DNA from: Chondrosia reniformis
Taxonomy: Eukaryota > Porifera > Demospongiae > Chondrillida > Chondrillidae
Direction of reading: 5' to 3'
Assembly: GCA_947172415.1 (NCBI GenBank)
Contig: OX359201.1
Span: 1,116,001-1,180,000, forward strand
DNA: 64,000 bases
The notes under the pieces: generated by a model
Databases searched by the model: none
Seen by the model: only the letters and a program-made list of their open reading frames with translations
Told to the model about the DNA's origin: nothing
Program-made: the position numbers and the translations under genes
Shown here: positions 1 to 64,000 of the stretch, piece after piece
How the letters are laid out: the number at the start of each line of letters is the position of its first letter
Numbering within the stretch: position 1 is the first letter of the stretch

Positions 1-171
1 TTTAATTGAAAGTCTACATATATATACAAATCATTTTAATCACACATTACAGTGTCAGTGTGCCTATATACTTGTGAAATGAGTGAAGACTTTACTTACA
101 AAGAAGTTTTCTGAATATATTTGCAGTTAATTTGTTACATGTAGTAGTTGCACGCTGTACCATATTTACAG

Positions 172-1610
172 ATTTGATATTCGCTGTAATACCATTCTAC
201 CTGGTTTTATTAAAACACAAATGACAGATGCTGTACCAGAGGTCTTTAGAAAAGAGGTTAGTTATTTATTAAATGAAATTTCTGTAACAGTAAATGTCAG
301 CTTTCTTCCTTCAGATGATTTCTTTTATTCCTTTGGGAAGAATGGGCCGGCCTGAAGGTAGTATATGTACACATATATATAACTAATGTACGTATATATG
401 TATAGCATGGTCATATAGGATGCACATATACACTTGTATCATATTTTGAAAAAGTGGATCACTGGAAGATATACCAACCACTCAGCCATATGCATGTGGC
501 CAAAGTCTTATCTTGGCCTGGGACTGAAGTCCTATTAAAATGGTAATTATTAATTGCCTCCCAGTCGTCTACTGTAAGATGGAATAAAATCATCAAAGAA
601 CCATGTACAACTGTTTCACCATCCTTTGGGCTCACCAGTGTGGTATCCTTCCAGTGATTATTGTTCACATTTCCATCACATATAACCTTTGCACGGGCTT
701 AGTGTAATTAACTCCTTTATATCATACGTATGTGTATTCTTGTGTATTTCAGAAATAGCTGAAGTTTGTCTATTCCTAGCAACAGAAAAGAGTAGCTACA
801 TCACAGGTGCTTGTATAGAGGCTTCAGGTAAGAGCTAGGAAATGTGCAATAATTTAGTCATATATATCAACTTGATTCTATATATATAGAGACTGTGAGA
901 TGAACTGAAGCTTATACTAGTGTATATATGATATATATATATGATATATTGCTGATGAAGACCTACGGGTTGAAATGTTCTATTCCAAAGATTAAATGTT
1001 GCTGTTGCTCAATAAACTTCATATATCATCATGATCGCGACAAATAAGCCCTATCACTTAGTGTATATATATATACCATTGGTATTGTTTCTTTCCTTAG
1101 AATGAGAATATAAATTTGTTAGATTCTAAACCTGTGATGCTGTACCTGGTAAAATTCTCATACCCCATGATATCCATGTTGATTCTGTGAATTTCATCAA
1201 AACTCAGTGATGTAGACACTTTTAATGACACTGTAGATTGATATGTATATTAAATGATTAGTATAATTTAGCCTTCATCAAATACGCAAGTGGTCCAGTA
1301 TTATTAGCGACAAACACTTTCGTATTCCCTTGTACTGTCTAACCAGTGAACACTGAGCAAGACATGTACGTACAGAGATAAAGGAGTGATTGAGGATGAA
1401 GTACTTAAGATAAAGTATCTCCAAGCCTTCATTCACAAACCTGTTATATCCTTTCCTTGTGGTAATGATAAATATTAAGATAGTCATATAATGAGATACT
1501 ATATATATAGATATTAAAGATTACCTTAGTATATTGTAACTTGTACTGTATATATACAATGGTTACATTATATTTATATATCTACTTATGTAGGTGGCTT
1601 GTGGATGTAG
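172..1610 (+). CDS. HSD17B8: HSD17B8-like short-chain dehydrogenase, 3' part
   Basis: Seen: four plus-strand exons joined in phase, 172-256, 315-357, 753-827 and 1594-1610, with GT/AG borders; the 5' exons lie left of the window. They encode a short-chain dehydrogenase C-terminus: IRCNTILPGFIKT, then IPLGRMGRPE, then SSYITG and a terminal EASGGLWM before the stop. Known: this order (I-R-x-N-x-x-x-P-G, then P-x-G-x-x-G-x-P-E, then Y-I-T-G) is the substrate-side end of the Rossmann fold. The ending matches vertebrate HSD17B8 (V-T-G-G-L-F-M), which pairs with CBR4 as mitochondrial 3-ketoacyl-ACP reductase and also oxidises estradiol. The catalytic YxxxK region is outside the window. The gene ends 62 bp before the stop codon of the convergent THG1 gene. 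A general FabG/CBR4-type SDR is the alternative. Confidence 0.85.
452..640. repeat. dispersed repeat R1, copy 1 (HSD17B8 intron)
   Basis: Seen: the stretch starting 'atcactggaa', with the words 'accaacca', 'tcttggc' and 'gaagtcctatta' in order, recurs at 3045-3165 in the same orientation and order with substitutions and small gaps. It lies in an HSD17B8 intron. No coding potential is evident; an old SINE or MITE is likely but unclassified. Confidence 0.5.
946..1060 (+). repeat. Penelope-like terminal repeat, copy 1
   Basis: Seen: 'gctgatgaagacctacggg' followed by 'ttgaaatgttctattccaaag' style sequence, 'tgttgctgttgctcaataaa' and 'gcgacaaataagccctatca'; a near-identical copy lies at 2254-2369. 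Known: CTGATGA followed by a small stem and GAAAC is the hammerhead-ribozyme-like signature found in the terminal repeats of Penelope-like retroelements. In this copy GAAAC has become GAAAT. Solo relic in an HSD17B8 intron. Confidence 0.55.
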
Positions 1611-1671
1611 AACGGAGCGAAAGAGTAATTATTAAATGAATTTAGTAACATACGTATATATATACATTTTT

Positions 1672-3799
1672 TTAGTTTGTTAAGATTTCTGAATGTGTTT
1701 TCCAAAACTGATCTTGTATAATATCACAGTGTAGCTTCACTGGCCGCCTTATTCTCTTCTCTTTGATCTGACTGGGCGCTGAGGGTAATTCCCTGTAATT
1801 AATAGCCAGTTTTAGGTGACCATTATGTATCAAGCAGCATGAAATTATAGATTATAACTTACATTTCATTCTATATTCAAATTATCCAATTAATTTCAAA
1901 ATGGTTACAAACTTGCTCACATTTTTATGGAAGTAGGCTCTGACTTAGATTCCACTCCTTTATAGTGCTGTCCAGATACTTGGCTCTCCTCTGCCGATGC
2001 GTGGGATTTGGGATTTAAGCCGATGGATAATGGTTCATCTTTAGATGTGGTTGTTGTCGTCAGAACATATTGCCAAATGATGGTTGTTCCCTTACGATGG
2101 ATCTCTGGTAGTTTGTTATAGTTGATTCCAAATTCAGAAAATAAAATCTCATTCTTATCTGAAGATAGAGTCCCCTATATAGAAAATCACAATTATATAT
2201 AATGCAAGATAGTACAATCTATATAAATATTATGTAGCACAAATATATATTGTATATTGCTGATGAAGACCTACGGGTTGAAACGTTCTATTCCAAAGAT
2301 TTATATTTAATGTTGCTGTTGCTCAATAAACTTCACATCATGATTGCGACAAATAAGCCCTATCACTTCATATATTGTATATTTACGTTAGCTATTAGAA
2401 TGAAAGTATTGAGGGCCACATTTAACTTACTTTTAATCTTTCTTCCGCTTGATCTGGAGTCAAGCCGCCATGTACCAGAGACCAGAATACAGTATTGTAC
2501 AAGTTGTTTATGTGGCCTATAAAGAAATCAATTGTGATATACGTACAGTATTATACCAAAAAATTATATGAAGTGCAAAAACATAAATGATGCTAAATTG
2601 TATCTGTTATTCCATATACCCTACATACTAGGTATATTTGCATATACACAGGATATATGTTTTGGTAGTACATACATATAACTATTGTACTACTGTAGTC
2701 AGTCCTATTTACAAACTTACAGTCTGCCTGTCTCCAGCTGAGATAGTCTCTGAGATTCTGTTCAGAAGGATAAAGTACAACCCTGGCATCAAAAGTGGGC
2801 GGATACTGCATAGGATCATCGGGGAAGTACTCCCTCCAGTAGTACACATAAGAAGAGGAGAAGTACGTCGACACAGTTGTCATCAGTTTACTGGCTCTTC
2901 TGCTAAACAGATTGCTGGACTTCCTCAAAACAAAGCTTCCGAGAGAAGAGGAGATTTGCAAGAATATGTGCAAGATTTTATACATAATTAACAATGTGGC
3001 ATTTTAGACTGCCTTTTAATTCTGAGTTTAAATATATTTAGTAAATAATCACTGGAAATGTATTACACCAACCAGCCAAGTGACGGTTGCCTAATCTTGG
3101 CTGGGGGACAGAAGTCCTAATAAATTGGCAGGCAGTGATCATTTAATAAATAATCCCTGGAGGACTGATTTCATTCACCCTGCAGACCATCGTCTTGAGT
3201 TACACCTCAAGCAATATTGAGATAACAATATGGGCCTTAAAGCTCATCATAATTAGTCACTGGATAGTGAAATTAGAGACTGAGTAGGAATAGTGAATAT
3301 AAAGTCTGTTCTAAAGCACTTGATATATCCATAGATTATATATATTTACGTATATAATCTATGGTATATCCATACATTATATTTACTTACGTATATAATC
3401 TATGGTATATCCAAGGACTCACAAAAGGTCAAGAAGACAAAGACACGGTGGCCTAAATAATAATTCATTGTTATAGATAGATACACACGTACGAACCTGT
3501 ACTCGTCACTCTGACCGTACGCTAATACAATATCGCGGTTCTCCATCATCACCTCCTCGGCACACCTGTTCATCAGTTGTAGTGCACGATCATCGTTCGG
3601 TTTCTTGAAATTATGGAGATCAGAAAACCTCAAGACAGATCGGGAAAGCAAAGTTGTATAGATTCTATTAAATGGGAATGGCTGGGCTTATTTACTTGTG
3701 AAAACATCTTCCATCCAATCTTATCACGATCCACGTATTCGGCAGACATTCGTCAGAGATTTCAAACTTCTTCACGTACTCAAACTTGGATTTCGCCAT
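1672..3799 (-). CDS. THG1L: tRNA-His guanylyltransferase (THG1)
   Basis: Role: adds the G-1 nucleotide to the 5' end of tRNA-His by 3'-5' polymerisation, needed for histidyl-tRNA synthetase recognition. Seen: six minus-strand exons in phase, 3696-3799, 3497-3628, 2721-2935, 2431-2516, 1921-2174 and 1672-1792, giving 303 codons (human protein about 298). The metal-binding aspartates are present in RLDGR (D29) and GQSDEY (D76-E77), at the positions known from the human enzyme; [25 protein letters not shown] and a final [10 protein letters not shown] block follow. The start at 3799 gives MAKSKFEY, the usual N-terminus. Odd: exon 5 carries a Ser/Lys/Glu-rich stretch not typical of the family, which could include retained intron. 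Introns contain dispersed repeats and a Penelope-like relic. Confidence 0.95.
2254..2369 (+). repeat. Penelope-like terminal repeat, copy 2
   Basis: Seen: second copy of the 946-1060 repeat, same orientation, with the intact GAAAC (GAAACGTTC) after a GACC/GGTT stem closed by a TACG loop. It sits between THG1 exons 4 and 5, on the opposite strand to that gene. Confidence 0.6.
3045..3165. repeat. dispersed repeat R1, copy 2 (THG1 intron)
   Basis: Seen: matches 452-640 in block order ('atcactgga', 'accaaccag', 'atcttggctg', 'gaagtccta'). It lies in THG1 intron 2. A short related piece also occurs near 30495-30530. Confidence 0.5.
3320..3412. repeat. short palindromic tandem duplication
   Basis: Seen: a block of 'tatatccata' followed by 'acgtatataatctatgg' occurs twice head to tail, and each unit can pair with its neighbour because 'atagattata' and 'tataatctat' are complementary. 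It lies in THG1 intron 2, just before exon 2. No function is evident. Confidence 0.45.
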
Positions 3800-4042
3800 T
3801 TAAAAGTATGGGGATTCCCCAAATGTCCACCGTTCCATAATGAAATTTGCAAATTCATATGTACCCATATATGGTATCAGAATTCCAGGCCATCTTGCAC
3901 TCAATTTATCTATTTACACTAATTATAAATATACTGCCTTTAAGTATTTTGAAACATCTAAGAAAAACAGCCAAAGTAAATGATGTTTACTTTATGCAAT
4001 TATTTTGTTTCAATATGGTATCTGTTTGTTTTTTATTCTCAG

Positions 4043-4153
4043 ACTGAGGAATATGAGTTTACATTGGAGGGTACACCAGAGAGATTCCCTGTAGTTCCAG
4101 TCGATACCATTGACATGAGCCCAGGCAAGCTGTGCTTCTGCAATAATGAGTAA
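4043..4153 (+). other. orphan coding-like exon
   Basis: Seen: after a polypyrimidine tract ending in 'ttctcag', 36 sense codons run to a TAA at 4151. They read TEEYEFTLEGTPERFPVV and then PVDTIDMSPGKLCFCNNE. Composition and the strong acceptor look like a real terminal exon. No plus-strand exon with a matching donor was found between the THG1 start (3799) and this point, so it may be the last exon of a gene overlapping THG1 or a stranded fragment. The family is not recognised. Confidence 0.35.
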
Positions 4154-6419
4154 TATTCAAAGCACATCAGAAAAAGCACCAGCAAAACACAAACTATTTT
4201 TTTTCTGTAAATGTGCTGATTTTCACTCTACATTAATTACAAAGTTCAACACAACACATCAGCTTGCTATATAGTATAATTATCTAATAGTAATTTGGAC
4301 TCTGTTTGTTTTGTATCAATTAAAAATAAGTTCTGATAATTTATTTCAGAACAAGCTTAAGCATGTCTACGTTGAAATGACAGATAAACAACTGTCTTAT
4401 AAGCCAATTTGACAAGGGAGGGATGCATATATTCATGCACATGTAGTTATTGATAGCTATTGTACAATTTCTGACTTGAAGCATTTTAAATGATTTGCAC
4501 ATCAGAAGAAATCCTATCTAGCATGTATTTAGTGCTATATTACATTGTAACAAATGAGCTGCACATATGAAGGAGGGCCAACTCTTGAGATAGTCTGATC
4601 ATCTTTAGTCTTTGAGTGTCTGAAGACACATGTAGTGAGAAGTAGGACATTAAGCTTTTCTAAACTTTCAACTAGAATTAAGTTGTAACCCCTAAAGAAG
4701 TTGTTGTTCAATTAATTAGTGAGCATGCTCATGCAGACACAAATCCTGCCAAAACATGTTATTGCATCAACCATTGTCATGTGCTGTTACAGTGAAACAG
4801 TTGAACAGATAAGTGTCTATATGATAGTTTAATGATCTACAAAGTAATTCTCTACTTGTATAGTAGTCATAGATATAAAGATCCTGTTAAAAGGACATGC
4901 ACATAAAGTACACACATTACATCACCTTTAATTACATACAAGTTTGTTTCTTCATGCCATTCCACTAATAATGACTTTAGAGAAGCTGCCTATATAATCT
5001 CATTGGGATCTGCTAACTAGGTGAAGATACCACTTGACTTACATGTGTGAAGTTTGTTCTACAAATGAGAGCCACATGAACAATTGATTACTCTATTTTC
5101 AAATAAATGGTTGCCAGGGAACTGCACCTGGTTGTTATGGAGACTTTTTCTATATAAAAATGGAAATAAAGGTAGGCTATACAGAAGCAAACAAGATGTA
5201 CAATGTAAGTACATTTAGACAATTAAAATGCACCTCAGATGGGCCAGTACTGAGTCTAACCATTAGCTAGTAGGCACTGGAATAGAACCTAAATCAGGTA
5301 TACCAGTTGGACAAGGTACCATGGACACATAAGACAAATAGATATCTAAGTAGCTTTAGTAACAAGAATTTACATACTAACTAATGTCAACTTGCTCAAA
5401 GGATTGTACAGTTTCATAGACAAATAGCAAGATAGGTAAACTGATCTATAGGATACAGAGAACAGTGAACCTGGTATGCATGTATACTATACACCTCCCC
5501 AACTCAACTTTGGGTTACTAGTTACTAGAGACTAGTAAACATAATAAATCTGTCAGCCCTATTGGACAGATATAGTCCAGGGCCATTACAGTTGTTAAAT
5601 TCAATTCTGATTCTATGCATGTTTTTACCTTGATCTAATACTTTCTTTTGCTATATTTTCCCACCTGAATGAGTCAAGCTAACAACTTTAATGATTCCCT
5701 ACCATTCAGTCTTTCCTTTCTCTTAATTGGACATGTTGCTAGGTAACTGACATTTGATCTCCATGATAATTCTTCTGTAAATGGATGAATATACAACAAA
5801 TAAAGTATAGGCATTATAAGCCATGTATACTTGTGTAATCAAATGATAATTTGTATAATTGTACTTGAAGTGCAAATTACGTACATTCTTACAAGTAAGT
5901 GTTCTTGCTATTGTAACAATAAAGGAAAATAAATATTATAAACTTTATTTAAAGAGGATATATATTTTGTCTGATTCGCTAAACAAGATGACCTACCATC
6001 AATGTTTAGGGCATGTACAACGCCAAAGAGTTACGAGCTGATAGTAACGGCCATTTTGAGTTCACAATTGATTGAGCAATAGATTGCACAAGATTTAGTA
6101 TACATAAGTGTAAATTATACCTAAGCCTTTCTTAGTTTTAAAGATATACAAATACCTATGATTCTTGTTAACAACTGCATGCATCTGTTATCCTTGATTA
6201 TCAATATGTTCACTTGTGCATGAAACATGCAAGTCAATTCAAGAGCTTGTACATAGGCTTAAAATAAAAAAAGATTAATTACTGCTGAATCAATCAGAGG
6301 TTCATAAGATATTGATAACTTGTTTATTAATTAAGCATTTCTATTCATGGGGTCACTGTACATTTTATGATTTGCTTCGCTGAATAGCCATGAATGAGTT
6401 CTAGTTAAAATTCAATAAC
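4154..6419. other. AT-rich intergenic DNA, nothing recognised
   Basis: Read on both strands. The longest plus-strand open frame (5859-6041) has low-complexity composition and no splice support. No RNA gene or clear repeat was recognised. Confidence 0.5.
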
Positions 6420-7440
6420 AATAACAACTTGCTGAATAGGCCGGGTCATGTTCTGCATGTTGTCTATTGTTCTTGAACATGACCTCGAAAACAATAAACA
6501 AAATTTTAGTTTCACGATTTTTCGCCGAGTTCACGATGTTTCCCGCCGACAATTTCTTATAAATAGACAAGGAATTTTTCAGTCTTTGGCCTCCGGGCTA
6601 TCAACTCTGGAGGTCTACTTTGGTGTGGATCGATGCGAAAACCGTGGTAGGAGCACGACCATGGTACCATGCGACAAAGGGTCATCGGTGTTCGTATAGT
6701 GGGGTGGTCTCTCTACCTATGGGTTAGTGCCTGGAGATGTATCTCACTATTAATCCTGCTTGTGTGTTTAAATTGGCACTTGCGGATTCTTGCTATACGA
6801 CCCGTACCTGGAGGAGCGTGGGTCCAGTGCCACTACGTAGTCGGTCAGGAACCCCTGTTGTAGGCTGCAGCTTCAGGTTGGTTTGGAAGGCATGCATTTG
6901 CATTTCAATTGTATTCATTTTTTGTATCCATGCAATAATGTAGTATTTCATTGTATAACACGTATTTTCAATTCTTTTCTTATAGTTCATTGAACTGATG
7001 GGTCCCTACTCTAAAGCGCCTGGCCGATCCCAATGAGCTAAAGTCTGTGTGCAGTGTTCCCAAGCTACGTTGTGTGCACATGATGATTCTCATTGGTGGG
7101 AGTTTGTGGTCCGCCAGGGTCGGGCTTGTTCTGTTCGTAGCGTGGCAGAGCAAGACTAGTAACTGGTCAGAGGTCGGTCAGGTACGCCGGATCGCTCCCG
7201 TGCAACTTCTCTTACGACGCAAGTAGTGGAAGTGTCAAACAGAGTTGAGAAACCGGAGGCCATTTGGGGCACGAAGTACTTCTACCTCCTCGTGGTGTGC
7301 CCTGGGGTCACCTTTACTACACTCAGTAAAGTGATGCGAAACGAAGTACTGCAGCACCGTTCCAGTAACACTCAAAAGGGGAAGAAACTTACAACCATGA
7401 AGAACTTGTTTAAGAACTGTACATTTTGTTTGAACATTTT
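6420..7440 (+). other. GC-richer patch, possible non-coding transcript
   Basis: Seen: composition changes at about 6420 from AT-rich flanks to noticeably GC-richer, CpG-containing sequence, and returns to AT-rich after about 7440. A plausible intron (donor after 'gcagcttcag' near 6875, acceptor 'ttcttatag' near 6985) would join two GC-rich blocks, but no reading frame stays open across it. Open frames of 60-83 codons here (6448-6699, 7226-7444) have no recognisable domain. A long non-coding RNA, 5' exon or old transposon are all possible. Confidence 0.25.
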
Positions 7441-7444
7441 TTAA

Positions 7445-8031
7445 TTTAAAACCATGTAATTCAGAATTGTCATTCCAAAAATGATATTGTGCAGTGGTTA
7501 CTATACAATCCCAACTGGCGATAATGATGAATTCCGATTGGAATAATACTTACATAAAAGTACGTATATATTACCCAGCTCGTCACAAATGCATACATCT
7601 ATATAAGCATTCAGTATACTCTTGTAAATTATCGCATTGTAAAAATACAAAGGCCGTTAGACAAAAATCATTTGCGTAAGTAACGAGGAATTACGAAACA
7701 GGAAAAAAGCGAAAAAAAGGGAAAAGAAAAAGGAAGAAAGTATAAACGAAAAAGAAAAGAAAGACGAATGATCAATCTATATATATTATTATTGCGAACA
7801 CACGCTTTCTTTTTTTCTTTTTTCTTAAAAATAGAAAATTTGGGGGAATTTTTGCATGAATTAGCTTTTCTTGACACTCTTGTATATATATTCTTCGTGT
7901 GCATTATGTGAATATAGGACTATACTTGCCCCTTTGTGAATATTTCTTTTTAATGTATATAATAAAATCAACAGTTTTCTATTTTACAAAATATTTTATC
8001 AGTTATTAAAAGGCTTCTTTTAACAAGCCAG
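7445..8031. other. intergenic, purine-rich tract at 7688-7770
   Basis: Seen: about 80 bases almost entirely A and G on the plus strand (7688-7770), then a pyrimidine-rich run near 7804-7830. This likely lies just downstream of DNTTIP2. No gene is seen. Confidence 0.45.
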
Positions 8032-11000
8032 TTATTTTTTGTATTTTGAGTATTTTCCTTTCTTCATTCCCCTGTATCGCTGTCTACCACTTTGAAATTT
8101 CTTTTGTAATTCAGTATATTTCTTCTTTTGGTACCTGAAAATAGAAAATAGGAAGTACATCTTCTACATGCCACCAGACATGACAATTGAAAGTGAAATG
8201 AATACATATCATTTTATAGTAAACAATTCAGTAAAAGGACTACGTATTTATGCAACCAAACTGACTAAATATAATTATACTTCTCCCCAGACCTCACACT
8301 AATAGAGTTACACTACATATATGTACATACATACGTACCTAAACTGCATATGTTTATTTACGTACGTATATATACATTCTTAATCTAACATGCCATTTTT
8401 ACATCTATTTTTAAGTAATGGGCATATAAACTAAACTAGTTAGCACTTTGAATGAGGATACAAAAAATTTCTCCTTCTACTTCCCTTCTTTTCCAATGGG
8501 CCAGACAGCTGTTTTTGGGAACTCCACCCTTCATCACCCTGACCCTGGGAGTCTTTGTCTTCTTCTTAATCTTTTGCTTTTTACATACACCACAAACAGT
8601 CAGTTTTCAGTTACATTAATACAATAACTAAGAAATAGAAACATCATGGAAGAGTTGAATACAACCACTTACTGTCTTAACTTTTCATTTGATAAAAGTT
8701 CTTCTACAATTGTGTTTTTCTGCTGTCTCTTTGGTACTCTTCCTGAATAGAAATCTGTAGGTCCTCCAACCACACGGCCAACCTACACAGCAGAGAAAGG
8801 ATTGTATAGGAAAATGGTAATTCCAACAAGCAGCTATCTGTAATATGTACATTTCTACTTTGAATAGTAAAGTGCAGTTTTCAAAAATGACTCAGAGAAA
8901 CATGATTCATAGAGTTATTTTGGACCTTATATACAATTAACTAAATTTAATAATAAAATGAAGATTTCTTCTGCCAACTACGTACGTATATCATCAAATC
9001 TATCTGAGATGGTACATTGATTGACCACAAATATTAAATGTAGATACACTTGGTCCTTGTAACTGAAGATGACCGTTATGGCAAAGAAAACACAAGTAAT
9101 TCTCACTAAAAAAAAACTGGAAGACATGCCATCTCAAAGATAATCAAAATAACTTGTTTAACATACACACACAAGTCCAACAATACGCAAATAACAAGCA
9201 GTTACGTAATTACACTAAAAATTGAACAAGTATGGACTGAATAGAGCATGAACTGAATCTCACTTGAAAGTATCTAGGAGGCTTTTTGCTGTCATTTTTC
9301 TTGTAATGTTGTTTTGGGTCCAGTGCTCCTCTCAATTGGAGGACCTTCAAATCATTCTTGAGCTCTGGCGTAATGACAGGTGCAGGCAAATTGAACCAGC
9401 CACTTCCTGCAGTTTTCTCTCTCTCAGCCTATATAAATGTGACAAGAAGACCTTTGATTGAAATACTAACACTAAACATGAACATTTTAGAACAACATAT
9501 CTATCCACAAAAATGTGGTTATCATTCTTATGAAGCTAAGGAATCATAAAGAGGGTAGACTTAAAAACACAACTTTATTCGATAGTTGGGGAAAACCTAA
9601 AGCCTTGGATGAGTTTTATATACCTAAGTACCAACAAATATGTACAAAACTACATACGTACATAAGTAAAGAATGAGATTTGCTATACACCAGCCTAACC
9701 AAGGATTTCTTCTAACTGCATTGATTGACGGATCAGACTTACGTACCTTTCTCATCTTCTCCAGTTGGTACTTGGTCTTCCTAACAGGAGCAACACTTCT
9801 CTGCTCGACCTCTGGTGTAAACACACTCTTCTTCATCAGCTACATATTTAAATATGTAACCAAGGCGACAGTGACATATAATTACCATGGTTACCAGTAG
9901 AGACTACTACACCTTAAAGATGACTATGGAGGTTCATTGACATATTTTTATGTTGAAATGTTTTAACAAGCAATTGCAGAGCAATAAATGTTACAAATGT
10001 GATCAAGTTTTAAAAATACATACGCACCTACGTACGTACGTATGATACTGTTTGGTATATACGTACATACATGTATAGTTGATTATAACATGCTATATGT
10101 ACGTAAATGTATATGGTAGTTTGGCTTTAAGACAGTTATTATTGTAAAAGTGGTTTCAGTGCTAGTGCTAATATTCTTGGAGTGTTCTGCACAAACAGCC
10201 CAGATATAACACACCTACCACTTCATCTGAATCTTTTGAATGAACCAGGGACCCAAATCCTGGCTGCCCTCTGGTTCTGCCATTGACCAAAGCCATCTTG
10301 TCAAAAATGAGAGTCCCTTTCTGTTCCAGTTGCGGTTGTAACTTTGGAGCAAAGTTGGTGGTAAATCTAACATTTCTATACAAACAAAAGGAATACGTAC
10401 GTACGTCAGAATATACAAATTATCCAACAGACACTATAAACTATACAGCAGATACCTTCGAACGTAGCTTCGGGTATATGTTGCTGTAAATAATTTCTAC
10501 ATATATATATATACAGTGTATATATACATAATTAGTATAGGTATACTCTACAACAGTATTTCCTATAGACCCGGTTGACATACGTAAATATAAGAGGCTA
10601 ATGTAATACTTAGAATAGACTGGTTTCTACTCGAGGGAAACCTATATAGCTTTGAATGTGGTATACAAGGGTTCTCCTTCTACTCCTCTTCTTCTCCACC
10701 AAGCCAGAAAGCCATGTTGTATGAAAAAAGTCAGAATGGACAGTATGAAAGTACAAGCCCAACACACCTTAAAGGAACTTTCTTGACTAGTGAATCATTT
10801 GGATCTTCCGAATCCAGTGACAGAAACTCTGTCTCTTCACACGTCTCCTGCTCATAGGTATCACCCATCTCATCTTCCTGGTCTGCCAATGAGTTCTCCC
10901 TTGCATCAGTGATCTCTGTAAGCATGAGCTTATCTCGCTCGGGGATTGGTGAATGAGCATCCATCACGCCAACTGGTCCTGTAGCAGCAACACCTGAAAC

Positions 11001-11240
11001 AGCACTACTTTTTGATTCATTCTCAGAGTCATCCTGATCACGTGACTCGATCTTTGATTTGAATTTTAAAGTTCTTTTAACCTTTCTCTTCGACTTTGAA
11101 GTTTTCTTCCTTGAAGAAGTCCTTTTCGATGCAGTTTGCTTTCTATTAACATTCCTTTCCTCTTCTTCATCTACACTTCCGCTATCTGTATAGCTGTGCA
11201 GTGCTTTAGCTTGAAGTCTAATCGATCTTCTAGGATTCAT
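8032..11240 (-). CDS. DNTTIP2: FCF2/DNTTIP2-like pre-rRNA processing factor
   Basis: Role known for the family: nucleolar factor (yeast Fcf2, human DNTTIP2/TdIF2) needed for early 18S pre-rRNA cleavages. Seen: six minus-strand exons in phase, 10768-11240, 10219-10375, 9747-9839, 9264-9428, 8673-8782 and 8032-8134, giving 366 aa. The first about 160 residues are Lys/Arg-rich then Asp/Glu/Ser-rich and likely disordered. The Fcf2 domain starts near residue 250: GWFNLPAP, TPELKNDLKVLQLRGALDPK, HYKKND, then the TDFYSGRVPKRQ and TIVEELL blocks, ending in a Lys-rich tail. These match the order in human DNTTIP2, which has a much longer N-terminus. The start codon is 64 bp from the divergent PTRH1 start. 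Confidence 0.93.
8450..8580. repeat. dispersed repeat R2, copy 1 (DNTTIP2 intron)
   Basis: Seen: 'gaggatacaaaa', 'acagctgtttttggga' and 'tgaccctgggagtc' in order, with a pyrimidine-rich run, matching 19917-20045 in order and orientation. It lies in the last DNTTIP2 intron. Shorter decayed relatives occur near 10668-10720. Class unknown. Confidence 0.5.
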
Positions 11241-11304
11241 TGAAACACGTTCACGGCTTTCATGTGATGAGCACGTGACCTTTGCTTAAATATGGCAACC
11301 GCTA
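11241..11304. promoter_or_regulatory. bidirectional promoter region with E-box
   Basis: Seen: only 64 bp separate the DNTTIP2 (-) and PTRH1 (+) start codons. The gap contains CACGTG at 11272-11277 (within GCACGTGACC) and a CACGTTCACG string upstream; no TATA box is seen. Known: CACGTG is bound by MYC/USF/MITF-type bHLH-ZIP factors and is common before ribosome-biogenesis genes. Shared control of the two genes is inference. Confidence 0.45.
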
Positions 11305-13334
11305 ATGGTTGACCTATCAAGTTTTTGTGAATCACAACTAGAACAAATGACAGTTAAAAAGCTTGTAAGTTCGAGAAAAATTATATTTTTCGTTAGAAAG
11401 GGCAAAATGTGTAATTCTGTTGCTAGACCTTCCTCAACTAGCCTAATCCATGACTTGTTTATTTCCCTTTTGTCCAGTTGGTAGGACTGGGTAACCATGG
11501 AATGAAGAGGATGAGACACAATGTAGGAATGATGGTGCTGGACTCGATGGCCGCCAAGCTAGGCCTGCAATGGACAGTGGACAGGAGTTGCAAAGCCTTT
11601 GTTATAAACACTGCCATAAACAATGGCGGAAGTCTACTCTTGTTAAAACCACGCGTATTTATGAACGAAAACGGAAAGAGTATAGCAAAGACTGGTACGA
11701 CTTTATATGAGGAAAATTGAAGTTGATAGTTGACCATAGTCCCTGACAAATTGTTTAGTTTACAGTTTATGGGGTACATTGTATTCTACATGAATAATCT
11801 AAACTCACAATTTCACTACATACGTGGCTGTCAAACATTTAAGGGAAACAAAAAGATTGAAATACCTAAGACTTACGAAACTTGGGACAAGCTTATGTTC
11901 ATAAGAGTTTAAAAGTTTCTTATTTCATGTTATTTGAATACTATACAAGAAAGGAAGATATATTTTGAGTTTTCCTTATTAAGTATCTTTATGCAATAGC
12001 TTTGCCCAGTTGACAAGGTGGCATTAAAATGTATGTAGATCAAGTGATATTTGTAGAGATTAATCGCAGGGCTGGTGTATTAGTGTATAGGATGGTTTGA
12101 CCACCTTACGTATATATACCTTTTGGTTGATTGTTTCTTTAAAAGTTCAAAAAAAGGACACAGTCAACAGTAACATTATTAGAAGTTATAGTTCTATACA
12201 ATGATCCAGAGACTTGTGATTCAAAATATTATAAATATAAATCAGTTTATGACTATATACTACTGTTACATCTGCCATTTTGTCATATACCTAAATCAAG
12301 CCTGAAGTGATGGCCTTGCTACTCAGTATGACTTTAAGTACATACATCTGACACAATCTAACTGTTAATGTATTATGATGGTGAAAATAGGTAGAATAAC
12401 GTTTAGTGAATTGTCTGTATTCACTGACAAAACCTATAAAAGTATTCTTAAGTGTGTATGATACTTAATAGTTATTACCCTCTCCTCTCCTCAGCCTCTC
12501 AGTACGAGGTTAAGCCAGAAGACATTTTATTGGTTCACGACTGCTTGGAATTAAAAGTTGGAAAGTGTGCCATTAAAAATGGAGGTAGCCCAAAGTAAGG
12601 CCTACTAATACCATGATATTTCCTGATGACTGACCTCTTGACCTTTTGTGTTTTATCTTGTATTAGAGGTCACAATGGAGTGAGATCATGTATGGTACAT
12701 CTAAAATCAAGTGTGAGTATATAGTGGTATTGTGGTATTTGGTGTGGATTAAACCTTTGAGTGATTGTAATGTTTCTATATATCCCTATATATTCTTACA
12801 TGGAGGGTACTAAAATTTAGCACAGCCTTGCAAATTTTACACATTAAAGCTCTCTTAAATCATAATGCAATGACAATAGATATAGAAGTGCACTTTTCAA
12901 TGGCCTATATAGCAAGTCCTGATCTTGACCTCATCATCATTCACATGACAGTCTTTGGCCACTCACTTGCACTTGACTAACTGCTCTTTCAGTTCCTTGA
13001 ATACAACAAGATCACTTTACGTAGATTTTTACAATGTGATTTGATTTGTCATGTCTGTTGTATCTTTCTTCCTCATTTGTAAGTATATAAGCTATATTTC
13101 AATGCTTTAAGTCTCATAACTTACTTTATATAGGCAATGCCCAGGCTGAGAGTGGGAATAGGCAGACCAATTGACAAGACTCAAGTGGTGGACTACGTCT
13201 TACAAGACTTTTCCAGCATTGAGTTACCACTGATGGAAGCAACTATTGAATCTTGCACTGAACTTCTGTTAATGAAATATGCACCTAACCTAATTGGAAC
13301 TTTATTAAGTGAAGTCACAAGGAGTGATCCTTGA
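11305..13334 (+). CDS. PTRH1: peptidyl-tRNA hydrolase (PTRH1 type)
   Basis: Role: cleaves the ester bond of peptidyl-tRNAs that drop off ribosomes, recycling tRNA. Seen: five exons in phase, 11305-11364, 11478-11694, 12495-12594, 12667-12712 and 13134-13334, giving 207 aa (human PTRH1 214). Family motifs in order: GLGNHGMKRMRHNVG with Asn26 and catalytic His34 (bacterial N10/H20), FMNENGKS with Asn83 (N68), LLVHDCLE with Asp108 (D93), GHNGVRS with Asn129 (N114), and MPRLRVGIGRP. Odd: the usual GLGNPG has His in place of Pro, and HDELD is HDCLE. Start: the upstream in-frame ATG at 11305 is used; an internal ATG at 11347 would also leave the domain whole. Confidence 0.94.
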
Positions 13335-13659
13335 GAAGCTTGTGTATTAAATGAATTATTATTTGCACCCCCGACCACTATATTGGGTTAATGATTATCT
13401 GTGAATATACCATGTAGTTAAATACGTATATATTTCCTGTAAAAACATGGCTGCCACCTACGCATATATGAATATTCATAATTATAGATTCTAAACATGT
13501 TTGTGAATGTATCTATTAGACTTATAATGGTTGTTTTCTACTCTCACGTACATGTAATAATATAATCAAACATAAATTTGTGTTCAATCTATATACCAAT
13601 TTGAATAAGACAAGAGCCAAAGCTGGACAATTGACTCTTACTGTTGTTAATTATTAATT

Positions 13660-13935
13660 TTCAGTCTGTAATAGTAAAGCTCCACTTTCCTAGTTGGTGG
13701 ATATAGCTGTAGATTTTGATTGAGCAAAATTCATTATAGTTTCTTCCTAAACCAATGGTTGGTCTGGATTATCACAACATGTAGAACCAGAGATACAAGA
13801 GACACCAGAACTGTCTCACAGATGATCAGGATAGACTACATAATTAACACTTGAATCAAATTTAACTGTGTCACAATTATTAGCCCACTAGCACATCAGC
13901 ACTTCCTATAATTGTTGAGCAAGGACACTTCAATA
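13660..13935 (-). pseudogene. relic of the collectin-like head exon
   Basis: Seen: on the minus strand this stretch follows the 3' third of the head exon of the array genes in order: the [13 protein letters not shown] equivalent, the Cys-Val-Ser block, the gtgtcac block (YYCDTG region) and the Ser-rich/CPC segment, up to 'gagcaaggacact'. It carries frame-breaking gaps and stops and no upstream exons. It is the leftmost trace of the family, 326 bp after PTRH1. It may mark the original edge of the array. Confidence 0.75.
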
Positions 13936-14182
13936 TGGCACCCCAGAGGAGGAAAATAAGGAATTTTGAATTTGGGATATTTACGTATACACATGCACTA
14001 TATTTATTTCTGTTTAATAACCACTTTGCAAACGTTGCAATTGTATACATATATATTAAGCATTGAAATATATTTGGACATTTTGGAAAAAGATATTTCT
14101 GCATACATAAAATATAAAGTATAATTAGTTATTAATCAAACACATATGAGTAATGCATGTTAACATGCACATCCTTTGTTGG

Positions 14183-15263
14183 TTATATTTCAGTCTGAAT
14201 GTAAAGCTCCACATTCCTAGTTGCAATAGCTTCATCCCCTTGATCAGCACACCAGCGAACCTCTATATTATCAGTAGATGGAGTTGTTAGTTTCTTCCTA
14301 AACCAAGGTTGGTCTGGATTATCACAGCATGTAGAACCAGAGACACAAGAGACACCAGAACTGTCCCACAGACGATCAGGATAGACTATTGGTTCCCAGT
14401 TAGTGTTTGGATTTCCAGTGTCACAATAATAGTCTCCTCCAACAAAACATGGTGGACTGGCACCTCCTGATACACAAGGGCAAGTGCAACGTGGGCAATC
14501 AGCATTTTCTGAACTCGTCTTTAGCCCTGCTGCATATGACCAAATATGTTGCCGTGGTGATCCTTGGGTAATTGAAATGCCATCCATATAAGGTCCATCA
14601 ATTGTTTGAGGTGGAGCAGCATAAAGTCCAAATGCATCTGGACTAAACCACTGGTAAGCTTCAATCATTCCACACACTTTCTTAACCTTCTTTCCAAGGC
14701 TATCAAAGTACACTGAACTGCACCCCTCTATAACAGATCTAGATCTCCTGCAATACTTTGTGCCGTTGTAATTAAAATTGCTTAGATTTGAAGGACATTC
14801 GTCTCCTTTATCCAAATCAAAGGACCCAATTCTCATCCATGTTCCATCTCCACAATGAGGATGTCCTCTAATGTAACAGAATTCATTGATAGAGGATCCA
14901 TTTCTGCTCTCTATCCAATACCATCCATCAGGACTGTCTGGATTGTTCAATGCTATCTCTTCACAGCTAAATGCAGGATAATCTGGAAATCTTCCATGAC
15001 ATGTACAAGGGAGAGCTGCACAGTATAATAGATTTGACATGATGCATTGCTTGATGCAATGATTATAAAACTACTATTATATATATATGTAGCAATTTGT
15101 TATATACGTATGTGAATATATTACCTCTTGGTCCTCGATTTCCATTTGGATCTGCATGCACAGCTGGATCTTCTCTTCCCTGTGGTACAGGAGGTACAAT
15201 ATGGCTGTACACTTGATATAGCTGAGAGACTAGGAGAAACAGGATTACTCCAAAGAAAGTCAT
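14183..15263 (-). CDS. stalk-less collectin-like secreted protein, copy A
   Basis: Seen: two exons in phase, 15125-15263 and 14183-15015 (323 aa). Exon 1 gives a signal peptide ([20 protein letters not shown]), then a Pro-rich linker and NGNRGPRG, all that is left of the collagen stalk found in copies C-K. Exon 2 follows at once with [21 protein letters not shown] and the Cys-rich head. The collagen exon 2 and the neck are absent. The head has the family blocks [69 protein letters not shown] and QPWFRKK, ending YIQTEI. Loop sequence is unique (GLYAAPPQ; KTSSENADCPRCTCPC). A TATAAAAGG lies at 15314-15322. Secretion is inferred; without a stalk it should not trimerise through collagen. Confidence 0.85.
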
Positions 15264-15313
15264 TATTGATATAGCTTTAGATTCTCTGAAATGAAAAGTG
15301 CATACAGCACAGT

Positions 15314-15322
15314 CCTTTTATA
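15314..15322 (-). promoter_or_regulatory. TATA box of copy A
   Basis: Seen: TATAAAAGG on the minus strand, 51-59 bases upstream of the copy A ATG; the same element at the same spacing precedes copy B. Confidence 0.6.
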
Positions 15323-15520
15323 GTTGAGGCTGACTCACAGAGAAGTCCCATCTGACATGACCAGAACATGATATAATAGTTTCACTGTGGATGGTAATTT
15401 AAAATATATAGTGGGTTACAGGGTTCCTATATATAGCTAGACATAGAGCTACTAAGGTCATAAGAGGCCTAGGGGATTGAAAACATATACATGTGATAAT
15501 TTTAAATCATGATAGATATA

Positions 15521-16150
15521 TAGGTTATTGAGCTTTCCTTAGCAGCATGAAACAATTTATTTTAGGACATTTTGGTCCTAGACCTTCATCAGCAGAATAG
15601 ATAATACAATTTAAGCTACAGAACTAATCAAGAGAACTGATAGGTATACATGTACGTATATATAGGAGAGACAGGAAGGAGTCGTGAGAAGAGGAGCTTG
15701 GAATACAAGTTGGCAATGAAAATAGGGGACAAGAACAATGGAATTGCAGTCCATGCATGGAGTTCCCAACATATGGTCAACTGGGAGGCTGCCAAGGTAA
15801 AGTATGTGGAAAGACACCTTTGGAGGAGGAAGACCTTGGAAGCAATTCATATCTTTAGAAGTCCCCAAACCTCCAACCTGGACAATGGAGTGTCATTAGA
15901 CAAGATCTGGCTCCCCTACATTGCACCACCAAACCATCCACAACAAATTAATAACAATTTTATTTCATATTGTACTATTTTTAGTAACATTTTGCAATAA
16001 CTCATGACATCACAGTTTTCTCCACTTGTCAGTACTCTTGATTAGTTCTGGAACTCCAATTGTATTATTCAGCTGATGAAGGTCTATGCTACGTTGCTTG
16101 TATGACAGATAGGTTATAGAGCTTTCCGTAGCAGCATGAAACAATTAGGA
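15521..16150 (+). mobile_element. Penelope-like element fragment with GIY-YIG domain
   Basis: Seen: plus-strand frame 15650-16000 encodes YIGETGRSREKRSLEYK, then NGIAVHAWSSQH, then LEAIHIFRSPQTSNLDNG. This is the GIY-YIG endonuclease layout (YIG, then Arg, then Glu) with the R-x-x-x-E-A and L-D-x-G tail typical of retroelement GIY-YIG domains. It is flanked by imperfect direct repeats ('gagctttccttagcagcatg' at about 15530; the same with one change at about 16118), each near a CTGATGAAGG or its complement. Known: Penelope-like elements combine a reverse transcriptase with a GIY-YIG endonuclease and have terminal repeats. The RT is missing here; a dead, shortened copy. Confidence 0.7.
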
Positions 16151-16494
16151 TGTTTTGAACCTTTATGCAATCAATGCATGTAAATCACAATTTAAACCTA
16201 TAAATGTTTAAGTTTTATGTGTTCATTAACTAGGATATACCATTAACAGCTCCAGGTTATACCAGTCAACAAGTACAATCATACAAATCGCCTGGGTAGC
16301 CATTTTGAAATCATTATTATACTCTTTCCATTCCTGTGGATTTGTTATACTAACTGTATATATGTATTCTATATGCAACATGTTACTATGTAATTGATCA
16401 TGAAGTTAAATTTCTTCTAGTAATCCATGGCCACAAGAATAGTATACATATAGCTATATAAAAAGGGGCTCATCAGGTAATTGATTGCACTATT

Positions 16495-17430
16495 GAGTAA
16501 CCTGCAGCTGCTGATGACAAACCAAAGGATTAGCCAATAATTAAATGTGTTCACCATATAAAATACTACACAATCACTCAGAGTGAAATCATTATGTCTG
16601 GACTAGATTAACCTGACTTCCTTACTGAAATGAAATTTCAATAAATTTCTGTAATGAAATTTCAGTAAGGAAGTTGCACCTGATGAACCACTAATTAAAT
16701 GTGTCCACCATATATAACATACAATCACTCAGAATGAACATATTATCATGTCTGGGACATATATATTAACTGGAGCTTTGCTGCCCCTGCACAAGTCATT
16801 GAACTGATTTTCCGGCTGAAATGGAACTCAGTTCAGTTACAATTGGGAAAGTCATCCCAATTTTTTCACTGCCCACATAAGGTTAACATCTTATATTGAA
16901 TAATGGTATTATGTAAAGTTACAATTTCAAGTTAAAAATCAATTGTAAGCATCATTAAAGACTACTATTATATGTTGAAATTACACTGAGTTACACACAT
17001 AGATAGTATGTAATAATATAATAAAATACATACGTATAATAACATATGAATACACTAATCTATAGCAACATAGTACAATAGATCAAATGACACATATAAC
17101 CCACATATAGTAATAATAAAGTATAATGCATAGAATTAGCTAGCTACAAAAGAATCTTGAGCATATGTTGCTTAAAATCAATTTTTAAGCTTGAAAGTTG
17201 TAAACAGTTTGTATGACATCATTTTTTTGACACAGGATGTTAACGTGGGCGGTGAAAATACATTTTGTAAGCTTCCACCCCCCTTGCACAATACTGACTT
17301 CCTCATTGAAATGAAACTCTCATTTCAGTTAGGAAGTGAGTGAATTCTATAATCATGTCCCAGACATGACTGGGTGAACACATGTACATTTAATTAGTGA
17401 GTTCATCATCAACAGCTGCAAGTTAATAAG
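16495..17430. mobile_element. composite element with terminal inverted repeats
   Basis: Seen: the left end ('cagctgctgatga', later 'aattaaatgtgttcacc') and the right end (complement of 'ggtgaacacatgtac' and 'catcatcaacagctgca') are inverted copies about 60 bp long. Two internal foldbacks of the same type, 'acttccttactgaaat' with its complement (16611-16673) and a shorter one (17292-17340), lie inside. No transposase frame is seen. It looks like a MITE or a nested pair of MITEs. Confidence 0.5.
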
Positions 17431-17918
17431 TACCATCAACTACCTATATATAGTTTGAAATAGTGAGATATAGAAATATATAAAGTGAGCAACTTTTGAA
17501 ATATATGTATGTATACTGTATATTTTTATTATTATTATTCGTGTGGACTACTAGAAGATTAATTGTTTCACTTAAAATTCTTTAAAGTACATATACCTGA
17601 ATAATAAATATACCAGGGTCCTGATATAGGAATGGACAATTCTTTCAAATACATACGTATACGAGGGCCTGCATGCTGCTAGCACTGTTCAAGATTCCAT
17701 GAGAGGCTTGCACCATAATGTATGTCAATCTGTATGCAGCATGTATGTATTTTGTCAATCGAAAGCACTCATATAATTTGCAGAAAACACAGTTTATGAG
17801 TCTATCTATGAGGTACAGGATGAAAGAAGTTGACATACAATCTACAGGTACATGTAAACAATGTAGTTCTAGAAAGTTGTTATGAGGTGAGAAGGTAAAG
17901 AAGAAATGCCTCTCTGCT

Positions 17919-18290
17919 TTAACCACACTCTACAAAATTAGAGGCTTTTTGCCACCAAAATTGAAGACACTTCTGTATCAGTCAATGGTGCAGCCCCACA
18001 TTGACTACTGTTTGTGGGTGTCTGGGCAGAATGCTGCAAGTATGATGACATCAAGTTGGATAGGATCCAAAAGAGGGGGATATAGGCTGATTTTAAATGA
18101 ATCCTGGAATTGCCCAATTGTCAAAATGAGGTCTAGGTTGGGAGGGATGTCGCTAAGTAACAGAAGAAGGATGTTTAGAGCTATCTGTACAAGACGGTAT
18201 ATAGGAGAGGCACTTGTCCAGAGTGACCAACCTACTCAAAACACAAAAGGATTTAGGTCTGCATGGCACCAGAAGAGAAGATGATATATA
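17919..18290 (+). mobile_element. non-LTR (LINE) reverse transcriptase 3' fragment
   Basis: Seen: translated text FLPPKLKTLLYQSMVQPHID, then YC, then NESWNCPIVKMRSRLGGMSL, then NRRRMFRAI. Known: 'L-Y-x-S-x-V-x-P-H-x-D-Y-C' and the 'LGW-x-x-L-x-x-R-R' block lie C-terminal to the RT core in many LINEs. The expected W/G spacing after DYC is disturbed, so a frameshift is likely. A dead copy ending at the copy B arm. Confidence 0.7.
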
Positions 18291-18593
18291 CAATGTATCT
18301 ACCTACTCCTAAATCTAAGTGGATGACCATTTTATCTGCATGTATGTATGTGTGTGTGTGTCAAGTCCCCCAGTTATACCAGCCTTTGGCTAAGGGGTTT
18401 TCATACATGATTTATAATTGTCACTTTATTATATGGTTTCAATCTCCTCTTATGACATTAGTAGCTCTATGTCTAGCTATATATAGGAACCCTGTAACCC
18501 ACAACTATATATTTTAAATTATCATCCACAGTGAAACTATTATATCATGTTCTGATCATGTCTGATGGGACTTCTCTGTGAGTCAGCCCCAAC

Positions 18594-18602
18594 TATAAAA
18601 GG
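18594..18602 (+). promoter_or_regulatory. TATA box of copy B
   Basis: Seen: TATAAAAGG, 51-59 bases before the copy B ATG (18653), matching copy A. Confidence 0.6.
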
Positions 18603-18652
18603 ACTGTGCTGTATGCACTTTTCATTTCAGAGAATCTAAAGCTATATCAATA

Positions 18653-19721
18653 ATGACTTTCTTTGGAGTAATCCTGTTTCTCCTAGTCTCTCAGCTATAT
18701 CAATGGTACAGCCATATTGTACCTCCTGTACCACAGGGAAGAGAAAATCCAGCTGTGCATGCAGATCCAAATGGAAATCGAGGACCAAGGACATACGTAT
18801 ATATATAACAAATTGCTACATATATAATAGTAGTTATATAATCATTGCATCAAGCAATGCATCATGTCAAATCTATTATACTGTGCAGCTCTCCCTTGTA
18901 CATGTCATGGAAGATTTCCGGATTATCCTGCATTTAGCTGCGAAGAGATAGCATTGAACAATCCAGACAGTCCTGATGGATGGTATTGGATAGAGAGCAG
19001 AAATGGATCCTCTATCAATGAATTCTGTTACATTAGAGGACATCCTCATTGTGGGGATGGAACATGGATGAGAATTGGATCCTTTGATTTAAATAAAGGA
19101 GACGAATGTCCTTCAAATCTAAGCAATTTTACTTACAACGGCACTAAGTATTGTAGGAGATCTGTTGATGGAGGTTGCAGTTCAGTGTACTTTGATAGTC
19201 TTGGGAAGGAGGTTAAAGAGGTGTGTGGAATGATTGAAGCTTATCAATATGCAAGCACAGATACATTTGGACTTTATGCTGCTCCACCTCAAACAATTGA
19301 TGGACCTTATATGGATGGCATTTCAATTACCCAAGGATCACCACGGCAACACATTTGGACTTATGCTGCTGCAATACAAGGATATACAGGCATAATCCAT
19401 AAATCTAAGTGTCCTTGCTCCTCAACAGGAAGTACGGCTAGTCCACCAAGTTTTGTTGGAGGAGACTACTATTGTGACACTGGAAATCCTACTGCTACCT
19501 GGAGACGAATACTCTATCCTGATCGTCTGTGGGACAGTTCTGGTGTCTCTTGTGTCTCTGGTTCTACATGCTGTGACAATCCAGACCAACCTTGGTTTAG
19601 GAAGAAACTAACAACTCCTTCTACTGATAATATAGAGGTTCGCTGGTGTGCTGATCAGCCAAGATATGATGAAGCCACACCAACTAGGAAAGTGGAGCTT
19701 TACATTCAGACTGAAATATAA
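18653..19721 (+). CDS. stalk-less collectin-like protein, copy B (altered splice site)
   Basis: Seen: inverted copy of A. Exon 1 begins at 18653 ([20 protein letters not shown]). The donor GTAATA used by copy A has been deleted, and read-through from exon 1 meets a stop within a few codons. The head frame 18864-19721 is nevertheless fully open, with all cysteines kept and loops clearly different from A (YASTDTFGLYAAPP; AAAIQGYTGIIHKSKCPC). One rescue is visible: donor TAC|GTATAT after 18796 and acceptor CATCAAG before 18855 would give a 58-base intron and stay in frame (336 aa). Either this works, or B is a recent pseudogene; the divergent but unbroken head favours selection. Ends YIQTEI. Confidence 0.6.
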
Positions 19722-19916
19722 CCAATAATGGATGTGTTAACATTTAACATGCATTATTTATATGCATTATAAATACTGTCATCATTTGCATATACATATA
19801 TACATTCAGGAACACAATGTATGTCTTTTGAAATTCTTTATAATTATGCAAATATATATATATATTCAGCATAATGTTCATGCAGTAATATTGAATCAAG
19901 CATGATCATGAATTGG

Positions 19917-20045
19917 GATGAGGATACAAAAGTCTTAATTCTCTTCCTTCCTTTGCTCCATTGGACCAAACAGCTGTTTCTGGGAATTACAACCTTAATC
20001 AGTGACCCTGGGAATCGCTATCTCTTTCTTGACCTTTTTGTATCC
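19917..20045. repeat. dispersed repeat R2, copy 2
   Basis: Seen: matches 8450-8580 in order ('gaggatacaaaa', 'acagctgtttctggga', 'gaccctgggaatc'). It lies between copies B and C. The rest of the 19746-20190 gap is AT-rich without features. Confidence 0.5.
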
Positions 20046-20190
20046 TTGGTTCTCTATGCTAAATTAAATGTAGAAGTTATATATGGACAATTTTGGTGCT
20101 AAAAAGTTAATGCTTGCACTGGTCATGAAACAACTTAACAATTGTACATAACACAATCATTCCAAAAGTATAACGGTCTTCAAATACAGT

Positions 20191-21775
20191 TTAAATTTGT
20201 ACATAAACTTCCACCTGAGTAGTAGCTGCAGCTTCACCAGTTTTTGCACTATTACCACACCAGCGAACTTCTATATTATCAGTAGAAGGAGTTGTTAGTT
20301 TCTTCCTAAACCAAGGTTGGTCTGGATTATCACAACATGTAGAACCAGAGACACAAGAGACACCAGAACTGTCCCACAGACGATCAGGATAGACTACTGG
20401 TTCTGCATAAGGTTTCGTATTTCCTGAGTCACAATAGTAGTCTCCTCCCACAAAACTTGGCGGACTAGTATTACCATTTCCTCCTGATGAGCAAGGGCAT
20501 TTACATGTTATACAGTGACCACCTGTATTTTCATATGCTCCTACAGCGTAGGTCCAAATGTGTTGCCTTGGAAATCCTTGTGTGATTGAAATGCCATCCA
20601 TATAAGGGTCATCTATTGTTTGACCAGAACTGGCATGAAATGCATCTGGAGTGTTCCACTGGTAAGCTACAATCATTCCACACACTTCTTTAATCTCATT
20701 TCCAAGGCTATCAAAGTACACTGAACTGCAATTCACATCAACTGATTGTCTACAATACCATCTCTTGTTATAAGCAAACCTCTCAAGAGATGGAGGACAC
20801 TCTGCCAAGTGACGACCAGTATAAAAGTAGCCTATTCTCATCCAAGCTCCCTCTCCGCAATAATGATGTCCTTGAAGGTAGCAGTAGATCTTAAGAGTAG
20901 AGTTGTCTCTGGAGTTCCTTATCCAATACCATCCATTGTGGCTTTGTGGGTTATTCTTTACTATCTGATCACAGCTATCAGCTGGATAGTCGTAGGAGAG
21001 TCCAAGTTGAGTCTGTCCAATCTTCAGTTCAATCTGATCATCTATGTAGTCCTTAGATTGCTGTTGGAGTTGAGTGGTGATTCTGTTCTCAGTGTTTGTA
21101 TCCAGTATGGTAATACCAGGTGGTCCAAATTGTCCAGGAGGTCCAGATCTTCCAGGTGGTCCTGGCTGTCCAGATGGACCAGATGGTCCACTAGTACCAG
21201 GTAGACCAGGTGGACCTACAAGACAAGTAAATGTTTATCATAATATTAGGTATTAACTTATATGTATAGACCTAACAATAATTGTGCAATTTGTGTTCTT
21301 GGTTCTGTTTAAATAGGATATTTGTCAATATTAAATGTATGGTAAATGGTCAAAATCATACAAGAGTTAGTTAAATGCTGTGTATCTCCTCACCTGATGG
21401 TCCTGTATCTCCTCTTGGGCCAACAGGACCCTCTACTCCTTGTACACCTTGTAATCCCATATTACCTGTGTATACAGGAAGCTTTTATTTATGACTGAAT
21501 TATGGATAAATCTAGCATGTTTGTTTACTGATACCTCTTGGTCCTGGATTTCCCCTTGGACCCACTGGACCTTCCCCTCCCTGTGGACCTGGAGGACCAG
21601 CTGGCCCTTGTGCTCCAGGAGGTCCAGTGGGTCCATCACGTCCATCCCTTCCGGGTACTCCACGAAAAGTCAACTGAAACTCTGTAACATTATCAGCAGT
21701 AAAGTCAGCTACATCACTGTAGACTTGATATATCTGAGAGACAATGAGAAACAGGATTACTCCGAATAGAGCCAT
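20191..21775 (-). CDS. collectin-like secreted protein, copy C
   Basis: Seen: three exons, all joined at phase 1: 21535-21775 (signal peptide, NVTEF glycosylation-type site, 14 Gly-X-Y triplets), 21394-21465 (72 bp, 8 triplets including [10 protein letters not shown]), and 20191-21215 (12 triplets, neck, head); 445 aa. The stalk is 34 uninterrupted triplets. The neck ([20 protein letters not shown]) has helical spacing. The head starts [18 protein letters not shown], resembling the start of a fibrinogen-related domain, then passes through conserved blocks to QPWFRKK and RWC. C has the beta-type N-lobe ([29 protein letters not shown]), shared with H and K. Unique: YCDSGN instead of YCDTGN, extra Cys in loop 2 ([11 protein letters not shown]), end YVQI. 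Role in recognition or matrix is inference. Confidence 0.88.
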
Positions 21776-22589
21776 ATGTGTTTAAGACTGTACAGAACTA
21801 CTTAATATGTATATATAAATTGAATTGATGTGATATAAATGGGGAAGCTATTACACCAATTAGCACAGATCAACCTAGATATATCTATCTATAATGAACA
21901 CTGCCATAAATGTACATAATATAGTGCATGCATTAGTTTGTTTTGCACTGGTTTCATTTAATGTTGGCATAATAAGGTATACACAGCTTATTCATAATGC
22001 ACACTGCATGCTAAGTCCTCAGTTCATATCATCTCCTATTTTTAGGGCTGCCCCTATATATTGATTTCATAACGCAATTTATGTATGGCTTCATGTTACA
22101 GTTCATACGCAACTATTATAACACTTATTTTATACGTCGATATATGTATAGGAGTTCATATATACGCAACTATTGTAACACTTAATTTATACGTCAGTAC
22201 ATCGTTTTTGCAAATGGCGGCGTTCAGGAAGCTTTAATTAACGAAGCTTTTCTGTCGCTATTTATAATGTTCAGGACACTTAAGCGTCCTCAATCGTTAG
22301 GATTAAGAATAGTATATCAAAGCCCAACGATGCGGCCAAGTAGTTCGAGTTAATTCGGGAGGCGGTAGCCCCACGAGTTTTTAAACTCGAAATACTTGTC
22401 TAATTATTTTTCATTCGTTTTTTAATTATTAATTATTTGCATGTTAGTATAGTATATAAATATAGCACTAGCCTTTGGAATGCAATTCCTATATTTTCTA
22501 TGTATTCATTGTACCATATTGCACTTGCGTTTTTACTCGAGCAATTGCGGTAGGTTGTACTACGTACTGGCCGACTGTATACACTTAGC
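21776..22589. promoter_or_regulatory. divergent intergenic region, copy C / PNPLA gene
   Basis: Seen: copy C (-) and the PNPLA6/7 homolog (+) start 814 bp apart. A stretch near 22320-22410 ('gccccacgagttt', 'actcgaaatacttg') has a weaker relative near 31345-31395 ('gccccatgagttt', 'actcaaaatatttg'), so a dispersed repeat flanks the PNPLA fragment on both sides. No other gene is seen; promoters are presumed here but no clear TATA was assigned. Confidence 0.35.
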
Positions 22590-25500
22590 ATGGCTTTCCT
22601 TTGGACGGGTGCCCAAGAGTTGCTCTTTTACCAAGTGGAATTAATCAGAAATAATTATGTTCAAGCTATCTTAGCGACTCTTCTCTCTACGTTCATCTTC
22701 TGGTTGTGCCGAAGGTCGCGAGTTAAAGGTAGGTCTATTCATCATATTGCTGTAGAAAGGCCTCGTAAGAGGTAGAAGGGTTCGGTAATGTTCACATTTA
22801 ATGTTTCAGTGCCGTCCTCGGAGCCCTGTGCGACAAAGACTCTCTCTTCAGACTCCACTCCGCAGACCCTGAGAAAGAGAGACATAGTGAGGAGAGTTGG
22901 AAAACAGTTTGTCGAAAAGGTCAGTGATACGTTGTGGATTATTCGTATATGTTTTTCATTTTTGTATGTCTTTTAACGAGTATATCGCATTATAATTCAC
23001 TGACCAAATTTAAGGAGACATACAGATGTACATAAAAAATGTTAATTTTATCCTTTCCTAATGTAACTCTGTCATGAATGATTAACACATGCTAGGCCTA
23101 TATGTGATGTCACTTTGACCTGTTTAGTAGATTAAAAATTTGAATTCATTTGACCTTTATTTTGACATTCATTTGAACTGTAATTTGAATGATTTTTTAC
23201 GCAAATATAGTAAAAAGGGGGCTGTATATGATATACGTATGTAGTAAAATATCGTATGCGCACATCATGTATAGTCAAAATTAAGTGTCATGTGCAACAA
23301 TTGTAGGACTTGGTTATATATACACCAGTTACATTCAAATGAGTTTTCAAGTACATTTTCAATTGCCAATGGGTATGTAATATATACATTCCCAAGCATT
23401 GAGTGTTGTATCCATTATTGTTTATTTATTTTGTTTATTGTTTATTATTGTTAGTTTGGTCAGTTTGGGCCTCTTGGGCGACCAAGAAGAGCTGGCAGTC
23501 ACCGGAGGAGACAGTCAAAACAATTACCAAGGTCTAACCTTACTAGCATACGTACACAGGAAGTCACAAGGATATCACATGACATGAATAATCCAAATTA
23601 TACATAGATTAATATATCACTGGTTACCATTCAATAGGACTTTGGTAAGATCAGACTTTGGCCACTAGCCTACTTATTTTACTGTATTATGGCATGATAG
23701 TTAAAATATACATCTTTTACAGAATAGGCATATAGCATGTAGGAAAATGGTATCTTAGATTTTTCATGATGTGTGTTTGTATTTATTTAGATTATTTTGG
23801 AATAAGGAAGATGATAGTTTGAAACAGTTGCTAAATCTTGAACCACCAGAAGAGCTACTGGAAGCAGATAACCTGGAAGTTAGTTACGTACCTCTTTAAA
23901 CCTTAGCAGGCTCATATTTGTGTTAATGTATTAAATCTTAGATTTCTCATGTTCTATTGTATTACTTTGTGCTTGTCCTTTAGGACGGTAACCAACTCCC
24001 TTCAGAAGTGCTCTATTTACTGAAGAGTGTCAGGTACTGGTATAATCAGTATTTACTAATCTCAGCTATTGAACTGCTTTTGCATATTTTAGGGTTTTTG
24101 GCCATTTTGAGAAGCCATTGTTTATTGAATTGTGCAAGAATGTGGAGACCAAGTTTCTACCAGCTGGTGCCATCCTCTTTAGACCCGGAGAGGTGTGTGT
24201 ATAGCATGAAATACAACCTGCCTACTGCATGGATGGGCTGCCTGAAATAGATAAATTTATTCTCTCTCAATGCATACTAATTCAAATTGTATAACATGCT
24301 GTCTGGGTTGTCTTGCATGGGTTAGTGGTTACCATGGAGACCTAAATACTTGTTACACGTCTATGCTTTACGAAAGATATGCTTATGAGGTCTATATATA
24401 TATGCATGTCTATATACATGAATATCTAGGTAGTTCTGATAGTGACTTTTAGTTATGCTGGTTAACTACTTGAAAGTAATCTGTAATTTTTTTCTGAGCA
24501 GTAGACTTTTTCATTGCAACCTTCAACATCTTTGAAATTTTTCTCCTTTGTACACAGTCATCCTCATAATATTCCGCATCACTGTCTTCTTCTACCCCTG
24601 GAAACTCAGTGTCTTCAATCTGTTTTGGTTCTGAATGTTCCTCTAGAGGATTTTCTAACTTCATTCGACTAATAGCTTCTTGGAGTTCTTTGTTTGCTTC
24701 AGAGTTGGCTTGTTTGCTGGACTTGTTTGCCTACCAGTAATCATGCAGGAGGCAAGATTCATGCATGTGCTGTGATCTTGTACCAATTAAATATGCATAC
24801 GGACAGTCGGGATTCTCTCTATATATATTTAGACTAGATCTAATTTTTACTATAATTTTAATTTTTATATTAGATTCATATAAAGGCCGAAATAAATTCT
24901 CTAAATTCTAAGTATTTCTTTTTTGAACTATACCTTACGATAATTTGATTTATCGCAGCTAAATCCCTTCTTCGTTTGAACCCTTCTTCGCTTGAGCGCT
25001 GGAGTAAACGCTGTTGCCATGACTGAATATTTAAATCAACTATACGACCTAAAGCAACTGCACAACGGAGGTGTAAGATGTACGTGTGAATCGCTATATT
25101 TTCGATAATAACCAGAGATGTTGATTATAGACGAATAGGTATATACGTAGCTTTGGTTTCAAAAATTCGATCTGTCTATTTTACACAGTATAGTATTAAT
25201 TATGAGCAATTTGTCTCTACTTGTTGTTGTCTGTGTACTCGTGATCGAACTTGTTTGTGAGGCGTTTATTTTGTTTATTTACAAGTCTTGTGTCAACTCC
25301 TTATGTAGCCTGATGATAGCGTGTATGTTGTGAAGAGTGGAAAGCTGAAGGTGTTTCTCATTGACAGAGTAAGTTGTTCTTAAGTCCTTCAAACACATGT
25401 AATAGCTGGTAATTTATATGGTTGTTGATACTAGCTGAAGAAGATCTCCAAGTTGAAGTGTTCAATTTCTCATAATTAATTATTTATTGGTTATAATATT

Positions 25501-28500
25501 TGTTGCTGATGCTGAACCATATTAATTATGAGCACAACAAATAATTATCACTTCATATAGTACCTGGTGTATGAAATCCCTGAATGTATTCAGTAGGTAC
25601 ATATATCTATATCCATCCAACTTAACTTAATAAAGGTATCCTCATCATTCACTCTGTATTGACCCCACCCACTTATATCTTCTGAGGAACATGATGAGTT
25701 AATGGGAGGAACTAAAATTCACTTAATGGTTAACAGAGTCTCCCCACACCAAGAATGGCTTAGCCATCCAGAGTCAAATGATGATAAAACTGAAGTGTTA
25801 AAATCCACTCTAAGTCCCCTATTTTTCAACATTAGTATTTATCACTGCTACTTAGATCATTGTAGTTGTTATCTCTTGTAGGATGGCAATGAGCTACCTT
25901 TAAAGGAAGTTGGAACTGGTGAAAGTGTTCACAGTTTGCTTTGTATTTTGGATACACTTATAGTAAGTATACATCTCCAGGTTTTGTTCTCTATAGACAT
26001 AGCAGGAAAATGGTGTTTCCGATTTTTCATGTATAATTCATGCCCACCTGTAACATATGCAGTTTACCATATACTCCATATAAAACTATATCAAACTTTA
26101 TATGTTTCACTGATATTGTACTTGAGATTAATAAATAGCAGTATTGTTAGGAGATTTTGTACTATATTAACAAAACTTCTGTTTATTAGTATGTTAATTT
26201 TTAACATAGTTTATTTTTATATACTCTGTGAAGATGTACGTACTTTAATATGGTCCGTGGTATATTAACTCTGCCATATCCATCTGTGGTTTGCTGTCTG
26301 TATCTGGTGCATGTAGGACCGTCCAAAGAACTACTCCTATGTGGTTGCTAAGGCACTGAGAGACAGCTATGTACTGCAGTGAGTGACTCTCAATTATGCA
26401 ATCCCTTGCCACTTTGGCATTTTCAAAAAAATTATGATAAATCGGTAATGATTTGTTATAAGCAATATCTTCTCAAAACTTTCAATGTGAATGTTATAAA
26501 TATACAGACAATGTTAATCTGTTTGTAGGGTAAAGGCGTCAACATACAAGAACTTCCTTCTGGAGAATCCTGATTCTCTGTTAAGAATGATCCAGGTAAT
26601 TACTGAATCATCAGTTTAACCTTCTTGTTTATAGTATATGTGGCCTTGGGTGTAATTCTACATATTTGGCATAGGTATGTAAGTATTTACATATTCAAGA
26701 AACATACATTATTTGAAAATAGCAGATTTTATTCTCCAGTGCATATTTAAGTATATAGATTTTGTACTAATGTACGTACGTACATATCAATTGAGTGTTC
26801 CCCACATGTATGTACTGTGTACCTTTATAGATAATCATGGTTAGACTGCAGAGAGTGACATTTTTTGCTGTCAGTAAAGTCTTGGGATTGTCTTCAGAAT
26901 TATTTATTCAAGTACGTACAGTACGAGTGACATATGCACACAAGTGAACATTACTGCCAAGGTGTTATTCATATACTGTATACGTATATATACGGAATGG
27001 AAGGACACAATTGAGGAAAACCTATAGTTGTCCTACTTCCTGGTATCTGATTAAAGGGTTCTCCTCCCAAAATATAGATATTTTCTATTGTTATCAAGGC
27101 TATAGATAATCATTGCACTAATTAGAAAACTAATTTAAAGTTCCTTGGTCTTAAATATACATTGACCATTGTACAGAGAATGAAGATTTCTGGTTTGGAA
27201 ATTCTCAAACTGAAGTGTAACCAGCAGCCAGTTGAGCAAGCTCCTCAACAGAAGGTGATGCATAGTCCTCAGATTGACAGCGATGACGACTACCTGGAGG
27301 CGGAGGATCAGCCCTTCTCCATCCCCTCTCGCTCCTCCAGCCGGCCCAAAGGGACCAAGAGGAGAGTGCGGTGGCTAGGCTCTGAGGACGACTCCTCTGA
27401 CACTGATGGAGACCCTGTCACACAGATCTTTGTCCCTAACACCCAACCAGACTTTGATGTGGTCATAGATCAGGTCAGTGTAATCAGTTATCAATATACA
27501 ATGGAATCTCATTATAGTGAAGCTCAAAGTGGACCAAAATATGTTGAATATATTGAATGTATAATGTATGTAATGTATATATAATTTGAATTTATGTATA
27601 TACTGTATACATTGTTTGCTGAGAATAGCGAAGTATTTCACTATACTGCATGAGACATTCATTATAAGTGATTTCGTTATAATGCTACTGTATTGTACAT
27701 TTAAAATTAAAAAAAATGAAGTTAGAAGTAGGGATGGCAGTGTTGCAGCAGTGACTATGTACGTAGCACATCTGGAAAAAGAGACAGTAAACATGTGATA
27801 ATTAAGGCTAATTATACAGAAGCTGGTGGTATACTGAAATTTAAGGGATCTAACCATGCACATCACTTCTGTGTTTGGCCCCATCTTGCATAATAGCTGA
27901 AGTAGGGATGGTGCACCCAAACACATAATTAAGTAATCTGATGGTTAAGTCAATTAAATTTAAAAACGTTTTGGCCATCCCTACTTAGAGAGTACAACTG
28001 TCCTCCCTGATATAATCTTTGATATACTTTTCAGCTAAATCAACTCAAGAATCATTCAAATGATTTTAACCTTGATCCTTTGAAAAATGCTTCGACTCTA
28101 ACAGTTGCCACTCTCTCATGCCTACAGGCTCGTGTTGATAGAGACAGGTTCATGATAGGAGAAGGTGGAGCTGTCTCCTCTGTGCCAGTGAGGAAAGGAG
28201 TTAGAGGAAGATTCTCACACTTTACTTCATCTGTTACTAATGAAGTTCTCAAAGCCGTTACAGTTGATCTTGTGAGAATGTTCAGACTGGAAGTGAGTCC
28301 TGGCAATTGAACATTATCAATTTTAGTCTTTTATCTAGTATATATTATATATATTTTATGCATGGCTTAGTAAAATTCATGAGCATTATGTATTTAAGAT
28401 AGTACAGTGTTTGATACCACTCTACTAGTGAATATATATTAGTCTTGATAAAAATGTTTACTCATTTGTTATATCTTAATTAGTAGAATTAGCAAGATCC

Positions 28501-30972
28501 ATGCATGCAATAAGCTCCTTACCCTTACTATTTGCCGTTTGGTTGAACCTTGTAATTCCTAGTGGAGGATCATCTTTGCTTTAGTATCTTTAATCAGTGT
28601 CACTACTTACACTAATTAATTAATTAATTTGCATATCTTGATTCCGTATTTAGTTAACAGATTAGGTGTAAAAGAGCTATGATGATATGATTATATATAC
28701 CCAACCACAAGTGTTTTCTAGACAAGTGGTTTATAAGCTGACTGAACTGAAGATAGTATTAACTTACCTGGCACAGGTCATCTGTGATCAACAAGGCAGA
28801 TGGTCCAGGTGGAGGCCAAGCATTGCACTTCGTTTGGCTGAAGCTTGCGATTCCCCCAAACGTGGGGAACTCGGGTGTACAATTTTTGATAGTGGGGGAC
28901 TGCGTTCGCGCTATCCCCTGGAAATACAAAGCAATGAAATGTAATAATAAAATCTTAAACTCATGAAATATTACTTTGTTTTGTAGCTTAATGATGATTA
29001 AAGCTAATCACAGCAATGTATATGAATAATGTAAACTTTGTTGGAGCTACATAACATATTCCACTGTGTCATTGCATCATTATGCCTTACCACTTGATAT
29101 TACCTATATGTATGTATGTACATAGAATGACTCACTGTTGAAGGGACGTTTGCAGATCATAGAAGCTCCTGTTAATTCAGTCATCATCAATGAGGGAACA
29201 CAGGTAGGTACAGTAGGAAATCCAATAGGTGACACAGTGGGTAATACAGGTACGTACAGTAGATGATACAGGTGCGTACAGTAGGTGATACGGGTACGTA
29301 CAGTAGGTGATATGGGTATGTACAGTAGGTGATACAGGTACGTACAGTAGGTGATACGGGTACGTACAGTAGGTGATACAGGTACGTACAATAGGTGATA
29401 CGGGTACGTACAGTAGGTGATACGGGTATGTACAGTAGGTGATAGAGTAGGTAGCACAATATATTATGTATAATAATTTCTTCAAACTCTGGCCAACCTA
29501 TTTTTCAAAAGATTGTATAATTATAAGTTCTTTATACTACCATATATGGTTTAACTTTTGATTCCTTGAGCCTAGAGGTGCAGTTTCAGCAACTATTTTT
29601 GTCATAGACCGTGAATGTCTGGGAAATCTCTGAACAAAACCACCAGAAATTAGACATCTGATGACAAAAGAGTTACCAAAACAGCATCTCTAAACATACA
29701 AAAACTTTCATATTGAACAATCAATTCCTTTGTATACAAAGATTTATTATTTTACATATGTGTACATACTGTATGTGTACAATGTAGATGGCATATGTAT
29801 CCTTCATGTCCTCCCATTCATCTCTTCCATTAGGATCACTCCATATTCTTCCTAGCTAGTGGAGGACTGACTATTTACCGAGAAAGTGGAGATGGAGAAG
29901 AGGTCAGAATGAAGTGTAAAGTTATTAGACTTGACATTTGTCATGACTGTAGGTTTAATATTAGTAGGAATTGCTTTTTAAAAAAAGATCTCATATCAAT
30001 CCTTAAATTACATTTCTCCTCTTATGGCTCATGTTTTCAACTCAGGTGATCCTGTACAATCCTGTGCCTGGTGAATTTGTTGGTATCCTGAGTGCTCTAA
30101 CAGGTGAACCCTCCTTCATCTCCTGCAAGGCTACAAAGGACTCCCATCTTATTCTTATCACTAAAACACACCTTTACCAGTTAGTAAAACCCTTATTATA
30201 TACGTACATAGACATACATATGTGTACTTATATACACAAGTAATGCTATGGCTTATTTGTTGTGTTCATTATAAGATCAATGGTTTTCATATGAGCATCA
30301 GTAACAGTAGTTTTACACACGTTTCGACCACGAAGGTCTTCATCAGCAAAAATATATACACATATATGTGTACCTATTTACATGCATACAATTTTGTTTT
30401 CACATATATACACATATGTTTATTCCTTTGTTGCACACACATATGTATACATTTATGCAATGTGAAAAAAATCATTCAATGTCGTAATGTCAACTAGCCA
30501 AGTGAAAATAAGGCTCATCTTGTGTGGAGGACTGAGATATTTCATGCATATTGATATTGATTACATACATACGTATGTACCGATACCATACGTACTGTAA
30601 ATATTAAATATGAATTTAATCAACTCCAATAAGCTGTACATATCTTGGGATGTGCATATTTAATTCAATTTCTCTTAATTGTAGAATACCGTCTGCTTCC
30701 CCTAGTAGTAATAACTACGTATGTACATACGTATAGTGTATATTCTTCTAAGGTCTTTTTATACACTATAATGTGAATTTCATGTCAGATCATCTCTGCT
30801 GTTCCCAGAATGTACTTGATTAACTGTCTATTAATTGTAGGATACTGTCTGCTTCACCAAAGGCTGTGAGAGGACTGGCTTATGACTTGACTCAGCGTCT
30901 CTCTCCCTTCCTGAGGCATATAGACTTTGCACTGGACTGGATGGTACTGGATGCTGGTAAAGCTCTCTACAA
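22590..30972 (+). CDS. PNPLA6: PNPLA6/7 (neuropathy target esterase) homolog, 5' half only
   Basis: Known family role: ER-anchored lysophospholipase/phospholipase with three cNMP-binding-like domains and a C-terminal patatin domain. Seen: 17 exons joined in phase: 22590-22728, 22810-22919, 23455-23531, 23791-23878, 23984-24033, 24093-24192, 25309-25368, 25882-25962, 26317-26378, 26529-26595, 26831-26911, 27177-27473, 28035-28292, 29126-29203, 29834-29902, 30046-30179, 30841-30972; 627 codons. Residues about 25-42 form a membrane anchor followed by RKRD-type basic residues. The first cNMP-like domain is about 150-285 (LPSEVLYLLKSVRVFGHFEK, FRPGE, VYVVKSG), followed by IIMVRLQRVTF; an acidic linker is 305-404; the second domain is about 495-620 (GEFVGILSALTGEPSF, LSPFLRHIDFALDW). 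Exon 17 ends at ALYK with a donor, but no third cNMP domain or patatin exon was found up to 64000. Exon 3 borders are the least certain. Confidence 0.88.
24449..25020 (-). CDS. small nested protein with C-terminal PIP-box
   Basis: Seen: two minus-strand exons in phase, 24934-25020 and 24449-24730 (122 aa), inside the PNPLA intron between exons 6 and 7. The N-terminus is basic (ALKRRRVQTKKGF), the middle Glu/Asp-rich (FPGVEEDSDAEYYEDD), and the C-terminus has QKKITDYF at residues 108-115. Known: Q-x-x-I-x-x-Y-F is the PCNA-interacting (PIP) box, and a T-D at positions 5-6 occurs in high-affinity PIP boxes and PIP degrons (CDT1, p21). The basic residue usual four places after the box in degrons is not present here. 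A nuclear replication or repair adaptor is inferred; no specific family recognised. Confidence 0.7.
25428..25560 (+). repeat. decayed Penelope-like terminal repeat
   Basis: Seen: 'agctgaagaagatctccaag', 'ttgctgatgctg' and 'caataattatcacttcat' follow the order of the 2254-2369 repeat with many changes. It lies in the PNPLA intron after exon 7. Confidence 0.4.
27723..27990. mobile_element. MITE-like element with GTAGGGATGG ends
   Basis: Seen: 'gtagggatggcag' at 27727, 'gaagtagggatggtgcaccc' near 27900 and the complement 'ggccatccctac' near 27972 bound this stretch. The same end motif occurs at 34088, 34609 and 34763, and related sequence ('tttgggcgcaccattcctac') at 43388. The family is shared between the PNPLA intron and the gene array. 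No coding frame. Confidence 0.45.
28760..28920 (+). ncRNA. RNU1: U1 spliceosomal snRNA
   Basis: Role: recognises 5' splice sites. Seen: starts TAACTTACCTG (the 5'-splice-site-pairing end; usual AUACUUACCUG). Then come the stem-loop 1 loop GATCAACAAGG (U1-70K site, usual GAUCACGAAGG), stem-loop 2 with the U1A loop ATTGCACTTC between CCAAG and TTTGG arms, stem-loop 3 (GCGATTCCCCC...GTGGGGAACTCG), the Sm site AATTTTTGA, and stem-loop 4 (GTGGGGGACTGCG...CTATCCCC). Length about 161 nt (vertebrate U1 164). It lies in the PNPLA intron between exons 13 and 14, same strand. All stems look intact, so it is probably functional; a recent pseudogene cannot be excluded. The promoter element was not identified. 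Confidence 0.93.
29201..29455. repeat. 22-bp minisatellite of splice-donor-like units
   Basis: Seen: about 11 copies of a 22-bp unit, consensus 'gtacgtacagtaggtgatac' plus RG, starting at the exon 14 donor of the PNPLA gene (CAG|GTAGGT) and running into the intron. Many units contain CAG|GTACGT or CGG|GTACGT, good 5' splice sites. Because 22 is not a multiple of three, all three minus-strand frames read as Tyr/Thr/His/Leu repeats; these are not genes. Confidence 0.9.
30317..30347 (-). repeat. Penelope-like hammerhead-like motif
   Basis: Seen, on the minus strand: CTGATGAAGACC, a TTCGT loop, GGTC, then GAAACGTGT. GACC and GGTC pair perfectly. Solo motif in the PNPLA intron after exon 16; the best-formed copy of this motif in the window. 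Confidence 0.5.
30670..30704 (+). repeat. duplicated start of PNPLA exon 17
   Basis: Seen: 'cttaattgtagaataccgtc' then 'tgcttcccct' repeats the acceptor and first codons of exon 17 ('attaattgtaggatactgtc', 'tgcttcacca') about 160 bp upstream. After that it diverges and soon meets a stop. A decoy acceptor. Confidence 0.6.
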
Positions 30973-31657
30973 GTTAGTAATGTGTAGCAGTGCAGGCTGC
31001 ATTACCAAGCCAATACCAAAATGTAATAACATAAAGGGTTTTTGAGGTGCCAAAGGTGCCCCTATATTAAAATTAGGTTTTAGTATGGCTTCCTGTTTTT
31101 ACCCTATATATGTCTACAAAATGGTGGATGGCTTTCATTTTCTATATAGCTAGGCTTTCTCGTCCTTTGCATTGAACATTGAACCAGAGGAAAGGATTTA
31201 GAAACCACCTTTACTAATACTATGTAAAGTAAAGGTTGTGCAAAAACATTTTCTATGAGATACAGTATGGCCTTGAAATTGATGGCAATTAAGCAACGAC
31301 CGGAATCAGTTAACCTGACATCTAAGAACCAGCAAGTAGTTTGAGTTTGGGGCACTAGCCGCCCCATGAGTTTATTCAACTCAAAATATTTGTTTTTGTA
31401 TGTAAATACGATAACTTTACCTTATCAAAATGTTTAAAGTGTCAGCCACTAAATCTCTTTCATCAAGTGTATTTGGTTCTCTTAATTTTAAGCAAGCATT
31501 TAATGATTACAAATAACAACTAATAAATGATGAACTAATGTGGAAAGTGATCAACTGTACGAACTATGAAATTTCAGTTCAATTTTCGTTTATTTGTATG
31601 CTGATAAGTACGGTTAGTACTATATTGTCCAAACAGTATTCTTCACTGTTTTGTTGA
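30973..31657. other. end of visible PNPLA gene to copy D
   Basis: Seen: after the exon 17 donor (CAA|GTTAGT) comes AT-rich DNA with no further plus-strand PNPLA exon. It includes the relative of the 22320 repeat at about 31345-31395. The 3' flank of copy D begins near 31590. Confidence 0.5.
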
Positions 31658-33766
31658 TTACGTTTCATAAGTCTTTATGAACAGCTCCACTTGCCTAGTT
31701 GCAATGAACTCATTTGATCTTGGTTCATCACCACACCAGCGAACCTCTACGTTATCAGTAGAAGGAGTTGCTAGTTTCTTCCTAAACCAAGGTTGGTCTG
31801 GATTATCACAGCATGTAGAACCAGAGACACAAGAGACACCAGAACTGTCCCACAGACGATCAGAATAGACTATTCCTTCGAAATTACTATTTGGATTTCC
31901 AGTGTCACAATAGTAGTCTCCTCCAACAAAACTTGGTGGACTAGCAGTACCACTTCCACCTGATGAACAAGGACATTGGCTAATATAAGACTGTGCTATG
32001 TTATGAATTCCTACAGCATAGCTCCAAATATGTTGCCGTGGTGATCCTTGGGTAATTGAAATGCCATCAATATAAGGTCCATCAATTGTGTATGAGGAAC
32101 TAGATCGAAATGCATCCGGACTTGAATATTGATAAGCTTCAATTATTCCACATACCTCTTTAATCTCCTTTCCAAGATTATCAAAGTACACTGAACTACA
32201 ACCTACATCAACTGATCTCCTGCAATACTGTTTACTATTGTAAGTAAAAGTGTTCAGATTTGAAGGACATCCTTCTCCTCTATTCAAATCAAAGTGTCCA
32301 ATTCTCATCCATGTTCCATTTCCACAGTGAGGATGTCCTCCTATGAAACATAGCCTTCTGCTAACAGATCCATCTCTTCTGTTCTGTATCCAGTACCATC
32401 CATCAGGGCTGTGAGGATTACATACTGCTATCTCTTCACAGCTGAATGCAGGATAATCTGAAGACCTTCCAAGTCTAGTTTTTGTGTTCTTCAGTTCTAT
32501 CTGATCATCTATGTAGTCCTTAGATTGCTGTTGGAGTTGAGTGGTGATTCTGTTCTCAGTGTTTGTATCCAGTATGGTAATACCAGGTGGTCCAACCTGT
32601 CCAGGAGGTCCAGATCTTCCAGGTGGTCCTGGCTGTCCAGATGGACCAGATGGTCCACTAGTACCAGGTGGACCAGGGGGACCTGCAAGATGAGAGAATT
32701 ATAAAATAGAGGCGTCTATTTAAATTATATCCCCTATTTATGTTTAAATGGCGCAACCTTGTTCATCCTTCTGGAATTCGACGGGTGTATGCATAGTGTT
32801 CTTTAATCAATGGTGTACGTGAGCGATGGGTATGATGAGTGATGGCTATTGAATGCGTGACACAACGGTTAGATGACACGAAGATGGACTGCCTATTAGC
32901 AACATCATTTTCTTTTTTGCTATAGCTGAAATGCGTAACAGTTAATGTTCAGCTTCCTATAGTCCTATAGCATATATAATTGTTTGTGTAATCAAAGTGA
33001 AAAAGTATGGGCATGCATGTCTGTAGTTGTGTGTATGCATGTGTGTGTACCTCTAACTGTGTATTTGTATGTACGTCTGTACGTATGTGCTTGCCCTCAC
33101 AATGTCTTGTATTCTACTAGTAGTAGTTACTGTAGTTACATGTGTAAATAGGAGATTTGTGTACAACTGTGAGAATGGTTTAAATATGAGTACTGTATTC
33201 ATATAGAGGAAGAATGCAATGATTAATATCATGCAGGTTAGCTGCTAGTTGTATCTCCTCACCTGATGGTCCTGTATCTCCTCTTGGTCCAACAGGACCC
33301 TCTACTCCTTGTACTCCTTGTAATCCCATATTACCTGTATATACAGAAGTGCAATCTTTTGTTACTGATGATGATTATAAATCTACAGTAGTATCATTTT
33401 TCATATGTTGAAAGTGTATATACGTATAAAATGCCTCTTATATAGTCATTGCAGTCAAAGAGCAAAAAGCAGCCTTGTATGATTATTACGTAATTCTAGT
33501 ATCATTAATCTGTTTAATACAATACCTCTTGGTCCTGGATTTCCCCTTGGACCCACTGGACCTTCCCCTCCCTGTGGACCTGGAGGACCAGCTGGCCCTT
33601 GTGCTCCAGGGGGTCCAGTGGGTCCATCACGCCCATCCCTTCCAGGTACTCCACGAAAAGTCAACTGAAACTCTGTAACATTATCAGCAGTAAAGTCACC
33701 TACATCACTGTAGACTTGATATATCTGAGAGACAAGGAGAAACAGGATAACTCCAAAGACAGCCAT
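31658..33766 (-). CDS. collectin-like secreted protein, copy D
   Basis: Seen: exons 33526-33766, 33263-33334 and 31658-32682, all phase 1; 445 aa. Type I signal peptide ([20 protein letters not shown]). Alpha-type N-lobe after the neck: [52 protein letters not shown]. Variable loops: [49 protein letters not shown]. End type X (ELFIKTYET). It is the first member of the right-hand tandem array and the only one directly facing the truncated PNPLA gene (tail to tail, 685 bp from exon 17). A TA-rich box lies about 40-55 bases before the ATG, as in G and I. Its upstream module carries a private insertion (34058-34805). Confidence 0.9.
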
Positions 33767-34057
33767 CTCAGTAATAGTGTAATTTAGGGTGTATGCAATA
33801 CAGCTGATATATATATATACAGTATATAGTATGAAGGTTGACTCATAACGAAGCCATTAATTTCACCATTGTTACCTAGTATGAGGACTATCAACAATAT
33901 TGAAAGTTGCATGTAACCCACAAGTTGACCTTGTGTATTGAGGTCTGTCTAATTTCTTGAGTTAATTTAATAATGTTGTTATTGCTTTGATGGATCATTG
34001 TATGACCTTTAATTGGTTCCATGCTGCACAGATGTTCTAGCTAAGCATAGTTAACTA

Positions 34058-34805
34058 TATCAGAGAGTACGGTAGTACTCTCTATGTAGGGATGGTACTG
34101 GTTGTTTCGTTTTCCCCATACATTGGTATAGGAGCGAAATTCCGAATTAGGCTGAAAATCGCCGAAACGAGACTATGTAGAGTTAAATATAGAACAGCCA
34201 TGCTATAAATTGGCCTTGAAGGCAAGCGACCGTGTATCGTTGGCAAATGAACGAACTTTGAAATCTCCCATTTTCGTTTTCTTCTTCTTCATCTTCTTCA
34301 TCTTCTTCGCCCGCTGTAACTAAAAAACGAAATAAGCCTTCTTCTTAAGCGAAAATACTCTAAATTTTCCGAGCTGTATTCTTTTGTAGAAGCGAGAGCG
34401 ATAACGCTATTATTGAGTATGACAGTTTTCATGGCCCCAGAGTCAAGACCTCAATAAATTCGCCATTTTAATGACGTCATATTCAGTCGAACATTGCAAA
34501 ACCAAAGTGGTTTAAAATACACGAATTCCTAGCTTATGCTCCATAAAAAGTACAGAAACTAGAGAACAATAAAAATTTTCTACAAAAATAGTAAAGATGT
34601 AGGGATGGCACAAAAAGCAGAGAAACAAGAAAGGGATGTTACACAGTGAAGCATTAGCTATGCATGAATCCTACAAGCAAGGGTGTTGTATGATTCATGC
34701 ATATATAGCTAATGCTTCACTGTGTAACATCCCTTTCTTGTTTCTCTGCTTTTTGTGCCATCCCTACATCTTTACTATTTTTGTAGAAAATTTTTATTGT
34801 TTATA
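34058..34805. mobile_element. insertion private to the D-E module
   Basis: Seen: in modules at G, H and I the text runs 'gttaactatatataggtatt' without a break; here about 745 bases lie between 'gttaactatat' and 'tatataggtatt'. The insert holds three GTAGGGATGG-type ends and a long hairpin. The comparison gives an empty site, so it entered after the array duplicated. A TA-rich target duplication is likely. Confidence 0.65.
34565..34801. repeat. near-perfect long inverted repeat (about 105-bp arms)
   Basis: Seen: the left arm beginning 'aacaataaaaattttctac' and the right arm ending 'gtagaaaatttttattgtt' are almost perfect complements through 'ggatggcacaaaaagcagag' and 'tgcttcactgtgtaac', with a loop of roughly 20-25 bases near 34682. 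The RNA would be a long hairpin. Confidence 0.85.
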
Positions 34806-35600
34806 TATAGGTATTAACATATACATACAGTCCAGGGAGTCCTTTTGCATGCAATCAATTTAGGCAAATTTTCTGTTCAAAGTTCATTTATTAAACAGTA
34901 CATCTCATTCAATGCAATGATTTGTGAACACAAATAGATTTTCCCAGTTTCATTAAAATAGACATGCACGACATTATATTAAAATTTCACCTTTTTATGC
35001 TCCCTTTTGCAAGTTGCAAGTGCTATAACCAGAAACCATGTACGTATACATATATACAAGCCCTATCACTTTACATATATGTGTTGTGTGTGTATGTGAA
35101 TGTAGTGAAACGTTATGCTCTTGGCTTACTCTGCAGTTACAAGGTACATCTAATTTACTGTTGTTAATTGAGATCCCTTTGGCAGACTGACTTTTTTGAA
35201 ATTAAAATATCATGAGGCAAATGTAATTGATAAGGCATGTGGTGTGGCTTACATTAAACACAAAAATGCATGTGTCTGTGATGTAGGATTGATAATTCCA
35301 CTTGCCTAATTAGTGTGTATAGCTTCATGAGTAGTATCACTGACATTCCACATTATAGTATAAGAAAACAGTTGTACATTGTAGTTGGATGGATTCTTCT
35401 ACCAATACAGTTGGAGAAGCCACCCATCCATAGGGTGACCCATGAATATCTTTGGTGATTCAAATTTTATGATATAGAGTGTATAAATGTGCAGTATATT
35501 GTATGAATAATTGAAGAGAAGATCAAACCACAAGTAATTATAATAAGTATCAATTTGAAACATCATGAAATTTAAAGCAAAAAACATGAAAGAAGCAACT

Positions 35601-35662
35601 CTCTGGAATCAAACCCAGGACAGCTGGTTATGACCACCAGTGCTCTGCCACTATACTCCATC
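35601..35662 (-). repeat. tRNA-derived SINE piece, copy 1
   Basis: Seen on the minus strand: an A-box-like AGTGGCAGAGCACTGG and a B-box GGTTTGATTCC, separated by a tRNA-like anticodon region containing GGTCATAACC. The acceptor arms do not pair, so this is not a tRNA gene. Further copies: 47047-47108, 51341-51403 and 62401-62464. Confidence 0.6.
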
Positions 35663-36480
35663 CATCTTGTGTATGTAACTTTTCTAAACCCCTCTGTTTC
35701 CCCTCGTATACTAACTACAAGAAAGTTATTAGTATTCATTTACTAATTGGTGGTGAGTCTCACCCCAGCCCCTTTTCCAGTGGGAGAGGCCATCTTAACC
35801 AATGTGTCGTTCAGTATGTATGTCTGACCTCATTAGTCGGACTCTTAAAGCTTTGGATATGTATTTGTGATTATGTGTTCATACCTGTGAGTTGAAGTTT
35901 TATGTGTATAATTGCCAAGCTACGTACGTATAAAGTGAGGCAATTAATGTTGAAACAAAGATGGCCCCCATTTGTATCCGTCCCAGTCAACCCGAGACAC
36001 CTCGCTTGATTGTACAAGCTTTGGTATATCTATGCTTATCAACAAAAGCCTTCACTTTTCTATGCAACTCTTGCACAAAGGAATACGAAAGAGCAAGGAC
36101 AGCTTCAGACTTTAGAGACCTGTATACCCTAGTTATTAATTAACTAGTTTTTGTTTTAGTTGATAGACTATACATGTATGATAAAAGTTTGTACATCTTA
36201 AACCTAATGCATTTGAAGATCTAGAGTGACCCATAGTACTGTTATTAGATTTCAGTATGTATATGTACTACTTACAGGAGGCAACTGTATAATTATACAC
36301 ATGCATGTACATCTTTAATTTCATTCATGTGAAGAGCAATAATTTTAGACCTTTTTCACATACATGTTAATTTGCATGTTTCAGATCAATTTTGTTCTTT
36401 CTACTTAATTGTATGCTGATATACTGATTAATGTGGTTAGTACTATATTGTCAAAACAGTATTCTTCACTGTTTTGTTGA

Positions 36481-38566
36481 TTACGTTTCATAAGTCTTTA
36501 TGAACAGCTCCACTTGCCTAGTTGCAGTAAACTCATTTGATCTTGATTCATCAGCACACCAGCGAAACTCTATGTTATCAGTAGAAGGAGTTGTTAGTTT
36601 CTTCCTAAACCAAGGTTGGTCTGGATTATCGCAACATGTAGAACCAGAGACACAAGAGACACCAGAACTGTCCCACAGACGATCAGAATAGACTACTCCT
36701 TCGAAATTACTATTTGGATTTCCAGTGTCACAATAGTAGTCTTCTCCAACAAAACTTGGCGGACTAGCAGTACCACTTCCACCTGATGAACAAGGACATT
36801 GGCTGGTTGAAGACTGTGCTGTGTTATGAATTCCTATAACATAGCTCCAAATGTGTTTCCGTGGTGATCCTTGGGTAATAGAAATGCCATCCATATAAGT
36901 TCCATCAATTGTTTGTGAAGAACTAGCTCGAAATGCATCTGGACTTGCAAATTGATAAGCTTCAATCATTCCACACACCTCTTTAATCTCCTTTCCAAGA
37001 CTATCAAAGTACACTGAACTACAACCTCCATCAACTGATCTCCTACAATACTGCTTACCATTGTAAGTAAGAGTGTTCAGATTTGAAGGACATCCTACTC
37101 CTCTATTCAAATCAAAGTGTCCGATTCTCATCCATGTTCCATTTCCACAGTGAGGATGTCCTCCTATGAAACACAGCCTTCTGCTAACAGATCCATCTCT
37201 TCTGTTCTGTATCCAGTACCATCCATCAGGGCTGTGAGGATTACATATTGCTATCTCTTCACAGCTGAATGCAGGATAATCTGAAGACCTTCCAAGTCTA
37301 GTTTTTGTATTCTTCAGTTTTATCTGATCATCTATGTAGTCCTTAGATTGCTGTTGGAGTTGAGTGGTGATTCTGTTCTCAGTGTTTGTATCCAGTATGG
37401 TAATACCAGGTGATCCAACCTGTCCAGGAGGTCCAGATCTTCCAGGTGGTCCTGGCTGTCCAGATGGACCAGATGGTCCACTAGTACCAGGTGGACCAGG
37501 GGGACCTACAAGATGAGAGAATTGTAAAATAGAGACTATTTTGTATCCCTTATTTGAATTGTGCACCCTTATGCATCCTTCTGGAATTCACATAGAGTTC
37601 TTTAATCTATGGTATACGTGAGCAGTGGGTAATGATGAGTGACGGGTGCCAACCGATCGACCATTCGGCGGCAAAGGGTTAAACAGGGTTAGATGACACA
37701 CATGGAGATGGTTGGCCTATTAGCATACTTTCCTCATTGTTTTGCTTAGCTGAAATGTGACAGTTATTATTTAGCTCCAAATGTGTGTGGCGTAATTCCT
37801 CATGTGGTCATATACTCTTATGCTTACACAATGTGCAAATACTTCCAATATTCTAGTTTGTATTACCTGTGACTGTGTGCATTTGTATTTGTATATATGT
37901 GCTCGCAAGATGTCGTGTATTCTACTAGTAGTAGTTACTGTGTAAATAGGAGATTTGTGTACAATTATGAGAATGGTTTAAATATGAGTACTGTATTCAT
38001 ATAGAGGAAGAATACAATGATTAATATCATGTAGGTTAGCTGCTAGTTGTGTCTCCTCACCTGAAGGTCCTGTATCTCCTCTTGGTCCAACAGGACCCTC
38101 TACTCCTTGTACTCCTTGTAATCCCATATTACCTGTATAATACAGAAGTACAATTGCAATCTTTTGTTACTGATATAGTATATCATTATTCATATATTGA
38201 AGATGTATATAATGCCTCTTATATACGTAGTCAAAATTGGAAATATCATTCCAGTCAAAGAACAAAAATAAGCCTTGTATAATTATTAAGTAATTCTAGT
38301 ATCATTAATCTGTTGAATACAATACCTCTTGGTCCTGGATTTCCCCTTGGACCCACTGGACCTTCCCCTCCCTGTGGACCTGGAGGACCAGTTGGCCCTT
38401 GTGCTCCAGGAGGTCCAGTGGGTCCATCACGTCCATCCCTTCCAGGTACTCCACGAAAAGTCAACTGAAACTCTGTAACATTATCAGCAGTAAAGTCAGC
38501 TACATCACTGTAGACTGCATTTATTGCAAACAGAAGTAGTACTCCAAAGACTCCAGTAGGACACAT
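36481..38566 (-). CDS. collectin-like secreted protein, copy E
   Basis: Seen: exons 38326-38566, 38061-38132 and 36481-37505; 445 aa. Type II signal peptide ([20 protein letters not shown]), unrelated in sequence to type I but the same length, so exon 1 stays 241 bp. Alpha N-lobe; type X end (ELFIKTYET). Loops: [47 protein letters not shown]. Odd: GSP instead of GPP in the last stalk triplets, SPRKHIW instead of SPRQHIW, and VGEDYYC instead of VGGDYYC, the last two shared with copy I, its partner one four-gene period away. TATAAAGAGG lies 55-64 bases upstream. Confidence 0.9.
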
Positions 38567-40401
38567 GACTACGTGTACTACACTGAGTTCTAAAATGTTT
38601 GTTCAGCCAGAACTATATCACCTCTTTATATATACATTTTAGTGAGTAGATTACGTATGTCAACTATTTTTCTATGAAATGTTAGGTTATTAAAACAGTA
38701 TCTTTAAATGCATTCCTCACAACCATATCTGTGTCTACTTATTAACTTGTTTTTGTTTTTTACCAGATCCTGTATCATAGCATGTCTGTCCAATAATGAT
38801 AACATGAAAGTATGAAGTTCTTGGTGTGTAAGCAATGAGATCTAGATCTATAGGAGAATGTATGAAGTATTTGTTAATTGCAAAGCTACGAACTATCCTG
38901 TAACCAAATTAAATATTAGCAGAAATACTTGCAAACTACAATTAATCATTCACAAGCTTTATGAGGAGTACAGTAGAGGAATGAACAAAACATTTGCTGG
39001 CAATGTAACCTAGGACAGCTGAAGAAGACCACTCCTCCATCCCTTTCAGTTACCCAACTTAAGTTACTCCTTAAACTTTGTAGGACACACATGACTACGT
39101 GTACTTTACAGAGTTCTAAAGCCTTTACTCAACCAAAACATTATCACACCTTTAAATTTATGTATGCTAGTGAGTAGTTATGTCAATTGTTTCATCTACA
39201 AAATGTTAGGTTAGTGTAGCAGTACCATTTAATGCATTCCTAACAACCTCCACTCTCTGTGTCTGCCTAGCAATTTGTTTTTGTACACTTGTATTTATTT
39301 AGATAGTATACGTTATTATCTGTTGGTATTACTCTCCAATAGTCTAATAATCTGTATATAGGTATAACATTCTTGGTGTGCAATTTGTTTTTGTACATGT
39401 ATATATTTATTAAGATAGTATATAGTATAGTATATTATCTGTAATTGTTTATGTATTATTTTCCAATAGTCTGATAGTCTGTAGGTGTAACATTCCTAGT
39501 GTGCAAGCATTGGGATCTATAGGAGAATGTATGGAGTATTTATAATTTGCAGACATTTATGTGCATATTGTATGTACTTGAAAAACACCAGATAAAGTGA
39601 TTGACATTAGTAGATGGAACTGTTTGGGTGTTGCAAAGATTCAAGTTCAATGTGTACATATTACTAGTATCTCCGTCAGACACACTTTGTTGTATCCTAA
39701 TTTTACATACCTACGTATAAGCAACTTAATACGTAACATGAGTAGAGAATTGCTGGAATTCCCCGGATGAATTCGAAAATACCATTTTAATTGTTGTAGT
39801 ACGTAGTTTACTGACATACTAATTAATTGATCTAGTGGTCAAGCATTAAAAGAAGGAAAACTGATACCTCATGTTGCCCTCCACAAATATTTGCATCTGT
39901 TGGAGTGTGCAGTTTGAGAAAGAGAAGCCCCAAATGTATTGCAAAATCTTTTATTTATATAATATCAGCTACCACATACTGATGTTGCACCTGTAGGCCA
40001 AGTTGGAAGCTTTTAACTTGAAAGATGTGGCAGTGCATAGGGAACGAAACCACAGAGAGAGAGGGATGTGTTTATATGCAGTATTATATGAATACAGGCT
40101 TCATGCAGAACTATGTAAACAAGATGCATGTGATCCTCTCTGATACTAAGCCATTTAATTAGCATTTATTGTATTATTTTGTTGTTTTATTTCATTCTCA
40201 TTTTTATGTTATGGCAATACACCTAAAAATAGATACTCACTGCAAAACCGACCTTATTTTAACTAATCCTTCAAGAAATGTTATGTATGGATACACAAAA
40301 GTAAAAGTAAAATTAAAGTTTAGTACTGAGGAAGTGGTGATGCAGTTTGAGTGAACTATGCAATAAAGTGATAAGAGTAGTATTCTTAACAGTTCTTTTG
40401 G
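38567..40401. repeat. type II intergenic module between E and F
   Basis: Seen: shared with 42098-43870 and 56952-59060. It contains an internal tandem duplication: the promoter and first codons of the type II gene recur, decayed, near 39085-39240, and 'gcaatgagatctataggag' recurs as 'gcattgggatctataggag'. No intact gene in it. Confidence 0.7.
38621..38630 (-). promoter_or_regulatory. TATA box of copy E
   Basis: Seen: TATAAAGAGG followed by TGATATAGTTCTGG, 55-64 bases before the ATG; the same block at the same spacing precedes F and J. Confidence 0.6.
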
Positions 40402-42097
40402 TTATATTTCAGTCTGTATGTATAACTCAACTTGTCTAGTTGGTGTAGCTTCATCAGATCTTGGCTGATCAGCACACCAGCGAACCTCTATATTATCAGT
40501 AGAAGGAGTTGTTAGTTTCTTCCTAAACCAAGGTTGGTCTGGATTGTCACAGCATGTAGAACCAGAGACACAAGAGACACCAGAACTGTCCCACAGACGA
40601 TCAGGATAGACTATTCCTTCATAATTACTATTTGGATTTCCAGTGTCACAATAGTAGTCTCCTCCAACAAAACTTGGCGGACTAGCAGTACCACTTCCAC
40701 CTGATGAACAAGGACACCTACATTCAACACACCCACCATTTTCATATACTCCTACAACGTAGCTCCAAATGTGTTGCCGTGGTGATCCTTGGGTAATTAA
40801 AATGCCATCAATATAAAGTCCATCAATTGTGTATGAGGAACTAGCTTGAAATGCATCTGGACTTGCATATTGATAAGCTTCAATCATTCCACACACTTCT
40901 TTAATCTCCTTTCCAAGACTATTAAAGTACACTGAACTACAACCTACATCAACTGATCTCCTGCAATACTGCTTACTGTTGTAAGTATACGTGTTCAGAC
41001 TTGAAGGACATCCTACCCCTCTATTCAAATCAAAGTGTCCGATTCTCATCCATGTTCCATTTCCACAATGAGGATGTCCTCTAATGAAACACAGCCTTCT
41101 GCTAACAGATCCATCTCTTCTGTTCTGTATCCAGTACCATCCATCAGGGCTGTGAGGATTACATATTGCTATCTCTTCACAGCTGAATGCAGGATAATCT
41201 GAAGACCTTCCAAGTCTAGTTTTTGTATTCTTCAGTTCTATCTGATCATCTATGTAGTCCTTAGATTGCTGTTGGAGTTGAGTGGTGATTCTGTTCTCAG
41301 TGTTTGTATCCAGTATGGTAATACCAGGTGGTCCAACCTGTCCAGGAGGTCCAGATCTTCCAGGTGGTCCTGGCTGTCCAGATGGACCAGAAGGTCCACT
41401 AGTACCAGGTGGACCAGGGGGACCTACAGTACAAGACAAGACCTGGTTTAACCATTTGAAATGTTAAACTCTGTTGCAATTTGTGAATAGTAATTGTAAT
41501 CATACAGGAAGTCTGATGATGATAGAACCTAACTATTAGATAATATATGTATGCCTAGATAGTTATGTATCTCCTCACCTGATGGTCCTGTATCTCCTCT
41601 TGGTCCAACAGGACCCTCTACTCCTTGTACTCCTTGTAATCCCATATTACCTGTATATACAGAAGTACAATTGCAATCTTTTGTTACTGATATTGTGATG
41701 ATTATAAATCTACAGTAGTATCATTTTTCATATGTTAAAAGTGTCTATACGTATATATATAATACCTCTTATATAGTCATTTCAGTCAAAGAGCAAAAAT
41801 AGCCTTTGTATGATGATTAAGTAATTCTAGTATCATTAATCTGTTGAATACAATACCTCTTGGTCCTGGATTTCCCCTTGGACCCACTGGACCTTCCCCT
41901 CCCTGTGGACCTGGAGGACCAGCTGGCCCTTGTGCTCCAGGAGGTCCAGTGAGTCCATCACGTCCATCCCTTCCAGGTACTCCACGAAAAGTCAACTGAA
42001 ACTCTGTAACATTATCAGCAATAAAGTCAGCTACATCACTGTAGACTGCATGTATTGAAAACAGAAGTAGTACTCCAAAGACTCCAGTAGGACACAT
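40402..42097 (-). CDS. collectin-like secreted protein, copy F
   Basis: Seen: exons 41857-42097, 41579-41650 and 40402-41423; 444 aa. Type II signal peptide; an in-frame ATG further upstream is ignored because the 241-bp exon length and MCPTG start match E and J. Alpha N-lobe with type Y end (ELYIQTEI). Loops: [35 protein letters not shown], which adds two cysteines (C-x-x-C-x-C-P-C) in place of the Ser-rich loop of its neighbours; [13 protein letters not shown]. The same Cys-rich loop type occurs in J, one four-gene period away. Small changes: DFIADN for DFTADN and GLTGPPG for GPTGPPG in exon 1. Confidence 0.9.
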
Positions 42098-43870
42098 GAC
42101 TACGTGTACTGCACTGAGTTCTAAAAGTCTGTTCAACCAGAACTATATCACCTCTTTATATGTATATTTTAGTGAGTAGATTATGTCAACTGTTTTTCTA
42201 CGAAATGTTAGGTTAATATAACAGTATCTTTAAATCCATTCGTTATAACCTCCAGTCTCTGTGTCTACTTATTAATTTGTTTTTATACCTGTATCATAGC
42301 ATGTCTGTTCAATAATTATAACATGAAAGTACGAAGTTCTTGGTGTGTAAGCAATGAGATCTATAGGAGAATGTATGGAGTATTTGTGAATTGCAAAGCT
42401 ACCAACTATCCTATAACCAAAATATTAGCAGAAATACTTGGCAGAAGGTGGAAGTTTGAAGAGTTTGTATTTTGTATTCAAGCAAACAATTACTGTATGA
42501 GTATTCAACCTACAAGTAATCATTCACAAGCTTTATGAGGATTAGAGGGAAAACATGAACAAAACAATTGCTGGCAATGTAATATGTTACAACTGAAGGA
42601 GACCACGCCTCCATCCCTTCCATTTACTCAACTAATGTTATTCCTAAGACTGACACACATGACTACATGTACCTCACAGAGTTCTAAAGCCTTTGCTCAA
42701 CCAAAACATTATCACACCTTTAAATTTATGTATGCTAGTGAGTAGTTATGTCAATTGTTTCATCTACAAAATATTAGGTTAGTGTAGCAGTACCTTTTAA
42801 TGCATTCCTAATAACCTCCACTCTCTGTGTCTGCATAGCAATTTATATTTGTACACTTGTAATTTGTTATCTGTTTAGATAGTATATGTACGTATATTAT
42901 CTGTAATTATTATGGTATTACTGTCCAACAGTCCAATAATCTGTAGGTGTAACAACTTGGTGTGCAAGCAATGGGATCTATAGGAGAATGTATGGAGTAT
43001 TTCTAATTTGCAGACATTTATGTGCATATTGTACTTGAAAAACACCAGAGAAAGTGATTGACATTAGTAGATGGAACTGTTTGGGTGATGCAAATATTCA
43101 ATGTTCAATGTATATTACTAATATCTTCATCTGTACATGTATTTAGATAAAAGTTTGTACATCTTAAACCTAATGTATTTGAAGATCTAGAGTGACCCAT
43201 AGTACTGTTATTAGATTTCAGTTTGTATATGTACTACTTACAGGAGGCAACTCTGTGTATAATTATAACATACAATTGCAATTTGTGTGTGGAGTTTAAG
43301 ATCAATTTTGTTCTTTCTACTTGTATGCTGATAAGTATTTGCATTTGATTCTACTGATGAAACTTATTTTGATGGCATTTCAATGTGTTTGGGCGCACCA
43401 TTCCTACTTCAGGTCAGTGCGCCCAAACACAGGAGTGTATGGTTAAGTGGCTTAAATTTCAATATATATTCAACTTCTGTATATATGATTAGCCTTATCA
43501 TATAATCAGTGTCTTGTTTCGATACTTTTTGCAGATGTATTAGTGAACACTGCCATTCCTACTTCTAACATCATTTTTGTAAATGTTTTTTATTTACTTT
43601 TCTATAATATACCCAAAAATAGGTTCTCACACGACCTTATTTCAACTAATCTTTTGCAAAGTTATTTTTGGATACACACAAGCAAAAGGAAAATTAAAGT
43701 TTAGTTCTGATTTGTAGTGAACAGTCTTTTAACATGATGTCTTAATTAAACAACAAATGGTTTTAGAATCAAATATTTATTGCCTTTTCATACTGAGGAA
43801 GTGGTGATAACAGTTTGAGTGAATTATGCAACAAAAGTGATAAGAGCAGTATTCTTAACAGTTCTTTTGG
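42098..43870. repeat. type II intergenic module between F and G
   Basis: Seen: same order as 38567-40401 and 56952-59060, with the decayed second promoter and start at about 42640-42800. At 43380-43570 an insertion related to the 27723-27990 element ('tgtttgggcgcaccattcct' and its complement) is present. No gene. Confidence 0.7.
42151..42160 (-). promoter_or_regulatory. TATA box of copy F
   Basis: Seen: TATAAAGAGG, 54-63 bases before the ATG at 42097, as in E and J. Confidence 0.6.
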
Positions 43871-45953
43871 TTATATTTCAGTCTGAATGTAAAGCTCCAC
43901 TTTCCTAGTTGCAATAGCTTCATCAGATCTTGATTGATCAGCACACCAGCGAAGTTCTATGTTATCAGTAGAAGGAATTGTTAGTTTCTTCCTAAACCAA
44001 GGTTGGTCTGGATTATCACAGCATGTAGAACCAGAGACACAAGAGACACCAGAACTGTCCCACAGACGATCAGAATAGACTATTCCTTCATAATTACTAT
44101 TTGGATTTCCAGTGTCACAATAGTAGTCTCCTCCAACAAAACCTGGTGGACTAGTACCACTTCCACCTGATGAACAAGGACATTGGCTGGTTGAAGAATG
44201 TGCTGTGTTACCATGCCCAACAACATAGCTCCAAATGTGTTGCCGTGGTGATCCTTGGGTAATAGAAATGCCATCCATATAAGGTCCATCAATTGTGTAT
44301 GAGGAACTAGAATAAAATGCATCTGTGCTTGCATATTGATAAGCTTCAATCATTCCACACACCTCTTTAATCTCATTTCCAAGACTATCAAAGTACACTG
44401 AACTACAACCTCCATCAACTGATCTCCTACAATACTGCTTACCATTGTAAGTAAGAGTGTTCAGATTTGAAGGACATCCCACTCCTCTATTCAAATCAAA
44501 GTATCCGATTCTCATCCATGTTCCATTTCCACAGTGAGGCTGTCCTCTAATGAAACACAGCCTTCTGCTAACAGATCCATCTCTTCTGTTCTGTATCCAG
44601 TACCATCCATCAGGGCTGTGAGGATTACATATTGCTATCTCTTCACAGCTAAATGCAGGATAATCTATAGACCTTCCAAGTCTAGTTTTTGTATTCTTCA
44701 GTTCTATCTGATCATCTATGTAGTCCTTAGATTGCTGTTGGAGTTGAGTGGTGATTCTGTTCTCAGTGTTTGTATCCAGTATGGTAATACCAGGTGGTCC
44801 AACCTGTCCAGGAGGTCCAGATCTTCCAGGTGGTCCTGGCTGTCCAGATGGACCAGATGGTCCACTAGTACCAGGTGGACCTACAAGATGAGAGAATTGT
44901 AAAATAAAACTATTTAAATCCCTTTTTTTAAATTGTGCACCCTTGTGCATCCTTCTGGAATTCACATAGTGTTCTTTAATCTATGGTATACGTGGGTGCA
45001 AAATGTTAGCATGCACGACACACATGGAGATGGATATCCTATTAGCCTACTTTCCTCATTGTTTTGCTAAGCTGAAATGTGACAATTAATGTTTAGCCCC
45101 AAATGTGTGTGGCGTAATTCCTCATGTGGTCATATACTCTTATGCTTACACAATGTACAAATATATACTTCCAATATTCTAGTTTGTAGTAATACCATTA
45201 AAGTGAAAAAAGCATGTCTGTAGATGCACTTGTGTGTGTGTGTACCTGTGACTGTGTGCATATGTATTTGTATGTATGTGCTTGCCCCCAAGATGTCTTG
45301 TATTCTACTGTAGTTATGCTGTGTAAGTATAGACCTATACGCATATCTAAATAGTATTCATGAACAGGAAGATAGTGGTACAATATGATATAAAATCATA
45401 CCAGTTAACTAGTTGTGTATCTCCTCACCTGATGGTCCTGTATCTCCTCTTGGTCCAACAGGACCCTCTACTCCTTGTACACCTTGTAATCCCATACTAC
45501 CTGTATATACAGAAGTACAATTGTAATCTTTTGTTACTGATATAGTGATGATTATAAATCTATAGTATATAGTATCATTATTCATATGTTGAAAGTGTAT
45601 ATACGTACGTATATATAATTCCTCTTATATAATCATTGCAGTCAAAGAGCAAAAATAAGCCTTGTATGATGATTATGTAATTCTAGTATCATTAATCTGT
45701 TGATAACAATACCTCTTGGTCCTGGATTTCCCCTTGGACCCACTGGACCTTCCCCTCCCTGTGGACCTGGAGGACCAGCTGGCCCTTGTGCTCCAGGAGG
45801 TCCAGTGGGTCCATCACGTCCATCCCTTCCAGGTACTCCACGAAAAGTCAACTGAAACTCTGTAACATTATCAGCAGTAAAGTCAGCTACATCACTGTAT
45901 ACTTGATATACTTGAGAGACCAGGAGAAACAGGATAACTCCAAAGACAGCCAT
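43871..45953 (-). CDS. collectin-like secreted protein, copy G
   Basis: Seen: exons 45713-45953, 45429-45500 and 43871-44880; 440 aa, the shortest intact stalked copy. Exon 3 lacks one GPP triplet at its start, and the linker before the YYCDTG block is one residue shorter. Type I signal ([20 protein letters not shown]), alpha N-lobe with GQPHCGNG for GHPHCGNG, type Y end. Loops: [32 protein letters not shown], close to copy [14 protein letters not shown]. Exon 2 begins GSMGLQ where most copies have GNMGLQ. Downstream lies the type II module shared with F. Confidence 0.9.
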
Positions 45954-47956
45954 CTCAGTTATAGTGTAATTTAGGGTATATGCAATGCAGCTGATATATA
46001 TATACAGTATATAGTATGAAGGTTGACTCATAACGAAGCCATTAATTTGACCATTGTTACCTAGTATGAGGACCATCAACAATATTGAAAGTTGCATGTA
46101 ACCCACAAGTTGACCTTGTGTATTGAGGTCTGTCTAATTTCTTGAGTTAATTTAATAAAGTTGTTATTGCTTTGATGGATCAGTGTATGACCTTTAATTG
46201 GTTCCATGCTGCACAGATGTTCTAGCTAAGCATAGTTAACTATATATAGGTATATAGGTATTAACATATACATTCAGTCCAAGGAGTCCTTTTGCATGCA
46301 ATCAATTTAGGCAAATTTTCTGTTCTAAGTTCATTTATTAAACAATACTATTTCTTATTCAATTTACTGATTTGTGAACACAAATAGATTTTCCCTGTTT
46401 CAATAAAATAGACATGCACGGCATTATAATAAAATTTCACCTTTTTATGCCCCCTTTTGCAAGTTGCAAGTGCTATAACCAGAAACCATGAACGTATACA
46501 TATATACAAGCCCTATCACTTTACATATATGTGTTGTGAGTGTATGTGAATGCAGTGAAATATTATGCTCTTGGCTTACTCTGCAGTTCCAAGGTACATC
46601 TAATTTACTGTTGTTAATTGAGATCTCTTAGGCAGACCTGACTGTTTTGAAATTAAAATATCATGAGGCAAATGTAATTGATAAGGCATGTGGTGTGGCT
46701 TACATTAAACACAAAAATGCATGTGTCTGTGATGTAGGATTGATAATTCCACTTGCCTAATTAGTGTGTATAGCTTCATGAGTAGTATCACTGACATTCC
46801 ACATTATAGTATAAGAAAACAGTTGTACATTGTAGTTGGATGGATTCTTCTACCAATACAGTTGGAGAAGCCACCCATCCATACAGTGACCTATGAGTAT
46901 CTTTGGTGATTCAAATTTTATGATATAGAGTGTATAAATGTGCAGTATATTGTATGAATAATTGAAGAGAAAATCAAACCACAAGTAATTATAATAAGTA
47001 TCAATTTGAAACATCATGAAAAGCAAAATACATGAAAGAAGTAACTGTCTGGAATCGAACCCAGGACAGCTGGTTATGACCATCAGTGCTCTGCCACTAT
47101 ACTCCATCCATGTTGTGTATGTAACATTTCTAGACTATTTCTAAACCCCTCTGTTTCCCCTCGTATACTAACTACAAGAAAGTTATTAGTATTCATTTAC
47201 TAATTGGTGGTGAGTCTCACCCCAGCCCCTTTTCCAGTGGGAGAGGCCATCTTAACCAATGAGTCGCTCAGTATGTACGTATGTCTGACCTCATTAGTTG
47301 GACTCTTAAAGCTTTGGATATGTGTTTGTGATTATGTATTCATATACCTGTGAGTTGAAGTTTTGTGTGTATAATTGCCAAGCAAGTACGTATAAAGTGA
47401 GGCAACTAATATTGAAACAAAGATGGCCCCCATTTGTATCCGTCCCAGTCAACCCGAGGCAACTCGCTCGATTGTACAAGCTTTGGTATATCTATGCTTA
47501 TCAACAAAAGCCTTCACTTTTCTATGCAACTCTTGCACAAAGGAATACGAAAGAGCAAGGACAGCTTCAGACTTCAGAGACCTGCATACCCTAGTTATTA
47601 ATTAACTAGTTTGTGTTTTAGTTGATAGGCTGTACATGTATTTAGATAAAAGTTTGTACATCTTAAACCTAATGAATTTGAAGATCTAGAGTCACCCATA
47701 GTACTGTTATTAGATATCAGTATGTATATGTACTACTTACAGGAGGCAACTGTATAATTATACACATGAATGTACATCTTTAATTTCATTCATGTAAAGA
47801 GTAATAATTTTAGGCCTTTTTCACATACATGTTAATTTGCATGTGGAGTTTCAGATCAATTTTGTTCTTTCTACTTGTATGCTGATAAGTAGTATAGTAT
47901 TAATATGTCTGGTTAGTACTATATTGTCCAAACAGTATTCTTCACTGTTTTGTTGA
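45954..47956. repeat. type I intergenic module between G and H
   Basis: Seen: follows 33767-36480 without the D-only insertion. It includes a SINE piece (47047-47108) and the conserved 60-codon frame 47423-47605 (MAPICIRPSQPEATRSIVQA...). No established gene. Confidence 0.75.
47047..47108 (-). repeat. tRNA-derived SINE piece, copy 2
   Basis: Seen: B-box GGTTCGATTCC matches the tRNA consensus exactly, with A-box-like AGTGGCAGAGCACTG upstream on the minus strand. Confidence 0.6.
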
Positions 47957-50245
47957 TTATATGTCATTAGTCTTTATGAACAGCTCCACTTGCCTAGTTG
48001 CAGTAAACTCATTTGATCTTGCTTCATCACTGCACCAACGAAGTTCTATGTTATCGGTAGAAGGAGTTGTTAGTTTCTTCCTAAACCAAGGTTGGTCTGG
48101 ATTGTCACAGCATGAAGAACCAGAGACACAAGAGACACCAGAACTGTCCCACAGACGATCAGAATAGACTATTGCCTGTGTATGCACATTTGGATTTCCA
48201 GTGTCACAATAGTAGTCTCCTCCAATAAAACTTGGTGGACTAGCAGTACCACTTCCACCTGATGAACAAGGACATTGGCTGATTGAAGACTGTGCTGTGT
48301 TACCATGCCCAACAACATAGCTCCAAATATGTTGCCGTGGTGATCCTTGGGTAATTGAAATGCCATCAATATAAGGTCCATCAATTGTGTATGAGGAACT
48401 AGAGTGAAATGCATCCGGACTAAACCACTGGTAAGCTTCAATCATTCCACACACCTCTTTAACCTCCTTTCCAAGACTATCAAAGTACACTGAACTACAA
48501 CCTACTTCAACTGATCTCCTACAATACCATCTCTTGTTATAAGCAAACCTCTCAAGAGATGGAGGACACTCTGCCAAGTGACGACCAGTATAGAAGTAGC
48601 CTATTCTCATCCATGCTCCCTCTCCACAATAATGGTGTCCTTGAAGGTAGCAGTAGATCTTAAGAGTAGAGTTGTCTCTGGAGTTCCTTATCCAATACCA
48701 TCCATTGTGGCTCTGTGGGTTATTCTTTACTATCTGATCACAGCTATCAGCTGGATAGTCGTAGGAGAGTCCAAGTTGAGTCTGTCCATTCTTCAGTTCT
48801 ATCTGATCATCTATGTAGTCCTTAGATTGCTGTTGGAGTTGAGTGGTGATTCTGTTCTCAGTGTTTGTATCCAGTATGGTAATACCAGGTGGTCCAACCT
48901 GTCCAGGAGGTCCAGATCTTCCAGGTGGTCCTGGCTGTCCAGATGGACCAGATGGTCCACTAGTACCAGGTGGACCAGGGGGACCTACAAGATGAGAGAA
49001 TTGTAAAATAAAACTATTTAAATACCTTTTTTAAATTGTGCACCCTTGTGCATCCTTCTGGAATTTACATGGTGTTCTTTAATCTATGGTATACGTGAGC
49101 GATGGGTGATCATGAGTGATGGCTACGACGGGTGCAAGCCGATCAACCATTCGGCACCAAAGAGTTATGCAGAGTTAGACGACACACATGGAGCTAGATG
49201 GCCTATTAGCATACTTTCCTCATTGTTTTGCTAAGCTGAAATGTGACAGTTAATGTTTAGCCCCAAATGTGTGTGGCGTAATTCATTACTTTTATTGCTT
49301 ATGTGGTCATATACTCTTATGCTTACACAATGTGCAAATATATATTCCATATTTGGAAAGATTGCGAGAACTCGATGTCTTCTGTAGATTCTATCGATCT
49401 GTCACGTTTTCTACATACTTTGTGAACTGTTCTAATATATGGATGTTTCTCACTTACGGACAAGGTCTGGTCCCAAGGTGTCCGTAATAGAGGCGTTTGA
49501 GTACAATACCATCAAAGTGTAAAAATTTGTCTGTAGATGCACTTGTGTGTGTGTGTACCTGTGACTGTGTGCATGTGTATTTGTATATGTGCTTGCCCCC
49601 AAGATGTTCCTGTACATGAATACTCCTATTTAGATATACGTATAGTTTTATACCTCCTATTTACACACACTGCAGTAGAATACAAAAGATAGATAATACA
49701 ATATGATATAGAATTATACAAGTTAAATGCTAGTAGTGAATCCCCTCACCTGATGGTCCAGTATCTCCTCTTGTTCCAACAGGACCCTCTACTCCTTGTA
49801 CACCTTGTAATCCCATACTACCTGTATATATAAAATACAATCTTTTGTTACTAATCTATAGTAGTATATATCATTATTCATATGTTGAAAGTGTATATAT
49901 GTACATATAATGTCTCTTATATAGTCATTGCAGTCAAAGAGCAAAAATAAGCCTTGTATAATGATTATGTAATTCTAGAATCATTAATCTGTTGAATACA
50001 ATACCTCTTGGTCCTGGATTTCCCCTTGGACCCACTGGACCTTCCCCTCCCTGTGGACCTGGAGGACCAGCTGGCCCTTGTGCTCCAGGAGGTCCAGTGG
50101 GTCCATCACGTCCATCCCTTCCAGGTACTCCACGAAAAGTTAACTGAAACTCTGTAACATTATCAGCAGTAAAGTCAGCTACATCACTGTAGACTTGATA
50201 TACTTGAGAGACAAGGAGAAACAGGATAACTCCAAAGACAGCCAT
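47957..50245 (-). CDS. collectin-like secreted protein, copy H
   Basis: Seen: exons 50005-50245, 49750-49821 and 47957-48984; 446 aa. Type I signal. Beta-type N-lobe ([40 protein letters not shown]), shared with C and K, joined to an alpha-like rest of the head with type X end (FIKTNDI): a mosaic. Loops: [45 protein letters not shown], the last unlike any other copy. SGSSCC replaces SGSTCC. Exon 2 has [10 protein letters not shown]. Intron 2 contains private sequence near 49330-49500 not seen in other copies. Confidence 0.9.
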
Positions 50246-52223
50246 CTCAGTAATAGTGTAATTTATGGTATATGCAATACAGCTGATATTTATATACAGT
50301 ATATAGTATATAGTATGAAGGTTGACTCAAAACGAAGCCATTAATTTGACCATTGTTTCCTAGTATGAGGACTATCAACAATATTGAAAGTTGCATGTAA
50401 CCCACAAGTTGACCTTGTGTATTGAGGTCTGTCTAATTTCTTGAGTTAATTTAATAGTGTTGTTATTGCTTTGATAGATCATTGTATGACCTTTAATTGG
50501 TTCCATGCTGCACAGATGTTCTAGCTAAGCATAGTTAACTATATATAGGTATTAACATATACATTCAGTCCAAGGAGTCCTTTTGCATGCAATCAATTTA
50601 GGCAAATTTTCTGTTCGAAGTTCATTTATTAAACTGTACTATATCTCATTCAATGTACGGATTTGTGAACACAAATAGGTTTTCCCAGTTTCATTAAAAT
50701 AGACATGCACGACATTTTATTAAAATTTCACCTTTTTATGCCCCCTTTTGCAAGTTGCAAGTGCTATAACCAGAAACCATGCATGTACGTATACATATAT
50801 ACAAGCCCTATCACTTTACATATATGTGTTGTGAGTGTATGTGAATGCAGTGAAATATTTTGCTCTTGGCTTACTCTGCAGTTACTAGGTACATCTAATT
50901 TACCGTTGTTAATTGAGATCTCTTAAGCAGACCTGACTGTTTTGAAATTAAAATATCATGAGGCAAATGTAATTGATAAGGCATGTGGTGTGGCTTACAT
51001 TAAACACAAAAATGCATGTGTCTGTGATGTAGGATTGATAATTCCACTTGCCTAATTAGTGTATATAGCTTCATGAGTAGTATCACTGACATTCCACATT
51101 ATGGTATAAGAAAACAGATGTACATTGTAGTTGGATGGATTCTTCTACCAATACAGTTGGAGAAGCCACCCATCCATACAGTGACCTAGGAATTTCTTTG
51201 GTGATTCAAATTTTATGATATAGAGTGTATAAATGTGCAGTATATTGTATGAATAATTGAAGAGAAAATCAAACCACAAGTAATTATAATAAGTATCAAT
51301 TTGAAACATCATGAAAAGCAAAATACATGAAAGAAGTAACTGTCTGGAATCGAACCCAGGACAGCTGGTTATGACCATCAGTGCTCTGCCACTATACTCC
51401 ATCCATGTTGTGTATGTAACATTTCTAGACTATTACTAAACCCCTCTGTTTCCCCAACTACAAGAAAGTTATTAGTATTCATTTACTAATTGTTGGTAAG
51501 TCTCACCCCAGCCCCTTTTCCAGTGGGAGAGGCCATCTTAACCAATGAGTCTCTCAGTATGTACGTATGTCTGACCTCATTAGTTGGACTCTTAAAGCTT
51601 TGGATATGTGTTTGTGATTATGTATTCATATACCTGTGAGTTGAAGTTTTGTGTGTATAATTGCCAAGCAAGTACGTATAAAGTGAGGCAACTAATATTG
51701 AAACAAAGATGGCCCCCATTTGTATCCTTCCCGGTCAACCCGAGGCAACTCGCTCGATTGTACAAGCTTTGGTATATCTATGCTTATCAACAAAAGTCTT
51801 CACTTTTCTATGCAACTCTTGCACAAAGGAATACGAAAGAGCAAGGACAGCTTCAGACTTTAGAGACCTGTATACCCTAGTTATTAATTAAATAGTTTAA
51901 GTTTTAGTTGATAGGCTGTACATGTATTTAGATAAAAGTTTGTACATCTTAAACCTAATGCATTTGAAGATCTAGAGTGACCCATAGTACTGTTATTAGA
52001 TTTCAGTATGTATACTACTTACAGGAGGCAACTGTATAATTATACACATGCATGTACATCTTTAATTTCATTCATGTAAAGAGCAATAATTTTAGACCTT
52101 TTTCACATACATGTTAATTTGCATGTTTCAGATCAATTTTGTTCTTTCTACTTGTATGCTGATATACTGATTAATGTGGTTAGTACTATATTGTCCAAAC
52201 AGTATTCTTCACTGTTTTGTTGA
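50246..52223. repeat. type I intergenic module between H and I
   Basis: Seen: near-identical in order to 45954-47956, with a SINE piece (51341-51403) and the 60-codon frame 51709-51891. Confidence 0.75.
51341..51403 (-). repeat. tRNA-derived SINE piece, copy 3
   Basis: Seen: same A-box and B-box arrangement as 47047-47108. Confidence 0.6.
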
Positions 52224-53772
52224 TTACATGTCATTAGTCTTTATGAACAGCTCCACTTGCCTAGTTGCAGTAAACTCATTTGATCTTGATTCATCAGCAC
52301 ACCAGCGAAACTCTATGTTATCAGTAGAAGGAGTTGTTAGTTTCTTCCTAAACCAAGGTTGGTCTGGATTATCGCAACATGTAGAACCAGAGACACAAGA
52401 GACACCAGAACTGTCCCACAGACGATCAGAATAGACTACTCCTTCGAAATTACTATTTGGATTTCCAGTGTCACAATAGTAGTCTTCTCCAACAAAACTT
52501 GGTGGACTAGCAGTACCACTTCCACCTGCTGAACAAGGACATTGGCTGGTTGAAGACTGTGCTGTGTTATGAACTCCTATAACATAACTCCAAATGTGTT
52601 TCCGTGGTGATCCTTGGGTAATTGAAATGCCATCCATATAAGGTCCATCAATTGTGTATAAGGAACTATAGATAAATGCATCTGGTGAGCTCCACTGATA
52701 AGCTTCAATCATTCCACACACATCTTTAATCTCATTTCCAAGACTATCAAAGTACACTGAACTACATCCTTCATCAACTGATCTCCTGCAATACTGCTTA
52801 CTGTTGTAAGTATACGTGTTCAGACTTGAAGGACATCCTACTCCTCTATTCAAATCAAAGTATCCGATTCTCATCCATGTTCCATTTCCACAGTGAGGAT
52901 GTCCTCTAATGAAACACAGCCATCTGCTAACAGATCCATCTCTTCTGTTCTGTATCCAGTACCATCCATCAGGGCTGTGAGGATTACATATTGCTATCTC
53001 TTCACAGCTGAATGCAGGATAATCTGAAGACCTTCCAAGTCTAGTTTTTGTATTCTTGCCCTCAAGATGTCTTGTATTCTACTAGTATATAGTAGTTATG
53101 CTGTGTAAATAGGAGGTATAGAACTCTACATATATCTAAATAGGAGTATTCATGTACAGGAAGATATTAATACAATATGATATAAATCATGCAGGTTAGC
53201 TGCTAGTTGTGTATCTCCTCACCTGATGGTCCTGTATCTCCTCTTGGTCCAACAGGACCCTCAACTCCTTGTACTCCTTGTAATCCCATATTACCTGTAT
53301 ATACAGGAGTACGTTTGTAGCTTATATAGTATATCTAAAGTAGTATCATTATTCATGTGTTGAAAGTGTACATACATATATATATAATTCCTCTTATATA
53401 GTCATTGCAGTCAAAGAGCAAAAATAAGCCTTGTATGATGAATATATACGTAATTCTAGTATCATTAAATCTGTTGAATACAATACCTCTTGGTCCTGGA
53501 TTTCCCCTTGGACCCACTGGACCTTCCCCTCCCTGTGGACCTGGAGGACCAGCTGGCCCTTGTGCTCCAGGAGGTCCAGTGGGTCCATCACGTCCATCCC
53601 TTCCAGGTACTCCACGAAAAGTCAACTGAAACTCTGTAACATTATCAGCAGTAAAGTCAGCTATATCACTGTAGACTGCATTTATTGATAACAGAAGTAG
53701 TATTCCTAAGACTTGATATACTTGATATACTTGAGAGACAAGGAGAAACAGGATAACTCCAAAGACAGCCAT
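52224..53772 (-). pseudogene. collectin-like copy I, stalk/neck deleted, fused signal peptide
   Basis: Seen: exon 1 is 53487-53772 (286 bp, 45 longer than usual) and exon 2 is 53223-53294. The head exon runs open from 52224 to about 53057, then breaks exactly after KNTKTRLG into intron 2 sequence ('cttgccctcaagatgtcttg'), removing the 12-triplet stalk end, most of the neck and the splice acceptor. No AG in the required phase was found in the roughly 60 bases before the break. Exon 1 encodes a type I signal followed by a type II signal core (SQVYQVYQ then [15 protein letters not shown]). Head: alpha N-lobe, type X end (FIKTNDM), unique loop WSSPDAFIYSSLYTIDG. Probably non-functional unless a cryptic acceptor is used. 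Confidence 0.75.
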
Positions 53773-55294
53773 CTCAGTTATAGTGTAATTTAGGGTATAT
53801 GCAATACAGCTGATATATATATACAGTATATAGTATGAAGGTTGACTCATAAGGAAGCCATTAATTTGACCATTGTTTCCTAGTATGAGGACTGTCAACA
53901 ATATTGAAAGTTGCATGTAACCCACAAGTTGACCTTGTGTATTGAGGTCTGTCTAATTTCTTGAGTTAATTTAATAATGTTGTTATTGCTTTGATAGATC
54001 ATTGTTTGACCTTTAATTGGTTCCATGCTGCACAGATGTTCTAGCTAAGCATAGTTAACTATATATAGGTATATAGGTATTAACATATACATTCAGTCCA
54101 AGGAGTCCTTTTGCATGCAATCAATTTAGGCAAATTTTCTGTTCTAAGTTCATTTATTAAACAGTACTATATCTTATTCAATGTACTGATTTGTGAACAC
54201 AAATAGATTTTCCCAGTTTCAATTAAAAAGACATGCACGGCATTTTATTAAAATTTCACCTTTTTATGCCCCCTTTTGCAAGTTGCAAGTGCTATAACCA
54301 GAAACCATGTACGTATACATATATACAAGCCCTATCACTTCACATATATGTGTTGTGAGTGTATGTGAATGCAGTGAAATATTATGCTCTTGGCTTACTC
54401 TGCAGTTACAAGGTACATCAAATTTACTGTTGTTAATTGAGATCCCTTAAACAGACTGCCTTTTTTGAAATTAAAATAACATGAGGCAAATGTAATTGAT
54501 AAGGCATGTGGTGTGGCTTATATTAAACACAAAAATACATGTGTCTGTGATGTAGGATTGATAATTCCACTTGCCTAATTAGTGTATATAGCTTCATGAG
54601 TAGTATCACTGACATTCCACATTATGGTATAAGAAAACAGTTGTACATTGTATTTGGATGGATTCTTCTACCAATACAGTTGGAGAGGCCATCCATCCAT
54701 ACAGTGACCTATGAATATCTTTGGTGATTCAAATTTTATTATAAAGAGTGTATAAATGTGCAGTATATTGTATGAATAATTGAAGAGAAAATCAAACCAC
54801 AAGTAATTATAAAAAGTATCAATTTGAAACATCTTGAAGGTCTTCATTTAGTAATTGGTTTCTTTATCAAGACCCAGCCCCAGCCCCTTTTCCAGTGGGA
54901 GAGGCCATCTTAACCAATGGGTCACTCAGTTTGTATTTCTGATCTCATGACCTGTAAATTAAAGTTTTGTATGTATAATTGCCGAGTATTTTTCTTATGT
55001 ATATATATTGTGTATGAAAATGCAGTTAAATTCAGTCAAATACGTATATGTAGCTTTTTAAATATTTTAGTCATTTAAGTGTATGTTCTTCAAGGTTCAA
55101 ATGTAGTGCATATCTTGTTTAATGGTTCATCTAGTTAATGTCTTAATTAAGATTTAATATGCATGTATACGAAACCACTTGTCAATTGACATTTCTAATA
55201 CATGATGTAAATAATTTGATAATATTTTTGCATTGTTGTACATAAGTAAATTCAGTTTCAAGTAAAACACGCATGTTATCAGATTTTATGTTGG
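53773..55294. repeat. type I intergenic module between I and J (shortened)
   Basis: Seen: follows the other type I modules to 'tttgaaacatcttgaaggtc' near 54835, then resumes at 'ccagccccttttccagtggg', so the SINE is missing. The conserved 60-codon frame and following sequence are replaced by AT-rich DNA after about 54975. Confidence 0.65.
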
Positions 55295-56951
55295 TTATAT
55301 TTCAGTCTGAATGTAAAGCTCCACTTTCCTAGTTGGTGTAGCTTCATCAGATCTTGGCTGATCAGCACACCAGCGAACCTCTATATTATCAGTAGAAGGA
55401 GTTGCTAGTCTCTTTCTAAACCAAGGTTGGTCTGGATTATCACAGCATGTAGAACCAGAGACACAAGAGACACCAGAACCGTCCCACAGACGATCAGGAT
55501 AGACTATTCCTTCATAATTACTATTTGGATTTCCAGTGTCACAATAATAGTCTTCTCCAACAAAACTTGGTGAACTAGCAGTACCACTTCCTGTTGATGA
55601 ACAAGGACACCTACATTCAGGACAATCACCATTGTCATATACTCCTACAACGTAGCTCCAAATGTGTTGCCGTGGTGATCCTTGGGTAATTGAAATGCCA
55701 TCAATATAAGGTCCATCAATTGTGTATGAGGAACTAGAATGAAATGCATCCGGACTTGCATATTGATAAGCTTCAATCATTCCACACACATCTTTAATCT
55801 CCTTTCCAAGACTATTAAAGTACACTGAACTACAACCTCCATCAACTGATCTCCTGCAATACTGCTTACTATTGTAAGTAAGAGTGTTCAGATTTGAAGG
55901 ACATCCTACTCCTCTATTCAAATCAAAGTGTCCGATTCTCATCCATGTTCCATTTCCACAGTGAGGATGTCCTCTAATGAAACACAGCCTTCTGCTAACA
56001 GATCCATCTCTTCTGTTCTGTATCCAGTACCATCCATCAGGGCTGTGAGGATTACATATTGCTATCTCTTCACAGCTGAATGCAGGATAATCTGAAGACC
56101 TTCCAAGTCTAGTTTTTGTATTCTTTAGTTCTATCTGATCATCTATGTAGTCCTTAGATTGCTGTTGGAGTTGAGTGGTGATTCTGTTCTCAGTGTTTGT
56201 ATCCAGTATTGTAATACCAGGTGGTCCAAATTGTCCAGGAGGTCCGGATCGTCCAGGTGGTCCTGGCTGTCCAGATGGACCAGATGGTCCACTAGTACCA
56301 GGTGGACCAGGGGAACCTACAGTACAAGACCTGGTTTAACCATTTGAAATATTAATCTGTGTTGCAATTTGTAATTTGTGATGAGTAATTGTAAACTGAT
56401 GATGTTAATATAGTTGAAATCAGAGAACCTAACTCTAATAGTTGAAATTCCTCACCTGATGGTCCTGTATCTCCTCTTGGTCCAACAGGACCCTCTACTC
56501 CTTGTACACCTTGTAATCCCATATTACCTGTATAATACAGAAGTACAATTGCAATCTTTTGTTACTGATATATAGTATATCTACAGTTATTCATATGTTG
56601 AAAGTGTATATACGTACGTCTCATATATAGTCATTGAAGTCAAAGAGCAAAAAGCAACCTTGTATAATGATTATGTAATTCTAGTATCATTAATCTGTTG
56701 AATACAATACCTCTTGGTCCTGGATTTCCCCTTGGACCCACTGGACCTTCCCCTCCCTGTGGACCTGGAGGACCAGCTGGCCCTTGTGCTCCAGGAGGTC
56801 CAGTGGGTCCATCACGTCCATCCCTTCCAGGTACTCCACGAAAAGTCAACTGAAACTCTGTAACATTATCAGCAGTAAAGTCAGCTACATCACTGTAAAC
56901 TGCATGTATTGATAACAGAAGTAGTACTCCTAAGACTCCAGTAGGACACAT
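55295..56951 (-). CDS. collectin-like secreted protein, copy J
   Basis: Seen: exons 56711-56951, 56456-56527 and 55295-56316; 444 aa. Type II signal ([20 protein letters not shown]). Alpha N-lobe, type Y end (YIQTEI). Loop 2 is the Cys-rich kind ([15 protein letters not shown]), as in F. Loop 1 [17 protein letters not shown]; loop 3 [13 protein letters not shown]. Odd: GSP at the start of exon 3, GQFGPPG in the stalk (as in C), WDGSGVSC for WDSSGVSC, and FRKRLATP for FRKKLTTP. Introns are short. Confidence 0.9.
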
Positions 56952-59060
56952 GACTACGTGTACTATGCTGAGTTCTAAAAATCTGTTCAACCAGAACTAT
57001 ATCACCTCTTTATATGTATATTTTAGTGAGTAGATTATGTCAACTGTTTTTCTACGAAATGTTAGGTTAATATAACAGTATCTTTAAATGCATTCCTTAT
57101 AACCTCCAGTCTCTGTGTCTACTTATTAACTTGTTTTTATACCTGTATCATAGTATTTCTGTCCAATAATTATAACATGAAAGTACGAAGTTCTTGGTGT
57201 GTAAGCAATGAGATCTATAGGAGAATGTATGGAGTATTTGTGAATTGCAAAGCTACCAATTATCCTGTAACCAAAATATTAGCAGAAATACTTGGCAGAA
57301 ATACTTGGCAGAAAGTGAAAGTTTGTAAAGTTTTGTATTTTGTATTCAAGCAAACAATTGCTGTATGAGTATTCAACCTACAAGTAATCATTCACAAGCT
57401 TTATGAGGAATAGAGGGAAAATACTTGAACATTGAACGAAACAATTGCTGGCAATGTAATATGTGACAGCTGAAGGAGACCACACCTCCGTCCCTTCCAT
57501 TTACTCAACTAATGTTACTCCTAAGACTGACACACATGACTACATGTACCTCACAGAGTTCTAAAGCCTTTGCTCAACCAAAACATTATTACACCTTTAA
57601 ATTTATGTATGCTAGTGAGTAGTTATGTCAATTGTTTCATCTACAAAATGTTAGGTTAGTGTAGCAGTACCTTTTAATGCATTCCTAACAACCTCCAGTC
57701 TCTGTGTCTACATAGCAATTTGTTTTTGTACACTTGTATTTATTTAGATAGTATACGTTATTATCTGTTGGTATTACTCTCCAATAGTCTGATAATCTGT
57801 ATATACATGTAGGTGTAACATTCTTGGTTTGCAAGCAATGGGATCTATAGGAGAACATATGGAGTATTTCTAATTTGCAGACATTTATTGTACTAGAGAA
57901 ACACCAGATAAAATGATTGACATTAATTAGTAGTTTGATGGAATTGTTTGGGTGTTGCAAAGATTCAATGTTGAATGTGTATTAATAGTATCTCCGTCAG
58001 ACACACTTTATTGTTTTATTATCTTAGTAACATATCTATAAGCAACTTACGTAACACGAGCAGAGAATAGCTGGAATTGCTTGGATATTTTTTAATTGCT
58101 GTAGTAGTTTACTGACATGCTAATTTATTGATCTAGTGGTCATGCATTAAAAGAAGCAACACCACACAGAGAAAGATTATAGAATTAAACTTAATCATTT
58201 TCTTATTTTTGCCTTAAAACATCCTCGTGGCCTGGACACATTAACTTTGCCCATGTTTGTTCCCACAAAAAGTTACATCCGAAAACCAAATTTGTAGATT
58301 GCAAGAGAAAGAGACTAAGTATATGTAAAAAGGCTTCTGAGACCTTAATTTGCTACCTAGCTCATGTTGCCTCCCCTCCCCTGCAAATATTTGGTTCTGT
58401 TGGTCGTGGTTGGAGTGTGCAGCATTAAGGAGAAAGATGCACCCCAAATGTATTTTAAAATCTTCTTTTTATTGTATTTATTTTCAGCTACAAAGCAGTC
58501 TCTTAGACCTTTGTCACACAGGCCATGACACTCCACGTAAAAATGTTGCACCTGTAGGACAAGTTGGAAGCTTGTAACTTGACATTGCATAGTGAACAGA
58601 ACCACAGAGAGAGAAGGATGTGTTTATATATTATGTGAATACAGGCTTCATGCAGAACTCTATGTTTATATATGAAGCTATGAAGCGATCCTCTGTGAGT
58701 CTAAGCCATCTACGTAATTAGCATTTATTGTATTATTTTGTTAATTAACAAGTATATACCAAAACGTATACATTTTGTCATCTGTCATTGATTGATTTCA
58801 TTGATTTCATTGTCATACACCCAAAATAGATGCTCACTGCAAAACCAACCTCATTCTTCAAGAAATGTTATGTATGGATATACAAAAGTAAAAGGAAAAT
58901 TAAGGTTTAGTACTGCTTTGTAGTGCATAATGTCTTAATTAAGGAACATGTGGTTTTAGATTCAAATATTTTGTGTCTTCACACTGAGTAAGTGGTGATT
59001 ACAGTTTGAGTGAACTATGCAACAAAGTGATAAGAGCAGTATTCTTAACAGTTCTTTCGG
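56952..59060. repeat. type II intergenic module between J and K
   Basis: Seen: same as 42098-43870 up to about 58000, with the decayed second promoter and start near 57515-57690. The 58000-59000 part matches the distal half of the E-F module (39690-40400), which F-G lacks in part. No gene. Confidence 0.7.
57005..57014 (-). promoter_or_regulatory. TATA box of copy J
   Basis: Seen: TATAAAGAGG, 54-63 bases before the ATG at 56951. Confidence 0.6.
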
Positions 59061-61199
59061 TTATATTTCAGTCTGAATGTAAAGCTCCACATTCCTAGTT
59101 GCAATAGCTTCATCAGATCTTGTTTGATCACCACACCAGCGAACCTCTATATTATCAGTAGAAGGAGTTGTTAGTTTCTTCCTAAACCAAGGTTGGTCTG
59201 GATTATCACAGCATGTAGAACCAGAGACACAAGAGACACCAGAACTGTCCCACAGACGATCAGGATAGACTATTAGTTCCCAGTTAGTGTTTGGATTTCC
59301 AGTGTCACAATAATAGTCTCCTCCGACAAAACTTGGTGGTCTAGCAGTGCCACTTCCACCTGATGAACAAGGACACTTGGAATTAGGGTGGGGCTGTACT
59401 GCATTTTCTTGTAGTCCAACAACGTAGCTCCAAATATGTTGCCGTGGTGATCCTTGGGTAATTGAAATACCATTCATATAAGGTCCATCAATTGTGTATG
59501 AGGAACTAGCGCCAAATGCATCTGGTGAGTTCCACTGGTAAGCTTCAATCATTCCACACACCTCTTTAATCTCCTTTCCAAGACTATCGAAGTACACTGA
59601 ACTACAACCTACATCAACTGATCTCCTGCAATACCATCTCTTGTTATAAGCAAACCTCTCAAGAGATGGAGGACACTCTGCCAAGTGACGACTAGTATAG
59701 AAGTAGCCTATTCTCATCCATGCTCCCTCTCCGCAATAATGGTGTCCTTGAAGGTAGCAGTAGATCTTAAGAGTAGAGTTGTCTCTGGAGTTCCTTATCC
59801 AATACCATCCATTGTGGCTTTGTGGGTTATTCTTTACTATCTGATCACAGCTATCAGCTGGATAGTCGTAGGAGAGTCCAAGTTGAGTCTGTCCATTCTT
59901 CAGTTCAATCTGATCATCTATGTAGTCCTTAGATTGCTGTTGGAGTTGAGTGGTGATTCTGTTCTCAGTGTTTGTATCCAGTATGGTAATACCAGGTGGT
60001 CCAACCTGTCCAGGAGGTCCAGATCTTCCAGGTGGTCCTGGCTGTCCAGATGGACCAGAAGGTCCACTAGTACCAGGTGGACCAGGGGGACCTACAAGAT
60101 GAGAGAATTGTAAAATAGAGGCGACTGTTTAAATCATATCCCTTATTTATGTTTAAATGGCGCAACCTTGTGCATCCTTCTGGAATTCGACAGGTGTATG
60201 CATAGTGTTCTTTAATCTATGTTGTACGTGAGCGATGGGTGATGATGAGCGATGGGTAATATTGAGTGATGACTATTGAATTGCCAGGTTTGACAACGGG
60301 TGCAAGCCAGTCGACTATTCAGCGCCAAAGGGTTTTGCAGGGTTAGACGACACACCTGGAGATGGATGGTCTATTAGCATGCTTTCTTTGCTTTCTTTTT
60401 TTGCTAAGCTGAACTGTATGACAGTTAGTCCTATAGTCCTATAGCATAATGTATGCATGTGTGTGTACCTGTGTATGTATGTGTATTTGTATGTAAGTGC
60501 TTGCCCTCACAATGTCTTGTATTCTACTAGTAGTAGTTAATGTGTAAATAGGAGATTTGTGTACAACTATGAGAATTAAAGGTTTAAATATAAGTATTCA
60601 TATTCAGGTCAACTGATAATACAATATGATTAATATCATGCAGGTTAGCTGCTAGTTGTGTATTTCCTCACCTGATGGTCCTATATCTCCTCTTGGTCCA
60701 ACAGGACCCTCTACTCCTTGTACTCCTTGTAATCCCGTACTACCTGTATATATAGGAAGCATTTATATTATATCCAAAAATACAATCTTTTGTTATTATA
60801 CTAATATAGTAGGTGATAATAAATCTAAGATAGTATGATTATTCATATGTTGAAGGTGTATCCTCTTATATAGTCAAAATTAGATATATCATTGCAATGA
60901 AAGAGCAAAAAGTGACTTGTACGTAATTCTAGTATCATTAATCTGTTGAATACAATACCTCTTGGTCCTGGATTTCCCCTTGGACCCACTGGACCCTCCC
61001 CTCCCTGTGGACCTGGAGGACCAGCTGGCCCTTGTGCTCCAGGAGGTCCAGTGGGTCCATCACGTCCATCCCTTCCAGGTACTCCACGAAAAGTCAATTG
61101 AAACTCTGTAACATTATCAGCAGTAAAGTCAGCTACATCACTGTAGACCTGATATAACTGAGAGACAAGGAGAAACAGGATAACTCCAAAGACAGTCAT
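59061..61199 (-). CDS. collectin-like secreted protein, copy K
   Basis: Seen: exons 60959-61199, 60672-60743 and 59061-60091; 447 aa, the longest copy. Type I signal variant ([20 protein letters not shown]), partly like A/B. Beta N-lobe as in C and H; type Y end ([10 protein letters not shown]), the same as A. Loops: [34 protein letters not shown], the longest loop 2; [13 protein letters not shown], close to A (NTNWEPIVYPDRL). These shared pieces suggest past exchange between the left inverted pair and the right array. Exon 2 reads [10 protein letters not shown]. Confidence 0.9.
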
Positions 61200-63392
61200 T
61201 TTGAAACTACGTATCCTTGTCTCTATATAGAATCATCTCAATAATAGTGTAATTTAGGGTATCTGCAATACGTATATAGTACAATATAGCAACTCATAAC
61301 AAGCCATTAATTTACCTACGTAATATGAAGACTATCAATAATATTCATTGAAAGTTGCATGTAACCCACAAGTTGACCTTACAGTATGTCTGTCTAATTT
61401 CTTGAGTTAATTTAATAATGTTTTTATGTTAATGTTGTTAATGTAATAATTTAATAATGTTGTTTTTGTTTTGATGGAGCATAGTACGTATATAGGACCT
61501 TAATTGGTCCCAAACAGTGCACAGATGTCCTACGTATATAGCATATATACAACCATACAGCCGCTGTATAGTCTAGCTAAACTGTAGTTGATATCTATGC
61601 CAACAACTGATTCTGTAGTATACTTGTTGATTGTTAGTATAGGTGACACATCCAGGGTGTGCTTTTCATGTGTTTAGCTCAGGCAAAGTTTCTGTTCATT
61701 TATTAAACAGTACTACGTATGTCTCATTCAATGCACTGATTTGTGAACACAAATAGGTTTTCCCAGTTTTATTAAAATAGACATGCACAGCATTTTATTA
61801 AAGGGTCACCTTTTTATGCCCTTGTTTACAAGTTACAAGTGCTATAACCAGAAACCATGCATGTATACATATATACAAGCCCAATCACTTTACATATGTG
61901 TGTTATATGTGTATGTGAATGCAGTGAAATATTATGCTCTTACCTCACTCTTCAGTTACAAGGTACATCAAATTTACTGTTGTTAATTGAGATCTTTTAG
62001 GCAGGCATGGCTGTTTTGAAATTAAATGAAACAAATGTAATTGATAAGCCAGCTTATATTAAACACAAAAATACATGTGTCTGTGATGTAGGATTGATAA
62101 TTCCACTTACCTAATTAGTGTATAGCTTCATGAGTAGTATCACTGACATTCCACATTATGGTATAAGAAAACAGTTGTACATTGTAGTTGGATGGATTCT
62201 TCTACCAATACAGTGGGAGAGGCCATCCATAGGGTGACCTATGAGTATCTTTGGTGATTCAAAATGTCATGATTAAGAGTGTATAAATGTGCAGTATATT
62301 GTATGAATAATTGAAGAGAAAATTCAGATCACAAATACATAATTATAATAAGTATCAATTTGAAACATCATGAAGAGCGAAAAACATGAAAGAAGCAACT
62401 GTCTGGAATCGAACCCAGGACAGCTGATTATGACCACCAGTGCTCTGCCACTAATACTCCATCCATGTTGTGTATGTAACATTTCTAGACCCCTCTCTTT
62501 CCCCTCTTATAACTACAAGAAAGTGATTAGTATTTATTTACTAATTGGTGGTGAGTCTCACCCCAGCCCCTTCTCCAGTGGGAGAGGCCATCTTAACCAA
62601 TGAGTCACTCAGTATGTATGTCTGATCTCATTAGTCGGACTCTTAAAGCTTTGGATATGTATTTGTGATTATGTATTCATACCTGTGAGTTGAAGTTTCA
62701 TGTGTTTAATTGCCGAGCTACAGTACGTACGTATAAAGTGAGGCAACAGAGATGGCCCCCGTTTGTATGTATATATACGTATATATCCATTCCAGTCAAC
62801 CCGAGACACCTCACTCAATTGCACAAGCTTCTATTATCTATTATAGGTCTTACACAACAAACGCACCAAAGAACATACGTTTATATTCGTCCCAGGCAAA
62901 TCGGGATACCTTGCTCGATTGCATAAGCTTCAGTATATCTAGTATACTTATCAACAAAAGCCTTCACTTTTCTATGTAACTCTTGCAAAAAGGAATAAGA
63001 AAGAGCAAGGAAGGCTTCAGACTTCAAAGACCTGTATACCCAAGTTATTAATTAAATAGTTTGTTTTAGTTGATAGACTGTACATGTATTTAGATAAAAG
63101 TTTGCGCATCTTAAACCTATTGTATTTGAAGATCTAGAGTGACCCATAGTACTGTTATTAGATTTCAGTATGTATACTACTTACAGGAGGTAACTCTGTA
63201 TATACACATGAATGTACATCTTTAATTTCATTCATGTAAAGAGATAATTTTCACATACATGTAAATTTGTTTGTGGAGTTTCAGATCAATTTTGTTATTT
63301 CTATTTGTATGCTGATATGCTGATTAATATGGTTAAGTATGGTTAGTACTACATGTATATTGTCCAAACAGTATTCTTTACTGTTTTGTTGA
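61200..63392. repeat. type I intergenic module between K and L
   Basis: Seen: most divergent type I module. It keeps the SINE piece (62401-62464). The conserved small frame is disrupted near 62752-62990, where the segment 'tcccaggcaaatcgggatac' is a second, changed copy of 'tccagtcaacccgagacac'. Confidence 0.65.
62401..62464 (-). repeat. tRNA-derived SINE piece, copy 4
   Basis: Seen: B-box GGTTCGATTCC and A-box-like AGTGGCAGAGCACTGG on the minus strand, one base longer near the 5' side than the other copies. Confidence 0.6.
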
Positions 63393-64000
63393 TTACATGT
63401 CATTAGTCTTTATGAACAGCTCCACTTGCCTAGTTGCAGTAAACTCATTTGATCTTGGTTCATCAGCACACCAACGAACCTCTATATTATCAGTAGAAGG
63501 AGTTGTTAGTTTCTTCCTAAACCAAGGTTGGTCTGGATTGTCACAGCATGTAGAACCAGAGACGCAAGAGACACCAGAACTGTCCCACAGACGATCAGAA
63601 TAGACTACTCCTTCGAAATTACTATTTGGATTTCCAGTGTCACAATAGTAGTCTCCTCCAACAAAACTTGGTGGACTAGCAGTACCACTTCCACCTGATG
63701 AGCAAGGACATTGGTGGTATGAAGACTGTGCTGTGTTATGAACTCCTATAACATAACTCCAAATGTGTTGCCGTGGTGATCCTTGGGTAATAGAAATGCC
63801 ATCCATATAAGGTCCATCAATTGTTTCAGAAGAACTAGATTGAAATGCATCTGGACTTCCAAACTGATAAGCTTCAATCATTCCACACACCTCTTTAATC
63901 TCCTTTCCAAGATTATCAAAGTACACTGAACTACAACCTCCATCAACTGATCTCCTGCAATACCTCTTATTGTTGTAAGTAAAAGTGTTCAGATTTGAAG
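63393..64000 (-). CDS. collectin-like secreted protein, copy L (3' part)
   Basis: Seen: the head exon runs open from the stop at 63393 to the window edge; the start, stalk and neck lie beyond. Visible text begins [19 protein letters not shown], with NNKRYC intermediate between alpha (NGKQYC) and beta (NKRWYC) forms. Loops: [45 protein letters not shown]. Type X end (FIKTNDM), as in I. By the four-gene period it corresponds to H. Confidence 0.88.
   Translation of the reverse strand, partial: SNLNTFTYNNKRYCRRSVDGGCSSVYFDNLGKEIKEVCGMIEAYQFGSPDAFQSSSSETIDGPYMDGISITQGSPRQHIWSYVIGVHNTAQSSYHQCPCSSGGSGTASPPSFVGGDYYCDTGNPNSNFEGVVYSDRLWDSSGVSCVSGSTCCDNPDQPWFRKKLTTPSTDNIEVRWCADEPRSNEFTATRQVELFIKTNDM

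Follow-up and report, generated by a model that had tools for sequence, protein, structure and literature searches.

Introduction

Spongin short-chain collagens (SSCC), reportedly described by Exposito in 1991 and Aouacheria in 2006 and including the short-chain collagen C4 of Ephydatia, are among the systems closest to the genes discussed here. Of the families that have a name they are the nearest, and they are described as collagens of the matrix. A literature search covering titles and abstract openings returned no mention, for short-chain collagens, of hypervariable loops, of a mosaic of A and B N-terminal types or of array diversification. Snail FREPs, like further recognition families of invertebrates, are secreted, multigene and diversified by recombination. 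Intelectins are not known to have a collagen stalk. Of wider interest is how sponges, which have no antibodies, separate friend from foe among the microbes around them; in Chondrosia reniformis microbes can make up as much as 70% of the tissue, according to PMC12181767.

Results

The gene array

The window (i.e., the whole 64,000-nucleotide stretch of C. reniformis DNA that was analysed) holds twelve head-bearing copies and one relic, and the make-up given in the first-pass annotation stands in full: eight intact three-exon genes, two stalk-less copies, one broken and one cut by the window edge. Eleven of the heads are 64–93% identical to the remaining one, which excludes a chance origin of the copies. 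The intact genes all lie on the minus strand, the lower coordinate of each being its stop codon, at 20191..21775 (exons 21775-21535, 21465-21394 and 21215-20191; 445 aa, N-part type B), 31658..33766 (33766-33526, 33334-33263, 32682-31658; 445 aa, type A), 36481..38566 (38566-38326, 38132-38061, 37505-36481; 445 aa, type A), 40402..42097 (42097-41857, 41650-41579, 41423-40402; 444 aa, type A), 43871..45953 (45953-45713, 45500-45429, 44880-43871; type A, with four in-frame ATGs, the nearest of which gives 440 aa), 47957..50245 (50245-50005, 49821-49750, 48984-47957; 446 aa, type B), 55295..56951 (56951-56711, 56527-56456, 56316-55295; 444 aa, type A) and 59061..61199 (61199-60959, 60743-60672, 60091-59061; 447 aa, type B). 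Their introns are GT-AG and phase 1, each splitting a Gly codon, and every model forms one open frame. The encoded proteins, with lengths and cysteines counted from the ATG closest to the stalk, have 440–447 residues and 14–18 Cys, and run from signal peptide through collagen stalk and neck to a globular head (signal peptide and neck assigned by eye), with no membrane anchor in any of the eight. This is the architecture proposed at first, down to the 34 unbroken Gly-X-Y triplets, except that 43871..45953 has 33; the Cys-rich head, previously put at about 290 residues, measures about 267–270.

The other copies are incomplete within the window. Two stalk-less heads, an open frame at 14183..15070 (minus strand, exon-1 remnant at 15120-15263) and its inverted twin at 18834..19721 (plus strand, remnant at 18653-18790), sit in inverted-repeat arms of 347 and 286 nt that are 97 and 98% alike, and their exon-1 remnants are 35–38% identical to intact exon 1. 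The remaining ones are on the minus strand: a broken copy at 52224..53952 has the head and the first two exons but lacks the exon-3 stalk and neck, a head at 63393..64000 is cut by the window end (whole in L006; remainder in L006/L014), and the relic at 13756..13875 corresponds to head residues 186–225 (tblastn, 67.5% identity, E 7e-14).

The array continues 34 kb beyond the window, to C13:1214445, and spans 84 kb in all, with 22 head match rows, which are not always separate genes; 18 of the 22 are whole heads free of internal stops, and the four broken or fragmentary ones are left out of the array statistics. Genome-wide there are at least 144 head matches, these 22 included (144 of 326 candidates scored), and the array is thus one among many related groups spread over several contigs. 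Architecture was sampled in 20 single loci, two of which (L049 and L053) gave no ORF under the filter used.

What the head resembles

Similarity to the A-subdomain of fibrinogen, intelectin and procollagen is limited to the first ~60 residues, past which no Pfam family was reached; the earlier description was of a fibrinogen-like start lacking an obvious standard remainder. In gene 59061..61199, the reference for residue numbering, the N-terminal part with this FReD/intelectin/COLFI-like A-subdomain (residues 1–83; type A or B) occupies 59625..59873, minus strand. A Pfam search of 21 heads at E <= 0.1 gave COLFI, PTCRA and Fibrinogen_C only, the last of these (PF00147) weakly and in two heads (best E 0.0088), and hhalign to the genome's own FReDs aligned residues 5–55 only (E 0.005, probability 7). 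A ficolin/FReD head was rejected, as the A-subdomain start is present and the rest of the fibrinogen domain missing, and so was a collectin head, the C-type lectin domain having no Pfam match among the 21. The label ‘collectin/ficolin-like’ given in the first-pass annotation hence survives for the order of parts, found in the eight gene models, but not for the head, which is neither a C-type lectin nor a whole Fibrinogen_C. Genuine FReDs form a separate family in this genome.

Instead, the head is of what we take to be the spongin short-chain collagen kind, with motifs resembling those annotated as short-chain collagen C4-like. Four window genes score 14.8–18 bits against COLFI, the C-propeptide domain of fibrillar procollagens, whose curated cut-off is 26.2, and some relatives elsewhere exceed the cut-off through the A-subdomain alone. 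The published kinship of spongin short-chain collagens to collagen IV NC1 is not detected here: none of the 21 heads matches PF01413 (C4, collagen IV NC1), and hhalign to one single-sequence C4 repeat from the genome's own collagen IV, a weak template, gives a probability of 0.2. The genome has a collagen IV-like gene, distinct from these, at C1:10340145-10340934.

The best PDB sequence match is the intelectin XEEL (residues 6–66, E 8e-6). Comparison of the predicted head with lectin folds, proposed earlier as a check, gives a weak and partial likeness to intelectins (Foldseek probability 0.92–0.96 over ~130 columns, E 0.05–0.08). Residues 116–127 and 152–225 have a pLDDT below 50, making the model too poor to place the loops together in space; the second, C-terminal domain is probably a beta-sandwich.

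Hypervariable loops and shuffled halves

A new observation concerns the C-terminal part of the head, where a conserved, cysteine-rich frame carries three hypervariable loops and perhaps a fourth. In gene 59061..61199 they lie, on the minus strand, at 59493..59534 (HV1, residues 114–127), 59373..59417 (HV2, 153–167), 59268..59291 (HV3, 195–202) and, for the possible fourth, 59112..59129 (HV4, 249–254); HV4 was added once the other arrays were known, and the entropy, pooled-dN and cross-array loop tests use HV1-3. These three account for 40 of the 192 C-part columns and for 53% of the C-part amino-acid entropy, and an equally strong 12-column entropy peak appeared in none of 5000 shuffles. HV2 is unique in each of the 18 array heads compared; frame stretches vary among heads too, with 12–14 distinct sequences among the 18. 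Pooled dN in the window array is 0.49 in loops vs 0.066 in the frame, and dS is likewise higher in loops (0.66 vs 0.21), and pooled loop w is 0.75; because dS is raised too, part of the contrast comes from gene conversion homogenising the frame or from looser constraint on the loops. (C2 is excluded from the entropy, dN and type analyses, and C2 and C4 from the window-array selection analysis and the recombination test.)

N-terminal halves of two types are shuffled against C-terminal halves. Types A and B share 62.5% DNA identity with each other and 95–98% within type, whereas C-part likeness is about equal within A (0.88), within B (0.84) and between types (0.85), and the PHI-type recombination test gave 0/1000. 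A third N-part variant, w14 and w18, was kept out of the A-type means.

Other arrays and bacterial relatives

The positions of HV1-3, set on the window array alone, also exceed frame variability in C7a (p 7e-8), C7b (p 9e-6) and C6 (p 1e-8), three arrays on two other contigs (7 of 7 listed heads sampled, 6 of 6 with one partial, and 6 of 9, respectively). In both C7 arrays dN exceeds dS at HV3 (0.41 vs 0.06 in C7a, 0.37 vs 0.01 in C7b), and HV3 is the top 7-codon window by pN-pS, out of 283 and of 285; neither C6 nor the window array shows this excess. Pooled loop w is not clearly above 1 in any of the four arrays (0.56 in C6), and the frame w is 0.24–0.30 in all of them. In a tree of 62 rows (14 of 20 aligned array heads, 38 other sponge heads and 10 bacterial loci, leaving aside six of the array heads, those of L029 and a truncated duplicate) C7a and C7b are intermixed in one clade that C6 adjoins. 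The three arrays, two lineages, are therefore not independent, and the HV3 result amounts in effect to one lineage.

Homologous heads occur in bacteria, probably in Myxococcota. The head of bacterial locus L054 matches residues 8–267, with 33% identity in the best segment, and its A-subdomain matches NF040941 (GGGW domain) at 1e-17; none of the 17 bacterial loci read has a collagen stalk.

Discussion

The reading that we favor, with a confidence barely past even, is that these genes encode recognition proteins, trimeric in form, whose diversity arose through duplication and gene conversion and partly through selection. The proteins would be secreted and presumably trimeric, with a signal peptide, a 34-triplet stalk, a short helical neck and a cysteine-rich head that consists of a fibrinogen/intelectin/procollagen-like A-subdomain and a second domain of the SSCC kind. 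The hypervariable loops could form the putative ligand-binding surface, three heads per stalk would lend avidity, and the array may be a germline-diversified repertoire for glycoconjugates on microbial or other surfaces within the mesohyl, whose dense extracellular microbes would provide the setting for binding. This suggests that proteins usually taken for skeletal collagen may recognise microbes or other cells. A bolder version, which we hold only tentatively, makes sponge short-chain collagens at large a germline-diversified, antibody-like recognition system built from numerous trimeric heads whose rigid frame bears three to four hypervariable loops, shuffled by gene conversion and reading the surfaces of the dense mesohyl microbiota, with a head common to bacteria (probably Myxococcota) through ancient or transferred stock.

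The first-pass annotation, whose interpretation is supported in part, had left the choice between a recognition system and a short-chain matrix collagen family; the diversity of loops on a frame is as the former would have it, though dN>dS is confined to HV3 in C7a and C7b. A tandem family of structural, spongin-type collagens building the collagenous matrix, with loops weakly constrained, is a somewhat doubtful but serious contender. C. reniformis is held up by abundant collagen, loop w stays under 1 in both C6 and the window array, and short-chain collagens go up in the adult of Amphimedon, according to PMC3447736; yet, in that same study, scavenger-receptor genes and cadherins go up alongside them. 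Moreover, three of four Nematostella spongin-like proteins are not co-expressed with fibrillar collagens and are mostly found in neuroglandular cells (PMC12549020). Relaxed constraint, besides, does not produce an excess of dN over dS such as C7a and C7b show at HV3, and the missing similarity to collagen IV NC1 argues in the same direction, if only against one single-sequence template and Pfam C4.

Allorecognition or self-adhesion, in which the variable heads label individuals or cell types and not microbes, appears improbable. Sponges do reject grafts, and germline diversity with gene conversion, as seen here, is a feature of allorecognition loci as well, but the gene models have no membrane anchor and the many groups sit on several contigs, not at one locus. 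A neutral birth-and-death family, its loop diversity devoid of function, would account for the broken copies, the relic and the window-array loop w below 1, but is very hard to credit given the purifying selection on the frame in all four arrays and the variability of the same loops in the others.

If the loops bind ligands, as the recognition reading supposes, a family so far classed as skeletal would turn out to be an extensive repertoire for recognition, its candidate binding sites already defined, and would also supply a concrete case of a head common to animals and bacteria.

Compared with known systems, the sponge genes share with ficolins and other FReD lectins the order of parts and the A-subdomain start, but their head is without the remaining fibrinogen domain. 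Intelectins match its N-terminal ~60 residues, whereas its C-terminal part is unmatched by sequence. The snail FREPs have another type of head, whilst here there are a collagen stalk and a sponge host, and bacterial GGGW-domain proteins carry the head on long repeat-rich proteins instead of a collagen stalk. Spongin short-chain collagens have a published link to collagen IV NC1, to which the window heads showed no likeness in a weak test; it is these collagens that the window genes resemble in plan: a short collagen stalk joined to a cysteine-rich C-terminal head, in demosponges, with the stalk-head join present in eight window models.

Results

The window spans C13:1116001-1180000 of an assembly of 117,379,552 bases in 15 contigs; the accessible part of the published genome description gives 117.37 Mb in 14 pseudomolecules and a mitochondrial genome (PMC12181767). 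Exon-by-exon scoring of 144 of 326 candidates, in which rows do not always correspond to genes, yields at least 144 head matches, 22 of which belong to the window's array (C13:1130186-1214445), where 18 of the 22 rows are whole heads free of internal stops. The inventory proposed in the first-pass annotation for 13.7-64 kb stands in full: eight intact copies, two stalk-less, one broken, one cut by the edge and one relic. Each of the eight intact genes has three exons. Exon 1 encodes the signal peptide, some 18 further residues and 14 Gly-X-Y triplets; exon 2 adds 8 triplets; exon 3 supplies another 12, or 11 in one gene, followed by a neck some 35 residues long and the head. A Gly codon is interrupted by each of the two phase-1 GT-AG introns, which keeps the Gly-X-Y run continuous over the exons; the 34 unbroken triplets claimed earlier are present in seven of these genes, the remaining one having 33. 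The signal peptides are of two types, carried on near-identical downstream exons. All four pairings of these types with the head's two main C-terminal endings are seen, and three of the four possible with the two main versions of its N-part (types A and B).

The two stalk-less heads are inverted relative to each other and lie with the arms of an inverted repeat (14741-15412 and 18504-19163, 97-98% alike), between which is an ORF (17886-18284) that has no Pfam match and that we take to resemble a LINE reverse transcriptase fragment. The genes flanking the array look like those of housekeeping type: at 2007-3784 and 8672-9419 (minus strand), and 11478-11699 and 746-820 (plus strand), in window coordinates derived from reading frames, there are resemblances to Thg1 tRNA-His guanylyltransferase, Fcf2 pre-rRNA processing, peptidyl-tRNA hydrolase and a dehydrogenase piece (below cut-off). 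Up to 70 kb downstream of the array, C13:1228443, 1260886 and 1280190 hold fragments of COLFI and one of Fibrinogen_C, the latter interrupted by internal stops.

Over residues 1-83 (numbered after gene 59061), types A and B are 62.5% alike in DNA, against 95 and 98% within types when two heads with a third N-part variant, w14 and w18, are left out. The rest of the head, its C-part, is 88% alike within A, 84% within B and 85% between them. Two array heads, c1205 and c1208, differ at 9-24 positions per 45 bases in alignment columns 1-90 but at 0-2 in columns 106-240. Seven of the eight intact genes show between them all four combinations of N type and main C-terminal ending (4/4), gene 20191 having a third ending, and in a PHI-type recombination test on 158 sites 0 of 1000 permutations were as low. 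The parts of the heads have been shuffled by gene conversion or unequal exchange.

Head variability sits in three blocks, HV1 (residues 114-127), HV2 (153-167) and HV3 (195-202), with near-invariant stretches between them (20 heads: 18 from the array and those on contigs C2 and C4). Leaving out the C2 head, these loops occupy 40 of the 192 C-part columns and carry 53% of C-part entropy, and the 12-column variability peak is equalled in 0 of 5000 shuffles. Among the 18 array heads there are 18 distinct forms of HV2, 16 of HV1, 13 of HV3 and 11 of a possible fourth loop, HV4 (249-254); frame stretches of 25-46 residues, outside the loops, have 12-14. In the window array pooled dN is 0.49 in loops versus 0.066 in the frame, and dS 0.66 versus 0.21; since loop dS is raised as well, part of the contrast is frame homogenisation or relaxed constraint. 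With the blocks fixed on the window array and then tried on three arrays of related heads, C7a (7 heads), C7b (6) and C6 (6 of 9 listed), each shows greater variability in the loop columns than in the frame (p 7e-8, 9e-6 and 1e-8); these arrays represent at most two lineages, because C7a and C7b heads are intermixed in one clade of the head tree (100/100), with C6 adjacent.

Frame w is 0.24-0.30 across all four arrays, and pooled loop w is 1.25 in C7a, 1.28 in C7b, 0.56 in C6 and 0.75 in the window, none clearly differing from 1. Of 17 loop values inspected, with intervals from resampling few codons, dN-dS exceeds 0 in C7a and C7b at HV3 alone, and HV3 is their top pN-pS window (of 283 and of 285). 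The top window of C6 lies within HV1, and a first count in the window array gave w of 1.27 for HV3, 0.71 for HV1 and 0.53 for HV2.

The head tree (62 rows, 52 sponge and 10 bacterial; unrooted, with several long branches and animal rows from one genome) separates the 52 sponge heads as one group from the 10 bacterial ones (100/100). Array heads form a clade with the single copies on C2 and C4 (100/94), adjoining a small group at C13:548-558 kb (100/99). Among 18 single paralogues with an ORF, the head exon carries a Gly-X-Y run of 5-43 triplets in 10 and none in 8, and since the motif of the A-subdomain, at the head's start, is present in 10 of the 18, this subdomain is separable from a C-terminal unit of about 215 residues.

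A genome pattern scan found one relative, of 33% identity, in a deltaproteobacterial MAG, where it ends a repeat protein of 1358 residues whose gene is bracketed by what are presumably atpD and secD/secF. When 377 genomes of that phylum were searched with a profile, 92 had a match; among the matches listed most cover the A-subdomain only, and strong ones in at least 17 genomes extend into the C-terminal unit. One lies on a 332-kb contig, a length that makes contamination unlikely there. In three bacterial proteins (L054, L057, L062) the head is coupled with repeats of metal-binding or TSP3 type, or else with another domain that opens with the same A-subdomain.

Discussion

Anatomy, array, loops, mosaic and the HV3 excess in the C7 lineage are documented here. 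On the likeliest reading, three chains would associate via stalk and neck, the trimer would display three heads, and the loops would bind, with avidity, glycoconjugates of microbial or other origin in the mesohyl, which in C. reniformis harbours dense extracellular microbes according to the available text of PMC12181767. The heads could instead belong to matrix collagens. We consider this less likely and yet retain it, because the nearest family is described as matrix collagen in the portions available of PMC5395295 and PMC12549020, C. reniformis is rich in collagen, and the window array's own loops gave no clear sign of selection. Against it stand the HV3 dN-dS excess in the C7 lineage and, in the available part of PMC12549020, the Nematostella spongin-like genes, all but one of four of which are expressed mostly in neuroglandular cells. 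In titles and abstract openings among the matches listed, a set with subscription literature mostly outside it, we found no report of hypervariable loops in short-chain collagens or of a bacterial homologue of the head.

Fibrinogen_C matches, at least 142 genome-wide (exon by exon) and many in tandem groups, particularly at C6:2.12-2.37 Mb and on C12 and C2, are a second large lectin-type family, separate from that of the array. A collagen IV-like gene at C1:10340145-10340934 (L009-L011) has C4 (NC1) matches above cut-off, with collagen stretches upstream; collagen IV is reported as undetectable in demosponges in the accessible part of PMC5395295.

As for the nature of the head, 15 of 21 heads matched Pfam COLFI, at best with 1.6e-5, although the four genes of the window that were scored fall below cut-off; 2 matched Fibrinogen_C, 2 PTCRA (best 0.004) and none C4 (0/21). 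The suspicion that the head starts like a fibrinogen-related domain (FReD) and lacks its standard remainder proved sound: in sequence searches of solved structures the first 60 residues match angiopoietin FReDs (E 0.0015), intelectins (E 8e-6) and, at E 9e-4 and weaker, the procollagen C-propeptide, and Pfam yields nothing for the rest up to E 0.1, while the NCBIfam models that match it all score far short of their cut-offs. Of 6 single heads scanned, 4 are hit in the same A-subdomain region by the bacterial GGGW domain of NCBIfam; two of these 4 are window heads that stay below its cut-off. The suggested comparison of predicted structures did produce a beta-rich model (12 sequences, pLDDT 66.8, pTM 0.72), but searches with it gave background-level matches only. 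We take the matched first 60 residues to be the A-subdomain common to the intelectin, procollagen C-propeptide and FReD families, and the motifs of the C-terminal unit to be those annotated in short-chain collagen C4-like proteins.
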